Source of the DNA: a virus
Length of the DNA stretch: 64,000 nt
Virus record (IMG/VR): IMGVR_UViG_3300042154_002686
Span: 16,562 to 80,561 of that record
Direction: 5' to 3' (one strand)
Positions within the stretch are counted from its first letter, which is position 1. Every line of letters starts with the position of its first letter. The notes beneath the pieces are model-generated. The model had not been told where the DNA came from, did no database searches, and saw only the letters and a list, made by a program, of their open reading frames with translations. The position numbers and the translations under genes were made by a program. Positions 1 to 64,000 of the stretch are shown in pieces.

Positions 1-190
1 CGTAAACTATATCTTCTAAATAATCCCAAGTATCGTCATTGTCTGGAGGTTTTATACTGCCAACATAATCCTCGTTTGCTTGGAAGACCCGCTCAATGCC
101 GTCAGAGGACTTATAAGCAACCTTGCTATTAATGGTATACCTTCCAGCCTTTGCGTCCTTCTCAGACCAGTCTGGGTAGTTGTATTGCAT
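1..190 (-). CDS. Distal tail protein with carbohydrate-binding-like N-terminus (3' end outside window)
   Basis: Only the first 63 codons are inside the window; the gene runs off the left edge. The visible part has the spacing of a CBM5/12 chitin-binding-like module: YPDWSE near the start, then a Tyr-Lys strand, VFQA near residue 40, a proline loop and a closing Trp. The gene is last in the tail operon, six bases after the previous stop, where receptor-binding proteins usually sit. The module call is by eye; the role in host binding is inferred. Confidence 0.6.
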   Translation of the reverse strand, partial: MQYNYPDWSEKDAKAGRYTINSKVAYKSSDGIERVFQANEDYVGSIKPPDNDDTWDYLEDIVY

Positions 191-195
191 CTATG

Positions 196-813
196 TTAGT
201 TACTCCAAGACCAACTGTAAACATCAGTACCAACCTTCATCCTGTTGACGACAAGATTAACATCGGACAATTGAGTAACTTGTGCCCTTCTTTGACCTTC
301 ATTGTCCTTTATTAATGCGATTACAGCAAGAGGGTAAAAACTGGTGTCGCTTGTGTCGTTTGTTTGAAGTTCGGTTCTATATTCAATTTCAGACTCATTT
401 GGAAACACCTTGCCAGATTGATAGGTAACCTTAATTCCAACATATCCGAGGTCTGCTGTTATTGCAACCCGAGGCGGTCTTCCCTCTCCGAGTGTTTGGT
501 CTAAAAACTTGCTTTCAAGTTTTGGTATTGTTCTATTAACCATACCAACTGAAACATTAGCAAAAACAGTACCGTTATCCTCGTAAACAGTAACAACAAA
601 AAATCTTAATTTTCTTCCAAGGGCAGGACGCTGTAAGCCAATAGTCCACCCCCTGTTGGTGTTGTGTATTTCGTATCCAACGCCACGCCTTGGAGTGCCA
701 GCCTCTATGGCACGAAGTATCTTTTCAAGATACCCTGCGTTAAAGTTTTGGTCTGGTTTATAATCTGGGGTCTGACTGCTTGAGACAAACCCTCCCGAGT
801 CTCCGATTGGCAT
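196..813 (-). CDS. Minor tail protein, unknown (205 aa)
   Basis: Follows the 290-aa tail gene by two bases and precedes the gene with the carbohydrate-binding-like N-terminus. The sequence is a mix of beta-prone stretches with no membrane segment and no motif I recognise. It starts MPIGDSGGF and ends in a WSWSN tail. Its position downstream of the tape measure suggests a tail-tip or baseplate-like component; that is inference from gene order only. Confidence 0.7.
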   Translation of the reverse strand: MPIGDSGGFVSSSQTPDYKPDQNFNAGYLEKILRAIEAGTPRRGVGYEIHNTNRGWTIGLQRPALGRKLRFFVVTVYEDNGTVFANVSVGMVNRTIPKLESKFLDQTLGEGRPPRVAITADLGYVGIKVTYQSGKVFPNESEIEYRTELQTNDTSDTSFYPLAVIALIKDNEGQRRAQVTQLSDVNLVVNRMKVGTDVYSWSWSN

Positions 814-815
814 TT

Positions 816-1631
816 TTAGTTGCTTTCTTTATACATGTACTTGTTGTGGGGCTTTCCAAGGACAGAAAGTGTGAATTCCATTTCAACCTTGAAAATCTTT
901 GCATATTCAGTGACATTGCAAGAAACAAGCAACCAAGAAAGGTTATATTTAGCCACATTTAACACTGCCGCCCACTTAGGGCAATATGGGGGTACTTTGA
1001 ACTGCGTACCAAGTCCGCTATACTGATATCTCAAAAACTTATCTGCGTTGTTTGTGTAAAAATTAACCGAGCAACTTCCTGCTGGTGCAACAAACTGTTC
1101 AACCGCAGGAACCTCTGGATGATTTGGTCCAAAACTCACAAAATAACCCTGCTCATCTAATCTAATCTTCATTCTGTCCCCTGCGGCTTGACCAACCCAC
1201 CTGTCAAACTCTGGGTGGAATCTGACGCTCTGCTCTCCAACGCTTCCGCTAAGATTCCATTCTGGGTCAGTCATGCTTTGGCCGTTATCTATGCCGACAT
1301 ATTTAGCGGTGGTAGTGGCTATCCCGTTCTTCCCAAACACAGTAGAAACATCCCAACACCAAAGATTTGGGTTGTTTGGGTGCTGGTCCTGTCTTGCTAC
1401 AGGGGGCGTTCTAGCCTTCATGTCATTTGAGTGTCTCCACTTAAAAACGCCCACGCCTTCGATAAGGTTTCTTCCGTTGTTAGAATAAGAATAATCTGGT
1501 TGTTCAATTAGACCAAACCTTTCCGCATCTTGAAAGCCGTAAGTTATTGGATTGTTATAAATGCCATTGCTTATTGTATCCTTTAAGGTTTCTGGCGGGG
1601 TCTGTCTGTTTGATGGTTGTGGTGTTGGCAT
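816..1631 (-). CDS. Minor tail protein, unknown (271 aa)
   Basis: First gene after the tape measure. An upstream in-frame codon at 1688 would overlap the tape measure by 52 bases; I chose ATG at 1631 (MPTPQPSNRQ), five bases after the tape-measure stop, behind an A/T-rich leader with no Shine-Dalgarno. A Pro/Gln-rich head is followed by a Trp-rich globular body. It occupies the place of lambda M/L-type distal tail proteins, but no homology could be tested. Confidence 0.7.
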   Translation of the reverse strand: MPTPQPSNRQTPPETLKDTISNGIYNNPITYGFQDAERFGLIEQPDYSYSNNGRNLIEGVGVFKWRHSNDMKARTPPVARQDQHPNNPNLWCWDVSTVFGKNGIATTTAKYVGIDNGQSMTDPEWNLSGSVGEQSVRFHPEFDRWVGQAAGDRMKIRLDEQGYFVSFGPNHPEVPAVEQFVAPAGSCSVNFYTNNADKFLRYQYSGLGTQFKVPPYCPKWAAVLNVAKYNLSWLLVSCNVTEYAKIFKVEMEFTLSVLGKPHNKYMYKESN

Positions 1632-1636
1632 GTTAT

Positions 1637-3895
1637 TTATTGTATAGATTTTCCGACAAGTTTTGTCCCATCGCTTCCCATTCCCCAACCTTGAGAGCCC
1701 TTCATGTATTGAGGAACAACATCGAACGAGCCAGTACCCTTGACTTCTTCGTATATCTTCTTGAGATAGTCACGGCTTTCCTTGGCGACCTCAAGGGGGT
1801 TGTTTACCATGGCGATACCGCCACCCATGCCCTTCTTGGCGGCATCGGATGAGACATAGTTAAATTGCATAGCCATGAGGCTATCCATTTCCTTGGCTGA
1901 CTCGAACATCAAGTCTTGGATGGAGTTCTTGAGGGCAATGGCCGCAGGGCCAGTGCCACCCAAGTATTCCTTTTCACGCATTGGGTCTTTTGCAAGGTCT
2001 GCGAGTTTCGCCTGTTCTCTCTTGAGTTTATCAACAGAGTTTCTGAATACGACATTCTGCTGGTCAATCGCACTGACACCACGCATCTTCATTCCGAACA
2101 GGTCTCTGCCCTGCTGGGATTCAATTGCCTTATTGGTTCTGTTGATTGCCGCAAGTCGCTCTTCGTTTGCACCCTGTTTAATGAGGTTGTCGAGTTCCCT
2201 CTTCTTTGCCTGTAAGTTTATTTCAGCATCCCTTTGTGCGTTTATGAGTGCAAGTTTCTTTTGTCTGCTTTCAGCATCGCCCTTATCGATGAACTCCGCA
2301 AGGTCTTTCTGAGCATTTGTAAGTTCTTTTTCTGCAATCAAAACACCACTCTTCCATCTATCCCAAGCATCAATGCTTGCTGTAAATTCCCTTACGCCCT
2401 GTTCTCTTAACTTCTTTTGTTGTCCAAGGTCAATTTCTGTTTGTGCAAGAGTCTTTAAGGTTGGTTCTGGCTTCTTTTTGTCAGACTTTTCCTTAAACTT
2501 ATTATCTTCAAAGACTGCGTCTGGATAGTATTCTTTTATGTATAGCAATCTTTTCTTGTGTTCTTCGTCAATTCTCTGTATCTCTGCTTCCATGCTACGC
2601 TGTGTAGTCAAAGCCCTTTGCACTGCTTTGTCCGCTCTGAAAATGTCTCTTTCTTTGGCCCCCTCTGCTATCAATCTTTTCCTATTTTCAAATGCCTCTC
2701 CAACTTCTCTAGCGGCACTAGCCCTGTTTGCAATAATATTGGCTTTTATCTTCTGGTCTTCAGCCTCATCATCATTAGCCGTATCTAGCCTGTTTTTCTT
2801 CCAGCCAGCATTTATTGCAACTTGCTTTCCGTTTTCATACATGGTGTTAAGTCCACCACGAACCCCATCAGCCGCCTTAGCCATAGCCATGGCACTGTCA
2901 GCCATTGCCTTGTCTGTTTTTGTCTTGTATTCCTTGTCGGCATACGCTTCTTTCTCCTCAGTTTCTTTATCTAATGCCGCTTGGTCTCTTGTAAAGTCCT
3001 CAGAAGTGTAGCCACTTCCGGGGGTAATCGCTTTTACTGCGTTCTTTGCTGTGACTGCCATCCATGTTGCTGAATAACCGATTTGTCTAAACACTCTTTG
3101 TCCAATTGTTCCAATTCTTTCAAGAACAAAACCAAGTCCGTGAAACACGACAAGGACCGTTGAAACAATGAACTCAACAAGTCCAGCAAGAATACCCATG
3201 ATGGGCGTTAATGCATTGCCAAGCGTCTTTAATCTTTCTCCAATTCTGTCCCAAGACTTGGATATGTTTTCGTTGTTCTTTGTGGCCTCATCATTGTATG
3301 CATGAGACTCATCTTTCATCTTTTGAATTTCTTCAGCAGACTTCTTTACGATAACACTTACGGACTGCCATTCACCTTTGTATATGGCTTTTAAGGCAAT
3401 ATCTCTGTCTGTCTCGTTTGACATTGCTCTAATTGCATCAACGATTCTCCAGAATCCGTCTCCAGTTCTTGCAGATAAATCTATTAATTGACCTTGCTCT
3501 ATCCCGAGTTTTTTCATCATCCATGTTGCTTCACCCCCAGGATTTATAACGCCTTCCAAGAAAGAATCTCTTAATGTATTAAGTGCAGAAGAGAGTCCGT
3601 TTATGCCAAGGCCGCTCTGAAGTGCAACATATCTCAACTCTCCAAGTTGAGCAATTGGAATGTTGAATTTTGTTGAAGTTGTTACGATTTCACGAGATTC
3701 CTTAATCAACTCTTGTGCCGACTTAACTACAGCATCAATTCCCTTCTTTGCCAATGTGAAAAGGTTAAAGTTTTGAATAAATCCTTTCTTGAAATTATCA
3801 GTAACGGATTTAAATGCACCGCCAAGAGTTCCCAATGATGTTGCCGCACCATTGTCTCTTAAACTCAGAAATCCCGTCCATCCTCCCCTTGCCAT
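1637..3895 (-). CDS. Tape measure protein
   Basis: At 752 aa this is the longest structural gene in the window. It carries long Lys/Glu/Ala-rich helical stretches (about residues 310-600) and a hydrophobic block near 225-260 (GILAGLVEFIVSTVLVVF). In phages this protein sets tail length and forms the channel for DNA. It overlaps the upstream gene by one base, as expected for a tail operon, and lies between tail tube/chaperone genes and tail-tip genes. No lytic domain is evident. Confidence 0.85.
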   Translation of the reverse strand: MARGGWTGFLSLRDNGAATSLGTLGGAFKSVTDNFKKGFIQNFNLFTLAKKGIDAVVKSAQELIKESREIVTTSTKFNIPIAQLGELRYVALQSGLGINGLSSALNTLRDSFLEGVINPGGEATWMMKKLGIEQGQLIDLSARTGDGFWRIVDAIRAMSNETDRDIALKAIYKGEWQSVSVIVKKSAEEIQKMKDESHAYNDEATKNNENISKSWDRIGERLKTLGNALTPIMGILAGLVEFIVSTVLVVFHGLGFVLERIGTIGQRVFRQIGYSATWMAVTAKNAVKAITPGSGYTSEDFTRDQAALDKETEEKEAYADKEYKTKTDKAMADSAMAMAKAADGVRGGLNTMYENGKQVAINAGWKKNRLDTANDDEAEDQKIKANIIANRASAAREVGEAFENRKRLIAEGAKERDIFRADKAVQRALTTQRSMEAEIQRIDEEHKKRLLYIKEYYPDAVFEDNKFKEKSDKKKPEPTLKTLAQTEIDLGQQKKLREQGVREFTASIDAWDRWKSGVLIAEKELTNAQKDLAEFIDKGDAESRQKKLALINAQRDAEINLQAKKRELDNLIKQGANEERLAAINRTNKAIESQQGRDLFGMKMRGVSAIDQQNVVFRNSVDKLKREQAKLADLAKDPMREKEYLGGTGPAAIALKNSIQDLMFESAKEMDSLMAMQFNYVSSDAAKKGMGGGIAMVNNPLEVAKESRDYLKKIYEEVKGTGSFDVVPQYMKGSQGWGMGSDGTKLVGKSIQ

Positions 3896-4512
3896 TATTT
3901 CATACCCCCCGATTCTCTTGCAATTCTTTCAATCTCTTCAATACGCTTCTTGTCTTCTTCCGTATTGTCCTCTTCCTCGGTTGTAATTATCTTAATGTCG
4001 GTTCCTTCTTGTGCGGAGTATGCAATTGAATACCATATTGCCCTGCAATATGGCATGTTCCATGCCTCCTCCTCTGAAAAGTTAAACTTTGTCATAAGGA
4101 GCACAACCAGTGAAAGGCTTGGGGGTATTCCCCCTCCAGTTGTTTTGCTTGTTTGGTTAATGTCACCGTCTTGCTTTACCCACACCTTGGGTATTGACAT
4201 TGACTCTGACATATAAAGTTTAAATCCTTCAAATGCTTCCTGTAAAGCATCTATGCTTATATAAAGATAGTTAAACTTTATCTTTTCATAAAAAGATGGC
4301 TCATCAACTGCTTCCTGCCAAGTTTTTGTTGAACAGATTCTTATGGCACAAACTAAGTCATCCAAGTGTGGGGCTTGTGTTCCTCCTCCAAGAAGTGGTG
4401 ACTTGATAGCCTCAAGCACAAGCATGTGGCGACAGCAAAATGCGTCAAGCCACACACCTGCAACTCGGTGTTTCTTTGGGGTAAGAAACGCTGTTAAGTA
4501 TCTATTGTCCAC
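3895..4512 (-). CDS. Putative tail assembly chaperone-position protein
   Basis: 205 aa, between the tail tube and the tape measure, where tail assembly chaperones (lambda G/GT type) sit. The C-terminus is strongly acidic then mixed-charge (TTEEEDNTEEDKKR). Lambda-like phages often make a second product here by -1 frameshifting; I see no clear slippery site and the following gene starts at the stop. Function rests on position and size. Confidence 0.6.
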   Translation of the reverse strand: MDNRYLTAFLTPKKHRVAGVWLDAFCCRHMLVLEAIKSPLLGGGTQAPHLDDLVCAIRICSTKTWQEAVDEPSFYEKIKFNYLYISIDALQEAFEGFKLYMSESMSIPKVWVKQDGDINQTSKTTGGGIPPSLSLVVLLMTKFNFSEEEAWNMPYCRAIWYSIAYSAQEGTDIKIITTEEEDNTEEDKKRIEEIERIARESGGMK

Positions 4513-4535
4513 GGCATTTTTTAGCCGTTATTCAA

Positions 4536-4970
4536 TTAAGAATTCGGGGCAATTGCCGCAATACCCTCGTATGCTGTGGCTTTTATGTCTAACTTAACAA
4601 AATCCTTTGAGCCAGCGGACATTGAAATGTCCGTGATGACGGCCTTGTCTCCGTTGCAAACAAGAATGTCTCCAACCTTATTGGAGAAGTTTGGAGAAGT
4701 GCTACTGGGAGCCTTGATTCTTCCGCTAAGTGAAATGTCGGCACGGGCATCCGACATACGAACGCCAACAACAATTCCGTTTTGGTCAACAATTTCTTCA
4801 GTTGAGGCAAACTTAATACTTCTTGAGTAAGAATCAACAAGGATTCCTGTAACATTCAAGAGAGTGTCCTTTAAGTCTTCAATGCCATACTTGAGGATTG
4901 TTCCGTGCGTAACAACGCTCGGGTTAATCGCATCAATGCGTGGAGGGTTTGTTGTGAAATTGTCTGGCAT
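4536..4970 (-). CDS. Putative major tail tube protein
   Basis: 144 aa, rich in short beta-strands, Ser/Thr/Asp and glycine, with no membrane segment, matching tail tube subunits in size and composition. It lies between a gpU-like gene plus a tiny membrane protein and the chaperone-position gene. The start at 4970 (MPDNFTTNPPR) is followed by a typical beta-rich body and a hydrophobic C-terminus (AYEGIAAIAPNS). The assignment is synteny-based. Confidence 0.65.
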   Translation of the reverse strand: MPDNFTTNPPRIDAINPSVVTHGTILKYGIEDLKDTLLNVTGILVDSYSRSIKFASTEEIVDQNGIVVGVRMSDARADISLSGRIKAPSSTSPNFSNKVGDILVCNGDKAVITDISMSAGSKDFVKLDIKATAYEGIAAIAPNS

Positions 4971-4979
4971 GGTCGTCTA

Positions 4980-5102
4980 TTACTTCTTGAATGAATCAAC
5001 GGCCTTGGTTACTGCGGCAACCTTGGACGAGTTGGCGTTCTTGATGCCAGCAACGAAGCCAGCAATACCTCCGACGATAAATGAAATAAGTGCGAGGACC
5101 AT
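4980..5102 (-). CDS. Small single-span membrane protein (40 aa)
   Basis: A 40-codon ORF fills the gap between the gpU-like and tail tube genes. Residues 2-20 form one glycine-rich membrane helix (VLALISFIVGGIAGFVAGI), followed by a short Lys-containing tail ending in DSFKK. Nine bases separate it from the next start. It could be a tail-associated membrane peptide or a holin-like protein; nothing shows which. Confidence 0.65.
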   Translation of the reverse strand: MVLALISFIVGGIAGFVAGIKNANSSKVAAVTKAVDSFKK

Positions 5103-5129
5103 ATGCGTTGGTTGGCTGTCAACTTTAAG

Positions 5130-5561
5130 TTAAGTGGTAAACGGGCTATAGTGACAGGTTACCCTGTATGATATAACCGTTCCCGTTTTTCTATCTGCTA
5201 TCTCTTCTGATGTATCTCTGTATGCAGTTCCGTAAAGATACAAATACTCAATTGTAGACTTTGTTCTTGTAATCTTTTCATTCATTTTTCTCAAGCACTT
5301 GTCTACAATGTCTCTGTGCTGGTTTACATTCACCTCGTCAAGATTAGTTAATATAACCAAGTCCAAATCTACATCAAAGTTGACCATATTGTCTGGATGG
5401 TCTATTGCTAGTGCCACATTGTTGGCACTTAGTATAACGCAGGGAAGGATTCTCTCCTCATGTCTCGATGCCTCAAACAGGTTTACGGCAATCGGCCAGC
5501 CAGTAAACTCTTCTGCAAGTCTTGTCTTGAAGTTCCATTCTACCGCTCTTTTAACGCTCAT
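5130..5561 (-). CDS. Putative tail terminator / tail completion protein (gpU-like)
   Basis: 143 aa with alternating beta and alpha segments (VILSANNVALAIDHPD; VDLDLVILTNLDEV; HRDIVDKCLRKMNEKI). The pattern resembles minor tail protein U / tail terminator families, which cap the tail and join it to the head. Position after a gpZ-like gene and before the tail tube fits lambda order Z-U-V. Homology untested. Confidence 0.6.
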   Translation of the reverse strand: MSVKRAVEWNFKTRLAEEFTGWPIAVNLFEASRHEERILPCVILSANNVALAIDHPDNMVNFDVDLDLVILTNLDEVNVNQHRDIVDKCLRKMNEKITRTKSTIEYLYLYGTAYRDTSEEIADRKTGTVISYRVTCHYSPFTT

Positions 5562-5576
5562 ATCGTTGTAATTATG

Positions 5577-6407
5577 TCAATTTGGGGTATATCCAGTGTT
5601 TTTCATTGTCTGGTCCCAGAGCAAAGGAAACTCGGTGTCCAAAAATGCATACCTTAAATTAAGAGCCGCCTTTACTGCCTGTGAGTTCATGTGCCCACCA
5701 ATGTTGGCATATTCGTTATAATATGTATATGTTATCTCGCCTTCATTTTCAGTAATATACGCTGTTCCGACTCCGCTGTTTTGCAACCAGATATCACTCC
5801 ATATCTTAGCAGTTCCAGCCCTTGGCTTGTTTCCAAGTATCTTTGCGGCCTTAAGCCAGCCACCAGCCATCAGTCCAACTCTTGAGAATATTGACTTATT
5901 CTTTTTTACTGTATTTATTGAATTCCACTTTCTAATATAGATTGGCTTCTTTCCTCTGCCTTTGCGTGATTTCCACTTGTAGAGCAATTCAAGGTCAGCA
6001 GTGTCAGCAACCTCGACTGGAGCAAGGCCGTCTGGTTGAATATTGTGTGGCGACCCTCTGAATAAAGCCTCAAGCCTGACCCAGTCTTTTTGATTATATA
6101 ATTGATTTATGTGCGGACTGAATCCCTTGAATTTATACGCATCAGCAGATGCGTAGTCCTTGTCGAATAGCCAGTTAGCCAGTGTTCTTGCTCTAATTGA
6201 CTTAAATGCACTATTTACGGTTTTCGTTTGGTCTTTAATTGCCTTGTCATACGAACTGGCCGCATTGGGATATGAAGCCCCAATAAGGTCATGGCACATG
6301 CTAACAGAGTGCTCCCTTAAGAAAATATGACCAAGTCTTCTAAACTCCCTTATGGTTTCAACAGGGACTGGGTAGAAAGCCTCTACTCTGACCGTTGATT
6401 GTGCCAT
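5577..6407 (-). CDS. Putative tail completion protein (gpZ position)
   Basis: 276 aa, starting one base inside the stop of the upstream connector gene. It is basic in the middle (KWKSRKGRGKKPIYIRKW) and ends in a Tyr-rich segment (TYTYYNEYANIGGHM). In lambda-like order the gene between head-tail connector and U is Z, a tail completion protein. The size is larger than lambda Z (about 190 aa), so the assignment is positional. Confidence 0.55.
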   Translation of the reverse strand: MAQSTVRVEAFYPVPVETIREFRRLGHIFLREHSVSMCHDLIGASYPNAASSYDKAIKDQTKTVNSAFKSIRARTLANWLFDKDYASADAYKFKGFSPHINQLYNQKDWVRLEALFRGSPHNIQPDGLAPVEVADTADLELLYKWKSRKGRGKKPIYIRKWNSINTVKKNKSIFSRVGLMAGGWLKAAKILGNKPRAGTAKIWSDIWLQNSGVGTAYITENEGEITYTYYNEYANIGGHMNSQAVKAALNLRYAFLDTEFPLLWDQTMKNTGYTPN

Positions 6408-6727
6408 TACTGGTTAGAGGCGATGACATACACATCAATCCAAGGGCTTGGAGGGCGTATGGTGGTCTGTTTGATTGTATACTTGGCTCCGTATATGGTC
6501 ATAACCTCCCCGTTGACTGGAGGCGTTACAGCGTATGTAGAGCCAGCCACCGCCAGCAGTCTAACCCTGTATCCAGATGTGTAGACGAAACCGCCATCCT
6601 CAAGGTTCTGCTCAATGGGGTTTCTATCCACCAGTGCAACTACATTTATGCCTCTGAATGTGATTGACCTTCCAAATTCACTTAAGAACTGGCTACCGTC
6701 TGCTGATATCTCATCCCATAAGGACAT
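6407..6727 (-). CDS. Putative head-tail connector protein
   Basis: 106 aa. An upstream GTG at 6751 lies inside a terminator hairpin, so ATG at 6727 (MSLWDEISADGSQF) is preferred. The fold looks beta-rich with a central TITFRGINVVALV-like strand pattern and ends in PWIDVYVIASNQ. Small beta-rich proteins between capsid and tail completion genes are typically head-tail adaptors (lambda FII position). The stop overlaps the next start. Confidence 0.6.
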   Translation of the reverse strand: MSLWDEISADGSQFLSEFGRSITFRGINVVALVDRNPIEQNLEDGGFVYTSGYRVRLLAVAGSTYAVTPPVNGEVMTIYGAKYTIKQTTIRPPSPWIDVYVIASNQ

Positions 6728-6761
6728 AAAAAAGGGTGGCGTTTCCGCCACCCCTTGTTTA
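6728..6761 (-). terminator. Intrinsic terminator after the 667-aa YSDG protein
   Basis: On the minus strand GGGTGGC-GGAAAC-GCCACCC followed by six T forms a strong hairpin between the large structural gene and the connector gene. It ends directly at the chosen ATG, so the connector operon needs read-through or its own promoter. Confidence 0.8.
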
Positions 6762-6776
6762 GTGTCTACCTGCTAA

Positions 6777-8780
6777 TTAGATGCTCCTGTTATACCAGAC
6801 AACACCGCCCATACCATCGTGCTTTCCGTATATTTCCTTCGATTCCCATCTTCGGAGACTCGTAGTATCTGTTGTTCTTTCTCTGTACACGCTGAAGAAT
6901 CCTCCTGCGTTGTTCGGGATTGGCTTACCGTCATACGACCAATATGCAATGGTTCCAGACTTGAACGAAACCTTATTGGGAGGAGAAGAGTAACATGTGG
7001 AAGCATTATTGTCTTCATCGTCATCCTCTGGGCATGGGTCAGTTGCGTTTACCTTTGGCCCATTAGAAATCTTTCTGTTTTTCCATCTTTGTCCCGTGGT
7101 TATCCCCTTTGTCGTAGCGGCAGTCACGGAGGCTCCAATTTTCCATCCTGCGGCAACGCCATCAAGAGGGATTTGAACATGTCTATATCCGCTTCCGTTA
7201 ATGCCATTCCCGTCAGAAGATGTGCAAACTGAGCCAACAAATCTTCCTGCATTAGTCGTGCGGTATTCTCCCTTTGGGGGATTATTGCACTCAGTTTCTG
7301 GGAATTCTGGCTCTTCGTAGTTCGTGTCGCCAGACCTTGAGCCATCCCACTCAGACTCTTGACCCTCTGGGTCTTCTCCAGTTGAGCCAGAGTTTGTAGA
7401 CTCTACTCTGATTGTAAATCCACCAGTTGAGTTAGCAGTCATAATCAGCAAGGCATCTTCGCTTCCTTCTAAATACTTAGAACCCATGAAATCTCCGTCT
7501 TGATACTTGAATTCAGTTCTTGGGGGAGTGAATGCAGTACCGCAATATCCATCATGGATTTCGTCTTGAACGGTCACTGTAGCGGCATACATGTACTCCC
7601 CCCACTGTGGGTCTGTTCCAATTGTCATTTGGTCGTCCGTTTCTACCGTGTTAATGATTATTCCAGCCTTCGTGCAACCAGTTACTGGGTCAATATCTGG
7701 GTCTTCTGGTTCTGGGTTTTGGTCCTTTGCCTCTCTGTAAATGTCTCCTTGGAGGTCTGGTCCAGCAGTTTTGTACCAATATTGTTCATCCTCGTACACA
7801 ACGGTTCCAAGTGGAAGATACTCATTTCTTGTTCTTTCCTCTTCCGAGCATTCACCGTCTGCAACTATTTCAACATATTCATCTCCAACCGTAACCTCCA
7901 TGCTTGCTAAGTGACTTCCGTAGCCACTAAGAGCCTTCTTGATTGGACTCGTGGATACTTGACTATAAAAATAGCCATCTGGGTCGCAGTTTGTGTTGGG
8001 ATTGAAAGGTCTGCTTGTATACCAGCCTTCACCGTCTGAAAGATATTCCGTTTCGCCCTTAACTAAAATAGAAACTCCTGCATTAACCCAAAGGGTGAAT
8101 TCGGTTTGAGTTGGTGGATTAAACTGCGTACCGTCATAAGTCTTTCTGACAGTCTTAAGGCCAAGCGTAACAGTGTCTCCTTCAATTACAGTTGTAATTG
8201 GCTCTGGAGGCATGTCCTCGTACTCGTCCTTGTCGGGCCACAGTTTTGTAATAACTGGAGTTTGGAACAATCCAGCACCATCGTGCTTGATGATGATTCT
8301 TTTGTTTGAAAAAGTTATGTCAGCCGCAACAGTGTTTATCTGATTGTATTCCCATCCAATAAACTTTCTAACCTTATTGAATGAAGTGTCGTAAACTTCA
8401 TACAACTTTTCTCCAATTACAAAATATCCAGTTTGAACAGTTTCAATTACTTTAAATGCTGACTCAACCGTAAACTGCGTTGCCTTTAGAACTTCTTCCT
8501 TGACGGTCGTTGGCGTTCCTGTTGCCCCAGCGATAGTTGGGGTTTGAACTGGCTGTGCGATTAATTGCTTTTCGACATTTTGGACAAGCGGCTGTTCGTT
8601 GTTACCAGCAAACTTTGTTGGGATTGGACGCTCAAAGTAGTACGCACGAAAGCCATCTTCAAGTGCTTTCTTGTAGTACTTTTCGGCAAGGGCTTTTTCA
8701 TAAAAAGCCTTTGTCATATTAACAGTTTGTCCGCCTTCCGTGACGGTAATGATTACGATAGAATAGTCTGGATAAGGCAC
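6777..8780 (-). CDS. Large virion-associated protein with N-terminal small domain and SDG repeats (667 aa)
   Basis: A TTG codon exists at 8798, but GTG at 8780 gives (V)PYPDYSIVIITV, which parallels the neighbouring gene's MAYPFYSIVIVE, so GTG is chosen. Residues 1-60 form a small beta-beta-alpha-beta domain found in five proteins of this phage. The rest is beta-rich, acidic and glycine-rich, with motifs such as YLSDGEGWYT and VADGECSEE that recur in the 607-aa gene at 24094. It lies between capsid and connector genes. A head decoration or fibre role is inferred; no enzymatic motif was seen. Confidence 0.7.
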   Translation of the reverse strand: MPYPDYSIVIITVTEGGQTVNMTKAFYEKALAEKYYKKALEDGFRAYYFERPIPTKFAGNNEQPLVQNVEKQLIAQPVQTPTIAGATGTPTTVKEEVLKATQFTVESAFKVIETVQTGYFVIGEKLYEVYDTSFNKVRKFIGWEYNQINTVAADITFSNKRIIIKHDGAGLFQTPVITKLWPDKDEYEDMPPEPITTVIEGDTVTLGLKTVRKTYDGTQFNPPTQTEFTLWVNAGVSILVKGETEYLSDGEGWYTSRPFNPNTNCDPDGYFYSQVSTSPIKKALSGYGSHLASMEVTVGDEYVEIVADGECSEEERTRNEYLPLGTVVYEDEQYWYKTAGPDLQGDIYREAKDQNPEPEDPDIDPVTGCTKAGIIINTVETDDQMTIGTDPQWGEYMYAATVTVQDEIHDGYCGTAFTPPRTEFKYQDGDFMGSKYLEGSEDALLIMTANSTGGFTIRVESTNSGSTGEDPEGQESEWDGSRSGDTNYEEPEFPETECNNPPKGEYRTTNAGRFVGSVCTSSDGNGINGSGYRHVQIPLDGVAAGWKIGASVTAATTKGITTGQRWKNRKISNGPKVNATDPCPEDDDEDNNASTCYSSPPNKVSFKSGTIAYWSYDGKPIPNNAGGFFSVYRERTTDTTSLRRWESKEIYGKHDGMGGVVWYNRSI

Positions 8781-8800
8781 ACTATGGCCCTCTGTCAACT

Positions 8801-9109
8801 TTATTCTAAATCCGCAATACCTTCAGAAACCCTTGAAGGCTTCTTTATGGCCTTAGCGGCCTTAACATCCTGCTCGTCAACCACGGGTGCATTACCGCCC
8901 CCTGTGGATTCTGTTAATTGCTTTCTTGACTCTTCAGACCTGCAACGCTTGTCCGCCCGTGGCGACATAAACAGGTAAGCCTCAATCCCGTCCGCTCTGG
9001 CCTTAACAAATGCATCGATTCCCCTTTGTGCGTTTAACTTGTCGTAAACCGTTGAGGACGGAGTTCCGTCCTTTTTGATGGTGATTAAGATGGAAAATTT
9101 TCTCTTCAT
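8801..9109 (-). CDS. Small-domain family protein, copy 2 (102 aa)
   Basis: Residues 1-52 match the small domain shared with neighbours: FSILITIKKDG strand, Tyr-Asp, an alpha helix ending in ADG, then EAYLFMSPRADK. A Ser/Glu/Lys tail follows. It has its own promoter on the minus strand (TTGACA at 9139-9144, 18-nt spacer, TCATAA at 9115-9120) and lies 20 bases before the large SDG protein. A virion role is inferred from the neighbourhood. Confidence 0.65.
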   Translation of the reverse strand: MKRKFSILITIKKDGTPSSTVYDKLNAQRGIDAFVKARADGIEAYLFMSPRADKRCRSEESRKQLTESTGGGNAPVVDEQDVKAAKAIKKPSRVSEGIADLE

Positions 9110-9147
9110 ATGTTTTATGATGTGGGTGATTTTGTGTATGTCAAGCG

Positions 9148-9354
9148 TTAAGTTGCTGGGTATGGCTGTGTACTATTCGTAGTGTGTTTTGTTGGATTTG
9201 GCTTTTCGTAAAGAAAAACACGCTTTCCAGCATTCAACCCAGACATGTATGCACGATTTGCTTCCAGAGTCGATTGGTAAATCTTAGTTTCAGCCGTAGT
9301 AACTCCATTTACTGTTGTCTCAACAATAACGATTGAATAAAAGGGATAAGCCAT
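9148..9354 (-). CDS. Small-domain family protein, stand-alone copy (68 aa)
   Basis: The whole protein is the small domain: MAYPFYSIVIVE, a Thr-rich hairpin, a helix ANRAYMSGLNAGK, then RVFLYEKPNPTK and a short Thr/Asn tail. It sits directly downstream of the major capsid gene behind a terminator, where small head decoration proteins often lie. TTGACA occurs 12 bases upstream of the ATG, an arrangement also seen at the 8780 start. Role inferred. Confidence 0.65.
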   Translation of the reverse strand: MAYPFYSIVIVETTVNGVTTAETKIYQSTLEANRAYMSGLNAGKRVFLYEKPNPTKHTTNSTQPYPAT

Positions 9355-9379
9355 TTAGCCTTGAAGATTGTCAACTAAA

Positions 9380-9408
9380 ACAAAAAACCCCCATTTCTGG
9401 GGGTCTTG
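9380..9408 (-). terminator. Intrinsic terminator after the major capsid gene
   Basis: Minus strand: GACCCCCAGAAATGGGGGTT then a T-run. It lies about 20 bases past the capsid stop and, with the terminator at 10406, makes the capsid gene an independent transcription unit. Confidence 0.85.
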
Positions 9409-9428
9409 TTTTGCTAATCTTCTTAAGA

Positions 9429-10364
9429 TTAAGAAGCGATAATCTTGGCGAGCGTTCCGACAGAACCCTTCTGAACTCCGTACAGGATGCTCATTGAGAG
9501 TTTCTGCTTGCCCGAATCACCGTCATACCATTCACGGACTTGGACGGTGAGGCCAGACTTTTCGTCTGTGGCCGAGGCGACATTGCCGTACCAGTTGGTG
9601 GGCAGAGCGGGCTGGCGAGTAGCGATGATGATGGACTCTGATGTGCAAGCGATGCCCTTCATGTTGGCAACAGCACCAGAGGGGAAGGCCGCATACTGAT
9701 TGACTTCAAAGCCGTGGATGCGAGGCAGAAGATTTTCAGTAAGAGGAGCGTTAGTACCCGAAGCATACTGCTGTTGGATAGCAGGGTCAGTAGCCAGAGA
9801 GGAGTAGAGCGAAGGCTTGACGATAAGGATTCGTCCCTGTTGAGGAACATATCGGTTCGTGAAGGCTTCCGAGATGCGAGCAACGGCATCGGCATCGAAT
9901 GCAAGAGCATCGCCATCGTAGACATAACCACGGTTACCAACAGGACCAGCGGTCAGTTCTGGGTAGTTGGTTTCATTGACGAGGGCAAAGATATCGTCAA
10001 GGACGGCCTTGGAGACGGCCCAAGCGGCAGGACGGATGAAGGTTCTGCGGAGAACTTCATAACCACCGAGAGCGACTTCGCCATCAGAGAAGCCCATCAC
10101 GAAACCCTTATGCTTGTTCAGCGTGATTTGGCGGGCTTCGGATGTAACATCGCTAACAGCATAGCCGTCAGCACCAATGTCGGTAATCGACTCCACACGG
10201 GAGGCGATACGGGTCGTGACGGTTTCGCCACGGGTAGCGATTTCGCCACCAAAGTTCGTAGTGAACTTCGAGATTAAAGGGAATTCGGCAAGAAGCGTTG
10301 TAAGCGAGTCTTGGGCGATGAGATTGAGGTTAATACCCCCGATTGAGTTGTCTCCAAATGGCAT
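9429..10364 (-). CDS. Major capsid protein
   Basis: 311 aa, with composition typical of HK97-fold coat proteins: an N-terminal SLTTLLAEFPLISKF segment, a long central helix region (YEVLRRTFIRPAAWAVSKAV) and a beta-rich C-terminus with IIATRQPALP and VREWYDGDSGKQKLS. It sits downstream of portal, protease, scaffold and a basic protein. It is a single-gene unit with its own canonical promoter and flanking terminators, consistent with high expression. The P22-like or phage-lambda-like subfamily could not be decided. Confidence 0.88.
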   Translation of the reverse strand: MPFGDNSIGGINLNLIAQDSLTTLLAEFPLISKFTTNFGGEIATRGETVTTRIASRVESITDIGADGYAVSDVTSEARQITLNKHKGFVMGFSDGEVALGGYEVLRRTFIRPAAWAVSKAVLDDIFALVNETNYPELTAGPVGNRGYVYDGDALAFDADAVARISEAFTNRYVPQQGRILIVKPSLYSSLATDPAIQQQYASGTNAPLTENLLPRIHGFEVNQYAAFPSGAVANMKGIACTSESIIIATRQPALPTNWYGNVASATDEKSGLTVQVREWYDGDSGKQKLSMSILYGVQKGSVGTLAKIIAS

Positions 10365-10407
10365 AATTTATTGTTATATATTAAGGTTCCTTTTTGGAGG
10401 CTGTCAA
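10365..10407 (-). promoter_or_regulatory. Strong promoter of the major capsid gene
   Basis: TTGACA (10402-10407), an 18-nt spacer and TAATAT (10378-10383) on the minus strand; the leader AACAATAAATT before ATG has no Shine-Dalgarno. This is the most canonical promoter in the window. Confidence 0.85.
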
Positions 10408-10437
10408 CCGTATCAAACAAAAGAGCCCCTTTCGGGG
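10408..10437 (-). terminator. Intrinsic terminator between basic protein and capsid gene
   Basis: Minus strand AGAGCCCC-GAAA-GGGGCTCTTTT with a GAAA tetraloop. It closes the scaffold/basic-protein unit just upstream of the capsid promoter. Confidence 0.85.
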
Positions 10438-10450
10438 CTCTGTTTTTGGC

Positions 10451-11467
10451 TTATTTACCGCCTTGGTTTTTTCTGCGTTCCTTAATCTGTCGCATAACCT
10501 CTGCCGCCCTGTCCTGTGTTTCCTTCTTCTTTCTGTCCGCTTCCTGTCTCTGTTGGGCGATTTCTCTATCAATTCTTTCGCCCTGTTGGCGTAACTTTTC
10601 CCGAGCGGACTCTAACTGTCTTTCTGCCGCATCCTCTTCCCTTTTGTTTCGCTTTGGAGCCTTTGGAGCCTTTTCTCTCTTTTCAACACGCTTCTTTGTA
10701 CGCTGTGCGGTTGAGTCGTTTGTGCTTCTGCGAGCCTTGGGCGTAGCCTTCTTTGGAGTCGTCTTCTTCTTGGCAACAGGAGCCTTGCGTCTAGCCTTGG
10801 GCTTATTAGCCTTCTTTGCTCTCAACTTTGCGGCATTATCTCTTGCCGTCTGTCTGGCCTTTTTAAGTTTCTTATTGGTAGCCGCAGTCTTCTTCTTGGA
10901 TTCCGCTCTACGCTTTGCGTAAGCCGCTTGCTTCTTGCTGACTAAAGGCTTGCCTTGCAAGACCTTCTGCTTGTTGCGATTGGCAACCCGAGCACCTCTG
11001 GCAGTGCCATCCGAAGGGGTGTTGAAGGAAGCAGGAATGACAACACGCTTGCCACCCTTACGAGCACCACCACTGGAGACTTCGTCATCATTGTATCTGC
11101 GAACCGTTCCTCCCTTAAGTTTTTGGCCTTCTTGGTAAGGACCATAGTCAGAAAACTGCTGAACCCCAGGTTTCATCGTGCCTCTGCGTGTTCCGAGAAG
11201 TTCGTCTCTATTGTCTTCAGTAACCTTTGTTCTGGTGATTGAGCCGTCTTCGTTCTGAACGGCAATGATATCTCCGTTCTTAACATACTCTTCGGCTTCT
11301 CCGTATCCAATTTCGCCAGTTTCCTTACCTGCCGTGCCGAAGTTCGACTCACCAGTGTAAAGCATTCCAGCCTTGCCTTGGCGACGAAGTTCTGCGTTAT
11401 ACGCACGGGCTTTGCCCGCAGGGGTTAGCGAGCCGTCAGCCGCTTTATAGAATGTTCTTCCTGCCAT
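10451..11467 (-). CDS. Very basic histone H1-like head-operon protein (338 aa)
   Basis: Residues 1-160 are a mixed globular part (MAGRTFYKAADGSLTPAGK; YVKNGDIIAVQNEDG). Residues 165-338 are dominated by Lys, Arg and Ala, with PKARRKAPVAKKKTTPKKA-like repeats followed by a charged coiled coil (REKLRQQGERIDREIAQQ). Such Pro/Lys/Ala tails resemble eukaryotic H1 or bacterial Hc1-type DNA-binding tails. Position between scaffold and capsid suggests an internal head protein that binds DNA; that is inferred. Promoter: TTGACA with TATTCA 18 nt away. Confidence 0.75.
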   Translation of the reverse strand: MAGRTFYKAADGSLTPAGKARAYNAELRRQGKAGMLYTGESNFGTAGKETGEIGYGEAEEYVKNGDIIAVQNEDGSITRTKVTEDNRDELLGTRRGTMKPGVQQFSDYGPYQEGQKLKGGTVRRYNDDEVSSGGARKGGKRVVIPASFNTPSDGTARGARVANRNKQKVLQGKPLVSKKQAAYAKRRAESKKKTAATNKKLKKARQTARDNAAKLRAKKANKPKARRKAPVAKKKTTPKKATPKARRSTNDSTAQRTKKRVEKREKAPKAPKRNKREEDAAERQLESAREKLRQQGERIDREIAQQRQEADRKKKETQDRAAEVMRQIKERRKNQGGK

Positions 11468-11535
11468 GTTTTTGTTGTATTATAGTTGGGTTGTGCCATG
11501 AATATGCATGGCTCATCCCGCTTGTCAAGCGGTAA

Positions 11536-12720
11536 TTAAGACCGCTTGGAACGGAGGACAGAAGAGGCGTGACGCTCGATGATTTGCTTGTTGTCGAGGT
11601 AGAACTTACGCTGTTCAACACCCTTGAGGGTTTCAAACTTCTTGTAAATGTCAGAGTCGGTTTCAGCGACAGGAGCCGTATCAACGGAGATTGCAACAGC
11701 CTCTGTCCCGTGGTTGGACACGATTTGAGCGGCCTTCTCTTCAACGGTCTTGGCAGACTTTTCGATGGTATTGACCTTGCTCATCAGCATTTCAAACTTT
11801 TCTTCAAGAGCCTTATACTTGGTGACCGCTTCTTCCTTGGCTCTGACCTCCATAGCCATGGTGGCTCTGGTGGAGTTGAGTTCTTCTTCGAGGGCGGCTG
11901 GCTTGGTGGCTGTCAAGGAAGCAAACTTTTTAGCAATCGCTTCAATCTTGGCATCAATGCTGTCGTCAACGACTTCAGCAACTGCGGCAGAAACTGACGC
12001 AGGAGTCTCGGCAGAGGCGACTGGTTCAACTTCTGCTTCCGAGGCTTGTGTTTCTGGGGTTGTTTCTTCGGCATTCTTTGGCTTTCCAAGTGGGTTTTCC
12101 TTGTGACGCTTTTGGTTGGGCTTGGCGAGGACGGTTTGGTTCTTGTTGATACCACCGAGGTCGTTGGCGGCATCTGGGCCGTCAACAGGCAACTTCTGCT
12201 CTGGAGGCATCTTCTTTGCCTTGGGCTCCTTTTCTTCGCCTTCATTCTCTTCTTCGTCTTCGTCATCGCAATCCTTCTTAGCCATCAACTTCTTTTCGTC
12301 CTTCATTTCTTCTTCGTCTTCCTTGAGATGCTCCTTCTTGTCCTTCTTGACCTGCTTCTTCTTCTTTTCTTCGTCATCTTCCATTTCTTCTTCCTGCTTC
12401 TTGATAGAGGCGGGTTCGGACTTTTCGTGCTTGGATTCGTCTTCGTCAACGCCTTCGGTCTTGGGGGCGAACATCTTGGAGTACTGGGCTTCCATGGCTT
12501 CAACCTTAGCACCAGTTGCCTTGTGGTAGTCCTTGATGTTGTTGTCCATCTCAAGAACCTTCTTCATGGCATCAGAGAGGCTCTCTTCCATCTTTCTCAT
12601 ACGCTCGGTATAAGTGTTGTTTTCTCCAGCAAATGTAGCGAACTTTTCGTCAAACGCCTTGGCTTGAGATTCCTGCGATTCGAGGAGTTGCTTGAGGAGA
12701 TTATCAATGGATTTGCTCAT
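11536..12720 (-). CDS. Acidic coiled-coil scaffold protein
   Basis: 394 aa. An N-terminal helical segment (residues 1-80) is followed by a block of Glu/Lys/Asp repeats (about 95-180), a Pro/Ala/Glu-rich linker and a C-terminal coiled coil (residues 265-335). Length, charge and position between protease and capsid fit an internal scaffolding protein cleaved by the S49 protease. Its own promoter is TTGACA, 18 nt, CACTAC, ending ten bases before ATG. Confidence 0.75.
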   Translation of the reverse strand: MSKSIDNLLKQLLESQESQAKAFDEKFATFAGENNTYTERMRKMEESLSDAMKKVLEMDNNIKDYHKATGAKVEAMEAQYSKMFAPKTEGVDEDESKHEKSEPASIKKQEEEMEDDEEKKKKQVKKDKKEHLKEDEEEMKDEKKLMAKKDCDDEDEEENEGEEKEPKAKKMPPEQKLPVDGPDAANDLGGINKNQTVLAKPNQKRHKENPLGKPKNAEETTPETQASEAEVEPVASAETPASVSAAVAEVVDDSIDAKIEAIAKKFASLTATKPAALEEELNSTRATMAMEVRAKEEAVTKYKALEEKFEMLMSKVNTIEKSAKTVEEKAAQIVSNHGTEAVAISVDTAPVAETDSDIYKKFETLKGVEQRKFYLDNKQIIERHASSVLRSKRS

Positions 12721-12782
12721 GTTTTAGTAGTGTGCTTATTGTTGAGTTATTGTCAACCGAAAAGGGCTCGGTTGCGTATAAA

Positions 12783-13757
12783 TTAGAGGCCGTTTCTTGC
12801 CATCAATTTAGATGTGACTTGGGAGTGAGCCATGTTCCTGTTCGCCTTAATCATGTCCTTGGCTTGCTTCCACTCATCAACGAGGGAGGTAGCCATGCCA
12901 ATCCGAACGGCTTCGTCCCCGTAGAACGACTGGCCTTGGAGGTTCTCTTCTTCCACGAAGGCACGAACTGACTTAACATCTCTGATAAAGCGTCTGTGCA
13001 GTTCAATCACCTCGTCTTGAAGACGCTGGAACTGGAGTGCGGTAAGGGGGAGGTGTTCAACGCCAGCGGCCTTGTAGTCGCCAGACTTAATGACAGTAAT
13101 CTTAACCCCATCCTTCTCGTACTTATCGCTTAAATCCTTGAGGGTAAGGTAGATGCCAACGGCTCCAATGCTTGAGGAAGGGGTGACCATAAGGCGGTCG
13201 CACTGAGAAGCCAGCCAGTATGCGGCTGAACCGCAATCGCCCTCGCAATAAGCAGTCGTAGCCTTGGGATAGTTTCTAATCTTCTTGGCAATTTCTTCAA
13301 GGCCAGTTGTCGAGCCACCGCCAGAATCAAACTTAAATACAACATCCTTCACATCTTCACGCTTTTCCCAAGCGTCAAGTGTGCAAGCAATGTCGCAAAG
13401 GTCGGTGCATCCAAGCATACGCTCAACCTTAGTCAAGCCCTTGCCGATTACGCCCTTCACATCAATGTATCCGATGTTATCATCAACCTTTGGCTCAAGG
13501 AGTTCTTGGAAGAAGTTCTCCAACTCTCCGCTTGAAGGGGAGTCATCGTCATCTCCCCAAGGAGAGCCAGCCCTTGACTTGCGACCACGCTTTTCGGTCT
13601 TATTGATATATTTGTCGGTCCATGCCGACATGTGGTAAGCAATATCTGGATTAGATAAGATTATATTTGCATTATCCAAGAAGGCTTGAGCCTTCAGTGG
13701 GTCGATGAGCATTGGTCGCCCAGCGGAGATTGCGTAACATAAGTCGTTTCTAATCAT
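12783..13757 (-). CDS. Head maturation protease, S49 (SppA/gpC-like)
   Basis: 324 aa from ATG 13757 (MIRNDLCYAI); a longer frame to 13997 would overlap the portal heavily and is rejected. A ClpP/SppA fold is seen: VVFKFDSGGGST (residues 139-150), catalytic Ser177 in GDCGSAAYW, and the partner Lys229 in KSGDYKAAG. Lambda gpC-type enzymes of this family cleave scaffold and portal during head maturation. It directly follows the portal gene. Confidence 0.92.
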   Translation of the reverse strand: MIRNDLCYAISAGRPMLIDPLKAQAFLDNANIILSNPDIAYHMSAWTDKYINKTEKRGRKSRAGSPWGDDDDSPSSGELENFFQELLEPKVDDNIGYIDVKGVIGKGLTKVERMLGCTDLCDIACTLDAWEKREDVKDVVFKFDSGGGSTTGLEEIAKKIRNYPKATTAYCEGDCGSAAYWLASQCDRLMVTPSSSIGAVGIYLTLKDLSDKYEKDGVKITVIKSGDYKAAGVEHLPLTALQFQRLQDEVIELHRRFIRDVKSVRAFVEEENLQGQSFYGDEAVRIGMATSLVDEWKQAKDMIKANRNMAHSQVTSKLMARNGL

Positions 13758-13764
13758 AAGTTTA

Positions 13765-15456
13765 TTATCCGTTGTAAGAATTGTCAATCGGCTTTGAGCG
13801 GCCTTGGTTCTGCTTCGGCAAAGCCTCAACAGGATTCTCATTCCTTTCAATTGGAGAGACACCCTTTGAAACATCTGGGGGTGCTGTTTCTGGCTCAAGT
13901 TCGCCAACGGTATCCTTAATGTCCTCGTAAGCAAGACCCTCCTCAACAAGAGGATTTCTTGTGCTCTGTTCTGGGAGCGGATTGCCATCCTCGTCAACTT
14001 GAGGCTGGTTCTTGTTTCCGTTCATGCCCTCCATTCCTCCCTGCGGAGAGAATCTGAAGAGGTCATCACGATTGAGGCCAGTGTCCTTAGCCAACTTCTC
14101 AAGGAACAGGAAGTTCTTGGCTCTCTTACGCATGGTCTTTTCGTATTGATAACCTCTGGCCGCAAAGTCATCCTCAATGGTCGTTCTTCCCATTTCAAGG
14201 TCGGCTCGGTCAGAGACTGCGTCTCTTCCAGCATCAACAGTGACTGAGCGTGGGGTCATCCACTCAACCTTCCACCAGTTTCGGGCAGAGGGAAGGTCTC
14301 CACGGTTAATCTTAGTTCCGAGCCAATACTGGAAGTAAGGATTGAGGAACCGTTTGATAATTATATGCTGTCTATGCGTGAAATATCGTCCAGCCTTGGC
14401 AACGACAAGGCGGACAGATGCACCACCAGCCTTGGTTGGGTCAGCCAAGAACTCGAATGGTAGTGAGCCGAGGCATGAGTCTCTGCGAAGGTGCTCAATG
14501 AATCCAGTAAAGGCAGTCGTTGGGCGAGCAGATTGATGAGAGACAAGTTCCTCGTTTGGCTGAAGGACGGCAGTGACCCCACCAAGGATACGATTCATTT
14601 CAAGCGTATTAGTTGGCGTATTGCTCGTATTTGGAACTCCAAGACCAATGTCTCCATTGTCTGGACCAAGGTCGTTTGTCTTTAAAATACGGCTGATTCT
14701 GGCATTGTCCTTGGCGGCAACCTTCTCCATGGACAGCAGGTCCATTTCATCACGCAAATTGGTAATAGCATGCTGATGAGGGGGGTAGGCTCTTGAAGCA
14801 GATGCGTGTGTCGGATTGTAGACATGCATCATGGCGGACGCTGGAACTGGGGTAAACTCCCCATTCGACTGCTTAACATAGTAAACAGTTGGAACGCCAA
14901 ACTTATTATACTTAATTCCGTCATTTATAGACGGGTCAGAGACAAGGTTAAAAGGTGTCTCAACTCTATGAGTCTCAACGATTTGGAACTTTGGAATTCC
15001 GTTTCTTTTTGCTTTAATTAAGAAGATTTCACCATCTCTATCAAGTGCTTCGCAGATGATATAGAGGGATTCGAGCATCGAAAACCTTCCCGTTACCTCT
15101 GGGCTGTCGCATTCTTGGTCCCATTCGGCCTCAACAAGCGATTGCCAATCGAAATCGCCACCGTTACATTGCATCATTATTCCATCTCCGATGGAATAAA
15201 TTGCAGTATCCGAGATAATTTGACGGAATAAACCGTTATTTTTCTCAAGCCAGCGGGAAAGGCGAACCATTTCCCTTCTAACTGAGTCGGTTAATTCTAA
15301 TCTAAAATCGGTCGGTGCGGGAGCATCGACTCGAGTTCTATGAACAGACTGACGGGCGGATTCCCACGCACCCATGTACGCCTTTGGGCGTAGAGCGTTT
15401 GAGATAGCCAGTCTGGCTCTGTCAAAGAAACTTATTGGTTTTGGTGTATTGCTCAT
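13765..15456 (-). CDS. Portal protein (lambda gpB-like)
   Basis: 563 aa, the usual size for the family. Typical features are DSVRREMVRLSRWLEKNNGL near residue 57, GDGIMMQ, ALDRDGEIFLIK and a C-terminal Pro/Asn/Glu-rich region. The portal forms the dodecameric DNA entry ring at one capsid vertex. Gene order terminase-W-portal-protease is the lambda order. The start overlaps the upstream gpW-like stop by four bases. Confidence 0.92.
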   Translation of the reverse strand: MSNTPKPISFFDRARLAISNALRPKAYMGAWESARQSVHRTRVDAPAPTDFRLELTDSVRREMVRLSRWLEKNNGLFRQIISDTAIYSIGDGIMMQCNGGDFDWQSLVEAEWDQECDSPEVTGRFSMLESLYIICEALDRDGEIFLIKAKRNGIPKFQIVETHRVETPFNLVSDPSINDGIKYNKFGVPTVYYVKQSNGEFTPVPASAMMHVYNPTHASASRAYPPHQHAITNLRDEMDLLSMEKVAAKDNARISRILKTNDLGPDNGDIGLGVPNTSNTPTNTLEMNRILGGVTAVLQPNEELVSHQSARPTTAFTGFIEHLRRDSCLGSLPFEFLADPTKAGGASVRLVVAKAGRYFTHRQHIIIKRFLNPYFQYWLGTKINRGDLPSARNWWKVEWMTPRSVTVDAGRDAVSDRADLEMGRTTIEDDFAARGYQYEKTMRKRAKNFLFLEKLAKDTGLNRDDLFRFSPQGGMEGMNGNKNQPQVDEDGNPLPEQSTRNPLVEEGLAYEDIKDTVGELEPETAPPDVSKGVSPIERNENPVEALPKQNQGRSKPIDNSYNG

Positions 15457-15704
15457 CTATCGACTTGTCTGTTGTAATTGGTTCTGAGTCCTCGGACTCG
15501 TCCATCTAGACTTCTAAGGGCATATTTTGCCTCATTTAGCATGTCTTGTGGTGGCATTGCGAACTGCTTACTTGCATTGGTGACTCCGTCACCATAAGAC
15601 ATAATTGTCTTACCTTCAAGGATTAATGCAACAGCCTTATCCCTCAATTGCTCGATTGTAGCACGGGGTAAACCGACAAAGATTCCGATTGCTGGTTGGG
15701 CCAT
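15453..15704 (-). CDS. gpW-like head-tail joining protein
   Basis: 83 aa, between terminase and portal exactly as gpW in lambda. The pattern fits: an N-terminal helix (ATIEQLRDKAVALILEGK), a tyrosine-centred turn (IMSYGDGV), then a second helix (MPPQDMLNEAKYALRSLDG) and a basic tail. gpW binds the portal after packaging and prepares heads for tails. Confidence 0.8.
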   Translation of the reverse strand: MAQPAIGIFVGLPRATIEQLRDKAVALILEGKTIMSYGDGVTNASKQFAMPPQDMLNEAKYALRSLDGRVRGLRTNYNRQVDR

Positions 15705-15731
15705 AATGTTTGCCCAATGTCAACAATAATC

Positions 15732-15896
15732 TTAGTTTTTGTCGCTTTTCTTCTTCAAGACCTCTCCGTAAACTTTTTCAAGTTTATTTCTAATTTCCTG
15801 TCTTTTCTTCTCGGAAACCTCAAACGGAGCGTTATTGGGGAGTCCGTCTACGGTGACTGACTTTTCCCTTTTTTGTGGCTTTTTGTTTTGACTCAT
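15732..15896 (-). CDS. Small charged protein (54 aa)
   Basis: A short ORF between the JAB-like gene and the gpW-like gene. Its head is Lys-rich (MSQNKKPQKREK), the middle VTVDGLPNNAPFEVS, and the C-terminus a Lys/Glu helix ending KKKSDKN. No family is recognised. It tightly follows the upstream stop, so it is probably co-transcribed with the head genes. Confidence 0.6.
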   Translation of the reverse strand: MSQNKKPQKREKSVTVDGLPNNAPFEVSEKKRQEIRNKLEKVYGEVLKKKSDKN

Positions 15897-15903
15897 AATC
15901 GTA

Positions 15904-16815
15904 TTATACAGGTGGAAGTGGTTTTGTCAAGGCTCTTTTGTCAAGAAGGTCTTCAAATCCTTTTCTTGGCGTAAATGTATAAGAAAGTCCCTTTTTCTGA
16001 GCCCAAGAAGATACAATTCTAAAATGCTCTATTGAGTGAGCCCGTCCGAAAGTGCCATTTCTAAACGACCCTCTTATCGCAGAGTATTTGTTCATAAGTT
16101 CTGATGATACTGCATGGAACTCGGTTTGCAGTTGCTTAATCTCTTTTAATGAAATCTTAACACGCTTATCTCGCTTGAGCGTATAAGTACCCTCCCGTCC
16201 AGTTGCTGTTATCTCTTTTAAAGCCTCTCGTCTAAACGAAAGAATATCTCCTGCATACCGTTTGTTTTCCATCATTTGATATATGCTCAAGCCCCCACCA
16301 AGCCTTGTATATGGATTTGTCGGGTGATTATGCAGGAATGTACCATTGGCTTCCATGCCCTCAACTGACCACGCTCCAACGGAATTTACAGTTCCAATGT
16401 TGTAGCCAATAAATCTATCATTCTTGTCAAATATAGCACAGTATTCAACTTCTTTTGAGTGAAACTCTTCAAGCAATTTTTCACGATTCCACTTGCTTGA
16501 CTTGTTGTGCAAGTCGCTTATCTTAAGTCCATCCTTTTCGTCTAAATAAGCCCTCACTGCCATTACCATTGCGAAATCCCATGTGTCTGCTTTGCCCTTC
16601 TTAAGCATCTCAGCAAGTTGCTCTGGGGTGTATGTTTTCTTTAAATGCTCAATTATGGCCTGTCTACGCTGTGCGTTTGAGAATAGACCGTTTCTATCGT
16701 AGCCATCAATGCTTTTCATTATGATAGACGCTTCCGATGCCAAACGCTGTAGTTGCAGTTCAGTTGGCTCAAGGACTCTTCGTCCGTTTTCTATCTTGTA
16801 TGTTCTTCCGCCCAT
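15904..16815 (-). CDS. Head-module protein with JAB-like metallopeptidase motif (303 aa)
   Basis: Residues 120-180 look like a JAB/MPN core: EVEYCAIFDKNDRFIGYN strands, then FLHNHPT (His162, His164, Pro165) followed 12 residues later by Ser177. In active JAMM enzymes an Asp follows the Ser by three residues; here it is Gln180, so the zinc site may be altered or inactive. The rest is helical. It lies just downstream of the large terminase. A head-associated hydrolase is possible but not shown. Confidence 0.6.
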   Translation of the reverse strand: MGGRTYKIENGRRVLEPTELQLQRLASEASIIMKSIDGYDRNGLFSNAQRRQAIIEHLKKTYTPEQLAEMLKKGKADTWDFAMVMAVRAYLDEKDGLKISDLHNKSSKWNREKLLEEFHSKEVEYCAIFDKNDRFIGYNIGTVNSVGAWSVEGMEANGTFLHNHPTNPYTRLGGGLSIYQMMENKRYAGDILSFRREALKEITATGREGTYTLKRDKRVKISLKEIKQLQTEFHAVSSELMNKYSAIRGSFRNGTFGRAHSIEHFRIVSSWAQKKGLSYTFTPRKGFEDLLDKRALTKPLPPV

Positions 16816-17072
16816 TGTTTTTAAAAGTTAATAGATGCCGTTAAGACTTATGACCCACCGCTGGGTTTGAGCATTTCTGTTTCAAGAATCTTCGGCCATC
16901 TAAAGTGAAATGATGGTTGGTGGATTTAATCGAGGATAATACGGGGAATCATCAGAACAACCCACCAACATTTCTGCTGGGAAACCTCTTGTGCCGTTGC
17001 CGTACACAATCACCACCAAACCATCACATAACCAATGATGCACCTTTCAAGTCCGAATGCAAGCGGAAACTT
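16816..17072 (-). other. Gap between large terminase and JAB-like gene
   Basis: 257 bases with no convincing gene. The best candidate is a 47-codon minus-strand frame from GTG 17043 to a stop at 16900 containing GTRGFPAEML and a Pro-rich tail, without a ribosome site. Two shorter overlapping frames exist. No hairpin with a T-run was found. Confidence 0.35.
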
Positions 17073-18950
17073 TTAGTTGCTGTCTGGGTTCATGGTCTCC
17101 TCGACCTTATCCTGCTTACCCTCCTCTGGAGGGGTAAGCGTTTCAGATTGTGTAGTGAGTTCCTTTGGTACGCTCAGAAGGCCGAACGCCGCCGCTGGGA
17201 CAAGTTGCATGACCTCGCAGTCCCACAAGTGATTATGTCTGTTGCCAATACGCTTCCACTCTGGCTTTCCGCTAGAGTTCATCACACGGGCCTCAGACTC
17301 CATCTGCTCGATGTAATCCTGTCCGCAGTCTGACGGGCAGGTGTGACGGCCAGTCTTGCGTAGACGGCTAAGTTGGTCCTTGAGGGCCAAATTAGAGAAG
17401 TGGTGCACTCGCACAACCCCAGTTCCTGCATTGACAAGGCGAGCAGGTGCGTATGTCTTGTTAATGGTTCTCATCCCGCCAGCGGTCTGAACCTTCCACG
17501 GAAACTCGCCTCGCTGGTCACCACGAAGGGCGGTAAAACCAAAGATGCCACAGTTTCTGATAACATCGTCAAATTGGTCACCACAGTCAACATAGACCAG
17601 AGCCTTGTGCACTCCATTTGCCTTTGCGTAATCATCCACATCATTCCAAGTAGACTGGAACTTCCAACGCTTCATTCGGCTAGTCCCACCCTCGGCCCAA
17701 GAACGGATTAAGCAGTAGAATCCAGTTCTTTGCACATCGACAGTCATAAACCTTGTGGGAATCTGGTCTTTTATTTCCTTGTCAGTATTGACCTTCTTTG
17801 TGGCTGGGTTAATTAACGCCTCAAGTTCCCATTCGTCTCCCTGCTTGTAGTCTCCAATAGACTGGAGGGTGTCAAACGCATCTGGGGCATCTGACCAGAA
17901 CTCCGCCAACTGCTTCTGCTTAAAAATACGCATTGGGCCCGAGTCGCCATTTAAATCTAAAATTAGTTTTGCACGAATGAAGGACTCAGCCGCACCACCC
18001 CATGAGCGAGCCGCAAGGCAATTCCATGTGTAGCCAGCATTATACTCAGCCGCAGTTGGATTGGTCACCGCATAATACCCCTGCTGGTTCATCTCGTCTC
18101 GGTTAGCCCTGCTATCTCTGAATTGGTGCTTACACCCCGCACATTCGTAAGTGGTGTCGGTTCTGATTTTGTTAAAATCATACTCCCCCTCAAACACCAT
18201 GGCATCCACGGGTAGGCGTATCTGCTCCCACTTCCACTCCTGCCCATGGTTGCATCGGGGGCACTTAAACGACCACACACGCTTATCGGTCGTATTCCAG
18301 ACCTCCTCGGTCTCATCTCCTTGGTGGCCTCCCTGTGACATGAAAATACGCTTTCCAAGCCACCCGAATGAGGTAACACGGGCCGTACACTCGGCCAAGT
18401 GGCCTTTTGGGTAGAGCCAAGTCTCGTCAGCCACCAGCCATCTTATGGAGCGTCTCTGGAGGTTCTTTTCATTGAACGCCCCCAGACACCAAAGCGTCAT
18501 GTCGTTGGTCTGGACGGTATTGGATTTAGCCTTCTCCTCCCCCTTGTTTAACTTGCCCATGACCTGCGGGACATTCTCCCACAGCACCCGAAGACGGGTC
18601 TTCATCCAGTCAGCCGCATTTGCATCCGTATCGTTAAGATAAAGTGTCGGGGCTGGCTGTCTGGCTAAAATATAGCAACTCAACATCTCAGCCGCAAGCG
18701 ACTTGCCAGACTGAATCGGGGCAATAATCTGAGTTAGTCTTTTCTCTGGGTCGGCAAACGAACGGAGTGGCTCTGCGAGCCACGGAGTCTCCTTGACTCG
18801 AAAGCCAGCGGGCATCGGGGAGAACGGAATAGACCGAATGTTGTTCTCAAGCCACGACACGATATCGCCACCCTCGTCTGGCTTGAACACCCGCCTCATG
18901 CGAGCCTCAAGCGAGTCGATAAGTTTAATCTTTGGCTCTGTGTCTATCAT
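17073..18950 (-). CDS. Terminase large subunit (GpA family)
   Basis: 625 aa. A Walker A-like IAPIQSGKS lies at residues 76-84, Walker B LVADE at 171-175, then a zinc-ribbon-like insert with CPRC (229-232) and CAGC (269-272), as in GpA terminases. The C-terminal nuclease region has an Asp in ALVYVDCGDQFDD. The enzyme drives ATP-dependent packaging and cuts genome ends. It overlaps the upstream small gene by four bases. Confidence 0.93.
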   Translation of the reverse strand: MIDTEPKIKLIDSLEARMRRVFKPDEGGDIVSWLENNIRSIPFSPMPAGFRVKETPWLAEPLRSFADPEKRLTQIIAPIQSGKSLAAEMLSCYILARQPAPTLYLNDTDANAADWMKTRLRVLWENVPQVMGKLNKGEEKAKSNTVQTNDMTLWCLGAFNEKNLQRRSIRWLVADETWLYPKGHLAECTARVTSFGWLGKRIFMSQGGHQGDETEEVWNTTDKRVWSFKCPRCNHGQEWKWEQIRLPVDAMVFEGEYDFNKIRTDTTYECAGCKHQFRDSRANRDEMNQQGYYAVTNPTAAEYNAGYTWNCLAARSWGGAAESFIRAKLILDLNGDSGPMRIFKQKQLAEFWSDAPDAFDTLQSIGDYKQGDEWELEALINPATKKVNTDKEIKDQIPTRFMTVDVQRTGFYCLIRSWAEGGTSRMKRWKFQSTWNDVDDYAKANGVHKALVYVDCGDQFDDVIRNCGIFGFTALRGDQRGEFPWKVQTAGGMRTINKTYAPARLVNAGTGVVRVHHFSNLALKDQLSRLRKTGRHTCPSDCGQDYIEQMESEARVMNSSGKPEWKRIGNRHNHLWDCEVMQLVPAAAFGLLSVPKELTTQSETLTPPEEGKQDKVEETMNPDSN

Positions 18951-19162
18951 AGAAAACGAATGGTCTCAACCGTCTCAATAAAACGCACCCCTTCATCAAT
19001 CCCGTCAAGGATTACGAAAGATTTATATTCCTGCTCAACCTTGGTTGTATCTTGCAAGAGCACAATGCGGTCTTTATCCACCCAAGTTTCAATTACCATA
19101 TTCTCTGGTCTTCCAGAGTCCTCTTTGGGAAGGAACATATTTAACTTTATAAAATTACTCAT
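18947..19162 (-). CDS. Small protein between terminase subunits (71 aa)
   Basis: Starts at ATG 19162 (MSNFIKLNMFLPKED), inside the end of the small terminase gene, and ends within the large-terminase start (four-base overlap). Beta-strand pattern with KSFVILDGIDEGVRFIETVETIRFL at the C-terminus. No family recognised. The tight overlaps on both sides support translational coupling and a role in packaging or head assembly. Confidence 0.65.
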   Translation of the reverse strand: MSNFIKLNMFLPKEDSGRPENMVIETWVDKDRIVLLQDTTKVEQEYKSFVILDGIDEGVRFIETVETIRFL

Positions 19163-19910
19163 TGGGCTCCTCCTTAATCTCGTCAAGATTCTCAACCACT
19201 TCCGCATCCCCATCGCCCAGTGCAACTGCCGCACTACGCTCCGACTCGGGTATCTCTGGCATCTCAACATCTGGCAATGGCTTAACCGCAATGTCGCTTA
19301 ATTCAACCTTCGGATTGTACTCCGAAATCTTGCGGAACACATCGTCTCGAAACTCTCTAAACGCCTTCAATGCCTTCGGGGGATTGTCGGGATTAGCCTG
19401 TGGTGCAACCGTCAGTTCGGCTCGCTCAATCAACGCCCGCAACTCGCCCAAAATCTTCCCAAACCGTTGCCCAGCCTCGTCAGCATCCACCAACCGCCCT
19501 TGCTCCTGCAACCGTATATGACGCTCCCTCTCCAGTCGGAGCAGGGTGGCTATCGCTCGGTCATAGTTTCCGTAAAGTTTACTTTGGCTCGGGTCACCAC
19601 TTGCCACCGCTTGCTCAAAGGTGCTTCTCGTCATCTCAACCAACGCCATCTGCTGGTTGATTCTCGTGTCCATCTCGCTGTCCCCTGTCGAGTTACTAAC
19701 ACTCGCAAGTATCTCGTCCAGTCGAGCCAAGTTCAACGGCTGAACGGGAACTGAAATGTGACCAGCAACCTCGTTGTCCGTCTTACGCTTCTCCCTCCAT
19801 GCCTTAGCCGCTTCAACGCTATCAACTGGCATCCCTTGTTGAGCCAATTGCGTAACCCGAACCCGTGAAATTCCCAACTCCTTACCCAAATCTTCGTGAG
19901 TTAATGACAT
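19155..19910 (-). CDS. Terminase small subunit
   Basis: 251 aa. An N-terminal helix-turn-helix (LGKELGISRVRVTQLAQQGMP, residues 7-27) is followed by a helical middle with ERERHIRLQEQGRLVDADEA and an acidic Pro/Glu-rich C-terminus. This is the layout of lambda Nu1-like and related small terminases that recognise the packaging site and recruit the large subunit. It is immediately upstream of the packaging genes. Confidence 0.82.
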   Translation of the reverse strand: MSLTHEDLGKELGISRVRVTQLAQQGMPVDSVEAAKAWREKRKTDNEVAGHISVPVQPLNLARLDEILASVSNSTGDSEMDTRINQQMALVEMTRSTFEQAVASGDPSQSKLYGNYDRAIATLLRLERERHIRLQEQGRLVDADEAGQRFGKILGELRALIERAELTVAPQANPDNPPKALKAFREFRDDVFRKISEYNPKVELSDIAVKPLPDVEMPEIPESERSAAVALGDGDAEVVENLDEIKEEPNE

Positions 19911-19931
19911 AATGTTGCGTTATATGTGATT

Positions 19932-20225
19932 TTACCGCAGTATTACCGAGTTTTGGCTGAACGCCCCTTCTATTAACCCAGCGGGGGCGGGGGTGGAATA
20001 ATAGATTCCTTTGACGGGGGGTGGGGTGGGTGGCATGGCATTAATCCACACTGAGTATGATGTGTGAGGCACGGTGTTTGTGTAATGGAATTGGGCTTGT
20101 GGGCGTGTTGTGTGTTCGTCTGACACGATGATTGCATCTGCGTGTACAATGCCCCCTTGGGGCATTTGTGATGGCATTACGCCATCAATGACATGTATAG
20201 TGTCAATGTAAGTTACTGTGTGCAT
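19932..20225 (-). CDS. Doubtful 97-aa ORF upstream of terminase
   Basis: An open frame from ATG 20225 (MHTVTYIDTIHVIDG) to a stop at 19932, with a promoter-like TTGACT and TACATA 17 nt apart upstream. Its Pro/Thr/Ser-rich composition and ACA/CCC codons differ from neighbours. The stretch 19911-20280 could equally be a leader, a packaging site (it precedes the terminase genes) or a regulatory RNA; no strong hairpin was recognised. Confidence 0.3.
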   Translation of the reverse strand: MHTVTYIDTIHVIDGVMPSQMPQGGIVHADAIIVSDEHTTRPQAQFHYTNTVPHTSYSVWINAMPPTPPPVKGIYYSTPAPAGLIEGAFSQNSVILR

Positions 20226-20262
20226 TATGTAATAGAATGTAATAGCAAAGTCAAGCGAGCAG

Positions 20263-20323
20263 AGGGGGGGGCGGGGGGGGTCACTTGCGAGGCCGACCAC
20301 GGGGGCGGGGGGGGAGGGGGGGC
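20263..20323 (+). other. G-tract cluster with quadruplex potential
   Basis: Plus strand carries runs of 8, 8, 5, 8 and 7 G within 61 bases, split by the AT-hook codons of the regulator gene. The second group lies inside the C-terminal coding end and the first lies just past its stop. G-runs are on the template strand of the minus-strand gene. Confidence 0.7.
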
Positions 20324-20880
20324 TCTTCATCTGCCTCATCATTTGTATCTCTGTTTGCGTTTACTTTCTTCCACGCTTTAGCATATGCTTTGCATGCCTC
20401 CTCTGACCTCATGTACTGTGATGGTGTGAGGTTAAACAGTTGCTGTATACGCTTGACCTTCTTGGACACGAACTGTCTACTACATCCCTTGATGCGTGAT
20501 AGTTCTGTCTCTGTGGGTGGGTCGCCCATGCCAAATGCTATGAGGATACAGCGGGCTTGGAATAGCACCTCTGGGGACTCGGATAACTGCATCGCCATAA
20601 CGACCCTTCTGACGATGGTCTCCACATCGTCTTGGTCAAACATGCGTTTCGGGGCGGGAGGGGGTTCGTCAAAAGCGTTGTCTTCCGTGAAGCCAAAAGC
20701 GGTGTGATTTGGCTGAACCTCAAAAATGTAGTTAGAATCCAGAGTGCCTTGGGGGTTCATCGGCTCTGGAAGGCCGATTTTTTGCTCTTTTGAGAGCGTA
20801 TTGTACCACTTGCTGTAAACATCATCGCCATTTTCACCACTTGAAGATTTTGCGTTTTGCGAAAAATCGTTTTCCGACAT
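20281..20880 (-). CDS. DNA-binding regulator with HTH and C-terminal AT-hook (199 aa)
   Basis: ATG at 20880 (MSENDFSQNAK) is preferred; ATG 20925 would add 15 residues. The helical core has TETELSRIKGCSRQFVSKKV (about residues 118-137), a sigma-region-4/HTH-like segment. The end, PPRPRGRPRK, is an AT-hook-like RGRP motif. It stands alone between primase and terminase genes with its own promoter and a perfect inverted repeat at its start site, suggesting autoregulation. It may switch early to late transcription; inferred. Confidence 0.72.
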   Translation of the reverse strand: MSENDFSQNAKSSSGENGDDVYSKWYNTLSKEQKIGLPEPMNPQGTLDSNYIFEVQPNHTAFGFTEDNAFDEPPPAPKRMFDQDDVETIVRRVVMAMQLSESPEVLFQARCILIAFGMGDPPTETELSRIKGCSRQFVSKKVKRIQQLFNLTPSQYMRSEEACKAYAKAWKKVNANRDTNDEADEEPPLPPRPRGRPRK

Positions 20881-20940
20881 AGCATTGTCCTTCAAATGCT
20901 TGGGGTGAAATTGTCGTTGTTTCATTTTTATGGGCTTGAC

Positions 20941-20987
20941 ATGCTTGGTACGCAAGCATATATATAGATATATAATACGGAAGTCAA
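20941..20987 (-). promoter_or_regulatory. Promoter and inverted-repeat operator of the AT-hook regulator
   Basis: TTGACT (20982-20987), an 18-nt A/T spacer and ATATAT at 20958-20963. Overlapping the start region is ATGCTTG-GTACG-CAAGCAT (20941-20959), an inverted repeat with 7-bp arms and a 5-nt spacer. A dimer bound here would block initiation. Confidence 0.65.
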
Positions 20988-21104
20988 GCAAGAATGAAGC
21001 CTTTCGGCTTCCTTTCTCTTTGAGTTTCAAATCTTTGCAAATCTTTTGAAATATTATCAAAAGTTGTGTTCATTTCTGTTTGCTTGGTCTAGGATTGAAA
21101 TGGA

Positions 21105-23135
21105 TTAGCGTCTATACTTCACCCCGACCCAGCATTGAGAGCGATTGTCCCATATGATGATGGGATTGGACGAGGACAGTCGGATAAGGTGAGCGACCAC
21201 ATCCACAGCCGTAGCCATACCAACCCTCATCCTCTCCATCGTTAGAGCCACCAGAGGGCTCTGGATGGGGTCTGCGAGGTGTTGGGTGGGCTCTATGTCC
21301 ACCATCTTGTTGAGGTCAGCCAAAGAGAAGTTAGCCATGGTGTTCTCGTCATTGAGTTCCCACAGGATACGACCCTCGGCATGTCTAAGATTGAGCATGA
21401 CGGTGGACTTCCCGTCCTTGTCCTTAAGGCCAGCCCGCTTGCCACGCTTGGTCAGCACCAGTTCAAAGAATGGCTTCATCTTGTCGGTTCTCCGAAGCAC
21501 GGCAACCTCTCGACTCCAGTTTACTAACTCAGAACTTCCCAGACCGCTGTATGCGAGGTCAGAGATGGAGGCCGCTGATGCGTCCTCCTTTGCTTTTGGT
21601 TTGCCAGTGTGGTGAAGCCAAATCCAGACGACCTTGGTTTCAAGGAGGACGGGCTGAATCCAGTTGCGGAGGAACTGAGACGCATACGCTTGGTTAGACA
21701 CATCCCCACCTGCGAAGGAGAGGAGAGGGTCTGCGAAGAAGAAGTCTGCATTGTTATGGACGATGAGTTTGCGGGCTTGCTTCACAAACGCTTCCCCAAC
21801 CTTGACGGACTCACGATAGAACTTTATATTTGAACGAAGTAGAGTCTTCTCTTCATCACTCAAGTCCATGGAGCCGACAATGCCCTTGAAGGCTTCGGCC
21901 AAGTCTCCCGTATCGTTCTCCGCTTGCATCACGATGCACTTGAACGGACGGGTGACCTCAATGGAGAAGAAGGGACGACCGATTGCCAGCATGATTGCCA
22001 TTTGCATCAAGAAGGACGACTTGCCGATACCCGACTGACCGATGATGGACAGAGAGCCCCCTTGACATAGCCAACGGTTTCCCAATACGGTAGTGGGGTC
22101 GTTCTCCGTATTGTAGTTCTCCAAGTCATCTACGGTGATTTCGTCTGGGACTTCACTGGACTCAAGATAAGAGACCCAGTTGTCCCAAGAGTCAGCCCCG
22201 ACATTGAGAGCCACAATCCTCTGCTCCTTCTCGCCACGATACACGCCACCGAGACGAGACCAGCGAGAGGGGTTCTTGGTCATCTCGTCTGGTTCGTAGT
22301 CGGAGAGGTAGTCGAACACCGCCTGTCTGCGGAGTCGCCATTCATTTGAGTCCTTGGCATCGACACGCACCCAAGCATGCAGGGACTTGCCTCCCGAGTC
22401 GATGATTGCACCGATGGGGAGGTTGGACTGTTTGAAGATTGCGAACTGCTCCTCCTTTGGGCGAGTGTCGAACTCGACAAGGACATAGCGATGGATTGAG
22501 ACAGAGTCGTCTCGACCAGAGTAGTCACCCTCAAGGATTGGGTTGATGCGGATGTACGCACCTTGTGGCTTGTTCTTATAAAGTTCGTTGTCGGACGGAG
22601 ACGAGCCGAAGTAACGGTCAAGCCACCATTGGACGGTTTGGAATGTTCCCTTGGAGGCGGGGAACCAGCGACCATCTTCATCCTGCCCTGCCTCGTTAGT
22701 AATGCAGACAATCTCCTCTGGCTTGAAGCAGTTGAGGAGCAGTTGCTCTGTCGTGAAGGACTCCGTCTCGGGGACATGACGAGCGTTAGCCAGATTGACC
22801 TTGAACTTGCCAGATTGAGTAACGGTCTGGCTCGGGAGCATCCTGCGAGGCTCAAGGTTTGCATTGTCATCCAGCATCCAGCCACGGGGCTTGGAGTGGG
22901 GGGTGTTGTATGCGTCCTTAATCTTATGCTTCAACTCACGGTCACTCCAAGGAGGGGTGCACTTGAGATTGTAAGCAGACATAAGAGCAGTCGTCTCAAC
23001 CTCTGCCAGATTAAAGCCGTGTGCTAACGCAACGGCTAAAGCAAAGGTTTGAGAGTGACCGCCCGAACCAGCGATTGCTGGTGGCATGGCGGAAGCATAT
23101 CGACTTGCCCGCTCATAAGGAGATAGTGGTGGCAT
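21105..23135 (-). CDS. Replicative primase-helicase (PriCT-like, primase-like and RepA-type ATPase regions)
   Basis: 676 aa. Residues 18-85 match a PriCT-type region (AIAGSGGHSQTFALA...CTPPWSDRELKHKIKDAY). Residues 195-300 look like an archaeo-eukaryotic-type primase core (YVLVEFDTRP; IDSGGKSLHAWV). A RecA-fold ATPase follows, with Walker A IIGQSGIGKSS (364-374), an FFFADPLLSF Walker B and a WLHHTGKPK sensor segment. It probably primes and unwinds DNA at the phage fork. Promoter TTGACT, 18 nt, TTATGT (23151-23180). Confidence 0.85.
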   Translation of the reverse strand: MPPLSPYERASRYASAMPPAIAGSGGHSQTFALAVALAHGFNLAEVETTALMSAYNLKCTPPWSDRELKHKIKDAYNTPHSKPRGWMLDDNANLEPRRMLPSQTVTQSGKFKVNLANARHVPETESFTTEQLLLNCFKPEEIVCITNEAGQDEDGRWFPASKGTFQTVQWWLDRYFGSSPSDNELYKNKPQGAYIRINPILEGDYSGRDDSVSIHRYVLVEFDTRPKEEQFAIFKQSNLPIGAIIDSGGKSLHAWVRVDAKDSNEWRLRRQAVFDYLSDYEPDEMTKNPSRWSRLGGVYRGEKEQRIVALNVGADSWDNWVSYLESSEVPDEITVDDLENYNTENDPTTVLGNRWLCQGGSLSIIGQSGIGKSSFLMQMAIMLAIGRPFFSIEVTRPFKCIVMQAENDTGDLAEAFKGIVGSMDLSDEEKTLLRSNIKFYRESVKVGEAFVKQARKLIVHNNADFFFADPLLSFAGGDVSNQAYASQFLRNWIQPVLLETKVVWIWLHHTGKPKAKEDASAASISDLAYSGLGSSELVNWSREVAVLRRTDKMKPFFELVLTKRGKRAGLKDKDGKSTVMLNLRHAEGRILWELNDENTMANFSLADLNKMVDIEPTQHLADPIQSPLVALTMERMRVGMATAVDVVAHLIRLSSSNPIIIWDNRSQCWVGVKYRR

Positions 23136-23191
23136 TTTTGTGGTGTCCGCACATAATGCCCAACCACTTCCTTAAGTCAAGACAGAAACAC

Positions 23192-23668
23192 TTACAGGAA
23201 CAAGTCTCTGCTGTCTTCCTTCGCCTTAGCCTCACGCTGACGCTTCATCTTGCAAGCGAATAGCGAAGAGTCAGAAACCGCATCATTAAACAGTTTCCGA
23301 GACCACCGCCAAGCAGACTTTGTAAACGCAGGGGGAAGGTTGTATCTCAGCCCCCAAAGACTAATGCTGTCAGACTTTTCTTTATAGAATAAGGCATCAT
23401 CAATAGACTGCTTATCAACCCACTTGTAGACTCCGACCCAAACATTAACTTCATTCAGTTCAATGTTCTTAAATACAATAACGACCTTTACCGTGTCTTC
23501 GGTAAAGTCGGTTGTAATTCTGGCTTCATACATTTCGCCAGACTCTTCATCTTGACCTCTAAGAACCTTAAGTCCTTCTTCATCAAGGTGAAACAAATCC
23601 CAGCCATGCGGATTGCGTTCCTGTTCAACGGGGTCACGCTCAGAGTGATGTTCAAAAGGGTCGGTCAT
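23192..23668 (-). CDS. Conserved-looking replication-module protein (158 aa)
   Basis: ATG 23668 (MTDPFEHHSERD) is chosen; it lies 17 bases inside the upstream gene's end. Charged N-terminus, beta strands (VKVVIVFKNIELNEVNVWVGVYKWV) and a basic C-terminus with SAWRWSRKLFNDA. No recognisable motif. Its place between an SSB-tailed protein and the primase-helicase suggests a DNA replication accessory. Confidence 0.65.
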   Translation of the reverse strand: MTDPFEHHSERDPVEQERNPHGWDLFHLDEEGLKVLRGQDEESGEMYEARITTDFTEDTVKVVIVFKNIELNEVNVWVGVYKWVDKQSIDDALFYKEKSDSISLWGLRYNLPPAFTKSAWRWSRKLFNDAVSDSSLFACKMKRQREAKAKEDSRDLFL

Positions 23669-24023
23669 CTTCAGACGACTCCTTTCTTGCTTGGAATGTC
23701 TTCTTTTGTGGATAAGAAGGAGAGCCGCCCTCTGCGTTCTTCTTGGCTTTCCATTCTTGGTAGTCGGCCTCCTTAATGGCTTCAGCGGTAATGCTGTCAT
23801 CCGCACCATTGTAAACAAGTTGGTCTGGGGAAACCCAGATTTTCTCGCCTGTTTCGTGCTCTCCGTTGTATTCAACGGTTATGGCCTTGATGCCAAACTT
23901 GGTTTGGATGCCAGCCTTGATGACCAGAACCGTCTTTCCCGTAAACTTACCGCTTTTAACGGTGCAGATGTTCGAGAAAGCGAGGTCGTGGAGGGACTCG
24001 TTTTCGTTTTCGTATTCGCTCAT
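23652..24023 (-). CDS. Protein with SSB-like acidic C-terminal tip (123 aa)
   Basis: Beta-rich core (CTVKSGKFTGKTVLVIKAG; FGIKAITVEYNGEHETGEKIWV) then a flexible Ser/Lys/Gln linker ending SSEDDRPF. Acidic tips ending in Pro-Phe are the partner-binding tails of single-stranded DNA-binding proteins. It heads the primase-helicase unit from a promoter TTGCAA, 18 nt, TACATG (24043-24072). A DNA-binding or fork-associated role is inferred. Confidence 0.7.
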   Translation of the reverse strand: MSEYENENESLHDLAFSNICTVKSGKFTGKTVLVIKAGIQTKFGIKAITVEYNGEHETGEKIWVSPDQLVYNGADDSITAEAIKEADYQEWKAKKNAEGGSPSYPQKKTFQARKESSEDDRPF

Positions 24024-24093
24024 ATTATTGGTTGTGCAGGGTCATGTATGCAGGTTTCCCCGCCCTTTGCAAGAAGAAAGAAGCAATTGACAG

Positions 24094-25917
24094 TTATGAC
24101 CCAATGTAGTACCCGCCATTGCCGTCAGCCACATAGAGTGTGACTATGGTCGTGCCAGTCGCATCGTCATAATATTCATTCATAACGATAACTCGGCCAG
24201 ACTCGAAATATGTTTGGTTCAATACGCTGTCATAGACCCCGCAACTTCCGTCTGCGTATTCAACATACTCTTCGTCACCATGCCAATATAAGTTTCCGAG
24301 TTCTGAAATAAAAATCTGCATCTCTCTAAACCCACTGTTGCCTGTCGGCAGTCCACTTTCTGGACACGGCTCGCTATAACTCCAGTAGCACCCGTCATAT
24401 GTCCAGCCAGTCTCTCCGCTGTGAAGCGTGGAGTCTTCGCAATCGCCACCGCAGTTTCCATTTCCCTCTGAATAGTATCCGCAACTTCCGTCATGGTAGT
24501 AATTATTGCACTCGTCATCGTATGCAAACTGTCCAGACGGGGGGCAACCGCCCCCAGTGTACTCCCCTTGATAGAATGAGCCAACTCCATCTGAGTAGTA
24601 GTTGTAATCGTTGCAGTTGCCGACTAACTGCCCAGATGAGTAATAATTGTTTCCGCTTTCAGAATAACTTCCGCAATTTCCGTCAGCGTAAACATTGTAT
24701 GTGCTCTGTCCGACTATCCAACTGCCAGAGCATGGATTGCTTACATATATATCAGAACTGCTTGACTCATACGATGTTCCTGCTGAGTCACAGGCGGGTA
24801 TTTCAACGGTGTAGTAACTTCCAGCACCGTCAGAGTAATAGTTGTAGTTTTCGTTAGAACCGTATGATGTTCCTTCTGGGGTATAATTCCACTCAGACCA
24901 TTCACCGAATGTTTCATTGGCAAACTTTTCTCTTGTTCTTGTTCGGCTAACAACTTCTGTCCATCCAAGATTTAACTTTGTCTCTTCGCCTTCGTATCCA
25001 ATAAGTTTTGCAACTGGGTACACATACCCAATTCCGTCTGAATAGAAATTAAACATCTCGTCATCCGTAACAAATGTATCAACTGGAATATATTCTGTCC
25101 CTGTTGTCTCTTCTGTTGTTCCGCAGTTGCCGTCAGCAACAACATTGAATGTTCTTGTTCCAATCTGATATTCTTGTCCAGAGATTGTCACCATGATTGG
25201 TGAACTGTTTGCTTGGTCTAGGATTGTTCCAGAAGGGTCGCAGGTTTCGTCTGGAACATGGTCTTCGTAGTATCCGCCCTCTCCGTCAGAGTAATAGTTG
25301 TAGTTGCCCTGTGAGCCGAGCAGTTCTCCCGATGGCACGAAGGTAAGAGCCGTGTTTGGCTGTGTAGTGCCACAGTCTCCATCAGCAACGATATTATATG
25401 TTGCGTTACCAACGATGTAGTAGACTCCGTTGATGTGGATGCCGAAGTCTGCGTTGAGACCAGTTTGCAGTATTGTGCCAAGAAGCGGGCACGGACCAAA
25501 CCCGATGTTCTGTACTGTCGTAAAGGTCATCCCCTTGCTTCCTCCGCTGGTCAAGCCAGTGCTTGAGATGGGGGGTGCGGGTGGTGGTAGTATAACATTG
25601 TCAGTCCACTGGGCTGGGTGAGAGGCTGGCGTGTAGCCAGCCGCACCGATGAAGTTGATGAGTTGATAGACTTTCCCTTGGAACCGAACCTTTGCTCCAG
25701 TTCCATATGTCGTTCCATTGTCGTATTCTGGGACGGCCTCACTGCCGTCTCTCAATGACCAACTCTTCCTTGCTGACGGATACAGGAAAGCCACCCCGTC
25801 TGTCACGATTGCCTTATAAGCATCTCTGGCTTCAGCCATGGTAATGAACTGCTTTGCATAGCCACTCCCGTCCGCATTGACTACGATAATGAGAGTATGG
25901 TCTGGCCTGTAAGACAT
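24094..25917 (-). CDS. Repeat-rich surface protein with small domain, CBM-like module and YYSDG repeats (607 aa)
   Basis: Residues 1-52 are the shared small domain (HTLIIVVNADGSG...GVAFLYPSARK). Residues 62-106 resemble a CBM5/12-like module (YDNGTTYGTGAKVRFQGKVY...PAQWTD). The rest is built of two alternating motifs: Y-N-V-x-ADG-x-CG (four or more copies) and YYSDGxGxYY (at least five). It is rich in Tyr, Gly, Ser and Cys. It looks like an adhesin or fibre, yet lies beside replication genes rather than tail genes. Confidence 0.7.
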   Translation of the reverse strand: MSYRPDHTLIIVVNADGSGYAKQFITMAEARDAYKAIVTDGVAFLYPSARKSWSLRDGSEAVPEYDNGTTYGTGAKVRFQGKVYQLINFIGAAGYTPASHPAQWTDNVILPPPAPPISSTGLTSGGSKGMTFTTVQNIGFGPCPLLGTILQTGLNADFGIHINGVYYIVGNATYNIVADGDCGTTQPNTALTFVPSGELLGSQGNYNYYSDGEGGYYEDHVPDETCDPSGTILDQANSSPIMVTISGQEYQIGTRTFNVVADGNCGTTEETTGTEYIPVDTFVTDDEMFNFYSDGIGYVYPVAKLIGYEGEETKLNLGWTEVVSRTRTREKFANETFGEWSEWNYTPEGTSYGSNENYNYYSDGAGSYYTVEIPACDSAGTSYESSSSDIYVSNPCSGSWIVGQSTYNVYADGNCGSYSESGNNYYSSGQLVGNCNDYNYYSDGVGSFYQGEYTGGGCPPSGQFAYDDECNNYYHDGSCGYYSEGNGNCGGDCEDSTLHSGETGWTYDGCYWSYSEPCPESGLPTGNSGFREMQIFISELGNLYWHGDEEYVEYADGSCGVYDSVLNQTYFESGRVIVMNEYYDDATGTTIVTLYVADGNGGYYIGS

Positions 25918-26117
25918 TATAATGTGACTTCTACTGGTGACGGATTGTCTACTGACGACTTTCTCTTGGTTGGAATAAAGTACATGTATGCGTCCTTGCC
26001 ATCCGCAAGGGCTTGTCTGTATTCAAGGACACATTCCGTTGAGTCCTCAAACTGCTTCACCTTTATGGTGTCGTCAAGGTTTACTATAATTAAAGTAGAA
26101 TACTTTTTGATGTACAT
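25917..26117 (-). CDS. Small-domain family protein, stand-alone copy (66 aa)
   Basis: ATG 26117 (MYIKKYSTLIIVN) is preferred to the GTG at 26138, which sits in a hairpin. The protein equals the small domain: STLIIVNLDD, VKQFED, a helix VLEYRQALADGKD, then AYMYFIPTKRKS. The stop overlaps the next start by one base, so it is coupled to the 607-aa gene carrying the same domain, as at 9109/8780. Confidence 0.65.
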   Translation of the reverse strand: MYIKKYSTLIIVNLDDTIKVKQFEDSTECVLEYRQALADGKDAYMYFIPTKRKSSVDNPSPVEVTL

Positions 26118-26312
26118 GGACAAGGTGGCTATCGCCACCTTTGTTGAGTGTCTACCGTCATTGTTTCTTTCTCAAACGCTTCCGTTCTTATGAAATAAGT
26201 AAAAATATTATTGATGTATTTGTTTTTAGAGTCTTCGGGTAGGTGCGAAGCACGGTCGATTTCGGAAAATAGTGCTCGCATCGGATACCCCCTGCCGTAG
26301 TGTCATGGAGCA
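26118..26312. promoter_or_regulatory. Divergent control region between left arm and gene array
   Basis: No gene. It holds a perfect hairpin AAGGTGGC-GATA-GCCACCTT (near 26125), an AT-rich stretch (26190-26230), the first GGTAGG box (26238) and a plus-strand promoter ending GTAGTGTCATGGAG. Transcription diverges from here: left arm leftward, array rightward. Confidence 0.6.
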
Positions 26313-26471
26313 ATGCGATACAACATCCGAAAGGGCGAAGGTTACATCCACTACATCATCGACACCCGCACCGACCGCAGGGTCAAGTTGGTCTATGGCT
26401 GGGAGATGGCTCTGAAGGTCTGCCGAGAATACAACCTCTTCTGGGCTGAGTTCAAGAAGACCAACTCGTAA
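26313..26471 (+). CDS. Array protein, unknown (52 aa)
   Basis: First gene of the array. MRYNIRKGEGYIHYII, then an Arg-rich turn and a helix ending WAEFKKTNS; basic and aromatic. It starts about a dozen bases after the -10 TAGTGT with no Shine-Dalgarno. A terminator (GAGCCCCC-ACG-GGGGGCTC plus T-run, 26479-26506) closes the cassette. Nothing recognised. Confidence 0.7.
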   Translation: MRYNIRKGEGYIHYIIDTRTDRRVKLVYGWEMALKVCREYNLFWAEFKKTNS

Positions 26472-26605
26472 GAACTAACGAGCCCCCACGGGGGCTCTTT
26501 TTTTTGACCTGCGAGGTAGGCCGTTGAGGGCATCAAATTGATATTGCACATGACCCCTCTCGCCCTCACTCTCATCTTATCAGCAACCCGCCACCCCTCC
26601 CGCAC

Positions 26606-26740
26606 ATGACCATCCTCGCCCTCGCCCTCGCCCTCGCTTACGCCCTCGCCCTCGGCTGGCTTCTCCGTAAGATGAAGACCACCCCTGCCCTCCGCTCCGA
26701 CCGCTCCGACCGAGTGACCATCTTCGGAGACAACCGCTAA
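26606..26740 (+). CDS. Small membrane protein of the array (44 aa)
   Basis: Residues 2-20 are an Ala/Leu membrane helix (TILALALALAYALALGWLL) followed by a basic stretch and a polar tail (RVTIFGDNR). N-out/C-in orientation is likely from the Arg/Lys after the helix. It heads a three-gene unit (26606, 26775, 27013) without internal boxes; each start is preceded by a C-rich CGCAC before ATGACC. Confidence 0.6.
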   Translation: MTILALALALAYALALGWLLRKMKTTPALRSDRSDRVTIFGDNR

Positions 26741-26774
26741 CCCCTCTCACCCACCCACCCACCCACCCACGCAC

Positions 26775-26969
26775 ATGACCCACGCCACCGCCACCGCCAC
26801 CGTTAAGACCGACTGGGACTCCCTCCCCCTCGGTGAAGACCTCTCCCACCTGTGCGGAGGTCGTAACAAGCACAAGACCGCCACCGAGGTGACCGACCTC
26901 GCCCCCTCGGGCGATGGCTGGAACATCCCCACCGCCTCGGCCATCCTCTCCGACCCCACCCTCGGCTAA
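26775..26969 (+). CDS. Array protein, TDWDxLPLGE family copy 1 (64 aa)
   Basis: Shares KTDWDSLPLGEDLSHLCGG and RNKH with the gene at 31007, then diverges at the C-terminus. The N-terminus is MTHATATATV, and the MTH start is reused by several array genes. A (CCCA)n tract lies in the leader. Function unknown; no cysteine pair or catalytic motif. Confidence 0.68.
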   Translation: MTHATATATVKTDWDSLPLGEDLSHLCGGRNKHKTATEVTDLAPSGDGWNIPTASAILSDPTLG

Positions 26970-27012
26970 CCACCGAGGCAACCCCTCCAACCCCTCCAAC
27001 CCTCCCACGCAC

Positions 27013-27231
27013 ATGACCACCGCCACCGCCCTCCCCGCCCTCCCGCCCGTCCTCCGCATCTCCCGCCCGACTCCTCTGACCACCGTCTGGTCTTATCTGG
27101 CCTCTGTCTCGGACGGAGACCGCATCGTCTTCCCCTGCGGTCTGCGGGTGACGGTCTCCGTCCGCAACCGCATGACCCTCGCCCTCATCATGGCGAAGCG
27201 AGGTCTCCGAGGCACGAAGCGAAACAGGTGA
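27013..27231 (+). CDS. Array protein, basic (72 aa)
   Basis: Pro/Thr-rich start (MTTATALPALPPVLRIS), beta-prone middle (SDGDRIVFPCGLRVTVSV) and a basic end (MAKRGLRGTKRNR). The stop TGA is embedded in the first of two tandem GTGAAC palindromes (27228-27260) that stand where a terminator would be expected. Unknown function. Confidence 0.62.
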   Translation: MTTATALPALPPVLRISRPTPLTTVWSYLASVSDGDRIVFPCGLRVTVSVRNRMTLALIMAKRGLRGTKRNR

Positions 27232-27260
27232 ACGCCTGTTCACGGTGAACGAAAGTTCAC
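27228..27260 (+). repeat. Tandem GTGAAC-N4-GTTCAC palindromes, set 1
   Basis: GTGAAC-GCCT-GTTCAC (27228-27243) and GTGAAC-GAAA-GTTCAC (27245-27260), six bases before a GGTAGG box. Four such sets occur. They could be operators (GAAC-N4-GTTC resembles Gram-positive-type LexA boxes) or paired RNA hairpins. Confidence 0.75.
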
Positions 27261-27328
27261 TCTGCGGTAGGTGCGGCGGTGCGTAAATTTCGCCACCGAA
27301 TTGTATCGCACAATGCGACCACATCGCC

Positions 27329-27484
27329 ATGTTCATAGATGCCATGAAGAAGCCCCCCCAGCCCAAGAAGCCCAAGACCGCCAAGACCACCAAGCCCCTC
27401 ACGGGCAAGGAACTCGCCAAGGAGGTGAACAAGTATCAAGGACTCGCCCGAGTCTCTCGGATGCTCGGCAACCTCTGGTCGTAA
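27329..27484 (+). CDS. Array protein, Lys/Pro-rich (51 aa)
   Basis: MFIDAMKKPPQPKKPKTAKT then KPLTGKELAKEVNKYQGLAR and a short hydrophobic end. The N-terminal half is a Lys/Pro/Thr tail that could contact nucleic acid; the rest is one helix. ATG 27344 is an alternative start that fits the spacing of other cassettes less clearly. A terminator follows (GGAGCCCC-TGC-GGGGGCTCC). Confidence 0.6.
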   Translation: MFIDAMKKPPQPKKPKTAKTTKPLTGKELAKEVNKYQGLARVSRMLGNLWS

Positions 27485-27617
27485 GAACTACGGAGCCCCT
27501 GCGGGGGCTCCCTTTTTCGCAATGCGGTAGGTCGGTTAATTGACCGAAATCAGTCGAATTATTTTCTGGTATCAGACCGTCAAATCGCTACATTCATCTT
27601 CGCACCCAATAAACGCC

Positions 27618-27854
27618 ATGTCTCATAAACTCAATGTCCTCACCCTCGCCCGCACGAACGCCCTCGCCCGCATCCGCAATGTTGGCGACAACATCGCTGA
27701 TGCCAAGGAGAACCTTCGCCTCTCCGTCCTCAACCACGGAACTGGAAGCAAGGCGTGGAACTTCTGGAAGTCCGAACTCGCTCGCCATGACAGCGAGTGG
27801 ACTGAAGTCTGCAACGAACTGCGGGAAATCGACTGGGAACTCGGAAACAAGTAA
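27618..27854 (+). CDS. Array protein, helical (78 aa)
   Basis: Almost wholly helical: MSHKLNVLTLARTNALARI, GDNIADAKENLRLSVLNHG, then SEWTEVCNELREIDWELGNK. The start at 27618 lies about 20 bases after TACATTCATC, a promoter element repeated at other cassettes. A terminator GGGGAGC-GAGT-GCTCCCC follows. Unknown. Confidence 0.7.
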   Translation: MSHKLNVLTLARTNALARIRNVGDNIADAKENLRLSVLNHGTGSKAWNFWKSELARHDSEWTEVCNELREIDWELGNK

Positions 27855-27973
27855 GACGAAACGGGGAGCGAGTGCTCCCCTTTTTTGTGCCCCGAGGGTA
27901 GGCCGACCAGTGCGTAGATTTCGACAAAGATTTTGGTTTACTCGGACGATGGTTCAACTACTGTGATGGTCTC

Positions 27974-28141
27974 ATGCAACCCGCTCCCCTGCCCGACCTC
28001 ACTTACCTCTACATGCTCTCCGTTGAACTTGGAGACATTGCCCAATACTGCGACCGTGGTTCGCCCGAAGACCTCGCTTATCAGAAGGCGAAGCAAGACT
28101 ACCTCGATGCGGTCTTCATGGGCGAAGACGAAGAGGGCTAA
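27974..28141 (+). CDS. Array protein, acidic (55 aa)
   Basis: MQPAPLPDLTYLYMLSVELGD then a helix with YCDRGSPEDLAYQKAKQD and an acidic end (GEDEEG). The promoter is seen as GGTTTACT, 16-18 nt, TACTGT. A GAGACCC-CAAGC-GGGTCTC terminator follows. Not recognised. Confidence 0.68.
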   Translation: MQPAPLPDLTYLYMLSVELGDIAQYCDRGSPEDLAYQKAKQDYLDAVFMGEDEEG

Positions 28142-28286
28142 AGCCCCCGCCCGAAAGGAGTGAGAGACCCCAAGCGGGTCTCTCTTTTTCGCTCTGCGGA
28201 TAGGCCGACCAATTGACCGAAATCAGTCGCACTTTGTTCTGGTATCCTGTCGGGTTTGTGCTACTGTGTCCTTGTTCCCAATACCC

Positions 28287-28487
28287 ATGATTACTAATGA
28301 CCATACCGCCATCTGCTCCCGATACGCCCACCTCGGTGACGCAGTCTGCTTTCGTCTCACCGCCATCGCCCGCACGATGCTCGTCATGCAGGGGCGACTT
28401 GCTCGCCTCGATAAGCGAGCGGGGGCTATGGCCGAACTTGCCCGATGCCGAGCCATGTGGTTCGAACTGACGGGGGAGAGGGTTTAA
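28287..28487 (+). CDS. Array protein, Arg/Ala-rich helical (66 aa)
   Basis: MITNDHTAICSRYAHLGDA then two helices (FRLTAIARTMLVMQGRLARL; AGAMAELARCRAMWFELTG). ATG 28287 is used; the GTG at 28266 lies in the promoter. Box variant GGATAGG upstream and a weak terminator GGAACCC-ATC-GGGTTCC downstream. Unknown function. Confidence 0.68.
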   Translation: MITNDHTAICSRYAHLGDAVCFRLTAIARTMLVMQGRLARLDKRAGAMAELARCRAMWFELTGERV

Positions 28488-28612
28488 GACTCTCGCCCAG
28501 TTAGAACAGAAACGGAACCCATCGGGTTCCTTTTTTGTTCCCTGCGGGTAGGTCGCTACAACCGCCATTTTGCTCTCGACTTGGCCGATGCTTCTGCCAC
28601 TCTGTTGGTCTT

Positions 28613-28798
28613 ATGACCTCCTCCTCCTCCCGCTCGCTGGCCCTCGCCCTCGCCTCGCACGAGGCCCACCTGCTCGACCTCGCCCTTCGCAGGGCCGAGT
28701 GCGTAGCCATGGGCCTCAATCCCGAGGACTATGTCCCCGCTGACCCCGTCTTTGACGAGGAGGACTATCGTCCCATCGTGCGGAAACGCTACGGGTGA
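28613..28798 (+). CDS. Array protein (61 aa)
   Basis: Ser-rich start (MTSSSSRSLALALASHEAH), a helix with LALRRAECVAMGLNPEDYV and an acidic middle ending in PIVRKRYG. The promoter region (CCGCCATTTTGCTCTCG, then CCACTCT) closely matches the one in front of the structured RNA at 32700. The stop overlaps palindrome set 2. Confidence 0.66.
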   Translation: MTSSSSRSLALALASHEAHLLDLALRRAECVAMGLNPEDYVPADPVFDEEDYRPIVRKRYG

Positions 28799-28828
28799 AC
28801 GCCCGTTCACTGGTGAACATTTGTTCAC
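28795..28828 (+). repeat. Tandem GTGAAC-N4-GTTCAC palindromes, set 2
   Basis: GTGAAC-GCCC-GTTCAC and GTGAAC-ATTT-GTTCAC, two bases apart. They overlap the upstream stop codon and end seven bases before the GGTAGG box at 28835. No T-run terminator is present at this boundary. Confidence 0.78.
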
Positions 28829-28912
28829 TTCGTGGGTAGGCTGGCTCCTGCGTAAAATTGGGCAACGATTTGTATCGACCCAAGCCAAGGAATGACCACA
28901 TTCATCTGTGCC

Positions 28913-29110
28913 ATGAAGAACGCATCCCTCCTCCCCCGCAACGCTCACCTCGCCATCAAGGAAGCCATCCTCGATGCTAAGGAAGCAAGGAACGAACTCA
29001 ACCGCCTCGGCTCCCGCTACCACGGAATGTCCGAGAAGGTCGAAGAGCCCATCAAGAGCCTCGAAACCCTCATCGCCCGCCTCGAAGCGGTTCTCCCCAA
29101 GGCCGAGTGA
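28913..29110 (+). CDS. Array protein, coiled-coil (65 aa)
   Basis: MKNASLLPRNAHLAIKEAIL then a long charged helix (DAKEARNELNRL; MSEKVEEPIKSLETLIARLEAV). ATG 28892 in frame would add MTTFICA, but that stretch is the repeated ACCACATTCATC promoter block, so 28913 is preferred. A terminator GAGACCCC-GAGT-GGGGTCTC follows. Confidence 0.68.
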   Translation: MKNASLLPRNAHLAIKEAILDAKEARNELNRLGSRYHGMSEKVEEPIKSLETLIARLEAVLPKAE

Positions 29111-29242
29111 GGCCGAGGGTAAGAACCAGCGAGACCCCGAGTGGGGTCTCTTTTTTGGTCTGCGGGTAGGTCAGTTTGTGCATAGATTTAGACAAATAAT
29201 TTCATCGACTATGAGCATCGGATAGCCACATTCACCTCTGCC

Positions 29243-29518
29243 ATGACGCACTCCTCCTCCCCCGCCTCGCCCGTGTTCCTCGTCACCGTTCAGTCCGTAG
29301 AATACTACGGTGAACGCTACTACAAGTTCAAGGGCGGGTTCAATGTCCTCGTCTCCACGGACAAGGACGCTACGGCCTTCGGCCTCGTCCTCGAATACCT
29401 TGTGGCGAACAAACTCGCCTCGGGCTACTACCCGAAGCATGCCGAGCGGTTCGAGACCGAGGCAGATGCCCTCGCCACCCTCGACCCCGAATGGGAGACG
29501 GTCAGAGTCCGCCTCTGA
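29243..29518 (+). CDS. Array protein with shared MTHSSSP head (91 aa)
   Basis: The first eight codons and the upstream 20 bases are nearly identical to the 31007 gene, but the body is unrelated: beta strands VFLVTVQSVEYYGERYYKF, then GGFNVLVSTDKDATAFGLV and an acidic end. The break in similarity inside the ORF suggests exchange between cassettes. Followed by palindrome set 3. Confidence 0.7.
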   Translation: MTHSSSPASPVFLVTVQSVEYYGERYYKFKGGFNVLVSTDKDATAFGLVLEYLVANKLASGYYPKHAERFETEADALATLDPEWETVRVRL

Positions 29519-29527
29519 GCGGAACAG

Positions 29528-29561
29528 GTGAACGGGTGTTCAGTAATGAACACTTGTTCAC
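29528..29561 (+). repeat. Tandem GTGAAC-type palindromes, set 3
   Basis: GTGAAC-GGGT-GTTCAG and ATGAAC-ACTT-GTTCAC, seven bases before the box at 29568. One arm in each copy is imperfect at its outer base; the GAAC-N4-GTTC core is intact. Confidence 0.75.
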
Positions 29562-29658
29562 TTCGTGGGTAGGCCGACTGGTGCTTAGATTTCGCCACCG
29601 AATTATCTCGATTTTTTTAAAACGACCCCCATAGTAATGGATGCATCAAGCAACCCAC

Positions 29659-29802
29659 ATGAACGACCTCCATAACAAAATCACCAAACTCGAAAACCGC
29701 CTCGCCAAGCGATGCCACCTCATCGGCCCTCGCTTCCGTGCCGCCCTCGAAAAGCGTCTCGAAGCAATGTATCAGCAGTTCAACGCCCGCCTCGCCAAGT
29801 AA
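29659..29802 (+). CDS. Array protein, basic helical (47 aa)
   Basis: MNDLHNKITKLENRLAKRCH then FRAALEKRLEAMYQQFNARLAK, probably a two-helix coiled coil. The start follows an A/C-rich leader (CAACCCACATG). The terminator GCCCCCTC-ACG-GGGGGC is nearly identical to that of the 31685 cassette. Not in any family I know. Confidence 0.66.
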   Translation: MNDLHNKITKLENRLAKRCHLIGPRFRAALEKRLEAMYQQFNARLAK

Positions 29803-29925
29803 GGCGAAAGGACTAACCGCCCCCTCACGGGGGCTTTTTGTTCTCTTCGAGGGTAGGCCGATTAATTGACCGTTCGCTCATTAAAAACGAGTTGCGTCAG
29901 CACCCCCACCGTTTACCTTCATCTC

Positions 29926-30207
29926 ATGGCAATCACGCCCCACGGAGGTAAAACGAGCGACTCCTCCCGCTCTCCCACGGAAGTCTACCAGATGCTCGTC
30001 AGCATCTCGCAAGCCATCCGAGACGGTCGGAACGGCCTCGACCCCTTCGGCCACAAGTTGGCCGACCTCATGTCCGACCTCTTGGACGAAGTCCGAGACG
30101 AGGTCGAAGCGGCACGGAAGGAGGAACTAATCCTCCGAGCCAAGCGAGCGGCTCAAAACCTCTCCGACGACCTTCGGGCTCACGCTGTCGAAGAACACAG
30201 AGAGTAA
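29926..30207 (+). CDS. Array protein, acidic helical (93 aa)
   Basis: MAITPHGGKTSDSSRSPTEV, then helices around QMLVSISQAIRDG, DLMSDLLDEVRDEVEAARKE and AQNLSDDLRAHAVEEHRE. Strong alternating charge suggests an oligomer. Promoter class with TTAATTGACCG and TTTACCTTCATC. A GGAGACCC-TTC-GGGGTCTCC terminator follows. Confidence 0.7.
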   Translation: MAITPHGGKTSDSSRSPTEVYQMLVSISQAIRDGRNGLDPFGHKLADLMSDLLDEVRDEVEAARKEELILRAKRAAQNLSDDLRAHAVEEHRE

Positions 30208-30327
30208 GAAGAACGGAGACCCTTCGGGGTCTCCTTTTTTTATTTCGTGGGTAGGCCGCCCCGTGCGTAGATTTCGACAAAGAATTTTGTTTACTTCGGT
30301 CACGAATTGACCACATTCATCTTTGCC

Positions 30328-30552
30328 ATGACGCACTCCCCCGCACTCGATGCCCTCCTCGAAACCAACCCCGCACTCTGGTTCGCTTACCAGAACCACG
30401 CCAACTACAAGGCCAAGGCCAAAGCCCACGAAGAAAAGAAGGAGTGGGCCAAGGCCACTTACTACCACGAACGCTCCATTAGCACTATCGGCTTCATCCA
30501 CTCCATGGGCTACTCTGCCAAGAACATCGGCCAGCCCCGAGCAATCAAGTAA
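30328..30552 (+). CDS. Array protein with MTHS head (74 aa)
   Basis: Begins MTHSPALDALLETNPALWF behind the same ACCACATTCATCTTTGCC block as 31007, then a Lys/Ala/Glu helix (NYKAKAKAHEEKKEWAKA) and GFIHSMGYSAKNIGQPR. The in-frame ATG at 30307 lies in the conserved promoter block. Unknown function. Confidence 0.7.
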   Translation: MTHSPALDALLETNPALWFAYQNHANYKAKAKAHEEKKEWAKATYYHERSISTIGFIHSMGYSAKNIGQPRAIK

Positions 30553-30681
30553 GACGAGACGGGAGAGGCGAAAGCCTCTCTCTTTTTGTCTGCGGGTAGG
30601 TCTGATACTGCATAAAATCAAGCAACGAATTTTCTGGTATTCTACCGTGGATGCCGTAGTGTCATGGTCTCCCACCCAGCC

Positions 30682-30876
30682 ATGAACAAGACCAACCCAG
30701 AAGCCCGCCTCCGCCACATCGAAACCGTCCGTGCCCTGCGTCTCGCCCACGCCCGACACATGGCGAACTTCGACCGATACGCTCGCCTTGAAATGTTTGA
30801 GGCCGCACAGTATTGGCTCGGTCGGGCCAGCGAGGCCCACAAGCAACTCCTCGACCTTGGAGAGATTGCCATCTAA
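30682..30876 (+). CDS. Array protein, basic helical (64 aa)
   Basis: MNKTNPEARLRHIETVRALR then helices LAHARHMANFDRYARLEM and EAAQYWLGRASEAHKQLL. ATG 30664 sits in the GTAGTGTCATGG promoter motif, so 30682 is used. Helical hairpin proteins of this size often act as inhibitors or adaptors, but nothing specific is visible. Confidence 0.66.
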   Translation: MNKTNPEARLRHIETVRALRLAHARHMANFDRYARLEMFEAAQYWLGRASEAHKQLLDLGEIAI

Positions 30877-31006
30877 TCGATGGTCAGACCCAACGAGAGC
30901 CTTCGGGCTCTCTTTTTTTCTCTACGAGGGTAGGTCTGCTGGTGCGTAAATTTCGCCAGCGATTGTCGTTTACTTTTGGCACGGGATGACCACATTCATC
31001 TTTGCC

Positions 31007-31207
31007 ATGACGCACTCCTCCTCCCCCGCAACGACCGCCACCAAGACCGACTGGGACAACCTCCCCCTCGGTGAAAACCTGTCCCACCTCTGCGGAGGTC
31101 GGAACAAGCACCCCCGCCTCGCCTCCGAGGTCGAGACCCAGACGAAGGACGACACGGTTCGCCCCTTCACTGCGAGCGAACTCCTCGGGGATGTTAGCAT
31201 CGGCTAA
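31007..31207 (+). CDS. Array protein, TDWDxLPLGE family copy 2 (66 aa)
   Basis: Residues 13-36 (KTDWDNLPLGENLSHLCGG, RNKH) match the 26775 product almost exactly; the start MTHSSSPATTA matches 29243. So this gene shares its head with one neighbour and its core with another. The C-terminus is DDTVRPFTASELLGDVSIG. Function unknown. Confidence 0.72.
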   Translation: MTHSSSPATTATKTDWDNLPLGENLSHLCGGRNKHPRLASEVETQTKDDTVRPFTASELLGDVSIG

Positions 31208-31339
31208 CCCCCGATGTTAGTTCTCAAACAAGAGCCTTCGGGCTCTTTTTTTGTCCCTGCGGATAGGTCTGTCTGTGGGTAAAATTCGACAAAGATTTTT
31301 GTTGTATCGGACGAGGAAAGCCCCCAGACTGTCGGAGTA

Positions 31340-31552
31340 ATGAAACTCCTCGCAACCGACATGACCCACAACGACATTCAAATTGCCAAGAACGCAACGA
31401 TGGATGCCTTCGACACCCTCGAAGCCATCAAGTGCAAGTATCCCGCCCTCGGGGAAGAGTGGGACAGCATCATCGCTGTCCAGCGTTTGCTGGTGAACCA
31501 CACAATTGCTCTCTCCAATCTTGAAAACGCTCGAAACGGTTTGAAGCAGTAA
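31340..31552 (+). CDS. Array protein, helical (70 aa)
   Basis: MKLLATDMTHNDIQIAKNAT, a helix with DAFDTLEAIKCKYPALGEE, then SIIAVQRLLVNHTIALSNLE. The start directly follows CTGTCGGAGTA, as in the 34071 cassette; a start at 31361 (MTHND) is possible. A terminator GAGCCCC-AAGT-GGGGCTC follows. Confidence 0.68.
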   Translation: MKLLATDMTHNDIQIAKNATMDAFDTLEAIKCKYPALGEEWDSIIAVQRLLVNHTIALSNLENARNGLKQ

Positions 31553-31684
31553 GAACAAGCGAGCCCCAAGTGGGGCTCTCTTTTTGTCTGCGAGGGTAGG
31601 TCCGAGACTGCGTAAAAATCGCCAGCGATTGTTATCGATTTTTTTGAAAAACAGTCCATGGTTGTAGTCGCACCAACGCAACCC

Positions 31685-31894
31685 ATGATTAATCCCAATG
31701 CCGAGTTACTCCTCCACCTGTTCGCCAGCCAGAGCCTTCCCCTGCTCCAATGGACTGCTCGCAAGCGACAGAACTCCCTCTACATGCTGACCGTAAGGCA
31801 GGACATTACGGTAGACCAGCATATGAACTACATGGACAATCTTGACGAAGTTGTAGCCTTCGTTCACGAATACGACCCGCCCTCGGTCAAGTGA
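31685..31894 (+). CDS. Array protein (69 aa)
   Basis: MINPNAELLLHLFASQSLPL then LQWTARKRQNSLYMLTVRQD and an acidic end VVAFVHEYDPPSVK. ATG 31658 lies in the TCCATGG promoter motif and would add nine residues. Followed by the CGCCCCCTC-ACG-GGGGGC terminator shared with 29659. Not recognised. Confidence 0.66.
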   Translation: MINPNAELLLHLFASQSLPLLQWTARKRQNSLYMLTVRQDITVDQHMNYMDNLDEVVAFVHEYDPPSVK

Positions 31895-32036
31895 GGGAAA
31901 GGTCTAATCGCCCCCTCACGGGGGCTTTTTATTTAGACCCCGAGGTAGGTCTGGCAATTGACCGAACGCTCATAAAATGGTGCTCGCTTTTTATGCGTTG
32001 GTGGTTCACAGTGTTGGAGTAATCAATAACCCTCCC

Positions 32037-32174
32037 ATGCATAACATCATCTCGTTCACCTCCGAAGAGTCCCTCGCCAAGTTCCTCTCGAACTTTGACA
32101 TTACCACGAACCGCTTCACGGTCGAACAGACCTCGAAGAACGGTTTCCTCCTCACCTTCTACCCGAGCATCTAA
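32037..32174 (+). CDS. Array protein (45 aa)
   Basis: MHNIISFTSEESLAKFLSNF then DITTNRFTVEQTSKNGFLLT and a short end. The fold looks like a beta-alpha-beta-beta unit. The leader is GTTGGAGTAATCAATAACCCTCCC before ATG. The terminator CTCACCTCTACGGGGGTGGG is repeated word for word after the 36105 gene. Confidence 0.62.
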   Translation: MHNIISFTSEESLAKFLSNFDITTNRFTVEQTSKNGFLLTFYPSI

Positions 32175-32348
32175 CCCACCCGAAAGGGCTCACCTCTACG
32201 GGGGTGGGCTCTTTTATTTTCTACGAGGGTAGGTGCGGAGGTGCGTGAAATTCGGCACACTTTTTTCTGGTATTTCGAGGTCTGTGTGCTACTGTGATGT
32301 CGCACTCAGCAACACCCACCCACACCCCCACCCACCACCACCACCACC

Positions 32349-32600
32349 ATGTTCGTCTACACCGAAGAATACGCCCGCCAGCAGTCCGAAGCCCGCTCCG
32401 AGGCCATCCGTGCCCGTGCGGAATACGAGAAGACCGTCACCCGCCAGAACGCCATGGCCGAGGCGTGGGATGCGGTCGAGAAGGCCGAGGACGACTGCCG
32501 CAAGGCCAAGGGCACGGTCGCCCGCAAGGAGGCCAAGAAGGCTCTGGCTTACGCTGACTGGGTCTGGAAGACCATGAACGACCCCAAGTTCAAGGTGTAA
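32349..32600 (+). CDS. Array protein, Ala/Glu-rich coiled coil (83 aa)
   Basis: MFVYTEEYARQQSEARSEAI followed by a long charged helix (RARAEYEKTVTRQNAMAEAW; KAKGTVARKEAKKALAYADW) and a KTMNDPKFKV end. The leader is a CCA/CCCA microsatellite (32315-32350) right up to ATG. A GAGCCCCTC-ACG-GGGGCT terminator follows. Function unknown. Confidence 0.7.
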   Translation: MFVYTEEYARQQSEARSEAIRARAEYEKTVTRQNAMAEAWDAVEKAEDDCRKAKGTVARKEAKKALAYADWVWKTMNDPKFKV

Positions 32601-32694
32601 TCCCAAACGAGCCCCTCACGGGGCTTTTTTGTGCCCTCTGCGGGTAGGTCTGGCGAGCCGCCATTTTGTTGTTGCTTTGCGGGCTGGTTGTGTC

Positions 32695-32838
32695 ACTCTC
32701 TTCTTATCGCTCCTGCGATATCAGTCTAATCGGTCTTCCCAGCAGTTAGTAGCCACTAACTCTAAGGCGGACACTGCTGGGATACGCCTCCCGATAGACT
32801 AACATAAGACCACCCCTTCGGGGGTGGCAGTTTGTTTT
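32695..32838 (+). ncRNA. Candidate structured RNA cassette in the array
   Basis: No ORF fits. The region has a cassette promoter matching that of 28613, then P1 AGTCT-A-ATCGG (32723-32733) with CCGATAGACT (32791-32800), P2 TCCCAGCAG (32737-32745) with CTGCTGGGA (32774-32782), hairpin P3 TTAGT-AGCC-ACTAA (32746-32759), and a possible pseudoknot AGGCG (32765-32769) with CGCCT (32785-32789). An intrinsic terminator CCACCCC-TTCG-GGGGTGG ends it. No known family recognised. Confidence 0.72.
32811..32838 (+). terminator. Terminator of the structured RNA cassette
   Basis: CCACCCC-TTCG-GGGGTGG with a UUCG tetraloop and a T-rich tail (GTTTGTTTTTG). Confidence 0.8.
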
Positions 32839-32846
32839 TGTGACTA

Positions 32847-32879
32847 GTGAACATTTGTTCACCATGAACATTTGTTCAC
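32847..32879 (+). repeat. Tandem GTGAAC-N4-GTTCAC palindromes, set 4
   Basis: GTGAAC-ATTT-GTTCAC and ATGAAC-ATTT-GTTCAC, one base apart, seven bases before the box at 32886. Both have the same ATTT centre. Unlike sets 1-3 they follow a regular terminator. Confidence 0.78.
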
Positions 32880-32959
32880 CCTGCGGGTAGGCAACTTATA
32901 CGACCGAACGCTCATAAGATAAAACTCGCACAAGCCCCCCGCCATGCTACTCTGATGAC

Positions 32960-33208
32960 ATGGAAATTACTCCACGCCAGCAGGGGCACGAAGCCGCCCG
33001 CTTTAACGAAGAAAACGAGCCGTATTTCGGCCCGCAGGATGACGGGTGCTACGGCACTGTCCCGACCGACCGCCCTGCCCGCCGCCCAAGGGTGGCAAAG
33101 CGGCCCCAGACCTTCGTGGAGGACACCACGCACCCGAGGGGCACGAAGGCGTGGTATCTCCTCAATAAGGGCTGGCATGCCGCCCAGCACCGCCCATACT
33201 GGGACTAA
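32960..33208 (+). CDS. Array protein, Pro/Arg-rich (82 aa)
   Basis: MEITPRQQGHEAARFNEENE, an acidic stretch, a basic Pro/Arg middle (TDRPARRPRVAKRPQTFVE) and RGTKAWYLLNKGWHAAQHRP near the end. It lies under the control of palindrome set 4. Probably partly disordered; no known domain. Confidence 0.68.
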   Translation: MEITPRQQGHEAARFNEENEPYFGPQDDGCYGTVPTDRPARRPRVAKRPQTFVEDTTHPRGTKAWYLLNKGWHAAQHRPYWD

Positions 33209-33336
33209 GGGCGAAAGCCCTCCCGAGCCCCAAGGGGGGCTCTTTTTTTTACTACGAGGGTAGGTCGCACGAAGGGTCGAAAAAGAAAATTATGGTGTTG
33301 CATGAACCGATTTTTTAACCACATTCATAGTCGATT

Positions 33337-33531
33337 ATGAAACTCGTATTCCTCATTCAGCAACCGACCGAAGAAGGCGAACCCCTCTTCTGGTCTAACC
33401 TCGATGGCTGGGTCTCCAAGGACTGTGCCGACCGCTTCTCTGGCGAAGAGCAGTTGACCACCCCCTTGCCCGCTGGTGGCATCTGGGACTATACCACGGT
33501 CTGGTCTACTATCGACTTCCCCCAGTCGTAA
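33337..33531 (+). CDS. Array protein (64 aa)
   Basis: MKLVFLIQQPTEEGEPLFWS then NLDGWVSKDCADRFSGEEQ and TPLPAGGIWDYTTVWSTIDF. Beta-rich and Trp-rich, acidic. The promoter carries TTTTTTAACCACATTCATAG. A terminator GAAGCCCC-TTC-GGGGGCTTC follows. No match known. Confidence 0.68.
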   Translation: MKLVFLIQQPTEEGEPLFWSNLDGWVSKDCADRFSGEEQLTTPLPAGGIWDYTTVWSTIDFPQS

Positions 33532-33655
33532 TCAGTCGGAAGCCCCTTCGGGGGCTTCTTTTTTGTCTACGAGGGTAGGTCTCTGATTGCGTAAATTTTG
33601 GCACAGAATGTTCTCGATTTTTGCCAAAGACCTGCGAGTATGTATGCCTTCACCC

Positions 33656-33952
33656 ATGAGCAACCCAACCAAATACCCGAAGTTCCGACTCCTCCTCTCC
33701 AACTCCGACCTGTCCCCTCGGGCGGTCGCCCGCAAGGTCTGTGACCAGATGGCGAACCGCCTCGCTGGGGTCGGACTGGACGACCTGCCCGACACGGCTG
33801 GTCTCTGCAACGAGGTGGACGAGATGGAAAGCACCGTTGCCAACTGGGGCACGGAACGCAACCCCTCGGACGAGCAAATCAAAGCCCTCTACGATTGGGC
33901 GAAGGAGGCGGTCACGAACCTCCTCTATGAGGAAGGCTTCGAAGTGGAGTAA
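33656..33952 (+). CDS. Array protein, acidic helical (98 aa)
   Basis: MSNPTKYPKFRLLLSNSDLS then helices AVARKVCDQMANRLAGVG, TAGLCNEVDEMESTVANWG and EQIKALYDWAKEAVTNLLY. ATG 33656 follows the TATGCCTTCACCC leader. Three-helix bundle-like; function unknown. A GCCCC-TTC-GGGGGC terminator follows. Confidence 0.7.
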   Translation: MSNPTKYPKFRLLLSNSDLSPRAVARKVCDQMANRLAGVGLDDLPDTAGLCNEVDEMESTVANWGTERNPSDEQIKALYDWAKEAVTNLLYEEGFEVE

Positions 33953-34070
33953 CCCCAAACCAGCCCCTTCGGGGGCTTTTTTGTGCCCATCGAGGGTAGG
34001 TCGGACACTGCGTAAAAATCGGCAAAGATTTTTCTGGTTTTGGGGCAAAAGTGTGTTAGTGTGTTGGAGT

Positions 34071-34244
34071 ATGAAATACATCATCCTCAAGAACAGCAAA
34101 GAGTCGGCCCACTTCAACACGCTCGCCCCGTGGGCCGTCTACGACAACGACAACGGCCAGTTGGTCGCCAAGTTCACGACCCTCGCCAAGGCCAAGGCCA
34201 TGGTGAACCAGTGGGCCGTCTACCTCGGGGGCGTGATTGGCTAA
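34071..34244 (+). CDS. Array protein (57 aa)
   Basis: MKYIILKNSKESAHFNTLAP, WAVYDNDNGQLVAKFTTLAK then a helix AKAMVNQWAVYLGG. A beta-beta-alpha arrangement like the small structural domain of this phage but without its DG-AYLY end. Leader TTAGTGTGTTGGAGT directly abuts ATG. Unknown. Confidence 0.68.
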   Translation: MKYIILKNSKESAHFNTLAPWAVYDNDNGQLVAKFTTLAKAKAMVNQWAVYLGGVIG

Positions 34245-34370
34245 CCGCCAGTCAGTCCTTCTCAAAGACCCTCACGGGTCTTTTTTTGTCACCACGGGGA
34301 TAGGTCCGACGGTGCGTAAAATTGGGCAACGATTTTTCTGGTTTCTGGGACAAGGTGTGTTAGTGTCATG

Positions 34371-34385
34371 GAGTCGAAAGACACC
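34371..34385 (+). promoter_or_regulatory. Conserved GAGTCGAAAGACACC leader (five copies)
   Basis: The same 15-base element lies just after the -10 region of five genes, at 34371, 35692, 36074, 37740 and 40620. GTC-GAAA-GAC can form a small tetraloop hairpin. It is followed by an unstructured C/A-rich stretch up to the ATG, with no Shine-Dalgarno. Confidence 0.72.
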
Positions 34386-34407
34386 CAACCCAAACACCCA
34401 CACACAC

Positions 34408-34641
34408 ATGACCACGCAATCGTTCAACCACATGGAAGTCTTCACCTGTCGCATGGCTCTCCGCCTCGCCTCCGAGAGCAAGGGCAAGATGCACCTCACG
34501 AACCCCGTGCTGGTTCGCAGGACTGCCACCCGCCTCCTCACGGCCATCGGGGTGCAGGGCATCACGAACCGCACCCGCTGGGAGACCCTGCACCAGACCT
34601 TCGAGGCGACCTTCGGGGTTCAGATTGACGAGCAGAAGTAA
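34408..34641 (+). CDS. Array paralog family A, copy 1 (77 aa)
   Basis: MTTQSFNHMEVFTCRMALRL, then NPVLVRRTATRLLTAIG and TRWETLHQTFEATFGVQID. It aligns along its length with the products of 35721 and 37777 (pattern F-x-CR-AL-ASE, RPxxxRxTA, W-x-L-x-x-x-FEATFG). The conserved leader precedes it. Helical and basic; function unknown. Confidence 0.72.
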   Translation: MTTQSFNHMEVFTCRMALRLASESKGKMHLTNPVLVRRTATRLLTAIGVQGITNRTRWETLHQTFEATFGVQIDEQK

Positions 34642-34763
34642 GAAGAACGGAGCCCCTGCGGGGGCTCTTTTTTTTGACCCACGGGTTAGGTCAGTTAATT
34701 GACCGAACCGCCATAAAAATAGACCTCGACAAACGGCATGGATTGCCCCATCTTGTTTGAACG

Positions 34764-34961
34764 ATGAACACGCAATACATCAGCAACTACGACCTCTACC
34801 TCATGGCCTTCAATGCGGAGCAGGAGGCGAAGCAGGAACTCGAAAATGCGGAATACGCCTTGAGGGTCTACACCGAGAAGGTTCGCCTCGCCAAGCAGGA
34901 GGTCAATGAGGCTCGGGCTGAACGATGGAAGGCGGAAGCGAGGTTCGTTGCCCACGGATAA
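34764..34961 (+). CDS. Array protein, coiled-coil (65 aa)
   Basis: MNTQYISNYDLYLMAFNAEQ leads into one long charged helix (EAKQELENAEYALRVYTEKV, LAKQEVNEARAERWKAEAR). Heptad-like spacing of Ala/Leu suggests a dimeric coiled coil. Own box (GGTTAGG variant) and terminator GAGAGCC-TTC-GGGCTCTC on either side. Confidence 0.68.
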   Translation: MNTQYISNYDLYLMAFNAEQEAKQELENAEYALRVYTEKVRLAKQEVNEARAERWKAEARFVAHG

Positions 34962-35088
34962 GTGGGTAACCACCAACGAGAGCCTTCGGGCTCTCTTTTT
35001 TTGCCCACGGGGGTAGGACTCTCAATTGACCGAACGCTCGTAAAATAGACCTTGTATTTCGGTCGAACCATGGTAGAGTGATTGAGTA

Positions 35089-35298
35089 ATGAATACCACC
35101 GACCTCCAGACCATGAACAAGAAGGAACTCGAAACCCTCATCGGAACGCTCACCACGCTCCAGCAAGCCCTCGTCTACCAAGGCGAGAAGTGGACGGCAG
35201 TCCACTATACCAAACTCATCATTGCCGAGCAACTCGGATGGGTCAAGGTCGATGCCAAGAACATCGATGGCTGGAAGACGAGCGAGTGGTTCAAGTGA
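35089..35298 (+). CDS. Array protein (69 aa)
   Basis: MNTTDLQTMNKKELETLIGT, a helix through LTTLQQALVYQGEKWTAVHY and a C-terminal IIAEQLGWVKVDAKNIDGWK. The promoter is TTGTAT, 16 nt, TAGAGT, with ATG 11 bases downstream. A terminator GCCCCCC-GAT-GGGGGC follows. Unknown function. Confidence 0.7.
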   Translation: MNTTDLQTMNKKELETLIGTLTTLQQALVYQGEKWTAVHYTKLIIAEQLGWVKVDAKNIDGWKTSEWFK

Positions 35299-35440
35299 GC
35301 CACGAAAGCCACGGTCTCGTAATACGGAACGCCCCCCGATGGGGGCTTTCTTTTTGTCTACGAGGGTAGGCATGTTAATTGACCGAACTTTCATAAAGAA
35401 TGTTATTGAAAATTTTAAAAATTGGTCTACATTAGCGTCT

Positions 35441-35575
35441 ATGAAATCCAAGCCCTCCCTCATTCAGATTATGGCTTCCGTCCGCAAGGTCGGGGGTCGC
35501 CCTTCGGTCGCCCTCGCCTCTAAAAAGTCGAAGGCTCGCAATGACCGAACCTCTTGGAAGCGAGACCAAGAGTAA
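35441..35575 (+). CDS. Array paralog family B, copy 1: basic 44-aa protein
   Basis: MKSKPSLIQIMASVRKVGGR then SVALASKKSKARNDRTSWKR. About half of the residues match the 44833 product (IMxSVRKVGGR, KKxKxR, R-x-x-WK). It is very basic (pI clearly high), compatible with nucleic-acid binding. Own cassette with GGAGGC-TAC-GGCCTCC terminator. Confidence 0.7.
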   Translation: MKSKPSLIQIMASVRKVGGRPSVALASKKSKARNDRTSWKRDQE

Positions 35576-35720
35576 TCCCAATCGGGAGGCTACGGCCTCC
35601 CTTTTTTGTGCCCCGTGGGGGTAGGCCGTTGGGTGCGTAAAAATCGGCAGTCTTTTTTCTGGTATTTGGTCGGGGATGTGGTAGTGTCATGGAGTCGAAA
35701 GACACCAAACACCAAAACAT

Positions 35721-35954
35721 ATGCACCCCGCCCCCCAAGACTGCAACCCGCCCGAACTGTTCCTCTACTCCGCCACTCGGACTTACCTCCGCTTGGAAGC
35801 GAATACGGACGGTCGAATGAAGATGAGCAAAGCGGCTCGTCCGAACGCCCTGCTCCTGCTCGAAGTTCACGCTGGCGTGAAACTCGGGAAGCGAGTCAGC
35901 CCGAAGGAACTCTACGAAAAGTTCAACGAAGCCTTCGGCAAATACCTTCCGTAA
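35721..35954 (+). CDS. Array paralog family A, copy 2 (77 aa)
   Basis: MHPAPQDCNPPELFLYSATR, MKMSKAARPNALLLLEVHAG and SPKELYEKFNEAFGKYL. Same layout as 34408 and 37777, including the FxxAFG-type end. Preceded by the conserved GAGTCGAAAGACACC leader at 35692. Function unknown. Confidence 0.72.
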   Translation: MHPAPQDCNPPELFLYSATRTYLRLEANTDGRMKMSKAARPNALLLLEVHAGVKLGKRVSPKELYEKFNEAFGKYLP

Positions 35955-36104
35955 GGAAGGGGCGAAGGGAGACCCCACGGGGTCTCTTTTTTTGCCCACG
36001 GGTAGGCATGTTATATGACCGAACGCTCGTAAAGATTTTTCTGGTATTCTGGGAGAACTGTGGTAGTGTAGTGGAGTCGAAAGACACCAAACCCAAAAAA
36101 ACAA

Positions 36105-36287
36105 ATGAGCCCGTCCACCCAAGCAATCGTCAATCAGTTCAACGCCCTTGCGGAAAAGCACCCCGAAGAGGCAAGAATGGTTCGCTTCCGCAACCACCTC
36201 CTTGCCCCCCGAATGGATGCCTCCGATGGGGTCATCAAAGGCTTCTGGCTGATGATGGTCACCGAACTCCGACAGGCGGTCAAGTAA
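36105..36287 (+). CDS. Array protein, helical (60 aa)
   Basis: MSPSTQAIVNQFNALAEKHP, EEARMVRFRNHLLAPRMDA and VIKGFWLMMVTELRQAVK. It carries the conserved leader (36074) but not the family A sequence, so leader and ORF can recombine independently. Terminator CTCACCTCTACGGGGGTGGG identical to that at 32037. Confidence 0.68.
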   Translation: MSPSTQAIVNQFNALAEKHPEEARMVRFRNHLLAPRMDASDGVIKGFWLMMVTELRQAVK

Positions 36288-36400
36288 ACCAGACAGGGCT
36301 CACCTCTACGGGGGTGGGCTCTTTTATTTGATGCGGGGGTAGGTATGTGAAGGGCTCAAATAGTGCTTTACTTTGGACGAAGAACTGTCATCTTACTTCT

Positions 36401-36691
36401 ATGGCAACCACCACTACCCCCATCTGGGACAAACTCATCGCAACTGCGGATTACAAGCGAGTCCGTGAAAAGACCCACGGCCTCGTCCATGAGGTCTTTA
36501 TGACCGCCCACGGTTGGGCTGAAGCCCGTGGTGCTACTCATACCCTTTACTGTGGCGAGGGCAACGGTCGGGGCATCCGACCCGCCAAACTTGGCAAAAC
36601 CTTCATGTGGGTCGGGGTGGACGAGACCCCCACGGTGGACGGCACGGACTCCCGCATCGTTTGGGAGAAGTGGGATATCAAGCACCTCTAA
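36401..36691 (+). CDS. Array protein (96 aa)
   Basis: MATTTTPIWDKLIATADYKR, a helix HEVFMTAHGWAEARGATH, then beta strands TLYCGEGNGRGIRPAKLG, TFMWVGVDETPTVD, SRIVWEKWDIKHL. A compact alpha/beta protein. No terminator hairpin is obvious before the next box at 36709. Not recognised. Confidence 0.7.
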   Translation: MATTTTPIWDKLIATADYKRVREKTHGLVHEVFMTAHGWAEARGATHTLYCGEGNGRGIRPAKLGKTFMWVGVDETPTVDGTDSRIVWEKWDIKHL

Positions 36692-36784
36692 CGAGGGCTT
36701 GCCCCACGGGTAGGTCTGTGGGTGGCTAAAATTAGACAAAGAATTTTCTTGTAAAAACCCCAAAACTACCCATGATGATAGTCG

Positions 36785-36982
36785 ATGATTACAAAACGCA
36801 TCACGATTAAAAACCGAGCCACCACGGCTTTCAAGGCCAACGGCATTATGGACAATCTCTTCGACACCCTTACGGGTATTGAGGGGATGACTAATAAGGA
36901 GAGGGCTGACCTGCTTCGGCAGGTCGCCACCCTTGCCGAAAATTGGGCGAACGAGGTCGAAGAGATGCCCGAAGACAAGTAA
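36785..36982 (+). CDS. Array protein, acidic helical (65 aa)
   Basis: MITKRITIKNRATTAFKANG then GIMDNLFDTLTGIEGMTNKE, RADLLRQVATLAENWANEVE and EMPEDK. A basic head and acidic tail. A hairpin GAGCCC-ACAG-style terminator (GGGCTCACAGGGAAACCTGTGGGCTC) ends the cassette. Confidence 0.68.
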   Translation: MITKRITIKNRATTAFKANGIMDNLFDTLTGIEGMTNKERADLLRQVATLAENWANEVEEMPEDK

Positions 36983-37107
36983 ACCGCAAGGGCTCACAGG
37001 GAAACCTGTGGGCTCTTTTATTTAGTGCAGGGGTAGGTTTCCTTGTGGGTAAATTTCGGCACAGATTGTTATTGTGTTTTGGGAGAAATGCCTCATTGTT
37101 GTCCTTG

Positions 37108-37383
37108 ATGAATAACTACTACCACCTCCGCAACCTGTCGGTCGTCTACCACAACCAGATGCTCGTCCCTCGCACGAACGCCAAGACCGAGGCTACTCGC
37201 CTCGCCCTCCTGTCGGCCATCGATGAGGAAATGAACGCTCTCTTCGACAACCAGACGACCCCCAACATGCAGACCAAGGCCGCAGTCATCCGTGCCTCCA
37301 CCAAGGTTAAGGTTGCCACCCGCCACTTCTTCGAAGCGAAGGATGCGGACGACACCCACGAACCGACCTTCAAAGTCATCTAA
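37108..37383 (+). CDS. Array protein, helical (91 aa)
   Basis: MNNYYHLRNLSVVYHNQMLV, a helix AKTEATRLALLSAIDEEMNA, NMQTKAAVIRASTKVKVATR and an acidic end. Own cassette: TTATTGTGTTTTGGG, then TTGTTGTCC before ATG. Terminator GGGATGCCC-like. No family recognised. Confidence 0.68.
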   Translation: MNNYYHLRNLSVVYHNQMLVPRTNAKTEATRLALLSAIDEEMNALFDNQTTPNMQTKAAVIRASTKVKVATRHFFEAKDADDTHEPTFKVI

Positions 37384-37510
37384 TCAGAAAGGGGTGTCCA
37401 GAAATGGGCATCCCTTCTTTGTGCCCTGCGGGGGTAGGTCTCTCAATTGACCGAAAATAGTCGATTAATTTTCTTGTAAATTGAGCCATGCCATGCACAA
37501 TGACTCTCGT

Positions 37511-37651
37511 ATGATTACTAAAAGCATTGTCGAAACATTCACCGAAGTCCTCGCCATGACGATGGGCTTTGCGGCTCTCGCCCTCCTCTGCGTGGACGCA
37601 ACCCAAGAATACCAGAGGCGTAAGCGGTTGAAGGGACGCAAGGGGCTTTAA
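37511..37651 (+). CDS. Small membrane protein of the array (46 aa)
   Basis: MITKSIVETFTEVLAMTMGF then AALALLCVDATQEYQRRKRL. One membrane helix (residues 8-28) with a strongly basic C-terminal tail (RRKRLKGRKGL), giving C-in topology. The promoter ends GCACAATGACTCTCGT, the same string as before 44833. Possibly acts at the host membrane; unproven. Confidence 0.65.
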   Translation: MITKSIVETFTEVLAMTMGFAALALLCVDATQEYQRRKRLKGRKGL

Positions 37652-37776
37652 GCCCTTTGACCCCGAGGGTAGGCCCGTTGGTGCGTAAAATTAGACAAAG
37701 ATTTTGCTGGTATTTGCCAGAGATTAGTGTAGAGTAGTGGAGTCGAAAGACACCAAACACCAACCCACCCAAACAC

Positions 37777-38031
37777 ATGAGCATCATCCAGATTGACGGC
37801 TTCGAGCAACTCCAAATCTTCGCCTGTTCCCAAGCATTGGACATGGCGAGCAAGCACAAGTTGTTCGTCACCCGCCCCGAAAACATCCGTGGCACAGCCC
37901 TCCATTGGCTTGCCAAGTGTGGCAACCCCCAGAAGCCCCGTGCTTCTTGGAAGACCCTCGCCAAGGAGTTTGAGTTTACCTTCGGGGAACTCATCCAGAT
38001 GAAGAAGGAACGCAAGGAAGCGACCGAGTAA
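37777..38031 (+). CDS. Array paralog family A, copy 3 (84 aa)
   Basis: MSIIQIDGFEQLQIFACSQA, RPENIRGTALHWLAKCG and SWKTLAKEFEFTFGELIQMK. Aligns with 34408 and 35721 and has the same leader (37740). A Lys/Glu extension (KKERKEATE) is unique to this copy. Unknown function. Confidence 0.72.
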   Translation: MSIIQIDGFEQLQIFACSQALDMASKHKLFVTRPENIRGTALHWLAKCGNPQKPRASWKTLAKEFEFTFGELIQMKKERKEATE

Positions 38032-38156
38032 TCGGTCAGCCCTCCACCCGAAAGGGTGTGGGGCTTTTTTGTGCCCCGAGGGTAGGCAGGTTATGATGCC
38101 AATCATTCATAAAATGTTCTTGTATTTTTAGAAAAACAGTCTACTATGTATGGACG

Positions 38157-38402
38157 ATGAACCCAAACACTACTAATCACGAAGACCTCGAACTCCTCCG
38201 CTCGGCTATCCTCCACCAAGCCGACAATTGGGCATGGGCTACCCGCCAATACAATGCGGTCAAGGCTGGCAAGGCGGGGCATGGCGGTGGCTATCCTCTG
38301 GAAGATTGGGAACGCACCCTCCGAGCCGCAGAGGTCGGCCTTGCCGAGGCTGTTGACGCATACGCCAAGGCTTTCAACAAATACGAAGGCCGAGCGGTCT
38401 AA
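38157..38402 (+). CDS. Array protein, Ala-rich helical (81 aa)
   Basis: MNPNTTNHEDLELLRSAILH, QADNWAWATRQYNAVKAGK, a Gly-rich turn (GHGGGYPLEDW) and a helix RTLRAAEVGLAEAVDAYAKA. Resembles small host-interaction proteins only in size. Own promoter (TTGTAT ... CTACTATG) and terminator. Confidence 0.7.
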   Translation: MNPNTTNHEDLELLRSAILHQADNWAWATRQYNAVKAGKAGHGGGYPLEDWERTLRAAEVGLAEAVDAYAKAFNKYEGRAV

Positions 38403-38550
38403 ATCTGGTAATCGCCTCCACCCTGTCGGGTGGGGGCTTTTGCTTGCTACGGGGGTAGGCTTCTTAATTGACCGAACGCTCCATTAAATAATTCATTTTG
38501 GTCTGGTATTCTGACCAGAATAGTCTACTGTGTTGGTCTTCCCACCGCCC

Positions 38551-38928
38551 ATGAATAACATCCTCAACGCCCTCGCCGCCCTCGCCCAAGCCCGCACCGT
38601 CATCCGCACGGCATACGAGCCCAAGGCTATCCACTTCGCCCATGAGGAGTCCTGCCTCCGCAATGTGGTCAAGGCTCACGAAAGCCACATCTCCGCCTGT
38701 GCCAAGGCCAAGGCTGATGCTGGCTACGAGGTCGGCAAGTCCAGCAAATACACCGTCAAGCGTAAGGGTGAGGCTTACGAGAAAGCCATGGCTGACCTTG
38801 ATGACGCTCGGGGGGCTTTCTTCAAGTTCAAGCAGGATGAGGCGTTTGCCCTTCATTGGCTCGCCCCCAAGCCCGCCCTCTCTGGCGACAGCACCCGCAA
38901 CCCCGCTTGGTATTGGGCGGGTCGCTGA
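38551..38928 (+). CDS. Array protein, Ala/Lys-rich helical (125 aa)
   Basis: MNNILNALAALAQARTVIRT, then helices with CLRNVVKAHESHISACAKAK, YTVKRKGEAYEKAMADLDDA and FFKFKQDEAFALHWLAPKP. ATG 38551 follows CTTCCCACCGCCC. A small membrane gene follows 24 bases later without a new box, so the two form a pair. Confidence 0.7.
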   Translation: MNNILNALAALAQARTVIRTAYEPKAIHFAHEESCLRNVVKAHESHISACAKAKADAGYEVGKSSKYTVKRKGEAYEKAMADLDDARGAFFKFKQDEAFALHWLAPKPALSGDSTRNPAWYWAGR

Positions 38929-38952
38929 TGCGACCCCTCAACCCTTACCTCT

Positions 38953-39063
38953 ATGACCATCGACAACGCTGAAATTGAGTTCCTGTTGAGCCTTGTGGCT
39001 CTCATGGCAAAGGGCTTCCTCGCCCTGCTCGTCTTCATTTTCATCATCCTTATGCGGAAGTAA
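38953..39063 (+). CDS. Small membrane protein of the array (36 aa)
   Basis: MTIDNAEIEFLLSLVALMAK then GFLALLVFIFIILMRK. Residues 10-34 are a long hydrophobic helix interrupted by one Lys; acidic N-terminus, basic C-terminus. Co-transcribed with 38551. Size and charge fit small phage inhibitors or lysis-type peptides, but no evidence separates these. Confidence 0.6.
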   Translation: MTIDNAEIEFLLSLVALMAKGFLALLVFIFIILMRK

Positions 39064-39188
39064 TAACACCGCTTAAAGTCTCTAACCAAACAGAGACAAT
39101 GCACGGTAGGCTTGTTAATTGACCGAAGATAGTCGTAAGTATGTATCGAATTTTGGAAAAAACCTGTCAGTCTGTATGTCCTTCACCC

Positions 39189-39413
39189 ATGAACAACCAA
39201 ATCAAAGAGTTCCGAACATTCAAGGTCACCAACATCCGCTGGGACGGAGACGGAGACGACACCAGCCACCTGCCGACCGCCAAAATCGTCAAGGTCGGTT
39301 CTAATGCCGAAATCACGATGGACGAGATTGAGGAGTTCGTTTGCAACATGCTGTCGAACGAAGAGGGTTGGCTTGTGACCAGTTTCCAGATTGAGGAGCG
39401 TTTCCAGAAGTAA
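39189..39413 (+). CDS. Array protein, acidic (74 aa)
   Basis: MNNQIKEFRTFKVTNIRWDG, an acidic loop DGDDTSHLPTAKIVKVGS, then MDEIEEFVCNMLSNEEGWLV and TSFQIEERFQK. Looks like a beta-hairpin plus helix fold. Leader TATGTCCTTCACCC before ATG as in 33656. Terminator GCCCCC-TTC-GGGGGGC. Confidence 0.7.
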   Translation: MNNQIKEFRTFKVTNIRWDGDGDDTSHLPTAKIVKVGSNAEITMDEIEEFVCNMLSNEEGWLVTSFQIEERFQK

Positions 39414-39539
39414 TGACAAACGCCCCCTTCGGGGGGCTTCTTTGTTTAGAACGGGGGTAGGTATTGAAGACTACCAAATTAAGAAAATAGTAATCGACTT
39501 TTTAAAATAACATGTCACTCTGTATGCCTTCCCACTAAT

Positions 39540-39818
39540 ATGTTCCCACGCAATACTGACCCCACCCGTTCCGACCTCATCGACTTCATTCAGACCATTC
39601 CATGCCTCGCAGGTGAGGAGGGTCTAAACGACAGTATTGAGTTCGCTATCCATGCCTTCGCCACGGAAAACTACAACGGACAGTTCTCCAACCTGTATGC
39701 CGTCATCTGTGCCTCCCCTGTCCGTTCCTTCGACACCATCGACAGGGACTGGCTGGAAGCGAACGACCATACGGCTTGCTACATCTACGATAGCATCAAT
39801 TCCGAGTTCGCTTGTTAG
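39540..39818 (+). CDS. Array protein, acidic (92 aa)
   Basis: MFPRNTDPTRSDLIDFIQTI, LAGEEGLNDSIEFAIHAFAT, YNGQFSNLYAVICASPVRSF and WLEANDHTACYIYDSINSEF. Alpha/beta and acidic throughout; DNA-mimic-like charge is possible but not clustered. Promoter TGTCACTCTGTATGCC. Not recognised. Confidence 0.68.
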   Translation: MFPRNTDPTRSDLIDFIQTIPCLAGEEGLNDSIEFAIHAFATENYNGQFSNLYAVICASPVRSFDTIDRDWLEANDHTACYIYDSINSEFAC

Positions 39819-39935
39819 TCCACGCTGGGGGGATGCTTAACGCATCCCTTTGGTGCGGGGGTAGGCTCGGTAATTGACCGAACTTTCATAAAGATTTTGC
39901 TCGGCAAGCGACCATCTTTCTGCATGATACTAAAC

Positions 39936-40466
39936 ATGGAAATCACTCCAATGGGGTTCACCTCCGACAGCGTCTCCCCCGCTGTCCTCACCGCCAACGC
40001 CACCGCCTTCGTGGAGGCTTGCAAGTCCCGCAAGGGTCAGTTCATCAAGTTGGACTACAAGTCCAACCCCGCCCCCAAGTCGGAGTTCAAGGGCACGACC
40101 CTCGAAAAGGTGACCGCTGGCATCTTCCGCACGGGGGTGGACTTCTCCAACCTCACCGCTGTTAAGGAGGCGATTGAGAATAAGGAGCGTGGCGAGGTTC
40201 AGTCCCTCCCCAAGGGTCAGACTTGGGCGGTGTTCCCCTTCGTCATCAAGACGGACAAGGGCGGGGAGTTGCTCCGCATCACGGTTGCCAAGGGTCAGTA
40301 TCCCTCGGTGGTCTACAAGGTCGATGGGGTCGAAGTCTCGAAGGAAAACTTTGAGTCTTACCTGCCCAAGTCCAAGCAGTCCGACCCGAACCGTGAACCC
40401 CTGCTGGTCTTTACCATCAAGTCCGAAAACCTTATCAGCGTGGCGGGCACGGAACTCACCGAATAA
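39936..40466 (+). CDS. Array protein (176 aa)
   Basis: MEITPMGFTSDSVSPAVLTA, VEACKSRKGQFIKLDYKSN, EKVTAGIFRTGVDFSNLTAV and WAVFPFVIKTDKGGELLRIT then VVYKVDGVEVSKENFESYLP. One of the larger array genes, alpha/beta with repeated Lys-rich strands; ends in LISVAGTELTE. It may bind nucleic acid or protein; no family recognised. Confidence 0.72.
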   Translation: MEITPMGFTSDSVSPAVLTANATAFVEACKSRKGQFIKLDYKSNPAPKSEFKGTTLEKVTAGIFRTGVDFSNLTAVKEAIENKERGEVQSLPKGQTWAVFPFVIKTDKGGELLRITVAKGQYPSVVYKVDGVEVSKENFESYLPKSKQSDPNREPLLVFTIKSENLISVAGTELTE

Positions 40467-40657
40467 GGGGTGAGGCAGGGGGGAGGTGGGACTCCCCCCT
40501 GTTAGTGCCTCCCAAAACCCAAGACCCCCCACGGGGTCAAAGGGCGGGGTAGGTTCTGTATGAGATGGAAATAAATGAAAATTGTGTTGAACTGTGAACC
40601 CCAATCTGCATTATCAGTTGAGTCGAAAGACACCAACAAACCAAAAAACACCAAAAC

Positions 40658-40819
40658 ATGACCGACCCCCACGACTACGAATACGACTACGAAAGCGATG
40701 ACGACCGCATGGACAGGGAGGATGCCCAATCCGAAGCCGAAGGCTCGGGCTACTACCGAGATATGCCCGTCCGCAACGAGGATGGCGAAATCATCGACTC
40801 CTCTGGCTGGGGAGTGTAA
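40658..40819 (+). CDS. Highly acidic array protein (53 aa)
   Basis: MTDPHDYEYDYESDDDRMDR then EDAQSEAEGSGYYRDMPVRN and DGEIIDSSGWGV. Over a third of residues are Asp or Glu, clustered in the first half. Such compositions occur in phage DNA-mimic inhibitors, but this is only compositional. Preceded by the conserved leader at 40620. Confidence 0.66.
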   Translation: MTDPHDYEYDYESDDDRMDREDAQSEAEGSGYYRDMPVRNEDGEIIDSSGWGV

Positions 40820-40966
40820 AGTAATCGCCTCACCCGAAAGGGTGGGGCTTCTTTGTGTCCAATGGGGGTAGGTATGTAATGCCGTCAAACAATCATAAAT
40901 AGTTCTTGTATTTTGAGGCATCTGTGCTATTGTTACAGTCCATCACCAACCCAACAAAACACCAAA

Positions 40967-41212
40967 ATGAGCAATATGTCTTACTGTCGGTTCAGCAACA
41001 CGGCCTCGGATATGCAGGACTGCGTGGACGAGTGGAACGAAGGAGTGTCGAGCAAGGATGAAGCCATCGCCCGCAAGGAGATGGTCGAACTTGCCGAGCG
41101 TATCCTTGAACTCTATCAGCAGGATAGAGGCATGGTCAACAACCTCGAACTCAATGCCGAAGGCAGGGAGATGGAGGGCGATGACGAGGACGAGACCGAG
41201 GAGGAGGGTTAA
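40967..41212 (+). CDS. MSNMSYCRF-family protein, copy 1 (81 aa)
   Basis: MSNMSYCRFSNTASDMQDCV then ARKEMVELAERILELYQQD and a very acidic tail. The head matches the 49088 product and a motif I recall from phage hypothetical proteins (SYCRFxNTxxDLxDC). Two cysteines are conserved in both copies. Function unknown. Promoter TTGTAT ... TATTGT. Confidence 0.78.
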   Translation: MSNMSYCRFSNTASDMQDCVDEWNEGVSSKDEAIARKEMVELAERILELYQQDRGMVNNLELNAEGREMEGDDEDETEEEG

Positions 41213-41343
41213 GCCCTCCTTTCCAAGACAGCCCACGGGCTGTTCCTTGGCGGGGGGTAGGCTTCTTAATTGACCGAACTTTCGTAAAGATTTGGGTTGT
41301 AGATGACCTCAATCCATGCATTATTGTAAGTCTAATCCCTCCC

Positions 41344-42177
41344 ATGACCACCACCACCGCCCCCAAGTCCACGGTTGCCGATGTTATCGCTGACCGCTTC
41401 ATCAAGTCCCTCGAAAACGGAGTCGCCCCTTGGCAAAAGCCGTGGGCGAGCGTCCGCCCCCAGAACGGTGTCAGCCGTAAGCCTTACAAGGGCGTAAACG
41501 CCTTCATGCTGGCCTTCTTCGGGGGTGATGACTACTTCCTCACTTACAAGCAAGCCAAAGCCCTTGGCGGGCAGGTGGAAGAGGGTGCAAAGGGTATCCC
41601 CGTGACCTTCTGGAAGCGTATGGAGAAGAAGGACAAAAGCGGGGACTATCTGGTTTGCCGATACTACACGGTTTTCCCCGTGTCCAAGTGCGGACTCCCC
41701 GACTTCAAACGGGCGAACAAGGTCATTACCTTCTCCCCCGTAGAACTTGCCGAGGTCGTTCTTGCGAAGAACACGACCCCCGTCAGCCACGGCGGAGCCT
41801 CGGCTTACTACACGCCCTCCAAGCATGCAATCCAGATGCCCAATAAGGAGTCCTTCAAGTCGGTTGCTAACTATTACGCAACCCTCTTCCATGAGATTGG
41901 GCACTCCCTCGGGGAGCACTCCTCGGACTCCTTCGGGGGTGAGGTCTACGCAAAGGAGGAACTTGTGGCCGAACTTTTCGCCTCGATTGCCCTCCAACAT
42001 TGCGGACTCCTCGAAAGCGTAAACTTCGACAATTCGACCGCTTACCTCGGGTCTTGGCTGAAAGCCCTTAATGATGATAAGACTCTCATCCAGAAAGCCA
42101 GCACGGAAGCCTTCAAGCGGTGGGAGAAACTGATGGGCAAGGTCGAAGAGGAGGTCGAGGAGGAGGTCGAGGCATAA
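41344..42177 (+). CDS. ardC: ArdC-like antirestriction protein
   Basis: 277 aa. Residues 8-135 match the ArdC N-terminal ssDNA-binding domain (FIKSLENGVAPWQKPWASV, then SRKPYKGVNAFML, FLTYKQAKALGGQVEEGAKG). The C-terminal part is a zincin-like metalloprotease with HEIGH (His183, Glu184, His187) and the later Glu in EELVAELFA. ArdC-family proteins protect incoming DNA from restriction. It is the only clearly named gene in the array and supports a counter-defence role for the region. Complete, no broken motif. Confidence 0.9.
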   Translation: MTTTTAPKSTVADVIADRFIKSLENGVAPWQKPWASVRPQNGVSRKPYKGVNAFMLAFFGGDDYFLTYKQAKALGGQVEEGAKGIPVTFWKRMEKKDKSGDYLVCRYYTVFPVSKCGLPDFKRANKVITFSPVELAEVVLAKNTTPVSHGGASAYYTPSKHAIQMPNKESFKSVANYYATLFHEIGHSLGEHSSDSFGGEVYAKEELVAELFASIALQHCGLLESVNFDNSTAYLGSWLKALNDDKTLIQKASTEAFKRWEKLMGKVEEEVEEEVEA

Positions 42178-42331
42178 GACCTCGGGGGTGGGGGCTGTTA
42201 GCCCTCACCCTTTTTTGTGTCCTCCCAAAAGGGCAAGGCACGGAGTAGGTTCCTTAATTGACCGAACAATCGTATGGGGGGTCAAAGATTGTTCTCGCCT
42301 TTTGGGTGAAAGTGGTCATGCTGTATGTCCG

Positions 42332-42622
42332 ATGAATAACACCACACCCACACACACGCTCCGCTTCACCTCTAACATGGTCTTCTGCAAGACCGAGTTT
42401 ATGGCATCAGAGGAGTCCGTCACCCACGCCCTTAACATCCTGCAAGGCGAGCCAGACCTTGAACTCATGGTCGAGGTCAAGGAGACCCCCATGTCCGCAG
42501 GTCAAGAGTTCCCTTGCCTCTATCGGGTCAGCCCCACCAAGCCCGACCCCGAAGGGGATGCCTTTTGGTTTCTGACCGCAACCCTCTCAAACGGGCAGGA
42601 AGTTTATCTCCTGCAACGGTAA
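42332..42622 (+). CDS. Array protein (96 aa)
   Basis: MNNTTPTHTLRFTSNMVFCK, SEESVTHALNILQGEPDLEL, MVEVKETPMSAGQEFPCLYR and FWFLTATLSNGQEVYLLQR. Beta-rich with one helix. The next gene follows 41 bases later from a TTGCAA promoter instead of a box, the first sign that box spacing loosens here. Confidence 0.7.
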   Translation: MNNTTPTHTLRFTSNMVFCKTEFMASEESVTHALNILQGEPDLELMVEVKETPMSAGQEFPCLYRVSPTKPDPEGDAFWFLTATLSNGQEVYLLQR

Positions 42623-42663
42623 AATAAACTTGCAATCCATCCAACTCTAATCATACTCTCCTT

Positions 42664-42870
42664 ATGAATAACCTCAATACCTGTTCGTGCGGTAGCGGCA
42701 AGCCTTCCTTCTGGATTAATGACGGGCACGGCATCCCGCTGTGCAAGGTCTGCCCGACCTGCAAGGCGACCAAGTTGAAGGGGTATCGGTCGGACATTAT
42801 GACGGCTTACTCGGCAGACGAGCCGATTGACGGGGACGGCTTTGCCGACTACGGAAACGAGGGCTGGTAG
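42664..42870 (+). CDS. Array protein with zinc-ribbon-like cysteines (68 aa)
   Basis: MNNLNTCSCGSGKPSFWIND then LCKVCPTCKATKLKGYRSD and an acidic tail. Cys-x-Cys and Cys-x2-Cys-x2-Cys spacing suits one zinc site. Promoter TTGCAA, 18 nt, TAATCA region. A terminator GAGCCCC-GA-GGGGGGCTC follows. Partner unknown. Confidence 0.7.
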   Translation: MNNLNTCSCGSGKPSFWINDGHGIPLCKVCPTCKATKLKGYRSDIMTAYSADEPIDGDGFADYGNEGW

Positions 42871-42997
42871 CCCTTCTTTTTGGGAGCCCCGAGGGGGGCT
42901 CTCTTTGCGGGGGTAGGCTCTTAATGACGGCAATTTGTCGTAAATGAGACTTGTAAATGACCCCGACCTGTGCATCATGTATTGTCTATCACCTCCC

Positions 42998-43210
42998 ATG
43001 AAAGACCCAAAAATCCACGCCATCGTCTCCGACCTCTACTACCTCTGGCTCGACCAGATTGATGTTCGGAATACCTCCAAGTATGGAACTGCCAAATACG
43101 CCAAGGCGGAAGCCAAGGCTGACGAGTATGAGAACAAGGCTTCCATGATGGTCTTTGGAGACCACCTCCATACCATGACCGAGTGCTTCTACGGCAGGGA
43201 GGAAGAATAA
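42998..43210 (+). CDS. Array protein (70 aa)
   Basis: MKDPKIHAIVSDLYYLWLDQ, a Lys/Ala helix SKYGTAKYAKAEAKADEYEN and HLHTMTECFYGREEE. Start after CTATCACCTCCC; the promoter is CTTGTA ... GCATCATGT. Followed 48 bases later by a gene with its own TTGCAA promoter. Unknown. Confidence 0.68.
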   Translation: MKDPKIHAIVSDLYYLWLDQIDVRNTSKYGTAKYAKAEAKADEYENKASMMVFGDHLHTMTECFYGREEE

Positions 43211-43258
43211 TCCAAAATAACACTTGCAATTTATCCAAACCCATACATACTACTAAAC

Positions 43259-43618
43259 ATGATGAAAATCAAAGAAACCCCCACCCACTTCTCCGAAACC
43301 ACCGTTAAGGACGGCAAGGTTTATTTTGACGGCCATGTTGCCGTCCTGTTTTCCGTTGGCTTTGGTGCTGGCTGGTCTACTTGGAACAGGGATGTGGACT
43401 GCCTGTTTACCCCCGCTATTGTCGAGCAGGTCATGCAGGGCGAAGTCACGCAGGAGTTTGCCAAGTCGTGCTACTCCGATGCCCCTTACTTCTATGCTGG
43501 GGGCAATGACGGCCTGTCCATCGCATGGGTCAAGGTCGGGACGAAGTTCCGCATCACGGAATACGATGGTGCGGAGGGTATCGAGACTCTCGACCAGACC
43601 GATTGGAAGACGGCTTGA
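43259..43618 (+). CDS. Array protein (119 aa)
   Basis: MMKIKETPTHFSETTVKDGK, beta strands VYFDGHVAVLFSVGFGAGWS, then NRDVDCLFTPAIVEQVMQGE and FRITEYDGAEGIETLDQTDW. Promoter TTGCAA, 18 nt, TACTAC. Likely an alpha/beta globular domain. ATG 43262 is an equal alternative. Not recognised. Confidence 0.72.
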   Translation: MMKIKETPTHFSETTVKDGKVYFDGHVAVLFSVGFGAGWSTWNRDVDCLFTPAIVEQVMQGEVTQEFAKSCYSDAPYFYAGGNDGLSIAWVKVGTKFRITEYDGAEGIETLDQTDWKTA

Positions 43619-43743
43619 TAGTCGTGCCAGAGTCCAGCCTTACGGCTGGGCTCCATGCCGTGGGGGTAGGTTTCTTGCGGGCATAAAATAGTTCTTGTAT
43701 TTTGAGCCATTCCATGCACAATGTCTTTCTCATCACCCAACAC

Positions 43744-44064
43744 ATGAACAACAACACCACCCCCCTGTCCGCTTTCTTGGCGGAACACACCACCCACCTC
43801 CCCTCGGAAGTCCTTGTCCTCTGGATGGACAACCTTAACGAGACCGTCCCGACCCGCAAGTTGCTCGACCAAGCGGAAGACGCTTACATTGGCGAGTTCC
43901 GAGACTTCACCCGCCTTGCCGAGCATCTGGTAGACGAGTCGGGCATGCTCTCTAACATCCCCTCCGAAATCGCCAACTATTTCGATTATGAGAAGTATGG
44001 CAACGACCTCCGACTTGGCGGGGATGTCTGGGAGTCGGATGGGCACTTCTTCCGCAACATCTAA
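43744..44064 (+). CDS. Array protein, acidic (106 aa)
   Basis: MNNNTTPLSAFLAEHTTHLP, NLNETVPTRKLLDQAEDAYI, LAEHLVDESGMLSNIPSEIA and YGNDLRLGGDVWESDGHFFR. It heads a three-gene run (43744, 44078, 44245) sharing one box. No known domain. Confidence 0.7.
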   Translation: MNNNTTPLSAFLAEHTTHLPSEVLVLWMDNLNETVPTRKLLDQAEDAYIGEFRDFTRLAEHLVDESGMLSNIPSEIANYFDYEKYGNDLRLGGDVWESDGHFFRNI

Positions 44065-44077
44065 TCCAACACCAACC

Positions 44078-44245
44078 ATGAAAAAACCCAAAATCAAAAA
44101 CACCGTGGACACGGAACAAGTCCTCGCTTGGCTCGGGGACGACGACACCCTTGAACAGGCTATCGAAATCATTGCCGACATTGCAAACGGGGACTACAAG
44201 CCCAACTTGCTCCGACAGGAAATCACCGATTATAACCAAGAATAA
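44078..44245 (+). CDS. Array protein (55 aa)
   Basis: MKKPKIKNTVDTEQVLAWLG then DDDTLEQAIEIIADIANGDY and LLRQEITDYNQE. Lys-rich head and an acidic helix. The stop TAA overlaps the next ATG (TAATG), so the two are translationally coupled. Confidence 0.66.
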   Translation: MKKPKIKNTVDTEQVLAWLGDDDTLEQAIEIIADIANGDYKPNLLRQEITDYNQE

Positions 44246-44499
44246 TGGAAACTATGAACGACATTGAAAAGCAAATTGTGGCATTAAACTCTGATTATCT
44301 CACCTGCCCCGAGACCCTGCCTCGGGCGTGGTCGGAGATGACTCCGAGCGAGCAAGCCATGACCATCTGGTTCGTTAAGGGGCGTTCCTTCTTCTATGTG
44401 GATAAGATTGCCCGCCATGTGGTCGCCTGTGCCATCGAGAAGAACGGTGGGACGATTACCGAAGAAGAGGCGACTCGGCTCTGGGGGCTGTTTCACTGA
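44245..44499 (+). CDS. Array protein (84 aa)
   Basis: METMNDIEKQIVALNSDYLT, RAWSEMTPSEQAMTIWFVKG, a helix KIARHVVACAIEKNGGTITE and EEATRLWGLFH. ATG 44254 is an alternative start. Helical, one-base overlap with the upstream gene. Unknown. Confidence 0.68.
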   Translation: METMNDIEKQIVALNSDYLTCPETLPRAWSEMTPSEQAMTIWFVKGRSFFYVDKIARHVVACAIEKNGGTITEEEATRLWGLFH

Positions 44500-44618
44500 C
44501 ACCCCTCATTTTTCCGACCCCCCGTCAACGGGGGCAAGGCGGGGTAGGCTTCTAATTGAGCGAAACATTTCATTAGATTTTTCTTGAACTTTGGTTCAAA
44601 CTATGAATAATGATTTGA

Positions 44619-44792
44619 ATGAACCACCCCATCCGATATAACATCAATGACTACATCTACGCAGAAGCGGAAGTTATCCGTGCCCACCGCTACGGAAACC
44701 TTGCCGAGCAAATCAAGGCAACGGAACACAAGCAGAAAGTCCTCAAAGCCATGGAAGAACAGCGAAAGGAAGACGAAGAAAACCGAAAATAA
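44619..44792 (+). CDS. Array protein, charged helical (57 aa)
   Basis: MNHPIRYNINDYIYAEAEVI, RAHRYGNLAEQIKATEHKQK and ALEEQRK-type Glu/Lys end. The frame is chosen over overlapping Ser/Lys-rich frames because the promoter TTGAAC, 18 nt, TAATGA ends five bases before this ATG. Its end touches the next gene's promoter. Confidence 0.62.
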   Translation: MNHPIRYNINDYIYAEAEVIRAHRYGNLAEQIKATEHKQKVLKAMEEQRKEDEENRK

Positions 44793-44832
44793 ATCTCGAC
44801 AAAAGAGAAAAACCATGCACAATGACTCTCGT

Positions 44833-44973
44833 ATGAAAACCAAATCCATCAAGTTCATCGACATTATGACCAGCGTCCGCAAGGTCGGGGGTCGGGCTTC
44901 CTCTGTCTTCATCGGCAAGAAAGCCAAGGTTCGTGCCAACCGCCACGCTTGGAAGAAGGAGGAACTCGTCTAA
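44833..44973 (+). CDS. Array paralog family B, copy 2: basic 46-aa protein
   Basis: MKTKSIKFIDIMTSVRKVGG then RASSVFIGKKAKVRANRHAW. Matches the 35441 product in IMxSVRKVGGR and the following Lys/Arg block. Promoter string GCACAATGACTCTCGT is shared with 37511. The stop overlaps the next start by one base. Confidence 0.7.
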   Translation: MKTKSIKFIDIMTSVRKVGGRASSVFIGKKAKVRANRHAWKKEELV

Positions 44974-45227
44974 TGCGAACCAACTCAAAAGTCACGAAGG
45001 AGGAACTCCGCATGGCCTCCGAGGAGACTCGCTACATCCTCAAAAAGCCTCCGCTTGAATACGCCAACACCGATGCTGGGTTTGGTGCGGCTACGAGGGA
45101 CTTTGAATTCCTCATGGACTACGCCCTTGGGACTGACGAGGGAGAGGTCATCAACAACGCCTTGGATTGGAAACGCTGGGAACTCCAAGCGTATTACAAG
45201 AAACTCCACGGATGGGACATTGTTTAA
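44973..45227 (+). CDS. Array protein (84 aa)
   Basis: MRTNSKVTKEELRMASEETR, YILKKPPLEYANTDAGFGAA, MDYALGTDEGEVINNALDWK and LQAYYKKLHGWDIV. Coupled to the family B gene by a TAATG overlap. Helical, mixed charge. No family known. Confidence 0.68.
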   Translation: MRTNSKVTKEELRMASEETRYILKKPPLEYANTDAGFGAATRDFEFLMDYALGTDEGEVINNALDWKRWELQAYYKKLHGWDIV

Positions 45228-45229
45228 TT

Positions 45230-45424
45230 ATGAGCAATCAGACATTCCGAGTTAAGAACATCGAGACGGGAGAAATCCATGTCTGGGATGCCAAGCGGGT
45301 TCTTGCGGAAATCAACCGAGACCGCTATGACGAGTGGATGAACTATGACGAGGATGACGACATTCGTGGGGCTTGGAACATCTGGGTCGAGGATGGAGAA
45401 CCTTGGCGGATGTTGGACGAGTAA
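45230..45424 (+). CDS. Array protein, acidic (64 aa)
   Basis: MSNQTFRVKNIETGEIHVWD, AKRVLAEINRDRYDEWMNYD and EDDDIRGAWNIWVEDGEPW. Beta-hairpin-like start, acidic Trp-rich end. It starts two bases after the upstream stop. Terminator GAGCCCC-TTC-GGGGGCTC follows. Confidence 0.68.
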   Translation: MSNQTFRVKNIETGEIHVWDAKRVLAEINRDRYDEWMNYDEDDDIRGAWNIWVEDGEPWRMLDE

Positions 45425-45541
45425 GTAGTCGAGCCCCTTCGGGGGCTCTTCTTTTGTCTTGCCGTGGTAGGCTTTTAATGACGGCAGATTGTCGTAAAAT
45501 TGTGTTGTATTAACGCCAGAAGTGTGAACAATGTCTCTCGT

Positions 45542-45763
45542 ATGAACAACCTCATCCATCCCTCCCTCCGTTCCCTTCACGCCCTCCGAGATGTTGAAGG
45601 GGATGCCATTGACCCTCACTTCTCTTGGAGTCCCTGCGAGTGCTGTGGAGACCGCCTTGGCGGTAATCGCTACGACTGTGAAGCCCTTGCCGTTGAGAAC
45701 GGGGTTCTGGTTCAACTCGACAACTGCTCGGCTTGCCCCGACTGCATTGTGAAGTTTCAGTAA
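45542..45763 (+). CDS. Array protein with zinc-ribbon cysteines (73 aa)
   Basis: MNNLIHPSLRSLHALRDVEG, then CECCGDRLGGNRYDCEALAV and CSACPDCIVKFQ. Two Cys-x2-Cys pairs (CECC and CSACPDC) bracket a beta region, consistent with a zinc ribbon. Promoter string AACAATGTCTCTCGT before ATG. Confidence 0.72.
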   Translation: MNNLIHPSLRSLHALRDVEGDAIDPHFSWSPCECCGDRLGGNRYDCEALAVENGVLVQLDNCSACPDCIVKFQ

Positions 45764-45819
45764 AATAAACTTGCATTAATAAAAAAACCTGCCATACTGC
45801 ATCTCACATCACCAATACT

Positions 45820-46125
45820 ATGAACCTCGGCATCGAATACAAAATCAAATACTTCACCAACTACGAAACAAAGGAGGAGAAGGAGATTGTTATCACCATG
45901 GACAAGGTAGACAACCTCTACATTGGCAAGGGCAATTCCTGCCGTTGCGGATGCGGGGGCGACTATTTTGAAATTGATGAAAACGAGCGAGCCATCGAGA
46001 AATCCCTGCGACAAATGTCCAGCGGTGAATACGAGGTTCGCTCCATTGAGGACTACATCTTCGAAATCACCACCAGCGTAAATGGTGACTACGAGCGTGT
46101 GAAAACGCTCTACCTCAAAAAATAA
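45820..46125 (+). CDS. Array protein with CRCGCGG cluster (101 aa)
   Basis: MNLGIEYKIKYFTNYETKEE, a CRCGCGG cysteine cluster near residue 42, then helices ERAIEKSLRQMSSGEYEVRS and YIFEITTSVNGDYERVK. Promoter TTGCAT, 18 nt, TACTGC. The three clustered cysteines could bind metal. Not recognised. Confidence 0.72.
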   Translation: MNLGIEYKIKYFTNYETKEEKEIVITMDKVDNLYIGKGNSCRCGCGGDYFEIDENERAIEKSLRQMSSGEYEVRSIEDYIFEITTSVNGDYERVKTLYLKK

Positions 46126-46164
46126 ACCTTGCAAAAACAGAAAAACCTGTTATCTTGTATCTCT

Positions 46165-46461
46165 ATGAATAACCCCGAACAGTTCCAGAAAGTTAAGAAT
46201 GAAGTCACGGACGAAATCGTAAAGCGATACGGACACCCTGTGTCCTTTTGGGAGAAGTTCCAAATCAAGAACATTGTCGGCAAGGTCATGGCGGAGGCGG
46301 ACAAGAATGGGGAGGCTTGCCTCATCTACCAAGCCGTAGCAGAAATGGCGGAAAAGATGCACGAAGAATGCGTGGTGGAGTTTGAAGACGAATTGGAGTG
46401 CAAGCAGAGGTCTGGCCGTGTTCTTGGCATTTGTTGCCATGCGAACGCACTTTGTGGCTAA
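46165..46461 (+). CDS. Array protein, helical (98 aa)
   Basis: MNNPEQFQKVKNEVTDEIVK, HPVSFWEKFQIKNIVGKVMA, AEMAEKMHEECVVEFEDELE and GICCHANALCG. Promoter TTGCAA ... TATCTTGTATC just upstream. Four cysteines near the end may form a metal site. Terminator with ACACCCCTCTGGGGGTGT. Confidence 0.68.
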   Translation: MNNPEQFQKVKNEVTDEIVKRYGHPVSFWEKFQIKNIVGKVMAEADKNGEACLIYQAVAEMAEKMHEECVVEFEDELECKQRSGRVLGICCHANALCG

Positions 46462-46585
46462 CCGTAGCACCCTGTTAAAACACCCCTCTGGGGGTGTGTT
46501 TAGCACGGGGGTAGGCTTTTAATTGCACGAAGATTGTCGTAAAATGTTGTTGCCTTTGACCCCAAAGTGTGAATGATGTATGTCT

Positions 46586-46912
46586 ATGACCACCCATACT
46601 ACTCCTCGATACTACCTCACCCCCTGCATCGGCTCGACCGAGCAAAAGAGTGACGGCATCCGCTACATCATGGCAGAGCCGTCTTACATCCGCTCGCTTG
46701 TGCGTGAAGCAGTTAAGAGTGGCAATACCGACACCTTCTCCGAAGAGGTTATCATCCACTCGAAGGATGGCGGTGACAACTCCCCGCAGGACTCCGAAGT
46801 CTATGTTGCCCGATTTGACACCCATGCTTCTTGGGGTCTCCGTCTTGACATTGACATTGACGAGTCTTCTACGCAGACCCTCTGGCTCGAATTCGTTCGA
46901 GACGCTAACTAA
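46586..46912 (+). CDS. Array protein (108 aa)
   Basis: MTTHTTPRYYLTPCIGSTEQ, KSDGIRYIMAEPSYIRSLVR, SEEVIIHSKDGGDNSPQDSE and VARFDTHASWGLRLDIDIDE. ATG 46580 (GTATGTCT) belongs to the promoter motif. Beta-rich, acidic; no match. Confidence 0.7.
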   Translation: MTTHTTPRYYLTPCIGSTEQKSDGIRYIMAEPSYIRSLVREAVKSGNTDTFSEEVIIHSKDGGDNSPQDSEVYVARFDTHASWGLRLDIDIDESSTQTLWLEFVRDAN

Positions 46913-46914
46913 TC

Positions 46915-47088
46915 ATGGAAGACCAAGATAAGCACCGCATGGCAGAGGTTCGAGACCTTGTGCTTTATGTTATCCGAGCAAAGGACAAGTTGGATGGGCA
47001 GGGTGAACCTGCCCGTTCCGAGAACCTTGCCAGAATTCGAGAAGCCCAGATGCGACTTGAAGTCATAAAGGCAGAGATGGGGTTATGA
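46915..47088 (+). CDS. Array protein, helical (57 aa)
   Basis: MEDQDKHRMAEVRDLVLYVI, RAKDKLDGQGEPARSENLAR and QMRLEVIKAEMGL. Begins two bases after the previous stop. A charged two-helix protein. The minus-strand gene that follows converges on it. Confidence 0.66.
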   Translation: MEDQDKHRMAEVRDLVLYVIRAKDKLDGQGEPARSENLARIREAQMRLEVIKAEMGL

Positions 47089-47136
47089 CCCCATTTTTGC
47101 CACCCCCCCTCACAGGCAAACAACTGGGGTAGGCTT

Positions 47137-47337
47137 TTAAATAGTTCGGAAGAAGGGGGGCATGCTTTGTAGAAAGAACTTTGCCGCTTCAACCATGTCC
47201 TCGTCTGTCCACTTCTTTTCGAGTTCAGCCACCCCAGACTCTTTCAAAAGGTTTCTATATTTCTCGCAAGCCATCTTGTGACTGTCGGTTCCGACCGATG
47301 AGACCAGTTCAACTGACAGGAGTCTGTATTTATCCAT
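47137..47337 (-). CDS. Minus-strand small gene inside the array (66 aa)
   Basis: MDKYRLLSVELVSSVGTDSH, KMACEKYRNLLKESGVAELE and KKWTDEDMVEAAKFFLQSMP. Reality is supported by a promoter on the minus strand (TTGACA, 18 nt, TACTAA, five bases to ATG). It is one of the very few leftward genes within the array. Unknown function. Confidence 0.66.
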   Translation of the reverse strand: MDKYRLLSVELVSSVGTDSHKMACEKYRNLLKESGVAELEKKWTDEDMVEAAKFFLQSMPPFFRTI

Positions 47338-47521
47338 GACGATTAGTATGTATTAAGTTGGGGCATTGTCAATACGCAATTAGATAAATTTAGATTTGAC
47401 TTTGGCTGTAAATATGTTATCATGTATGGATGCTACTACTCACACCGTTCACATGTTATTCACACCCTGTTGTTCTATTCCTCTTGACACAACAGCAAAA
47501 CTATGCATCGTAATTACCACT

Positions 47522-47929
47522 ATGGAATACGCAATGTTTGATGTTGTAATTAAGTTTCACGACTCTGATGAGCCAGAGGCTGTCGTTGTCTCTGTTGGAG
47601 ATGACCAGCCAGAAGAAGGCTCTGATGATGATGTTATTGCCTTTTATCATTTTTTCATTGATGAGTTTGCCGAGTGTTGCGATACTCTGTCGCAGGGCTT
47701 TAAATATAAGGTCAATGATGAGTTTTCCGTCCTTAACCATGGCACATACTATGTTGAAAGCAAGAAACAGCGTATGATACTTGAGCCAGAGGAAGCCCTG
47801 CTCGTAGATGACATGTCTGACGAGGAGATTGACGCTTTTAATGCCGACATTCAGCGACAACTTGAAGAAGGCGGAGACGGAGAAGAAATCAAGGAAGAAG
47901 AGAAGCCAGACGAAGGAGTCGGTCTTTAA
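47522..47929 (+). CDS. Acidic array protein (135 aa)
   Basis: MEYAMFDVVIKFHDSDEPEA, beta strands VVVSVGDDQPEEGSDDDVIA, YKVNDEFSVLNHGTYYVESK, and a long Glu/Asp tail (QLEEGGDGEEIKEEEKPDE). Promoter TTGACA, 18 nt, TCGTAA. An in-frame ATG at 47426 lies behind a second promoter (TTGACT) and would add 32 residues. Codons here are AT-richer than in the array core. Unknown. Confidence 0.7.
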   Translation: MEYAMFDVVIKFHDSDEPEAVVVSVGDDQPEEGSDDDVIAFYHFFIDEFAECCDTLSQGFKYKVNDEFSVLNHGTYYVESKKQRMILEPEEALLVDDMSDEEIDAFNADIQRQLEEGGDGEEIKEEEKPDEGVGL

Positions 47930-48021
47930 TCAAGAGGGGCACAGTTAGTGCCCCTTTTTTGTTCCCACCCCATATCAGCAAACAACGGGGGTAGGCTTTT
48001 ATCGGGATAGTAAATACTGAA

Positions 48022-48283
48022 AGACCCCCCACCCCGTAAAGCGGATGTGGAGGGTCAGTTGTATGAGTAACACCGTCATCAGCAACTACCAATTAATCGG
48101 AGACTTTTCATAACCCTTTACATACTACTCTGGTTAGACCAATCGAGTATGTTCGGCTCACCGCTGGTAGTCGGTGGCAGTCCTTACGGATACTGCAAGG
48201 GGGCGGGCCTCACGGCTTGTCGCATCTCCAAAGTGTTAGAATGAACTATGCATACATGATGCATACCTTTCTTCTAATGTCAA
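48022..48283 (-). ncRNA. Candidate structured RNA, minus strand, with own promoter
   Basis: Promoter TTGACA, 18 nt, TCATGT (48246-48283) reads leftward into 200 bases without a convincing ORF. Three adjacent hairpins are present: GCAGT...ACTGC (48177-48196, GTAA loop), CACCG...CGGTG (48159-48176) and ACATAC...GTATGT with an inner TGGT/ACCA (48120-48152). A GC-rich hairpin followed by TTTC (48023-48055) could terminate it. The strand is inferred from the promoter; a plus-strand RNA is possible. Confidence 0.55.
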
Positions 48284-48440
48284 GACCAACTTGAACATCC
48301 TTTGCTTTTAGAGACGGGAACCTTTCGGTTATTTGTCCCGCCCCCTCTGTCTGCAAAGGCATCTCGGGGTCAGTATATCCGCTGGCATCATTTCCCCGCT
48401 TTGGACACGGAGCGATTATCGGGCGACCAGACCTTGCCAC
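48246..48440 (-). CDS. Minus-strand ORF, uncertain (64 aa)
   Basis: Opens with GTG at 48440: ARSGRPIIAPCPKRGNDASG, YTDPEMPLQTEGAGQITERF, then LKAKDVQVGLDIRRKVCIMY. Promoter TTGCAA, 18 nt, TCATGT (48463-48495) supports leftward transcription, but an ATG at 48447 opens a different 19-codon frame and may compete. Coding status is unsure. Confidence 0.42.
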   Translation of the reverse strand: MARSGRPIIAPCPKRGNDASGYTDPEMPLQTEGAGQITERFPSLKAKDVQVGLDIRRKVCIMYA

Positions 48441-48555
48441 AAGTCATTTCAAATAACGATAAGACACATGATGCATAACTTGGGTTGGATTGCAACACAA
48501 TTCTTTCTGAAAGATTGTGCTTGAAAAAACAAGAAAGCCATGCATCATGTGTGGT

Positions 48556-48747
48556 ATGACGCTCACCCAATACCAAAAAGGAATGAACCGCCTCGCAGAA
48601 ATCCGCAACAGCCTTACCACGGCTCGGCAGGAACTCGCATCGGAGAAGAACTACGACCTGCGTGAAATGCATCAAGCGGTCATCAACGCCCTCATGGCGG
48701 AGATGCAGGAGACCGAAACCCTTATGAACGGGACTAAAAATAAGTGA
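48556..48747 (+). CDS. Small helical protein (63 aa)
   Basis: MTLTQYQKGMNRLAEIRNSL, TTARQELASEKNYDLREMHQ and AVINALMAEMQETETLMNG. Promoter TTGAAA ... GCATCATGT five bases before ATG. Coiled-coil-like. No box directly upstream; the nearest box is at 47990. Confidence 0.68.
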   Translation: MTLTQYQKGMNRLAEIRNSLTTARQELASEKNYDLREMHQAVINALMAEMQETETLMNGTKNK

Positions 48748-48810
48748 ACTATTTTCTTTACTCTTAACAAATTTCTGCTATACTGTTTTCTCATCACCAA
48801 TAATACACAT

Positions 48811-49068
48811 ATGAAATCCAAGCCCACCAAGACTGAAATCGACAACGCCCTCCGCCAAATGTCCATGCTTGCCGCCCGACACGGCATCGAGTATGTCATC
48901 ATCGAGGACGAATACATCGATACTTACTGCGAAGACAATGAACTCACCCTCACGGACGAAGCCCGTGAGAATGTCAAGGCGGCTATTAGCGACTACCTCC
49001 AACAGATGATGGAGTCTGACGACTGCCTCTCCGAGTGCGTTGACGACTTCGCCACCAGCAAGGAATAA
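48811..49068 (+). CDS. Small acidic protein (85 aa)
   Basis: MKSKPTKTEIDNALRQMSML, AARHGIEYVIIEDEYIDTYC, EARENVKAAISDYLQQMMES and an acidic tail. Sequence around AARHGIEYVIIEDE suggests a beta-alpha element. It is followed 19 bases later by the second MSNMSYCRF gene. Confidence 0.7.
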   Translation: MKSKPTKTEIDNALRQMSMLAARHGIEYVIIEDEYIDTYCEDNELTLTDEARENVKAAISDYLQQMMESDDCLSECVDDFATSKE

Positions 49069-49087
49069 TCTAAACCCAAATACAAAA

Positions 49088-49303
49088 ATGAGCAACATGT
49101 CTTACTGTCGGTTCCAGAACACCAAGACCGACCTCCGAGATTGCGTCCGCAACTTCTGGTCTGTCTCCTCGGAAGAGGAGGCGGAAGCCCGAAAGCGTCT
49201 GGTTAAGTATGCCAAGGACATTCTGGAACTCTACGACCAGAACCCCGAGGATGTTGACAACTGCGTCTTTGACGAGGACGCAGAAGACGAGGACGAAGGT
49301 TAG
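49088..49303 (+). CDS. MSNMSYCRF-family protein, copy 2 (71 aa)
   Basis: MSNMSYCRFQNTKTDLRDCV, EEEAEARKRLVKYAKDILEL and a Glu/Asp tail (DEDAEDEDEG). Paralogous to 40967, with both cysteines kept. Leader AAATACAAAA before ATG. Terminator CGCCCCCGAAAGGGGGC after it. Function unknown. Confidence 0.78.
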   Translation: MSNMSYCRFQNTKTDLRDCVRNFWSVSSEEEAEARKRLVKYAKDILELYDQNPEDVDNCVFDEDAEDEDEG

Positions 49304-49427
49304 TCCTCACGCCCCCGAAAGGGGGCTTTCTTCTTGTCCCCGTGGTAGGTATTTGAAGACCTTAAATAGTTGAAGATTAATCTTGAATAATTCAAAATTT
49401 CTGACATGCTGTTTGTCTATCACCAAC

Positions 49428-49727
49428 ATGAACAACGAAGACAACACCCTCAAAACCGCATCCATCTACAAGACCATCGACACGATGACGACCCGCAAGG
49501 CTTCGTCCTTGGAGGAGGTCGTGGCTATCGCAGTAGACCCCGAACTGAAAGGCATCCTGTTCGGTCGTCTCCCTGTGCTTGAAGTCAACGACCCGTCCTT
49601 CTCGCCTCTGGACGACATTGAAGGCGGTGTTCCCGCCAAGCGTTTCATGCTCAACTACCGAAGGAAGACTTACTATGTCAATACCGAGGGCTACACTTAT
49701 TGTCGCTACCTCTGCGAAATCGTTTGA
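49428..49727 (+). CDS. Small protein (99 aa)
   Basis: MNNEDNTLKTASIYKTIDTM, SSLEEVVAIAVDPELKGILF, VPAKRFMLNYRRKTYYVNTE and TYCRYLCEIV. Alpha/beta, mixed charge. Behind the second-last box (49344); three genes share this unit (49428, 49776, 50077). Confidence 0.7.
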   Translation: MNNEDNTLKTASIYKTIDTMTTRKASSLEEVVAIAVDPELKGILFGRLPVLEVNDPSFSPLDDIEGGVPAKRFMLNYRRKTYYVNTEGYTYCRYLCEIV

Positions 49728-49775
49728 CATTTAAACCAAACTCTGCATACTGTATCTTCTATCACCCATAATACC

Positions 49776-50075
49776 ATGCATAAAGACCAACTACCAGAAC
49801 TGCACAAGAAGCGTTATCACGCCCAACAGGAGGCCGTAGATAAAGCCCGTAAAATCCTCGACAAGGCGGGGGTCAAGTGGATTTTCGCCACGGACGAGGA
49901 TGTTCTCACCGCCCTCGAAGGCGATGAGCGACTTCCCCTTGTCTGGAAGGAGGGGGGCTTTGACCTCATCGAAGACATTAACGATGCTTGCATCGACAAC
50001 CTTATGAACAGTTGGGGCGACTGCCTCTCTTACGCAATTGACAATACCATCGGCACGGAGGACGAGGGCGAATAA
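49776..50075 (+). CDS. Small protein (99 aa)
   Basis: MHKDQLPELHKKRYHAQQEA, VDKARKILDKAGVKWIFATD, EDVLTALEGDERLPLVWKEG and an acidic end. The ATG overlaps the promoter string CATACTGTATC by only some 15 bases. Stop and next start are one base apart. Confidence 0.7.
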   Translation: MHKDQLPELHKKRYHAQQEAVDKARKILDKAGVKWIFATDEDVLTALEGDERLPLVWKEGGFDLIEDINDACIDNLMNSWGDCLSYAIDNTIGTEDEGE

Positions 50076-50076
50076 C

Positions 50077-50463
50077 ATGGGACTCGACCAATACGCATAC
50101 TCCATTAGCAAGGGAGACATGGACTTGCTCCAAACGCAGGAATTCCTTGACGGTGAACTCGGCATCGAGTCGCAAGAGGAACTCATGTATTGGCGTAAGC
50201 ATGCCGACCTCAATGGCTACATGGAGAAGATGTATCACCAGCAGGGGCACATGGATGACTTCAATGGGCAACCGCTTGAATTGGACAAGGACGACCTCTT
50301 GGAACTCAAAGCAATCATCGAGGGGGACGGCCTTGAAACGGCAAGCGGTTTCTTCTGGGGATACTCTACGCCAGAAGACGATATCCCAACCTTGGAGTTC
50401 ATCGATAAGGCTTTACAGGCCATCAAGGACGGGAAGGTAGTCTATTACTGTTGCTCTTGGTAG
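50077..50463 (+). CDS. MGLDQYAY-family phage protein (128 aa)
   Basis: MGLDQYAYSISKGDMDLLQT, YWRKHADLNGYMEKMYHQQG, DLLELKAIIEGDGLETASGF and FWGYSTPEDDIPTLEF then a VYYCCSW end. I recognise this pattern (MGLDQYAY, WRKHxxLxGWMExxY, GFFxG, VYYxSW) from widespread phage hypothetical proteins; its function is not established to my knowledge. It closes the array proper; a TGGGGGC-type hairpin follows. Confidence 0.82.
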   Translation: MGLDQYAYSISKGDMDLLQTQEFLDGELGIESQEELMYWRKHADLNGYMEKMYHQQGHMDDFNGQPLELDKDDLLELKAIIEGDGLETASGFFWGYSTPEDDIPTLEFIDKALQAIKDGKVVYYCCSW

Positions 50464-50833
50464 AGTGACTCACAGCCCCCTTTACGGGGGCTTTTTGCGT
50501 ATGCCACAAGGACGACAGGGGGATTATTAAGGGGGGCGGCACGGGGGATGGTCAAGGGGAAACAAAACCCCCACTCCATAATAAGATAAACTTATAGACA
50601 GGATTAGAGTTTATGATATTAGTGAAATTTATAACCCCCCATACATTTACTAATGACGGGGGTAGGTTCCTGTAGCAATCGACATATTGTTTTGGATGTG
50701 TCTGCTAAACAAGCACTTGCGGATGACTTTAATCTTTCTTTCATCTATTTCAGATTTGGTGCTTGCTATTCTAATTAAAGCATGCATGATGAATGTCGTT
50801 CCAACAAACACCAAACCAAAAAACACAAAACAC
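50464..50833. other. Non-coding right border of the array
   Basis: About 370 bases without a gene: a terminator (CAGCCCCCTTTACGGGGGCT), then four G-runs (50516-50559), a short C-run, an AT-rich stretch of about 70 bases (50575-50640), the last GGTAGG box (50661) and the promoter/leader of the DUF932-like gene. The G-rich plus AT-rich pairing could mark an origin or a boundary element. Confidence 0.6.
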
Positions 50834-51706
50834 ATGACCACCAACCTCATCACCACCATCGCCTCCGAAGCCATTGAGCGTCAGACGGAAAAGTTCGACT
50901 ACACGGTCGAGCAAGTCCCGTTCCACCTGCCCAACGGCTCGGCTACCCGCTTCTTCGCCAATGTCCGCACGGACAACGGTGAAGTCCTCGGTTGCGTTAC
51001 CGACCGTTATGAAGTCCTCCAAAACTCCGACATGCTCGGAGCCTCGGAAGACCTCTTCAAGACGGCTGGCTTCTCCAACTTCAAGCGTAAGACGGTCTGC
51101 ACCAATGGCGGTGCTCGTATCCGTGCCATTTACGACTTCCCCGACCACGGGTTCAAGTTGTCCAACGGCAACGACCTTACCTTCCGCTTGAAGGTTCAGA
51201 ACTCCTTTGACGGGTCTCTCCGAGCCTCGTTCCAAGTCGGCCTCGTCCGTCTGGTCTGCACGAATGGCCTTGCCCTGCCGATTGCGGCTGTCGGCATGAC
51301 CCGCAAGCACACGCAGACGCTGGATGCTAACACCCTCCGTGATGCGTTCGCCCGTTCCATCAATGCGTTCAAGGACTCGGCTCCGCTGTTCAACAACATG
51401 ATTGAGACCAAGGTCTCGCAGGAAGAGGGCAACAGCATCCTGCTGGGCTTCGAGAAAGCCAAGGTCATGTCGGAACGCATGCGTGAGGGCATCCAGTCGG
51501 TCTGGGAGCGTCCGACTTATGCGGAAGACAGCGGTCGCAACCTGTTCAACCTCTACAACGCTGTGACCCAGCACCTTACCCACTCGGTTGAGGGCAAGCG
51601 GTTTGAACTTGCCGAGCGTGTGAACACGGGAACGCTCAACGCCATCTCCAAGGCGGTTCGCAATCGGAGCATCAACAGTCTGATGTTCACCCCCTCGGAT
51701 AACTAA
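50834..51706 (+). CDS. DUF932-like phage/plasmid protein (290 aa)
   Basis: MTTNLITTIASEAIERQTEK, then DNGEVLGCVTDRYEVLQNSD, GARIRAIYDFPDHGF, RASFQVGLVRLVCTNGLALP and WERPTYAEDSGRNLFNLYNA. The GxVTDRYxVxQN motif followed by VCTNG is typical of the DUF932 family found in phages and plasmids, whose role is unknown. ATG 50834 follows an AAAACACA-type leader. It is the first long gene after the last box. Confidence 0.8.
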   Translation: MTTNLITTIASEAIERQTEKFDYTVEQVPFHLPNGSATRFFANVRTDNGEVLGCVTDRYEVLQNSDMLGASEDLFKTAGFSNFKRKTVCTNGGARIRAIYDFPDHGFKLSNGNDLTFRLKVQNSFDGSLRASFQVGLVRLVCTNGLALPIAAVGMTRKHTQTLDANTLRDAFARSINAFKDSAPLFNNMIETKVSQEEGNSILLGFEKAKVMSERMREGIQSVWERPTYAEDSGRNLFNLYNAVTQHLTHSVEGKRFELAERVNTGTLNAISKAVRNRSINSLMFTPSDN

Positions 51707-51802
51707 TCCGAGCCAGAGGGAGACAGGTGACAAGGGTGGGGGCTAACGCCCCTGCCCTTTCTTTGTTTCCAGACCCCAACATTCACCATACAATAAATTT
51801 AC

Positions 51803-52147
51803 ATGAGTAAAGGAAATTTAAAGGAGGGTTATTGGAAACTTGCCATCTTTCCAGACGGCATGTCGTGCCCTCGTTGCAATGGGGTTCACTTCCACCCCCA
51901 TGCGACAATCCTGCCAGACCTCTATGCGGAAGCAAAAGACCCCAAGGGAAAAGACGGAAAGACAAACCTATGGATTGCTCGGTCGGAGTGTTTAAGTGCT
52001 GGATGCAAGGGCTTTATAGATTGGACATTCCATCCAGACTACTGCGGGGGGAACAGGGTTGGAAATGAGTTTAGAAGCATTGTGGAGTGGAGCACAAACC
52101 CCCTCGGTCTTGAACTGTATAAAGATTACCCACGAAGTATTCAGTAA
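51803..52147 (+). CDS. Putative zinc-binding protein (114 aa)
   Basis: MSKGNLKEGYWKLAIFPDGM, then SCPRCNGVHFHPHAT, SECLSAGCKGFIDWTFHPDY and RVGNEFRSIVEWSTNPLGLE. CPRC plus later C-x4-C suggest a zinc ribbon. An actual AAGGAG-like stretch overlaps the ORF start region but is inside the gene. Codon use is AT-richer than array genes. Confidence 0.7.
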   Translation: MSKGNLKEGYWKLAIFPDGMSCPRCNGVHFHPHATILPDLYAEAKDPKGKDGKTNLWIARSECLSAGCKGFIDWTFHPDYCGGNRVGNEFRSIVEWSTNPLGLELYKDYPRSIQ

Positions 52148-52201
52148 ATAGTTTAAGATTGTGGTTGCATGAACTGCGAAAGTATGCATCATGTATGGTC
52201 T

Positions 52202-52438
52202 ATGACTAATCCGCTATACATCGTTACCGTAGTTTCAAATACCCACGCAACCCTTATGTCCACCTTCCATAACATGAAGGAAGCAGAGGAGTTCGTGGCT
52301 AAAAGCACACGCCCCGAACAGCAGAACCATCCCACCATCGGTTGCTGGGCTACTATCACGGCTCTCTATCCCGTTAAGTGGGACAACGACCGCCTTGACT
52401 CTGAAAATGAGTGGTCTCAACCCGTCCGACTCAACTAA
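52202..52438 (+). CDS. Paralog family C, copy 1 (78 aa)
   Basis: MTNPLYIVTVVSNTHATLMS, TFHNMKEAEEFVAKSTRPE and TIGCWATITALYPVKWDND. Aligns with 53374 (beta strand, TL-x-S-F, a helix with EAEEFV, then CWATIT). Promoter TTGCAT, 18 nt, TCATGT. A small beta-alpha-beta fold like the virion small domain. Function unknown. Confidence 0.72.
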   Translation: MTNPLYIVTVVSNTHATLMSTFHNMKEAEEFVAKSTRPEQQNHPTIGCWATITALYPVKWDNDRLDSENEWSQPVRLN

Positions 52439-52480
52439 TTTGCTTGCAATCTAAACCACAATCTGAATACTGACTCTACT

Positions 52481-52780
52481 ATGAAAAACAAAGTAATTCA
52501 CGACATTATCGAAAGCAAGGTTGTCTACGAGTTCACCAACTCTGCCCAGAAGCATGAGGCGGGGCTTGTGGACTTTGTTGCGAAGTCCTGCGGCTACCCC
52601 TCCAATAAGGCTTGGCGAGACCAACTCGACATGTCCCTTGGCATCTACCTTGAAGACTACGCACGGGAGAAGGACTTGGTTATTGCCTTCTTCCATGAGG
52701 ACGACATGGGCTACTTTGATATCGTCTACACGGATGAGGTGGTAGACAGATTTTCGGGCTGGATGAAAAATAAGTCTTGA
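52481..52780 (+). CDS. Small protein (99 aa)
   Basis: MKNKVIHDIIESKVVYEFTN, SAQKHEAGLVDFVAKSCGYP, WRDQLDMSLGIYLEDYAREK and DLVIAFFHEDDMGYFDIVYT. Promoter TTGCAA, 18 nt, TACTGA. Alpha/beta globular, no known motif. Confidence 0.7.
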   Translation: MKNKVIHDIIESKVVYEFTNSAQKHEAGLVDFVAKSCGYPSNKAWRDQLDMSLGIYLEDYAREKDLVIAFFHEDDMGYFDIVYTDEVVDRFSGWMKNKS

Positions 52781-52812
52781 AATAAACCTCAATCCATGCA
52801 TCCTGTATGTCT

Positions 52813-53115
52813 ATGACCAAACCCAAGAAAGCATCACTCCTCTCCACCTGCCCCCACCTTGCTGTCGCTTATGAAGGCGGTGGCAATTGGGGCTGGGTGT
52901 ATTACGACTCTTATCAGAAGGCCAAGGAGGTCGCTGATTGGATTAAGTCGGGATACAACAGCAAGTTCTCCTGTGCGGGTCGCTGTGATTTAGATGAGGC
53001 TGGGACTGAAACCAAGTCCCTGCTCACCCTCTGGTGTGTCCATTACCATTACGACAACACCAATCGTCCCGCATCCATTCAGAACTGCCCCAACATCCGA
53101 ACGCTATGGAAGTAA
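52813..53115 (+). CDS. Small protein (100 aa)
   Basis: MTKPKKASLLSTCPHLAVAY, EGGGNWGWVYYDSYQKAKEV, KFSCAGRCDLDEAGTETKSL and a Cys/His-rich stretch (LWCVHYHYDNT). ATG 52807 (TATGTCTATG) lies in the promoter string. The end overlaps the next gene by ten bases. Confidence 0.7.
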   Translation: MTKPKKASLLSTCPHLAVAYEGGGNWGWVYYDSYQKAKEVADWIKSGYNSKFSCAGRCDLDEAGTETKSLLTLWCVHYHYDNTNRPASIQNCPNIRTLWK

Positions 53116-53333
53116 ACAATGACCTTATTGCCCGCCTCGGCTTCGAGGCTTGGGCTGACAACCTCATCGTAAATGCCTTGGAGGATAGCCACGCCTTGCC
53201 TTACAAGGCAGAGGACGACAATGGGACTATCCTTTCCCTTGAACAGCAAGGAGAAGACCTCCACGCCCTTGTGAGGGCGTATGACAGCGGCTGGCAGACC
53301 CATGAAAGAATTATTAAGAATGTCTGCAAATAA
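53106..53333 (+). CDS. Small protein (75 aa)
   Basis: MEVNNDLIARLGFEAWADNL, IVNALEDSHALPYKAEDDNG, SLEQQGEDLHALVRAYDSGW and a basic end. Overlaps the preceding stop, so translation is probably coupled. Unknown. Confidence 0.66.
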   Translation: MEVNNDLIARLGFEAWADNLIVNALEDSHALPYKAEDDNGTILSLEQQGEDLHALVRAYDSGWQTHERIIKNVCK

Positions 53334-53373
53334 TCCTTGCCACAACAGTAACAACATGCATACTGACTCTTCT

Positions 53374-53631
53374 ATGACCAACACCACCATCGACCCCATC
53401 CCGTCCGAACTACATCTTGTCATTGTTATGACCAGAGAACACAGCACCCTTGCCTCCTTCTGGGATACGAAGGAACAGGCGGAACAGCATGTCAAAGACC
53501 TCACCTCCAACTACATCGACCCAGAGCGTGGCTATCTTTGGGCTACCGTCACCAAGGTTGATGTAAAGTCTTGGAAACCGAACATGCCAGAGTGCAAGAT
53601 TGCTTGGGTTCACTCCAAGCAAATCTCTTAA
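53374..53631 (+). CDS. Paralog family C, copy 2 (85 aa)
   Basis: MTNTTIDPIPSELHLVIVMT, HSTLASFWDTKEQAEQHVKD and LWATVTKVDVKSWKPNMPEC. Pairs with 52202 along most of its length. Promoter TTGCCA ... GCATACTGACTCTTCT. Function unknown. Confidence 0.72.
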   Translation: MTNTTIDPIPSELHLVIVMTREHSTLASFWDTKEQAEQHVKDLTSNYIDPERGYLWATVTKVDVKSWKPNMPECKIAWVHSKQIS

Positions 53632-53664
53632 CCATTCACCCATAAAAACAAAATAATAAATAAC

Positions 53665-53862
53665 ATGAAACAATACATGATTACACAAACCATCACCGTC
53701 TCTTTCGAGTGCGAGGCAAAAAACAAGAAGGAGGCTTTGAGTCAGTTCAAGGACGACCTTGACGGCATGTTCGACCATACTGACTGCAAGTTTGAGGACG
53801 GGGAGCGTGAAAACTTCTATGTCGCCAACGAAAATGGCGAGTATGTGGAGGACGAGGGCTGA
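53665..53862 (+). CDS. Paralog family D, copy 1 (65 aa)
   Basis: MKQYMITQTITVSFECEAKN, KKEALSQFKDDLDGMFDHTD and an acidic tail ending VEDEG. The pattern beta-strand, E(C)EAxxxxxA, helix is shared with 53934 and 55328. Short leader rich in A. Followed by a CCCCC-TTAATT-GGGGG hairpin. Confidence 0.7.
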   Translation: MKQYMITQTITVSFECEAKNKKEALSQFKDDLDGMFDHTDCKFEDGERENFYVANENGEYVEDEG

Positions 53863-53933
53863 CCTCATGGCCCCCTTAATTGGGGGCTATTTTATTCTTG
53901 CAATCCAAACCAATACATGCATACTATCACTCT

Positions 53934-54152
53934 ATGACCACCACCAAACTAAAAAAGTATAATGTCAGCGAACAGGTATTCCTTAATTGGGAGTGCGAGG
54001 CTCGTGATGAAAAACACGCAAGAGAACTCTATGAGGAATACATCACCAGCAAGGAGAACTTGATTGAAGAGTTCTTGTGTGCCATGCAAAACAAGTGGGA
54101 TGACCAGATTGAAGTCGAACAAATCTACGACTCGGAGGGTCTCTCCAAGTGA
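53934..54152 (+). CDS. Paralog family D, copy 2 (72 aa)
   Basis: MTTTKLKKYNVSEQVFLNWE, CEARDEKHARELYEEYITSK and ENLIEEFLCAMQNKWDDQIE. Promoter TTGCAA, 18 nt, TACTAT. The stop overlaps the GTG start of the next gene (GTGA). Confidence 0.7.
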   Translation: MTTTKLKKYNVSEQVFLNWECEARDEKHARELYEEYITSKENLIEEFLCAMQNKWDDQIEVEQIYDSEGLSK

Positions 54153-54328
54153 AGGTCTACATCAATGTAGTCTTCGGGGCTGGCAAGGCATACCTTGAAG
54201 CCCGTCTTGAAAATGGCATGAGGCTCCCCTTCCGAAGTCTTACCACTTGGGATAAGAAGGCTCAAAAGGCCATCAAGGAGCATCTTGATACCGTCTACGG
54301 ATACAAGGACATTAAATTCATCACTTAA
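54149..54328 (+). CDS. Small protein with GTG start (59 aa)
   Basis: GTG overlaps the preceding TGA: (V)KVYINVVFGAGKAYLEARL, ENGMRLPFRSLTTWDKKAQK and AIKEHLDTVYGYKDIKFIT. Two-strand, helix layout. One base separates it from the following ATG, so 53934-54149-54330 form a coupled run. Confidence 0.64.
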   Translation: MKVYINVVFGAGKAYLEARLENGMRLPFRSLTTWDKKAQKAIKEHLDTVYGYKDIKFIT

Positions 54329-54329
54329 C

Positions 54330-54623
54330 ATGGAACAAATCGTAAACAAGATTATGAGGATGCCACACGCTGACCGTGTGGCTGTCGCCCACGGACTGCT
54401 CATGGAATTGGAGAAGGCAGGGTCTATCACCTGCTGGAACTTCTGGGAGCGTGAAACCGTCAAGGAAATCGTTGAGGAGCGTATCGTTGGGGACTGCACG
54501 GAGTCCGACCTTGACGGCATCATGGGACGGCTTAACAAGGAGCATGACGGGCTCGCACAGGACGACTGGCACGACTTCTCTGACAGGATTACCAAGCATG
54601 TCAAGGCCATGAAGATGCGATGA
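54330..54623 (+). CDS. Small helical protein (97 aa)
   Basis: MEQIVNKIMRMPHADRVAVA, HGLLMELEKAGSITCWNFWE, RETVKEIVEERIVGDCTESD and WHDFSDRITKHVKAMKMR. All-helical, mixed charge. ATGA overlap with the next gene. No family recognised. Confidence 0.7.
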   Translation: MEQIVNKIMRMPHADRVAVAHGLLMELEKAGSITCWNFWERETVKEIVEERIVGDCTESDLDGIMGRLNKEHDGLAQDDWHDFSDRITKHVKAMKMR

Positions 54624-54823
54624 ATAACCCCATCAAGGGGCGGAGGGCTGACCCACGGGAAAAGGTAAACCAAAGGCTTTACTTCGTCAGTAGATATAAA
54701 ACTACAAAAAAGCGGGCGGACAAAGCACGGGAGGAGGATAAGGCAAGATGGCTTGTCCTTCTCTCTCCGCCACTCAATAAATGGAAACAACACGATGGCA
54801 CAGAAACTACCACGCAACCATAA
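54620..54823 (+). CDS. Basic small protein (67 aa)
   Basis: MNNPIKGRRADPREKVNQRL, YFVSRYKTTKKRADKAREED and a hydrophobic LVLLSPPLNKW segment. Four-base overlap with the previous gene, and it overlaps the next ORF by 29 bases. Possibly nucleic-acid binding from charge alone. Confidence 0.6.
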   Translation: MNNPIKGRRADPREKVNQRLYFVSRYKTTKKRADKAREEDKARWLVLLSPPLNKWKQHDGTETTTQP

Positions 54824-55037
54824 GATAGACCCACAAACGCTTGAGACGGCCTCAAGACGCATTAGCAAGCGAGTCCTTGAACTAATGATGGCTGGGCTAA
54901 GGGATGATGAGTTGTATCATGCTTACAATTCCCTTCGGGATGCCCTTGTAGGCATTCCAGACTACTCATACAAACCTCCAAAGAAGAAGACCTCCACCCC
55001 GAATGAGGTGAAGGTCTCAAAAGTTAAAGGGGCATAA
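54795..55037 (+). CDS. Basic helical protein (80 aa)
   Basis: MAQKLPRNHKIDPQTLETAS, RRISKRVLELMMAGLRDDEL, YHAYNSLRDALVGIPDYSYK and a Pro/Lys tail. The last codons and stop are also the 5' strand of a three-way RNA junction. Unknown. Confidence 0.68.
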   Translation: MAQKLPRNHKIDPQTLETASRRISKRVLELMMAGLRDDELYHAYNSLRDALVGIPDYSYKPPKKKTSTPNEVKVSKVKGA

Positions 55038-55091
55038 TACGCTATCCCTGCGTATTACACCCCTCGGCAAGCGTCCTTGCCTTTATGCCCC
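55029..55091. other. Three-way-junction RNA structure at convergent gene boundary
   Basis: GGGGCATAA (55029-55037) pairs with TTATGCCCC (55083-55091). Inside are TACGC/GCGTA (55038-55042 with 55050-55054, extendable to 8 bp) and GGCAAG-CGTC-CTTGCC (55066-55081). It overlaps the stop of the plus-strand gene and faces a minus-strand gene. A bidirectional terminator or RNA-protecting element is possible; on the minus strand a T-rich tail follows. Confidence 0.65.
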
Positions 55092-55149
55092 TCAGTCGGG
55101 ATGGACTACGGGAAGTCAATGTTTGGTCATTAGAGTGGTGTTCATGGGT

Positions 55150-55323
55150 TTACTTGCAATCGTATTTCTCCGCTCGCTCCTTGGCGATTTCGGCAATCTG
55201 ATACCAGATTTTAGCCATCGTGTCGTCATCGTAGCGAGCCTTGTCGTATTTGCTCTGACCCCACGACCCCGTTGCCCAATCAAGGGCGTGTAAGGCCGTG
55301 TTTCTGATTTCTTCGTTGGTCAT
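55150..55323 (-). CDS. Small protein (57 aa)
   Basis: MTNEEIRNTALHALDWATGS, WGQSKYDKARYDDDTMAKIW and YQIAEIAKERAEKYDCK. ATG 55323 is four bases after the stop of the upstream family D gene (55328). Helical. Part of a three-gene minus-strand run (55857, 55549, 55323). Confidence 0.66.
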   Translation of the reverse strand: MTNEEIRNTALHALDWATGSWGQSKYDKARYDDDTMAKIWYQIAEIAKERAEKYDCK

Positions 55324-55327
55324 CGGT

Positions 55328-55549
55328 TTAGTATTCGTGGGTTTCGTTGCCTTCGGCATCCTGCGAGTAGCAGGAGTAATCCGAGGAGTCAGCACCCAGA
55401 CGGGGGCCGAACTTAACATCATTCGTGAAGATATCAAGATATTTTTCTTGAGCCTCCTCGAAGGAGTTAGCCACAATCCCCTTGGAGGAGATGGTGATGG
55501 TTTCGTTGAAGAAGTAAGTCTTCTTCGTGTTGGTGTTGTCGGTGTTCAT
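55328..55549 (-). CDS. Paralog family D, copy 3 (73 aa)
   Basis: MNTDNTNTKKTYFFNETITI, SSKGIVANSFEEAQEKYLDI and YSCYSQDAEGNETHEY. Same strand, A-rich-linker and helix pattern as 53665 and 53934, but on the opposite strand and with the CEA segment replaced. Leader CACCAAAAACATG without Shine-Dalgarno. Confidence 0.66.
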   Translation of the reverse strand: MNTDNTNTKKTYFFNETITISSKGIVANSFEEAQEKYLDIFTNDVKFGPRLGADSSDYSCYSQDAEGNETHEY

Positions 55550-55593
55550 GTTTTTGGTGATGAAAGTTCAGTATGCACGGTTTTTATTAAAGT

Positions 55594-55857
55594 TCAAGCA
55601 TTATCTTTATCTTGGCTGTTTTTGTAGATAACATGCCAAGCCAAAGCACCAACGGTGTCCAAGGACTTGTTGAGTTCTTCACGCAAGGCTTCAAGAGCCT
55701 CGCCCGACTTCTGGAACTCGTAAGGGAAGGACAGCGATGGGTTCGTCATCTGGAACATAACCCTGTGCTGTGCCTCACGAAAGGACTTGACGGTGTTAGC
55801 GAGATGGTTGGCGGCACAGGCGAGTTCGAGTGCTTTTTCTTTATCTTGGTTGGTCAT
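55594..55857 (-). CDS. Helical protein (87 aa)
   Basis: MTNQDKEKALELACAANHLA, NTVKSFREAQHRVMFQMTNP, GEALEALREELNKSLDTVGA and LAWHVIYKNSQDKDNA. ATG 55857 follows promoter TTGAAA, 18 nt, TCATGT; the in-frame ATG at 55875 is inside the -10. Unknown. Confidence 0.7.
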   Translation of the reverse strand: MTNQDKEKALELACAANHLANTVKSFREAQHRVMFQMTNPSLSFPYEFQKSGEALEALREELNKSLDTVGALAWHVIYKNSQDKDNA

Positions 55858-55973
55858 AGACGATACATGATGCATGCTTTTTTTCTTTTTTCAACATCAA
55901 AGTGAAGAAACTTTGGGCAAGTTTGCTGTTGACACGACACGGAATCCGTGTATCATAGACCACAAGCAATACT

Positions 55974-56213
55974 ATGGACACAAATAAGCAAAAAGAAGTA
56001 ATCCAAAAAGTCAAGGAAATTTGCAAGAAAAATAAAATCGGGGTATTTATGCTCACGGACGGGATGATGACACACATCCAGACCGAGGACGGCAAAAAAC
56101 TTTCGCAGGAGCAAGTTGAGACTCTCAAGGAGCGTCTGATTGAATCGTTTTATGAGATGTATCTTGATTATTTAAGTGCGTTAAGCCTTGACTTGGGACA
56201 CGAAGAGGTGTAA
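55974..56213 (+). CDS. Small protein (79 aa)
   Basis: MDTNKQKEVIQKVKEICKKN, KIGVFMLTDGMMTHIQTEDG, QEQVETLKERLIESFYEMYL then a short end. Promoter TTGACA, 18 nt, TCATAG. Lys-rich helix followed by a beta strand; no family recognised. Confidence 0.72.
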   Translation: MDTNKQKEVIQKVKEICKKNKIGVFMLTDGMMTHIQTEDGKKLSQEQVETLKERLIESFYEMYLDYLSALSLDLGHEEV

Positions 56214-56224
56214 GGTATGGGTCT

Positions 56225-56512
56225 ATGAAACAACCCGCTCTATACTCTGTTCAGAAGTTTAACTCCGACCTTGATGGAGGTGCTTACACCTCCATTGGTT
56301 GCTATCCGAAATATTTTATTACGGCTGACGGTGGCACTCTCTCTTTTAAATCTGCAAAGGAGAACGCAGAACTTATCAGAGGCGAAATCAGAGATGGCGA
56401 CTTTCTTGGATGGCATGTCGTTGCATGCGATGTGAACTGGGAGTCATTCCTGTATTGCGACCACAGTGGAGAGCAGATTGAATCGGCATATGAGCCGATA
56501 GACGGTGCTTAA
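56225..56512 (+). CDS. Small protein (95 aa)
   Basis: MKQPALYSVQKFNSDLDGGA, YTSIGCYPKYFITADGGTLS, SAKENAELIRGEIRDGDFLG and WESFLYCDHSGEQIESAYE. Eleven bases after the previous stop. Beta-rich with one helix. Unknown. Confidence 0.7.
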   Translation: MKQPALYSVQKFNSDLDGGAYTSIGCYPKYFITADGGTLSFKSAKENAELIRGEIRDGDFLGWHVVACDVNWESFLYCDHSGEQIESAYEPIDGA

Positions 56513-56576
56513 CGCACCTCAAAGGCTTGTTAGGCTTTTAATAAATGCAACAAGGGGTGACAGCCCCCCAATGTGA

Positions 56577-56948
56577 TTGGAAAAGTTATGCAAATCGTGT
56601 GGTAAAACAAAACCAATTTCTTTGTTTTATGGAAGAAAGGGAGAATATAGCCATCACAACTTTTGCAAATCTTGTTTTAACTCTTTTGACTACCGAGAAA
56701 TAACCGAAAGAAAGAAGGTGTTTGTAAGGTTTCTTGGTAACAAGTGCTCTCGTTGTAAATTAAAGCACAACAACAAGAACACGGTTATATTCGACTTCCA
56801 CCACAGGGTGGAGGCCACCAAGGAGGCCGACTGGACTCGCATGCGTAGATGGAAGTTGGAACGCATACGGGAAGAAATGAAGAAGTGTGTAGTCCTGTGC
56901 TCGAACTGCCACAGGATGGTTCACAACACTGGTCATAAAAAGAAATAG
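56577..56948 (+). CDS. HNH endonuclease beside the tRNA cluster (123 aa)
   Basis: Starts at TTG 56577 directly after an in-frame TGA. An N-terminal zinc finger (CKSCGKTK...FCKSCF, residues 5-32) is followed by CSRCKLKHNN and an HNH-like core: IFDFHHRVEA, then LCSNCHRMVHN. HNH nucleases of this type act as homing or packaging-associated enzymes. Its end touches the tRNA-Gln 3' end, a common homing site. Free-standing homing enzyme is the likely call. Confidence 0.8.
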   Translation: MEKLCKSCGKTKPISLFYGRKGEYSHHNFCKSCFNSFDYREITERKKVFVRFLGNKCSRCKLKHNNKNTVIFDFHHRVEATKEADWTRMRRWKLERIREEMKKCVVLCSNCHRMVHNTGHKKK

Positions 56949-57015
56949 AACCGCAGGGATTTGAACCCCGACAAGGAGAATCAAAATCTCCTGTGCTACC
57001 GTTACACCACGGCTC
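56947..57015 (-). tRNA. tRNA-Gln (TTG)
   Basis: Acceptor GAGCCGT/GCGGTTC, anticodon arm GGAGA-TTTTGAT-TCTCC giving TTG, T-arm with GTTCAAATC. CCA is not encoded. Confidence 0.85.
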
Positions 57016-57017
57016 TG

Positions 57018-57130
57018 AAATTGGACGGCCCTTCGGATTCATTTATCCTGTTTCGCAGGTTTCTATGGTTTGACTCATTACGAGCCAAAATCATCCTCAT
57101 TGGCCTTGGGTTAATTACGCCCCATTATAT
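57018..57130. other. Unexplained gap inside the tRNA cluster
   Basis: 113 bases without a tRNA. On the minus strand it contains a 7-bp stem TTGGCTC/GAGTCAA with a 5-base loop and a CCTG-CGAAA-CAGG hairpin. A decayed tRNA or a small structured element is possible. Confidence 0.4.
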
Positions 57131-57205
57131 TGGTGGAGACTAAGGGAATCGAACCCTTACTGGGCGGATGCAAACCGCCCGTGCTACCATTATCACTAAG
57201 TCCCC
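57131..57205 (-). tRNA. tRNA-Ala (TGC), CCA encoded
   Basis: GGGGACT/AGTCTCC acceptor followed by A-CCA; anticodon loop TTTGCAT in a GGCGG/CCGCC stem gives TGC; T-arm GGGTTCGATTCCC. Confidence 0.88.
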
Positions 57206-57209
57206 AGAG

Positions 57210-57282
57210 TAAGGTAGACAGGGGTCGAACCTGCAACATCCAGTTTGGAAAACTGACACTCTGCCAATTGAGTTACTACCTC
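57210..57282 (-). tRNA. tRNA-Gly (TCC), probable
   Basis: Acceptor GAGGTAG/CTACCTT, anticodon arm TCAGT-TTTCCAA-ACTGG, T-arm GGTTCGACC. Loop alignment gives TCC; the overall backbone resembles tRNA-Trp, so the isotype is less certain than the tRNA itself. Confidence 0.78.
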
Positions 57283-57289
57283 GAAAAAA

Positions 57290-57374
57290 TAGAGAGAGAG
57301 GGATTCGAACCCACGGGAGTTTAACCTCCTCCTGTTTTCAAGACAGGTGCAATAAACCGCTCTGCCATCTCTCT
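57290..57374 (-). tRNA. tRNA-Ser (TGA)
   Basis: Acceptor AGAGAGA/TCTCTCT, anticodon arm CCTGT-CTTGAAA-ACAGG giving TGA, a long variable arm (GGAGGTTAAACTCC) typical of Ser, T-arm GGTTCGAATCC. Confidence 0.88.
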
Positions 57375-57380
57375 AAAACA

Positions 57381-57461
57381 TTGGTGGTGTTGGAATCGAA
57401 CCAACCTTACAGTTACGCAACAGATTTACAGTCTGCCGTCCCTCCACGGAACATACCACCA
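57381..57461 (-). tRNA. tRNA-Tyr (GTA)
   Basis: Acceptor TGGTGGT/ACCACCA, anticodon arm GCAGA-CTGTAAA-TCTGT giving GTA, an extended variable region, T-arm GGTTCGATTCC. Confidence 0.86.
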
Positions 57462-57467
57462 TAAAAG

Positions 57468-57541
57468 TATTGGAAGCGGGAGTCGAACCCGCAGTTGGAC
57501 ACATTTTAAGTGTGATGCGTCTGCCATTCCGCCATTCCAAC
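57468..57541 (-). tRNA. tRNA-Leu (TAA), short variable arm
   Basis: D-region TGGCGGAATGGCAGACGCA is Leu-like; loop CTTAAAA gives TAA. The variable region is only about six bases, unusual for Leu. Acceptor GTTGGAA/TTCCAAT. Confidence 0.8.
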
Positions 57542-57547
57542 CAAATG

Positions 57548-57619
57548 CTGGGAGGGTGAGAGTCGAACTCACGACACACGGTTTTGGAGACCGCTGAACT
57601 ACCACTGTTCTACCTCCCA
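57548..57619 (-). tRNA. tRNA-Trp (CCA)
   Basis: Acceptor TGGGAGG/CCTCCCA, anticodon arm GCGGT-CTCCAAA-ACCGT giving CCA, T-arm GAGTTCGACTC. Confidence 0.88.
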
Positions 57620-57624
57620 CAAAG

Positions 57625-57696
57625 TCACCCAGACAGGACTTGAACCTGCAAACCCCTGCTCCCAAAGCAGGTGCGATACCATTACGCTACTGGATG
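57625..57696 (-). tRNA. tRNA-Pro (TGG)
   Basis: Acceptor CATCCAG/CTGGGTG, anticodon arm CCTGC-TTTGGGA-GCAGG giving TGG, T-arm AGGTTCAAGTCCT. Confidence 0.88.
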
Positions 57697-57700
57697 TAAA

Positions 57701-58144
57701 TTATACCGAGAACCAAAAGAACTTAGATTTTGGTATCTTGTAAAAGTATTCACTATCGTTGACGAACCTGTTGGGAGACTCCCTTGGAGTCGTCCCCTTG
57801 ACGATAGCCATGATTTCGCTTTCGTTGCATATGCCGATTTTCTTCAATGAGACCGACACGATTGCGTATTCATGGAGGGCATACCTTTTTGTGTCAAAGA
57901 ACTTAACCTTTCTTTGCAGAAAGTTTACATCTGCAAATGGGAACTCTTCTGTATTCCAAACCATCCTTCGTTCCACTTCTACGCACAGGCTATCATCTTC
58001 CGTAATTAAGTCAACACCGTATTTATCTGGATTGTCTATAAGCCTTATTCCAATACGGCCATACCACTCCTTTACGACCTCTCTTGCGGGAAGGTCGTTC
58101 TCGTCATGCAACTTCTGCTCGAATGGTTTGGATTTATTATTCAT
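57701..58144 (-). CDS. PD-(D/E)XK-like nuclease inside the tRNA cluster (147 aa)
   Basis: MNNKSKPFEQKLHDENDLPA, then KYGVDLITEDDSLCVEVERR (Asp and Glu-x-Glu spacing of a PD-(D/E)XK core, residues 42-61, although the usual Lys is Glu/Arg here), VNFLQRKVKFFDTKRYALHE and a C-terminal beta part. It splits the tRNA cluster between tRNA-Pro and tRNA-Ile. A DNA or RNA endonuclease is plausible; inactive or divergent site possible. Confidence 0.62.
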   Translation of the reverse strand: MNNKSKPFEQKLHDENDLPAREVVKEWYGRIGIRLIDNPDKYGVDLITEDDSLCVEVERRMVWNTEEFPFADVNFLQRKVKFFDTKRYALHEYAIVSVSLKKIGICNESEIMAIVKGTTPRESPNRFVNDSEYFYKIPKSKFFWFSV

Positions 58145-58148
58145 AAAG

Positions 58149-58224
58149 TGGTGGGCGTGGAGGGGGTCGAACCCTCGACTTAGCCCTTATAAAGAGCCCA
58201 CTCTAACCGCTGAGTTACACGCCC
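58149..58224 (-). tRNA. tRNA-Ile (TAT), CCA encoded
   Basis: Acceptor GGGCGTG/CACGCCC then A-CCA; anticodon arm GGCTC-TTTATAA-GGGCT gives TAT (AUA codons); T-arm GGGTTCGACCC. Confidence 0.86.
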
Positions 58225-58230
58225 AGAAAT

Positions 58231-58300
58231 CAGCCCGCTTGGAATCGAACCAAGATTAATGGATTAGAAATCCACTGTTCTATCCGTTGAACTACGAGCC
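58231..58300 (-). tRNA. tRNA-Arg (TCT)
   Basis: Acceptor GGCTCGT/GCGGGCT with wobble pairs, anticodon arm GTGGA-TTTCTAA-TCCAT giving TCT, T-arm TGGTTCGATTCCA. Confidence 0.86.
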
Positions 58301-58308
58301 GTAAATGG

Positions 58309-58380
58309 AGGTCTGTGACGGAGTTGAACCGACAACCGCCTGTTTACAAAACAGGTGTTCTACCATTGAACTAACAGACC
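58309..58380 (-). tRNA. tRNA-Thr (TGT)
   Basis: Acceptor GGTCTGT/ACAGACC, anticodon arm CCTGT-TTTGTAA-ACAGG giving TGT, T-arm CGGTTCAACTCCG. First tRNA of the cluster in transcription order. Confidence 0.88.
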
Positions 58381-58440
58381 GTATCAAGGAACAAAAAGGG
58401 GGGCTTTCGCCCCCCATCGTTATTTATTGACTTCTGTCAA

Positions 58441-58866
58441 TTAGAAGGGAGCATCCTCGGACTGCTTGCCCTTGGAATACTTGCTCACCTTGAGGATAGA
58501 CTTCGCTTCACCGTCCTTGTTGGTATACGCTTCGCTCTTGAGCGAAATGTCCAACTTCATGCCGACAAAGGACTTGACGAAGTTGAAGAACTCGCCACTC
58601 TTGCTGAAGTCGAGTTCAGCACCATGCTCAATCTTCATGCCAGTGGCAACGATGAGTTGGTTGAGTCGCCAGTAGACGGTATCCTTATTAAGGAGGTCGT
58701 CCTTGACTTGACGGTTCTTGCTATCCTTGAAGGTAATGGTCGCCTTCTCGAAGCCTTGCTGGGTGAGGTTCTTTTCCACCGCTTCAACGACTACGGAGTA
58801 GTCGCCTTCTGCCGTGAAACGCTCGGGACGGTCTGAACTATTGAGGTCTACTTTGAACTTGGACAT
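58441..58866 (-). CDS. DUF669-like single-stranded DNA-binding protein (141 aa)
   Basis: MSKFKVDLNSSDRPERFTAE, GDYSVVVEAVEKNLTQQGFE, KATITFKDSKNRQVKDDLLN, then NQLIVATGMKIEHGAELDFS, and an acidic end QSEDAPF. The fold pattern matches the DUF669 phage SSB-like family, and the Pro-Phe tip is the SSB partner-binding tail. It sits downstream of exonuclease and RecT-like genes, consistent with a recombination set. Promoter TTGACA with TACTGC 19 nt away. Confidence 0.75.
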   Translation of the reverse strand: MSKFKVDLNSSDRPERFTAEGDYSVVVEAVEKNLTQQGFEKATITFKDSKNRQVKDDLLNKDTVYWRLNQLIVATGMKIEHGAELDFSKSGEFFNFVKSFVGMKLDISLKSEAYTNKDGEAKSILKVSKYSKGKQSEDAPF

Positions 58867-58869
58867 GTT

Positions 58870-59190
58870 TTACTTGGTGTGTTGGTTAATGGAAGGAGCA
58901 GTATGCACTGAAGCGGGCTTCTTGTCAAGCGTATTTTCGATACGCTTAACAGCAAGGCTGGTCTCGATAGTTGCGTAGATAGACCAAGCAGTGATTGCGG
59001 CAATCGTAAAGATTGCAACCGCATCAAGAACCTTTCGGCCACGATGGGTAATCGTGAAGAAAGGCTCCTTCTCGGGCTTTTCGTAAGTGTAGTGGTAGTC
59101 GTAGTAATAGTTATTAATCGACTCGTCCTTCTTCCAAGGGCAAGCGGACTTACCGTTGCACTTATCTTCGTTGTTCTTTTTTGTGGTCAT
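58870..59190 (-). CDS. Membrane-anchored small protein (106 aa)
   Basis: MTTKKNNEDKCNGKSACPWK, a Tyr-rich stretch (NNYYYDYHYTYEKPEKEP), one membrane helix AVAIFTIAAITAWSIYATIE (about residues 56-75) and a polar tail. Promoter TTGACA, 18 nt, TAATGA (59216-59245). It interrupts the recombination genes; role unknown. Confidence 0.7.
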   Translation of the reverse strand: MTTKKNNEDKCNGKSACPWKKDESINNYYYDYHYTYEKPEKEPFFTITHRGRKVLDAVAIFTIAAITAWSIYATIETSLAVKRIENTLDKKPASVHTAPSINQHTK

Positions 59191-59218
59191 GTGTGTATTA
59201 TGGGTTAGAGGTTATTCA

Positions 59219-60124
59219 TTATGTCAGCCAACTTGGCATTGTCAAGGAGTTAATTCCTTTTGAGTGAGAAGGATACTTGCCCGTGGCAATACAGTTAGCG
59301 AGAGTTTCAAGGAGACGCTGACGGATTTTGAACGCCTTGTCAAGACTTTGTTCATCAAGTTCGTAGAGAGCCACGCAGTGTGGGGGTTCGGACTCGACAG
59401 CAACAAATATAAAACGCTTTACGGGAAGGCCAGCGAGTCTGGCTGTCGCAATATAATGTGCGGCTTGCATCCAGTATCCAAGGCTCATAAACTTACGGGA
59501 GAATTCTTCCGCAGACGAGTCCTGTGTCGTTTTGAGGTCTACGATGACAGTGCCATCCATGGTCACAAGGTCAGCACGACACTTGCAAGCAATCTCAAGA
59601 CCCTTGACTTTTTCAACAGCCATAATGGACAGTTCGGCCTTGGCTGAATAATGCTTTAGATAAGGAATGACCTCTTCATTCTCAAAGACGGCCTTTGCCA
59701 TGCCCTTGGCAAGAATATCCTGTTCTGCCGTAATGATGGTTTTGCCAGTGTTTTCGCTGTGGAACTTCGTCCACCAATCAAGACTGACCTTGGCCTTGTC
59801 GGACGGCTCCTGTGCCTTGGTCTGGGACGCAGTGGGCTTCTTGGGAGCATCCTCTGGGATGACCGCAATTTCAGAAGCCCACTTCTCTGGCTCAAAGACA
59901 AGCGTATGAGTAGCCGTTCCAAGTGCCATGGCTTGGGTTGAGGGGTCGGGAGGGGAGTTCATCCACTGCCAGAAGTGTGCTGGAGATTTCTTGAGAGCCA
60001 TAAGCCCGCCCTTGGATAAACCCATGGTGCGGTGATATTGCGTGGAGTCAATGTTGGCATTAATTCCAGACGCAAGACCAGCGGAGTCTTGCTTGCCTCC
60101 GTTGTCGGTAGAGTAAGTTCCCAT
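59219..60124 (-). CDS. RecE/YqaJ-type PD-(D/E)XK exonuclease (301 aa)
   Basis: MGTYSTDNGGKQDSAGLASG, SKGGLMALKKSPAHFWQWMN, ATHTLVFEPEKWASEIAVIP and CKCRADLVTMDG-TVIVDLKTTQ. The Asp in RADLV and the Asp-x-Lys in VDLKTT form the nuclease core shared with RecE C-terminal and YqaJ-type exonucleases. It degrades one strand to give substrate for the RecT-like partner encoded just upstream (stop 60126, start 60124). ATG 60124 is chosen over longer starts inside recT. Confidence 0.84.
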   Translation of the reverse strand: MGTYSTDNGGKQDSAGLASGINANIDSTQYHRTMGLSKGGLMALKKSPAHFWQWMNSPPDPSTQAMALGTATHTLVFEPEKWASEIAVIPEDAPKKPTASQTKAQEPSDKAKVSLDWWTKFHSENTGKTIITAEQDILAKGMAKAVFENEEVIPYLKHYSAKAELSIMAVEKVKGLEIACKCRADLVTMDGTVIVDLKTTQDSSAEEFSRKFMSLGYWMQAAHYIATARLAGLPVKRFIFVAVESEPPHCVALYELDEQSLDKAFKIRQRLLETLANCIATGKYPSHSKGINSLTMPSWLT

Positions 60125-60125
60125 T

Positions 60126-60950
60126 TTACTTAATTGCTTCGAGGATGCCGATAATCTTTTCGGGGGCCGCAAGGATACGCTGTGCGGTCATGGCATCAAG
60201 GTCACGATAAGACTGACCAGCCTTGATGTATCCCTTCTCGGTAAGATACGATGAAGCCTTGGGTTCAAAACGCTGGAGGAGGCCATCCAGACGACCCTTG
60301 ACCGCACTCGCTGGGTCTTCAACGACCTCTACCTCTGAAATCTGAGCCGCAACAGGAACTGGCTTCGTAACAATGTTCTTTTCAACATTGCTGAAGTCAG
60401 AAACCTCTTCTGGGGTATAGATGCCAGCAACAATCTGGGGCATCAGAAGGCGGACGGCTTCAGAGATACAGCGAGCCGTAAGCATCTGGCGGGGGAACTT
60501 CTGCCAGTTAGCCTTAATCTTTCCAACACTACCAGCCACACCGTTCTTAACCATCTCGTCAAGCGAGACGGCAATCTCAACATCATTACCATCACAAGTC
60601 CAAGTGCCAGCCACACGCTTGTCGGAGCGTTCAGTCCACTTGACCTTACCACCAGAGGCGAGATAGCGACCCAGCATAGCATCGGCTCGCATCGTCAGTT
60701 TGCCTTCAATGATATGGTAAGTCTTGGCGAGTTCAAGGGGAGCCTTGCCTTCAGCGAGGCACTGCATGGCAAGAACCATGCCCTGCTCAACCTTGGTGCA
60801 ACCAAACATTCCAGAGCCAGAAATCATTTCTCCCATGACTTGAATGGCTTGCATGGGGTCGTTAATCTTATTGTAGAAAGAGGGAGCGGAAGGCTCCATA
60901 CTCTTTCGGGCTACTGGGAGGGTGTGTTCGTTGGTGTGTGTATCGTCCAT
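60126..60950 (-). CDS. RecT-like single-strand annealing protein (274 aa)
   Basis: MDDTHTNEHTLPVARKSMEP, PMQAIQVMGEMISGSGMFGC, TYHIIEGKLTMRADAMLGRY, NWQKFPRQMLTARCISEAVR and PQIVAGIYTPEEVSDF. The RARxxxEAxR-like segment followed by GxYTPEE is the signature of RecT-family annealases. Works with the adjacent exonuclease in homology-based recombination. ATG 60950 is used; promoter TTGACA (60995-61000), 18 nt, TGATAC (60971-60976) rules out the earlier ATG. Confidence 0.84.
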   Translation of the reverse strand: MDDTHTNEHTLPVARKSMEPSAPSFYNKINDPMQAIQVMGEMISGSGMFGCTKVEQGMVLAMQCLAEGKAPLELAKTYHIIEGKLTMRADAMLGRYLASGGKVKWTERSDKRVAGTWTCDGNDVEIAVSLDEMVKNGVAGSVGKIKANWQKFPRQMLTARCISEAVRLLMPQIVAGIYTPEEVSDFSNVEKNIVTKPVPVAAQISEVEVVEDPASAVKGRLDGLLQRFEPKASSYLTEKGYIKAGQSYRDLDAMTAQRILAAPEKIIGILEAIK

Positions 60951-61011
60951 ATTATTTGTGGTGTAAGGTTGTATCATTCAGAAAGGGTGACAGTTGTCAA
61001 GAGTAAAGGCC

Positions 61012-61275
61012 ATGAAAGAGATATCCGTGTTCGAGCCACAGGAAATAAACGGTTTCATAATCGAACCGCTATGCGTACCTTCTACGGAAAAAGCAATAAG
61101 TCAAACCGTGGCTGGTGCAACCAATTTGTTGTGGTTTTCGTTTAATCTTGCAATAGCAGACAATGACAGGGAACAGGCTGAACTCCTTTCAAAGATGATA
61201 AAGATGGTTATTACGGAAGAAATGGATGCTAATTTATACGGGGATATAGAGGACGCAATAAATAGCATTGACTAA
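61012..61275 (+). CDS. Small acidic protein (87 aa)
   Basis: MKEISVFEPQEINGFIIEPL, CVPSTEKAISQTVAGATNLL, WFSFNLAIADNDREQAELLS and a helix KMIKMVITEEMDANLYGDIE. Divergent from recT; its own promoter is unclear and partly overlaps the recT one. Function unknown. Confidence 0.68.
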   Translation: MKEISVFEPQEINGFIIEPLCVPSTEKAISQTVAGATNLLWFSFNLAIADNDREQAELLSKMIKMVITEEMDANLYGDIEDAINSID

Positions 61276-61302
61276 CGCAAGCGGAAGTGCATCATGTATC
61301 GG

Positions 61303-61767
61303 ATGCACAAAACTATACTAAATACCCTCCTTCTCACCGTTGCTGTTTCTGGATACGCTGTATCCCCAGAAATGCTTAAGGCTGTCGCCATGGTTGAGTC
61401 ATCCAATAACCCCAAGGCTGTCGGAGACAGCGGTAAAGCCCTTGGCATGTATCAGTTACACAAGCCCGCTTGGGAACAAATCAGCCAACAGCGTGAGAAG
61501 GCTGGCCTCAAGACTTGGTCGTGGTCTTACGCTCTTGACAAGGACATTTCTGCCATCTATGCTTCCGCATACATGGATTGGCTATCTGATGGACTTAAGA
61601 AGCGTATCGGGCGAAACCCCGAGCCTTGGGAAGTCTATGCGGCTTATAACCGTGGACTTGGCGGGTTTGCAAAGGTAAACTACAAGTTCTCAAGCCTTCC
61701 TGCTCACACCCAAAAGGCATGCCAAAAGATAACCTCATTAACCCAAAATTCAAACCCGAAGCGGTAA
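61303..61767 (+). CDS. Secreted lytic transglycosylase-like endolysin (154 aa)
   Basis: Signal-peptide-like start MHKTILNTLLLTVAVSGYAV, then the SLT fold: AMVESSNNPKAVGDSGKALG with catalytic Glu32, GMYQLHKPAW, and AAYNRGLGG near the end. It should cleave peptidoglycan in the periplasm; a secreted lysin implies SAR- or sec-dependent release. ATG 61303 follows promoter TTGACT, 18 nt, TCATGT. Overlaps the resolvase gene by 49 bases. Confidence 0.85.
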   Translation: MHKTILNTLLLTVAVSGYAVSPEMLKAVAMVESSNNPKAVGDSGKALGMYQLHKPAWEQISQQREKAGLKTWSWSYALDKDISAIYASAYMDWLSDGLKKRIGRNPEPWEVYAAYNRGLGGFAKVNYKFSSLPAHTQKACQKITSLTQNSNPKR

Positions 61768-62246
61768 GGTTTGTTTCTATTGACAGCGGAACACATGGGG
61801 CAATCTGCTCATGTTCTTATGTCGATGGAAAAATAACTTTATATAAACTAAATGGACTTAACCCTTCTGAACTCCTCCCACTCCTTGATGCGGCTCTTGG
61901 TGACTTGGCTACCCTTGACTGCGTTATCATTGAACAACCTCCGTATTTCATGGGGACTATGATACCATCGGCTCGAATAGCATTGCTATTTGAGTCTTTT
62001 GGTATCCTTGTCGGTTACCTCATGGCGAGGGGGGTGCAGGTTGTTAGAGTCACGCCAAAGGCGTGGCAAAAGAGGCTGAACGACCACCTCGGTACAAGAG
62101 GTAAGCAAAAACATGCACAATGGAAAAAAGTTTTAACGGATTACGCAAAATCACGATATGCTGGAACAGTTGGATTAACTGGACAGACTTCAGATGCCCT
62201 GCTTATTGCGGAGTGGTGGACTAATGAAGGAATTTTCAACAAATGA
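61719..62246 (+). CDS. RuvC-like Holliday junction resolvase (175 aa)
   Basis: RNase H-like fold: AVRFVSIDSGTHGAI with Asp22, VIIEQPPYFMGTM with the second acid near residue 72, RVTPKAWQKRL and DALLIAEWW with a late Asp. These acidic residues match RuvC-type resolvases used for genome debranching before packaging. The gene overlaps the lysin end and is followed by an HNH gene with a four-base overlap. Confidence 0.82.
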   Translation: MPKDNLINPKFKPEAVRFVSIDSGTHGAICSCSYVDGKITLYKLNGLNPSELLPLLDAALGDLATLDCVIIEQPPYFMGTMIPSARIALLFESFGILVGYLMARGVQVVRVTPKAWQKRLNDHLGTRGKQKHAQWKKVLTDYAKSRYAGTVGLTGQTSDALLIAEWWTNEGIFNK

Positions 62247-62533
62247 AAAGAACGCCATTAAAAAGAGGCACAAAGCGACTTAAGCCAGTGTCAAAGAAGC
62301 GTAGCAAGCAAAACGCAGTCTATACTTCGATAAGAAAAGAGTTTATAGCACAGCACCCAAAGTGTCAAGTGTGTGAGATGATTCCCTCAGACCAAATCCA
62401 CCACCGCAGAGGCCGATGGGGCGAGCGTCTTAATGAATCTGAGTTTTTCCTTGCGGTATGCCACCCGTGTCATGTGAAGATTCACAATGACCCAGCGTGG
62501 GCGTACTCACACGGATTTCTTCTTAAGAGATAA
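62243..62533 (+). CDS. HNH nuclease, NinG/Ref-like (96 aa)
   Basis: Lys/Arg-rich start (MKRTPLKRGTKRLKPVSKKR), then CQVCEMIPSDQ-IHHRRGRWGERL and LAVCHPCHVKIHNDPAW. The CxxC, HH, CxxC and final H-N give a complete HNH/zinc site. The gene type recalls NinG/Ref recombination nucleases; coupling to a RuvC-like gene supports a recombination role. Confidence 0.8.
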   Translation: MKRTPLKRGTKRLKPVSKKRSKQNAVYTSIRKEFIAQHPKCQVCEMIPSDQIHHRRGRWGERLNESEFFLAVCHPCHVKIHNDPAWAYSHGFLLKR

Positions 62534-62674
62534 CTCTTTAATCGCCTTCTTTCGAGCGTCTTGAAGGATTTCATCCTTCTGTTCGTCTGTTAGGTTTGGT
62601 AACTGGACGAAGAACCTGTCAAGTTCTACTCTTAGTTTTCTTGTTACTTCTTTGTATTTTGCTTGTTTTCCCAT
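62507..62674 (-). CDS. Small helical protein (55 aa)
   Basis: ATG 62674 (MGKQAKYKEVTRKLRVELDR) is preferred; the longer frame overlaps the HTH gene. FFVQLPNLTDEQKDEILQDA and a Lys-rich end follow. It overlaps the HTH gene by 56 bases and converges with the HNH gene (27-base overlap). Helical; unknown. Confidence 0.6.
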   Translation of the reverse strand: MGKQAKYKEVTRKLRVELDRFFVQLPNLTDEQKDEILQDARKKAIKELSLKKKSV

Positions 62675-63023
62675 AAATAGAATAATTGACTCCTTTTTGT
62701 GAGCCGTAAGGTGCTGTTTTAAAGTTTCGGTTATATCTTGCACCAAGAGAATAAATGGTATAAATACTTGTTCCAAGCATGTCAGCCGCTTCTCTTGCCG
62801 TGTACTTCATCGTGTCCATGCCGAGCAGTTGCTCTTTTAGCATCCCACGCATTATCCTTGGTGACTCGGATATAAGCCTTGTGTTAATTCTGCTTGCGGA
62901 CGAGCGTAGCGAACTAACGCTCTTACCCGTTATCCTGCTTATCTCCTCAACGGTCAAGCCCTCCTCCTGTGCCATCTTAACGGCTCTAAGGGTTGACCCC
63001 TGCTTGGGCCCGTTTTTAGCCAT
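62619..63023 (-). CDS. HTH paralog, copy 1 (134 aa)
   Basis: MAKNGPKQGSTLRAVKMAQE, then EGLTVEEISRITGKSVSSLR (a clear helix-turn-helix, residues 20-40) and a second unit MKYTAREAADMLGTSIYTIY (73-92). Both halves look like tandem HTH units. It is 30-40% identical by eye to the neighbouring 63016 gene. Probably a DNA-binding regulator; starts eight bases inside the previous gene. Confidence 0.7.
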   Translation of the reverse strand: MAKNGPKQGSTLRAVKMAQEEGLTVEEISRITGKSVSSLRSSASRINTRLISESPRIMRGMLKEQLLGMDTMKYTAREAADMLGTSIYTIYSLGARYNRNFKTAPYGSQKGVNYSIYGKTSKIQRSNKKTKSRT

Positions 63024-63372
63024 TGGCGGACGACCTCACATGTTTCTGTGAGCCATAATCCGCTTTCTTAAGAGGGAGGTCGCTTCTTGTGCAAAGAGAA
63101 TATATAGTGTACTTGCTTGCATTAAACATCTGAGCAATCTCACCTGCGGTGTATTGGGATGTATCAATGCTAAATAGTTTATTCTTAAGGCTACCCCAAG
63201 GTGCTCTATTGAATTCTGATTTTAATTTTATTCCAACACGGCCACCAGAAGACCTTATTGCAGACCGAGACTTTCCAGTAACCCTTGACAATTCTTGCAA
63301 GGTAGTGCCATCCCTCTCTGCGAGAAGAACAGCGAGCAAGGTTTCACCTTGCTTGTATCCAGAATTACCCAT
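63016..63372 (-). CDS. HTH paralog, copy 2 (118 aa)
   Basis: MGNSGYKQGETLLAVLLAER, DGTTLQELSRVTGKSRSAIR and TSQYTAGEIAQMFNASKYTI. Same two-HTH layout and the same YGSQK near the end as copy 1, so tandem duplication is clear. Translation overlaps both neighbours by eight bases. Regulator role inferred. Confidence 0.7.
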   Translation of the reverse strand: MGNSGYKQGETLLAVLLAERDGTTLQELSRVTGKSRSAIRSSGGRVGIKLKSEFNRAPWGSLKNKLFSIDTSQYTAGEIAQMFNASKYTIYSLCTRSDLPLKKADYGSQKHVRSSANG

Positions 63373-63634
63373 TGTGCCTGTTGGTTACTTCAATAGACTT
63401 AAGTCTATTTATTTCAGCCCTTGCGGATTCCAGTTCTTTCTGCATCTTAAACGAACGGTCATCTTTGTCAAATATAATCTTTGAATAGTTTTCCAGAAGA
63501 CGCTTTGCACCATCAGACCATTCTGTAAGTTTCTTTAAATCTTCCTTAAGCATTGCGTTTTCGTTTCTCAACTCAATTGCAATATTGGCGTTTTCAATCG
63601 CCTTACGCTTCATTGGATGGTCTGGAAATGTCAT
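63365..63634 (-). CDS. Coiled-coil protein (89 aa)
   Basis: MTFPDHPMKRKAIENANIAI, ELRNENAMLKEDLKKLTEWS, ENYSKIIFDKDDRSFKMQKE and LESARAEINRLKSIE. Heptads from residue 18 on. Overlaps the upstream gene by 32 bases. Function unknown. Confidence 0.65.
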   Translation of the reverse strand: MTFPDHPMKRKAIENANIAIELRNENAMLKEDLKKLTEWSDGAKRLLENYSKIIFDKDDRSFKMQKELESARAEINRLKSIEVTNRHNG

Positions 63635-64000
63635 TTAGTTGTTTAAGTCTTTGGTAAGCAAGCACACGCTCTCCAAGCAGTTGGTTATCAATAATTAGAC
63701 CATCTATCTGGTCTTTTAGCATCATCGTGTTAGTCCTGTGTACATTTCTTTCGCCTTTAATTATTTCGTTGACCAAATGATAGTTATCTTGGCCTTCAGC
63801 CAACTCCCTGCGAAGGTGCTTTACCTCTTCTTGCAACTGTTCGTTTGGGATGATGGTGCGTGTGCAGAAGTCCATCAGCCGCTCGACCTCGGCCTTGAGG
63901 CGGGCGTTCTCGGCAATAGTATCATCGAACAATGCTCGGTTGAACTGTGCGTGTAGTTCACTCACATCGACACGGAGGCTTGCCAGACGATACCGCTCGG
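63603..64000 (-). CDS. Coiled-coil protein, 5' end outside window
   Basis: The frame is open to the right edge (ERYRLASLRVDVSELHAQFN...), so the GTG at 63965 is probably not the true start. The visible part is AENARLKAEVERLMDF, EQLQEEVKHLRRELAEGQDN, TNTMMLKDQIDGLIIDNQLL and a polar end. Long coiled coil; may be structural or regulatory. Confidence 0.6.
   Translation of the reverse strand, partial: ERYRLASLRVDVSELHAQFNRALFDDTIAENARLKAEVERLMDFCTRTIIPNEQLQEEVKHLRRELAEGQDNYHLVNEIIKGERNVHRTNTMMLKDQIDGLIIDNQLLGERVLAYQRLKQLNDISRPSNEA

Follow-up and report, generated by a model that had tools for sequence, protein, structure and literature searches.

A small domain family encoded beside the major capsid gene of environmental phages is a candidate head anchor for accessory fibres

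The window, by which we mean the whole 64,000-nucleotide stretch analysed here, covers bases 16,562-80,561 of a linear viral contig that is 80,561 bases long. The minus strand of its left arm encodes a head-to-tail module with a lambda-like gene order, which runs on from the head-closure gene to a tape-measure-like protein. Within this arm, five genes contain copies of one small sequence unit; two of them are long genes, here called carriers, that join an N-terminal unit to other modules. The features are, in order of transcription within the module and then for the pair of unit genes that lies apart from it:

First in left-arm order, minus strand: GpA-type terminase (PF05876, E 5.6e-30)
Between terminase and portal, minus strand: 83-aa protein
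After the 83-aa protein, minus strand: lambda-type portal (PF05136, E 7.4e-33)
Between portal and major capsid gene, minus strand: S49 protease, then a scaffold-like protein
9429..10364, minus strand: major capsid protein, at a fixed place next upstream of the unit genes (PHROG 283 major head protein, E 2.5e-25)
9148..9354, minus strand: stand-alone unit protein of type A2, 68 aa, unit at about 9181-9354 (leave-one-out E 7.6e-8)
8801..9109, minus strand: stand-alone unit protein of type B, 102 aa, with a variable tail (leave-one-out E 1.7e-4)
6777..8780, minus strand: carrier c673, N-terminal unit at about 8610-8780 (leave-one-out E 2.5e-9)
About 7734-7901, minus strand: best match of c673 to the repeat profile
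6407..6751, minus strand: putative head-closure protein, 114 aa, the fixed downstream neighbour of the unit genes (synteny, 20 relatives)
25917..26117, minus strand: stand-alone unit protein of type C, 66 aa (leave-one-out E 2.8e-9)
24094..25917, minus strand: carrier c607, 607 aa, unit at about 25756-25914 (leave-one-out E 3.6e-4)
25606..25728, minus strand: CBM_5_12 module in c607, aa 64-104 (Pfam PF02839, 30.7 bits against a cut-off of 26.2, E 3.3e-7)
24100..25479, minus strand: Tyr/Gly-rich beta repeats of about 82 residues in c607, aa 147-606 (repeat profile, all-beta prediction)

The 114-aa putative head-closure protein has a weak match to a minor tail family (PHROG 2551, E 0.0011), and its positional counterpart in the cultured phage P8625, gp13, matches Hc1 (E 0.0012). 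The capsid gene is immediately preceded by a Lys/Arg-rich protein of 338 aa (10451-11467) whose size and sequence vary so much among relatives that it is unrecognisable in several. A terminator-like hairpin (CCCCCAGAAATGGGGG followed by a T run) lies at 9378-9406, between the capsid gene and the unit genes, and TTGACA occurs a short way before the 9354, 9109 and 667-aa genes. The right arm, on the plus strand, contains many repeated intergenic modules (26468-46518) preceding many small genes; each combines a G+C-rich hairpin and T run, resembling a terminator, with GGGTAGG(T/C)...TGCGTAAAATT..GACAAAGATTTTT.TGGTAT or GGTAGGC..TTAATTGACCGAACGCTCATAAA, and these are likely terminator/promoter modules of early genes.

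The initial annotation had placed five copies of the unit in these genes, and all five are there, on the minus strand. A profile built from any four copies and searched against the 1,902 open reading frames of the entire 80,561-base record returned the fifth as the next-best match every time (E 2.5e-9 to 3.6e-4), while the best non-member frame scored E about 0.7 or weaker. Composition-preserving shuffles, of which about 4,600-4,900 were scored per copy, never reached the real score, ruling out a composition artefact, and profile searches of the whole record returned no sixth copy. The unit had also been taken to form the whole of the 9354 and 26117 products; it is present in both, but accounts for about 56-58 of 68 and about 54 of 66 residues, respectively. 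The length of 667 aa originally given for the first carrier fits a GTG start at 8780, the residue at which relatives also start, and a TTG at 8798 would give 673 aa. Stand-alone copies do sit directly upstream of both carriers, 9109 before the 667-aa gene and 26117 before the 607-aa gene, the latter two genes overlapping by one base.

Database comparison places the unit outside named families. It matched no family in Pfam, PHROG or PDB, the five aligned copies lack conserved stretches suited to a direct search, the 9354 protein alone as a query gave no match, and a PDB sequence search returned no match for the unit profile and nothing usable for the profile of the P8625 group described below. 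Neither carrier nor the type B protein matched any of 50,697 phage records by tblastn, in collections that may omit near relatives. Judged by sequence comparison, the unit is a new, previously unnamed domain family. AlphaFold2 predicts the 9354 product as strand-strand-helix-strand (E7-15, E18-26, H29-41, E45-49) with core pLDDT above 90, and the c607 N-terminus, modelled from a separate alignment of seven carriers, is predicted with lower confidence in the same order (E8-14, E19-24, H27-36, E41-46); no difference in fold was seen between these two copies. Across 58 copies, the most conserved positions include F/Y26, A32, Y/F36 and the A-[YF]-L-[YF] strand, together with a proline and a K/R four residues on, just past the last strand. 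Model confidence falls where this P...K/R sits, and a conserved flexible arm beyond the last strand would lend itself to contact with a binding partner. Structure searches with the unit gave many weak matches, none below E 0.001.

Beyond the unit, carrier c607 has a PPPAPP linker, the CBM_5_12 module and about five repeats, predicted all-beta, with the motifs Y-x-V-G, ADGnCGtY, Y-x-P-x-G-t and YNYYSDGxGsYY. At a threshold of E 0.01, the repeat profile matches all carriers of both kinds and no other open reading frame of the sampled loci. The CBM_5_12 module exceeds the Pfam gathering cut-off only in the window's carrier, a relative in locus L006 reaching 20.4 bits. The model of whole c607 is poor, and a structure search with it gave a TM of about 0.06. 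Separately, a 1084-aa tail-region protein (L002:9963-13217) ends in Tyr/Gly-rich sequence with ADGNGG motifs resembling the carrier repeats; its profile match was non-significant (E 0.024 among 8 proteins), too weak for this C-terminus to be accepted as a carrier repeat.

Relatives were collected with the 26117 protein (two contigs), the capsid protein (27 loci) and the type B profile (four more). Nearly all of the capsid-found loci carry units where sequence continues beyond the capsid gene, and the space from the major capsid gene to the putative head-closure gene holds unit genes in 20 of 20 distinct relatives spanning both, as it does in the window. A scripted tally of 20 loci, window included, printed 19 with units between; the exception, L046, has a head-closure stop-to-stop frame that starts before the unit, and its listed coordinates show the usual order. 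Type B occurs exactly once per genome in the window (8801-9109) and in each of the 20 other relatives that hold it, a set that includes L023, in which B is present and the sequence is cut before head closure; B-profile scores are 96-147 for B against at most 21 for other units. In most relatives B is accompanied by one A-like copy. B stands alone in L009, L046 and L047, and L006 and L008 each carry six copies (A1, A2, B, carrier c673, C and carrier c607). Type C adjoins c607 in every genome holding both, and this pair takes four positions. It immediately follows the capsid gene in some genomes and comes behind B or behind c673 in others; in the window it lies outside the block, at a distance of about 15 kb, where its genes are the first to run leftward next to the divergent region. 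Among 21 whole records, the window's pair supplies the only units outside the block from capsid to head closure. A 71% identical relative of type C sits in the head cluster of L003/L004; the window's pair has left that cluster.

Among cultured phages, the nearest in capsid protein (27% identity, E 2e-21) is Verrucomicrobia phage P8625, a lytic siphovirus that infects a marine strain of the Puniceicoccales (PMC4642752). Its 82-aa gp12 (YP_009221555.1), annotated as hypothetical, lies between the capsid gene and a head-closure-like gene, and was the only one of 16 P8625 proteins to match the unit profile (hhalign 59.8%, the others at most 1.1%). The P8625 capsid protein led to a further group of contigs, whose examined members have a gene for 60-183 aa straight after the capsid gene with the sequence pattern of the unit. 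Compared with the unit profile, an alignment of twelve members scored 95.3% (E 2e-8, 54 columns), whereas control families from these loci, for head closure, the next gene and the capsid, gave 0.1-0.3%; in the reverse search, the P8625-group profile matched only unit proteins among the open reading frames of the window's group, B-type first. The unit of gp12 is thus homologous to that of the window and occupies the same slot, but is a single copy; the regions read in this group hold one unit and no unit-bearing carrier. Most of these proteins (L032:9311-9559 and loci L059-L083) have strongly Lys-rich tails, but the tails of L071 and L076 are acidic. The relationship to P8625 suggests Verrucomicrobiota as the host group; when 84,980 bacterial and archaeal genomes were scanned twice, using the capsid protein and the terminase, no provirus was confirmed, so a host link was not obtained that way.

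A tree of the 58 units, coarse because it rests on 65 columns, recovers one group each for B (97/97), C (98/95), c607 (99/97), c673 (100/98) and A1 (100/98). The c673 units group with A1/A2 (99/95), so that the nearest kin of the window's c673 unit is the 9354 type and not the adjoining 9109 type, and the c607 units group with C, with matching sub-trees (92/78, below the starred level). These two affiliations make it most likely that large carriers arose twice, from different stand-alone lineages. The match to the P8625 group, together with the reverse search finding B-type first, makes a single-copy, B-like, post-capsid gene the likely ancestral state.

What such a domain would do on or in the virion can be approached by comparison with known systems, in which an anchor-plus-display architecture is already established for T5 pb10 and phi29 gp8.5. 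T5 pb10 has a capsid-binding N-domain, a PPAPPAPP linker and a displayed Ig domain thought to bind carbohydrate (PMC5292684). The carriers resemble it in layout, with a small N-terminal domain as putative anchor, a proline-rich linker and a C-terminal part that would be displayed, but the pb10 anchor is alpha-helical where the unit is predicted strand-strand-helix-strand, and pb10, with its Ig-like display domain, is without a family of stand-alone anchors. The phi29 head fibre gp8.5 joins a capsid-contacting base domain to a projecting fibre (PMC7602432), and it differs from the carriers in having a beta-tulip as its base and a supercoil of helices as its fibre. For the slot and size of the stand-alone proteins, a precedent is JBD30 gp39, encoded straight after the capsid gene and solved as a decoration protein with a three-stranded sheet and a helix (PMC11445458). 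Both gp39 and T4 Soc are beta-tadpole proteins, whose fold includes an extra beta-hairpin tail, whereas the unit model shows sheet and helix and no hairpin; the unit had no detectable sequence match to gp39, and beta-tadpole proteins were not among the top structure matches. Comparison with the beta-tulip decoration proteins, represented by lambda gpD, gave an hhalign probability of 0.2% and no detectable homology to the predicted strand-strand-helix-strand unit.

Capsid-gene linkage, repeated copying and two fusions to large proteins together suggest that the unit is probably a plug that fixes decorations or fibres to the head. With its constant place beside the capsid gene, single-copy basic form, stable small fold and variable tail, a minor capsid protein is the best reading, and we consider it somewhat more likely than not that the unit is a decoration-type minor capsid domain that later became a head anchor for accessory fibres. 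Under this proposal, the unit would bind the phage head, and the core form, encoded next to the capsid protein, would be type B, of which every genome has a single copy. Types A and C are paralogues, and fusion to large proteins involved copies akin to A as well as copies akin to C. In a carrier, the N-terminal unit would dock on the head and the C-terminal Tyr/Gly-rich beta repeats would point outward, where they, and in one lineage the CBM_5/12 module too, may bind glycans on the host surface or in its vicinity. Unit proteins and carriers would then be present in the virion. The initial annotation's idea that decoration and fibre proteins dock at a single site on the virion is in this sense partly supported, as it fits the gene position, the shared predicted fold and the make-up of the carriers as unit, linker and beta repeats; the paralogues may occupy different virion sites. 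Counted against the head anchor are the Lys-rich tails of most P8625-group members, which would be unusual on an outer surface, the place of the window's C and c607 pair outside the head cluster, the lack of a sequence match to known decoration proteins, and a CBM above cut-off only in the window.

Other roles would account for parts of this pattern. The map position of the unit, between the capsid and head-closure genes, parallels that of lambda gpFI between E and FII, and B and its single-copy relatives might be accessories of DNA packaging or head assembly that touch the prohead transiently, the carriers reusing a prohead-binding domain. The occurrence of B once per genome and the Lys-rich tails of the P8625 group, which could touch DNA, are in keeping with such a role. 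However, unit and gpFI have no detectable homology (hhalign 0.0% and 0.2%), and duplication up to six times with two large fusions is hardly expected of a transient factor, so that we regard this explanation as rather improbable. The strict adjacency of C and c607 across four genomic positions, and the grouping of their units as well as of A-type units with c673, would instead suit a self-association or assembly domain, with each stand-alone protein acting as partner, chaperone or cap for its cognate carrier; the fibres would then sit on the neck or tail and not on the capsid lattice. Many genomes hold B and A-like copies without any carrier, and the single unit of the P8625 group likewise has no carrier to serve in the regions read; we give this arrangement an equally small chance. 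That the copies resemble each other by chance or composition deserves almost no credence: although the unit has a small, simple fold, with many weak matches in structure searches, the leave-one-out E-values, the shuffle controls and the synteny in relatives refute it. As far as sequence and predicted structure can tell, a capsid anchor would explain the overall pattern more simply than either the packaging or the partner role.

Good descriptions of fibres and decorations mounted on the head exist for only a few phages, and the route by which new ones are gained is unclear. The loci described here offer a series from a single post-capsid protein, as in P8625, through a family of paralogues to two separate fusions with large repeat proteins. 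We tentatively suggest, as a possibility somewhat short of even, that a minor capsid protein of a broad phage group, probably infecting Verrucomicrobiota, has served as an interchangeable plug, with one to six paralogues, two independent fibre fusions and a mobile plug-fibre cassette; this would constitute a modular system for mounting beta-repeat, glycan-binding adhesins on the phage head. The hypothetical gene gp12 of P8625 gains a candidate function, and as it belongs to a cultured phage the idea is directly testable. If capsid docking is true, the unit would provide a short anchor for display on phage heads, and many environmental phages could be better annotated.

Follow-up and report, generated by a model that had tools for sequence, protein, structure and literature searches.

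In Staphylococcus aureus, A·C mispairs in the stems of TTsbrB/lexA and TT1828, strand-asymmetric terminators located between opposed genes, cause read-through and give rise to antisense RNA (PMC8745188). For Rickettsia prowazekii, in which transcripts were measured, a lack of termination between convergent genes is reported (PMC3027695). In E. coli, the ribosome represses a terminator placed only a few bases from a stop codon, and termination recovers as this distance grows (PMC4824070). Here, a convergent gene boundary was analyzed in a window of 64,000 nucleotides (bases 16562-80561) from a virus record of 80,561 bases that carries gpA-type terminase and lambda-type portal genes and eleven tRNA genes. 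Alignment of the terminase against genome contigs found no relative that would point to a host, and reliance on intrinsic termination is assumed throughout.

Two genes converge on the site: a plus-strand gene that stops at 55037, downstream of which the next plus-strand gene starts at 55974, and the last gene of a minus-strand block, which stops at 55150. The site probably holds two tandem Rho-independent terminators that serve the minus-strand block and whose sequence overlaps the 3′ end of the opposing gene. The features are listed below, where G003 denotes the only relative in which this boundary was found.

54795-55037, plus strand: open reading frame of 80 amino acids, function unknown; the G003 orthologue is 69% identical
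55150-55323, minus strand: last gene of the minus-strand block, an open reading frame of 57 amino acids, function unknown; the G003 orthologue is 91% identical
55027-55065, minus strand: hairpin 1, a perfect 14-bp core extending up to 16 bp, with a 7-nt loop (folding and stem scan)
55019-55028, minus strand: interrupted T-rich tail, TTTAACTTTT, following the hairpin 1 core of 14 bp (sequence)
54987-55018, minus strand: hairpin 2, a perfect 14-bp stem with a 4-nt loop (folding; kept in G003 with two compensatory pairs)
54974-54988, minus strand: T-rich tail of hairpin 2, TTCTTCTTTGGAGGT, complementary to Lys-rich codons in the plus-strand gene
55066-55081, both strands: small 6-bp hairpin, GGCAAG/CTTGCC (predicted pairing)
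55083-55091, plus strand: distal arm of a supposed three-way junction, predicted to be unpaired with 55029-55037 in context

As in Rho-independent terminators, the two minus-strand hairpins are stable (−21.6 kcal/mol for the core of hairpin 1 and −19.9 kcal/mol for hairpin 2), with G+C-rich perfect stems and short loops of 7 and 4 nt, and they lie on one strand, just past the stop codon belonging to the gene that they would serve. Their tails are T-rich but interrupted. They differ from typical members of that class in the break in the tail of hairpin 1 (7 T in 10 bases, broken by AAC), in their location within or beside the 3′ coding end of a converging gene, and in that termination here is a prediction. 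A polymerase on the minus strand would pass the stop codon at 55150, copy hairpin 1 (55065-55027), which starts 85 nt beyond that stop codon, together with TTTAACTTTT, and would be expected to stop there. Read-through would then meet hairpin 2 (55018-54987), which starts 132 nt beyond the same stop codon, and the T-rich tail of that hairpin, whose complement also encodes the Lys-rich end of the plus-strand gene. The core of hairpin 2, which sits inside the 3′ coding end of that gene, is followed by TTCTTCTTT, likewise T-rich and interrupted. Neither Pfam nor PHROG gave a match at E 0.1 to the protein encoded by the plus-strand gene (scanned in the reading from 54792, one codon earlier).

The sequence-only reading had described plus-strand bases 55029-55091 as a compact three-way junction of three stems, which includes the plus-strand stop codon and lacks a following T-run on the plus strand while having a T-rich tail on the minus strand; hairpin 2 lies outside these coordinates. 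The arms are indeed present, with the outer ones at 55029-55037 (GGGGCATAA) and 55083-55091 (TTATGCCCC) and an inner hairpin within 55035-55057, and both the stop codon TAA (55035-55037) and the distribution of T-runs are as described. As a natural fold, the junction itself did not hold up. The isolated plus-strand 63-mer does fold as a three-way junction (−26.7 kcal/mol, z −5.9), with none of 200 shuffles as stable, yet this fold is level with two separate hairpins (−26.5 kcal/mol). The mean pair probability of the outer 9-bp helix, 0.66 without flanking sequence, was 0.03 with 10 nt on each side, 0.14 with 20 nt and 0.00-0.01 with 40-200 nt, and with at least 10 flanking bases the plus strand is predicted to form two side-by-side hairpins, one of which bears two C·A mismatches. 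On the minus strand, the isolated 63-mer reaches −31.6 kcal/mol (z −5.3) as the hairpin, compared with −27.6 kcal/mol for the junction, whose outer helix had a probability of 0.00 at every flank tried. A three-way junction was thus rejected, with outer-helix probabilities of 0.00-0.14 at flanks of 10-200 nt and a tie without flank. The inverted repeats are real, and the folding models indicate that the junction most probably arises only because the plus sequence was trimmed to exactly 63 nt.

Stability relative to the rest of the window was also evaluated. At least as stable as the plus-strand fold were 340 of the 21,326 scanned 63-nt windows, and 61 of 21,326 for the minus-strand fold, with the target and its overlapping neighbours included in both counts. 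The minus-strand fold ranks sixth among the 25 best separate minus-strand loci listed, and the plus-strand fold is absent from the 25 best separate plus-strand loci. At gathering thresholds, Rfam gave 11 matches in the window, all tRNA, and zero at the site, by which a described RNA family was rejected at those thresholds. Membership of a genome repeat family was rejected as well, since a DNA search of the record returned only the self-match at E 0.001, and short-word BLAST against the window and the collected loci gave, besides self, only matches of 11-16 bases. The phage records searched yielded one short 42-base match. It had further been suggested that the element might protect RNA ends. 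Despite the stability of the excised 63-mer, a junction at the 3′ end of the plus-strand transcript that blocks exonucleases is extremely unlikely, given a junction that is not predicted in context, an element that is missing in G003, and the lack of an Rfam match at gathering thresholds.

One further reading makes use of the junction in a different way. In minus-strand RNA, the near-identical upstream arms GGGGCAUAA (55091-55083) and GGGGUGUAA (55063-55055) share the downstream arm UUAUGCCCC, so that the two upstream arms might compete for it, and a factor or a trailing ribosome might switch a terminating hairpin to a non-terminating junction and back, as a tunable terminator specific to the phage. 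Such a switch would need help because the hairpin is favoured over the junction by 4 kcal/mol on this strand, and we consider it extremely unlikely.

Hairpin 1 is the minus-strand form of the 63-nt element, and its core contains T·G and G·T pairs where the plus strand has A·C and C·A. It is perfect on the minus strand because the C·A mismatches of the plus strand become G·U pairs there, and its mean pair probability was 0.99-1.00 at flanks of 0-200 nt. Between 54970 and 55149, two perfect stems, of 16 and 14 bp, can form on the minus strand, compared with zero of at least 10 bp on the plus strand. Among 1000 dinucleotide shuffles of this segment, a stem of at least 14 bp appeared in three, one of at least 16 bp in none, and both together in none. 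In our view, this difference between the strands is what most strongly indicates the direction. The plus-strand mispairs are of the A·C type found in S. aureus TTsbrB/lexA and TT1828; as those terminators are described, the mispaired strand there is the gene's own terminator, whereas here the mispairs lie on the opposing strand, which also lacks a U-tract.

The same asymmetry bears on the suggestion that one DNA element ends transcripts from both sides. The element does lie between convergent genes, and the only plus-strand terminator-like site listed between 55037 and 55974 is a weak one (55507), with no site bearing a long T-run, which leaves plus-strand transcripts without another obvious end. 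Nevertheless, the plus-strand stem is broken by two C·A mismatches and followed by TCGGCAAG, or by TCAGTCGG after the distal arm, neither of which contains a U-tract, and its terminator scores (see below) are −53.4 after the hairpin and −56.2 for the junction. A bidirectional terminator therefore appears very unlikely, and the proposal of a terminator at the convergent boundary stands for the minus strand, as a plain hairpin plus a second hairpin, and falls for the plus strand. Plus-strand transcripts are not predicted to end at the site, and because nothing there resembles a plus-strand terminator, they may run into the minus-strand genes as antisense RNA. In this the locus, known here from its sequence alone, is like the R. 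prowazekii pairs as reported, whose opposed genes may produce transcripts running into each other's strand.

In total, 47 terminator-like sites were listed on both strands between 40.5 and 60.4 kb, against 20.4 expected from shuffles, and hairpins 1 and 2 have the longest (16) and second-longest (14) stems among them. By a d'Aubenton-Carafa-type score, hairpin 2 has +8.6 and hairpin 1 −4.1, just under zero, or −28.8 under the 16-bp reading. Nine other sites of the phage were scored in the same way; eight lie above hairpin 2 (13.6 to 53.8) and one is at −34.6.

Elsewhere in the window, 45 G[G/A/T]TAGG sites occur on the plus strand between 26238 and 44543, mostly directly after a terminator-like hairpin with a T-run; 44 of the 45 have an open reading frame of at least 40 codons starting within 130 nt, and two sequences, TGCGTAAAATTCGGCAAAGATTTTTCTGGTATTT and TTGACCGAACGCTCATAAAAT, recur after these sites. 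Each small gene could thereby have its own copy of a promoter or 5′ element specific to the phage. The motif in the form GGGTAGGY is present 41 times on the plus strand and 0 times on the minus strand of the window. In a comparison of L002, L003 and L006 with L004, L009 and L018, it is found once or twice, on one strand only, in fragments with 92-93% identical terminase, and it is not in the parts of G003 examined, so the module family may be recent or lineage-specific. Separately, the gene starts at 52202, 52813, 53374 and 53934 on the plus strand and 55857 on the minus strand have a common ATGCATNNT about 8-9 nt before the ATG, several with TTGNNA 16 nt further upstream, and these are possible sigma70-like promoters of leaderless genes.

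Comparison with G003 distinguishes the two hairpins. The two orthologous genes are only 16 bases apart in G003; the 63-nt element is missing, and in all G003 lacks about 120 bases here other than those of hairpin 2. Hairpin 2 is kept: 13 of its 14 positions pair in G003, with nine unchanged, two changed on both sides and two on one side, all still paired, and one changed on both sides and broken. Each of the three 3′-arm differences is matched by a difference on the 5′ side of its pair (probability 0.027 for random placement), and some of the pairs are T·G in one or both genomes, which is valid on the minus strand only; this covariation rests on two sequences. Searches with the minus-strand protein, a RecT-like protein, the minus-strand gene-end pattern and two alignments matched, where they matched anything, only the G003 contig. 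No relatives were found by the plus-strand protein alone or by the DNA pattern of the element, and six further records reached through the terminase, all fragments, matched the region only weakly, over 11-28 bases.

Hairpin 1 is without comparative support because it is absent from G003, and it is best read as an additional hairpin of this phage relative to G003, weak by its score. It is conceivable that hairpin 2, which is conserved and scores better, is the only working terminator, and that the region of hairpin 1 was inserted in this lineage and does no more than stabilise 3′ ends or serve as a backup. This seems somewhat unlikely, as hairpin 1 forms a perfect stem on just the minus strand, is longer than hairpin 2 and has the T-rich following sequence of a terminator. 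With two sequences compared, the element may be a gain in this phage or a loss in G003. A decayed gene module, considered on account of a minus-strand start-like ATGACC at 55130 (four codons) that resembles other gene starts, was dropped, four codons being indistinguishable from chance.

The G003 hairpin begins about 12 nt after its stop codon, compared with 85 nt for hairpin 1. By analogy with E. coli, hairpin 1 would thus lie beyond the reach of a ribosome halted at the stop codon, and the insertion may have given this phage a better-placed terminator. The site is best seen as a pair of putative terminators of an ordinary kind between convergent genes, which had been mistaken for a three-way junction, and offers a clean example of how excised short folds can mislead. 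Where a stem is perfect on one strand through G·U pairs and broken on the other, the strand on which it acts can be read from the sequence; here, a predicted minus-strand terminator has been kept, with compensatory changes, within the coding end of the opposing gene.
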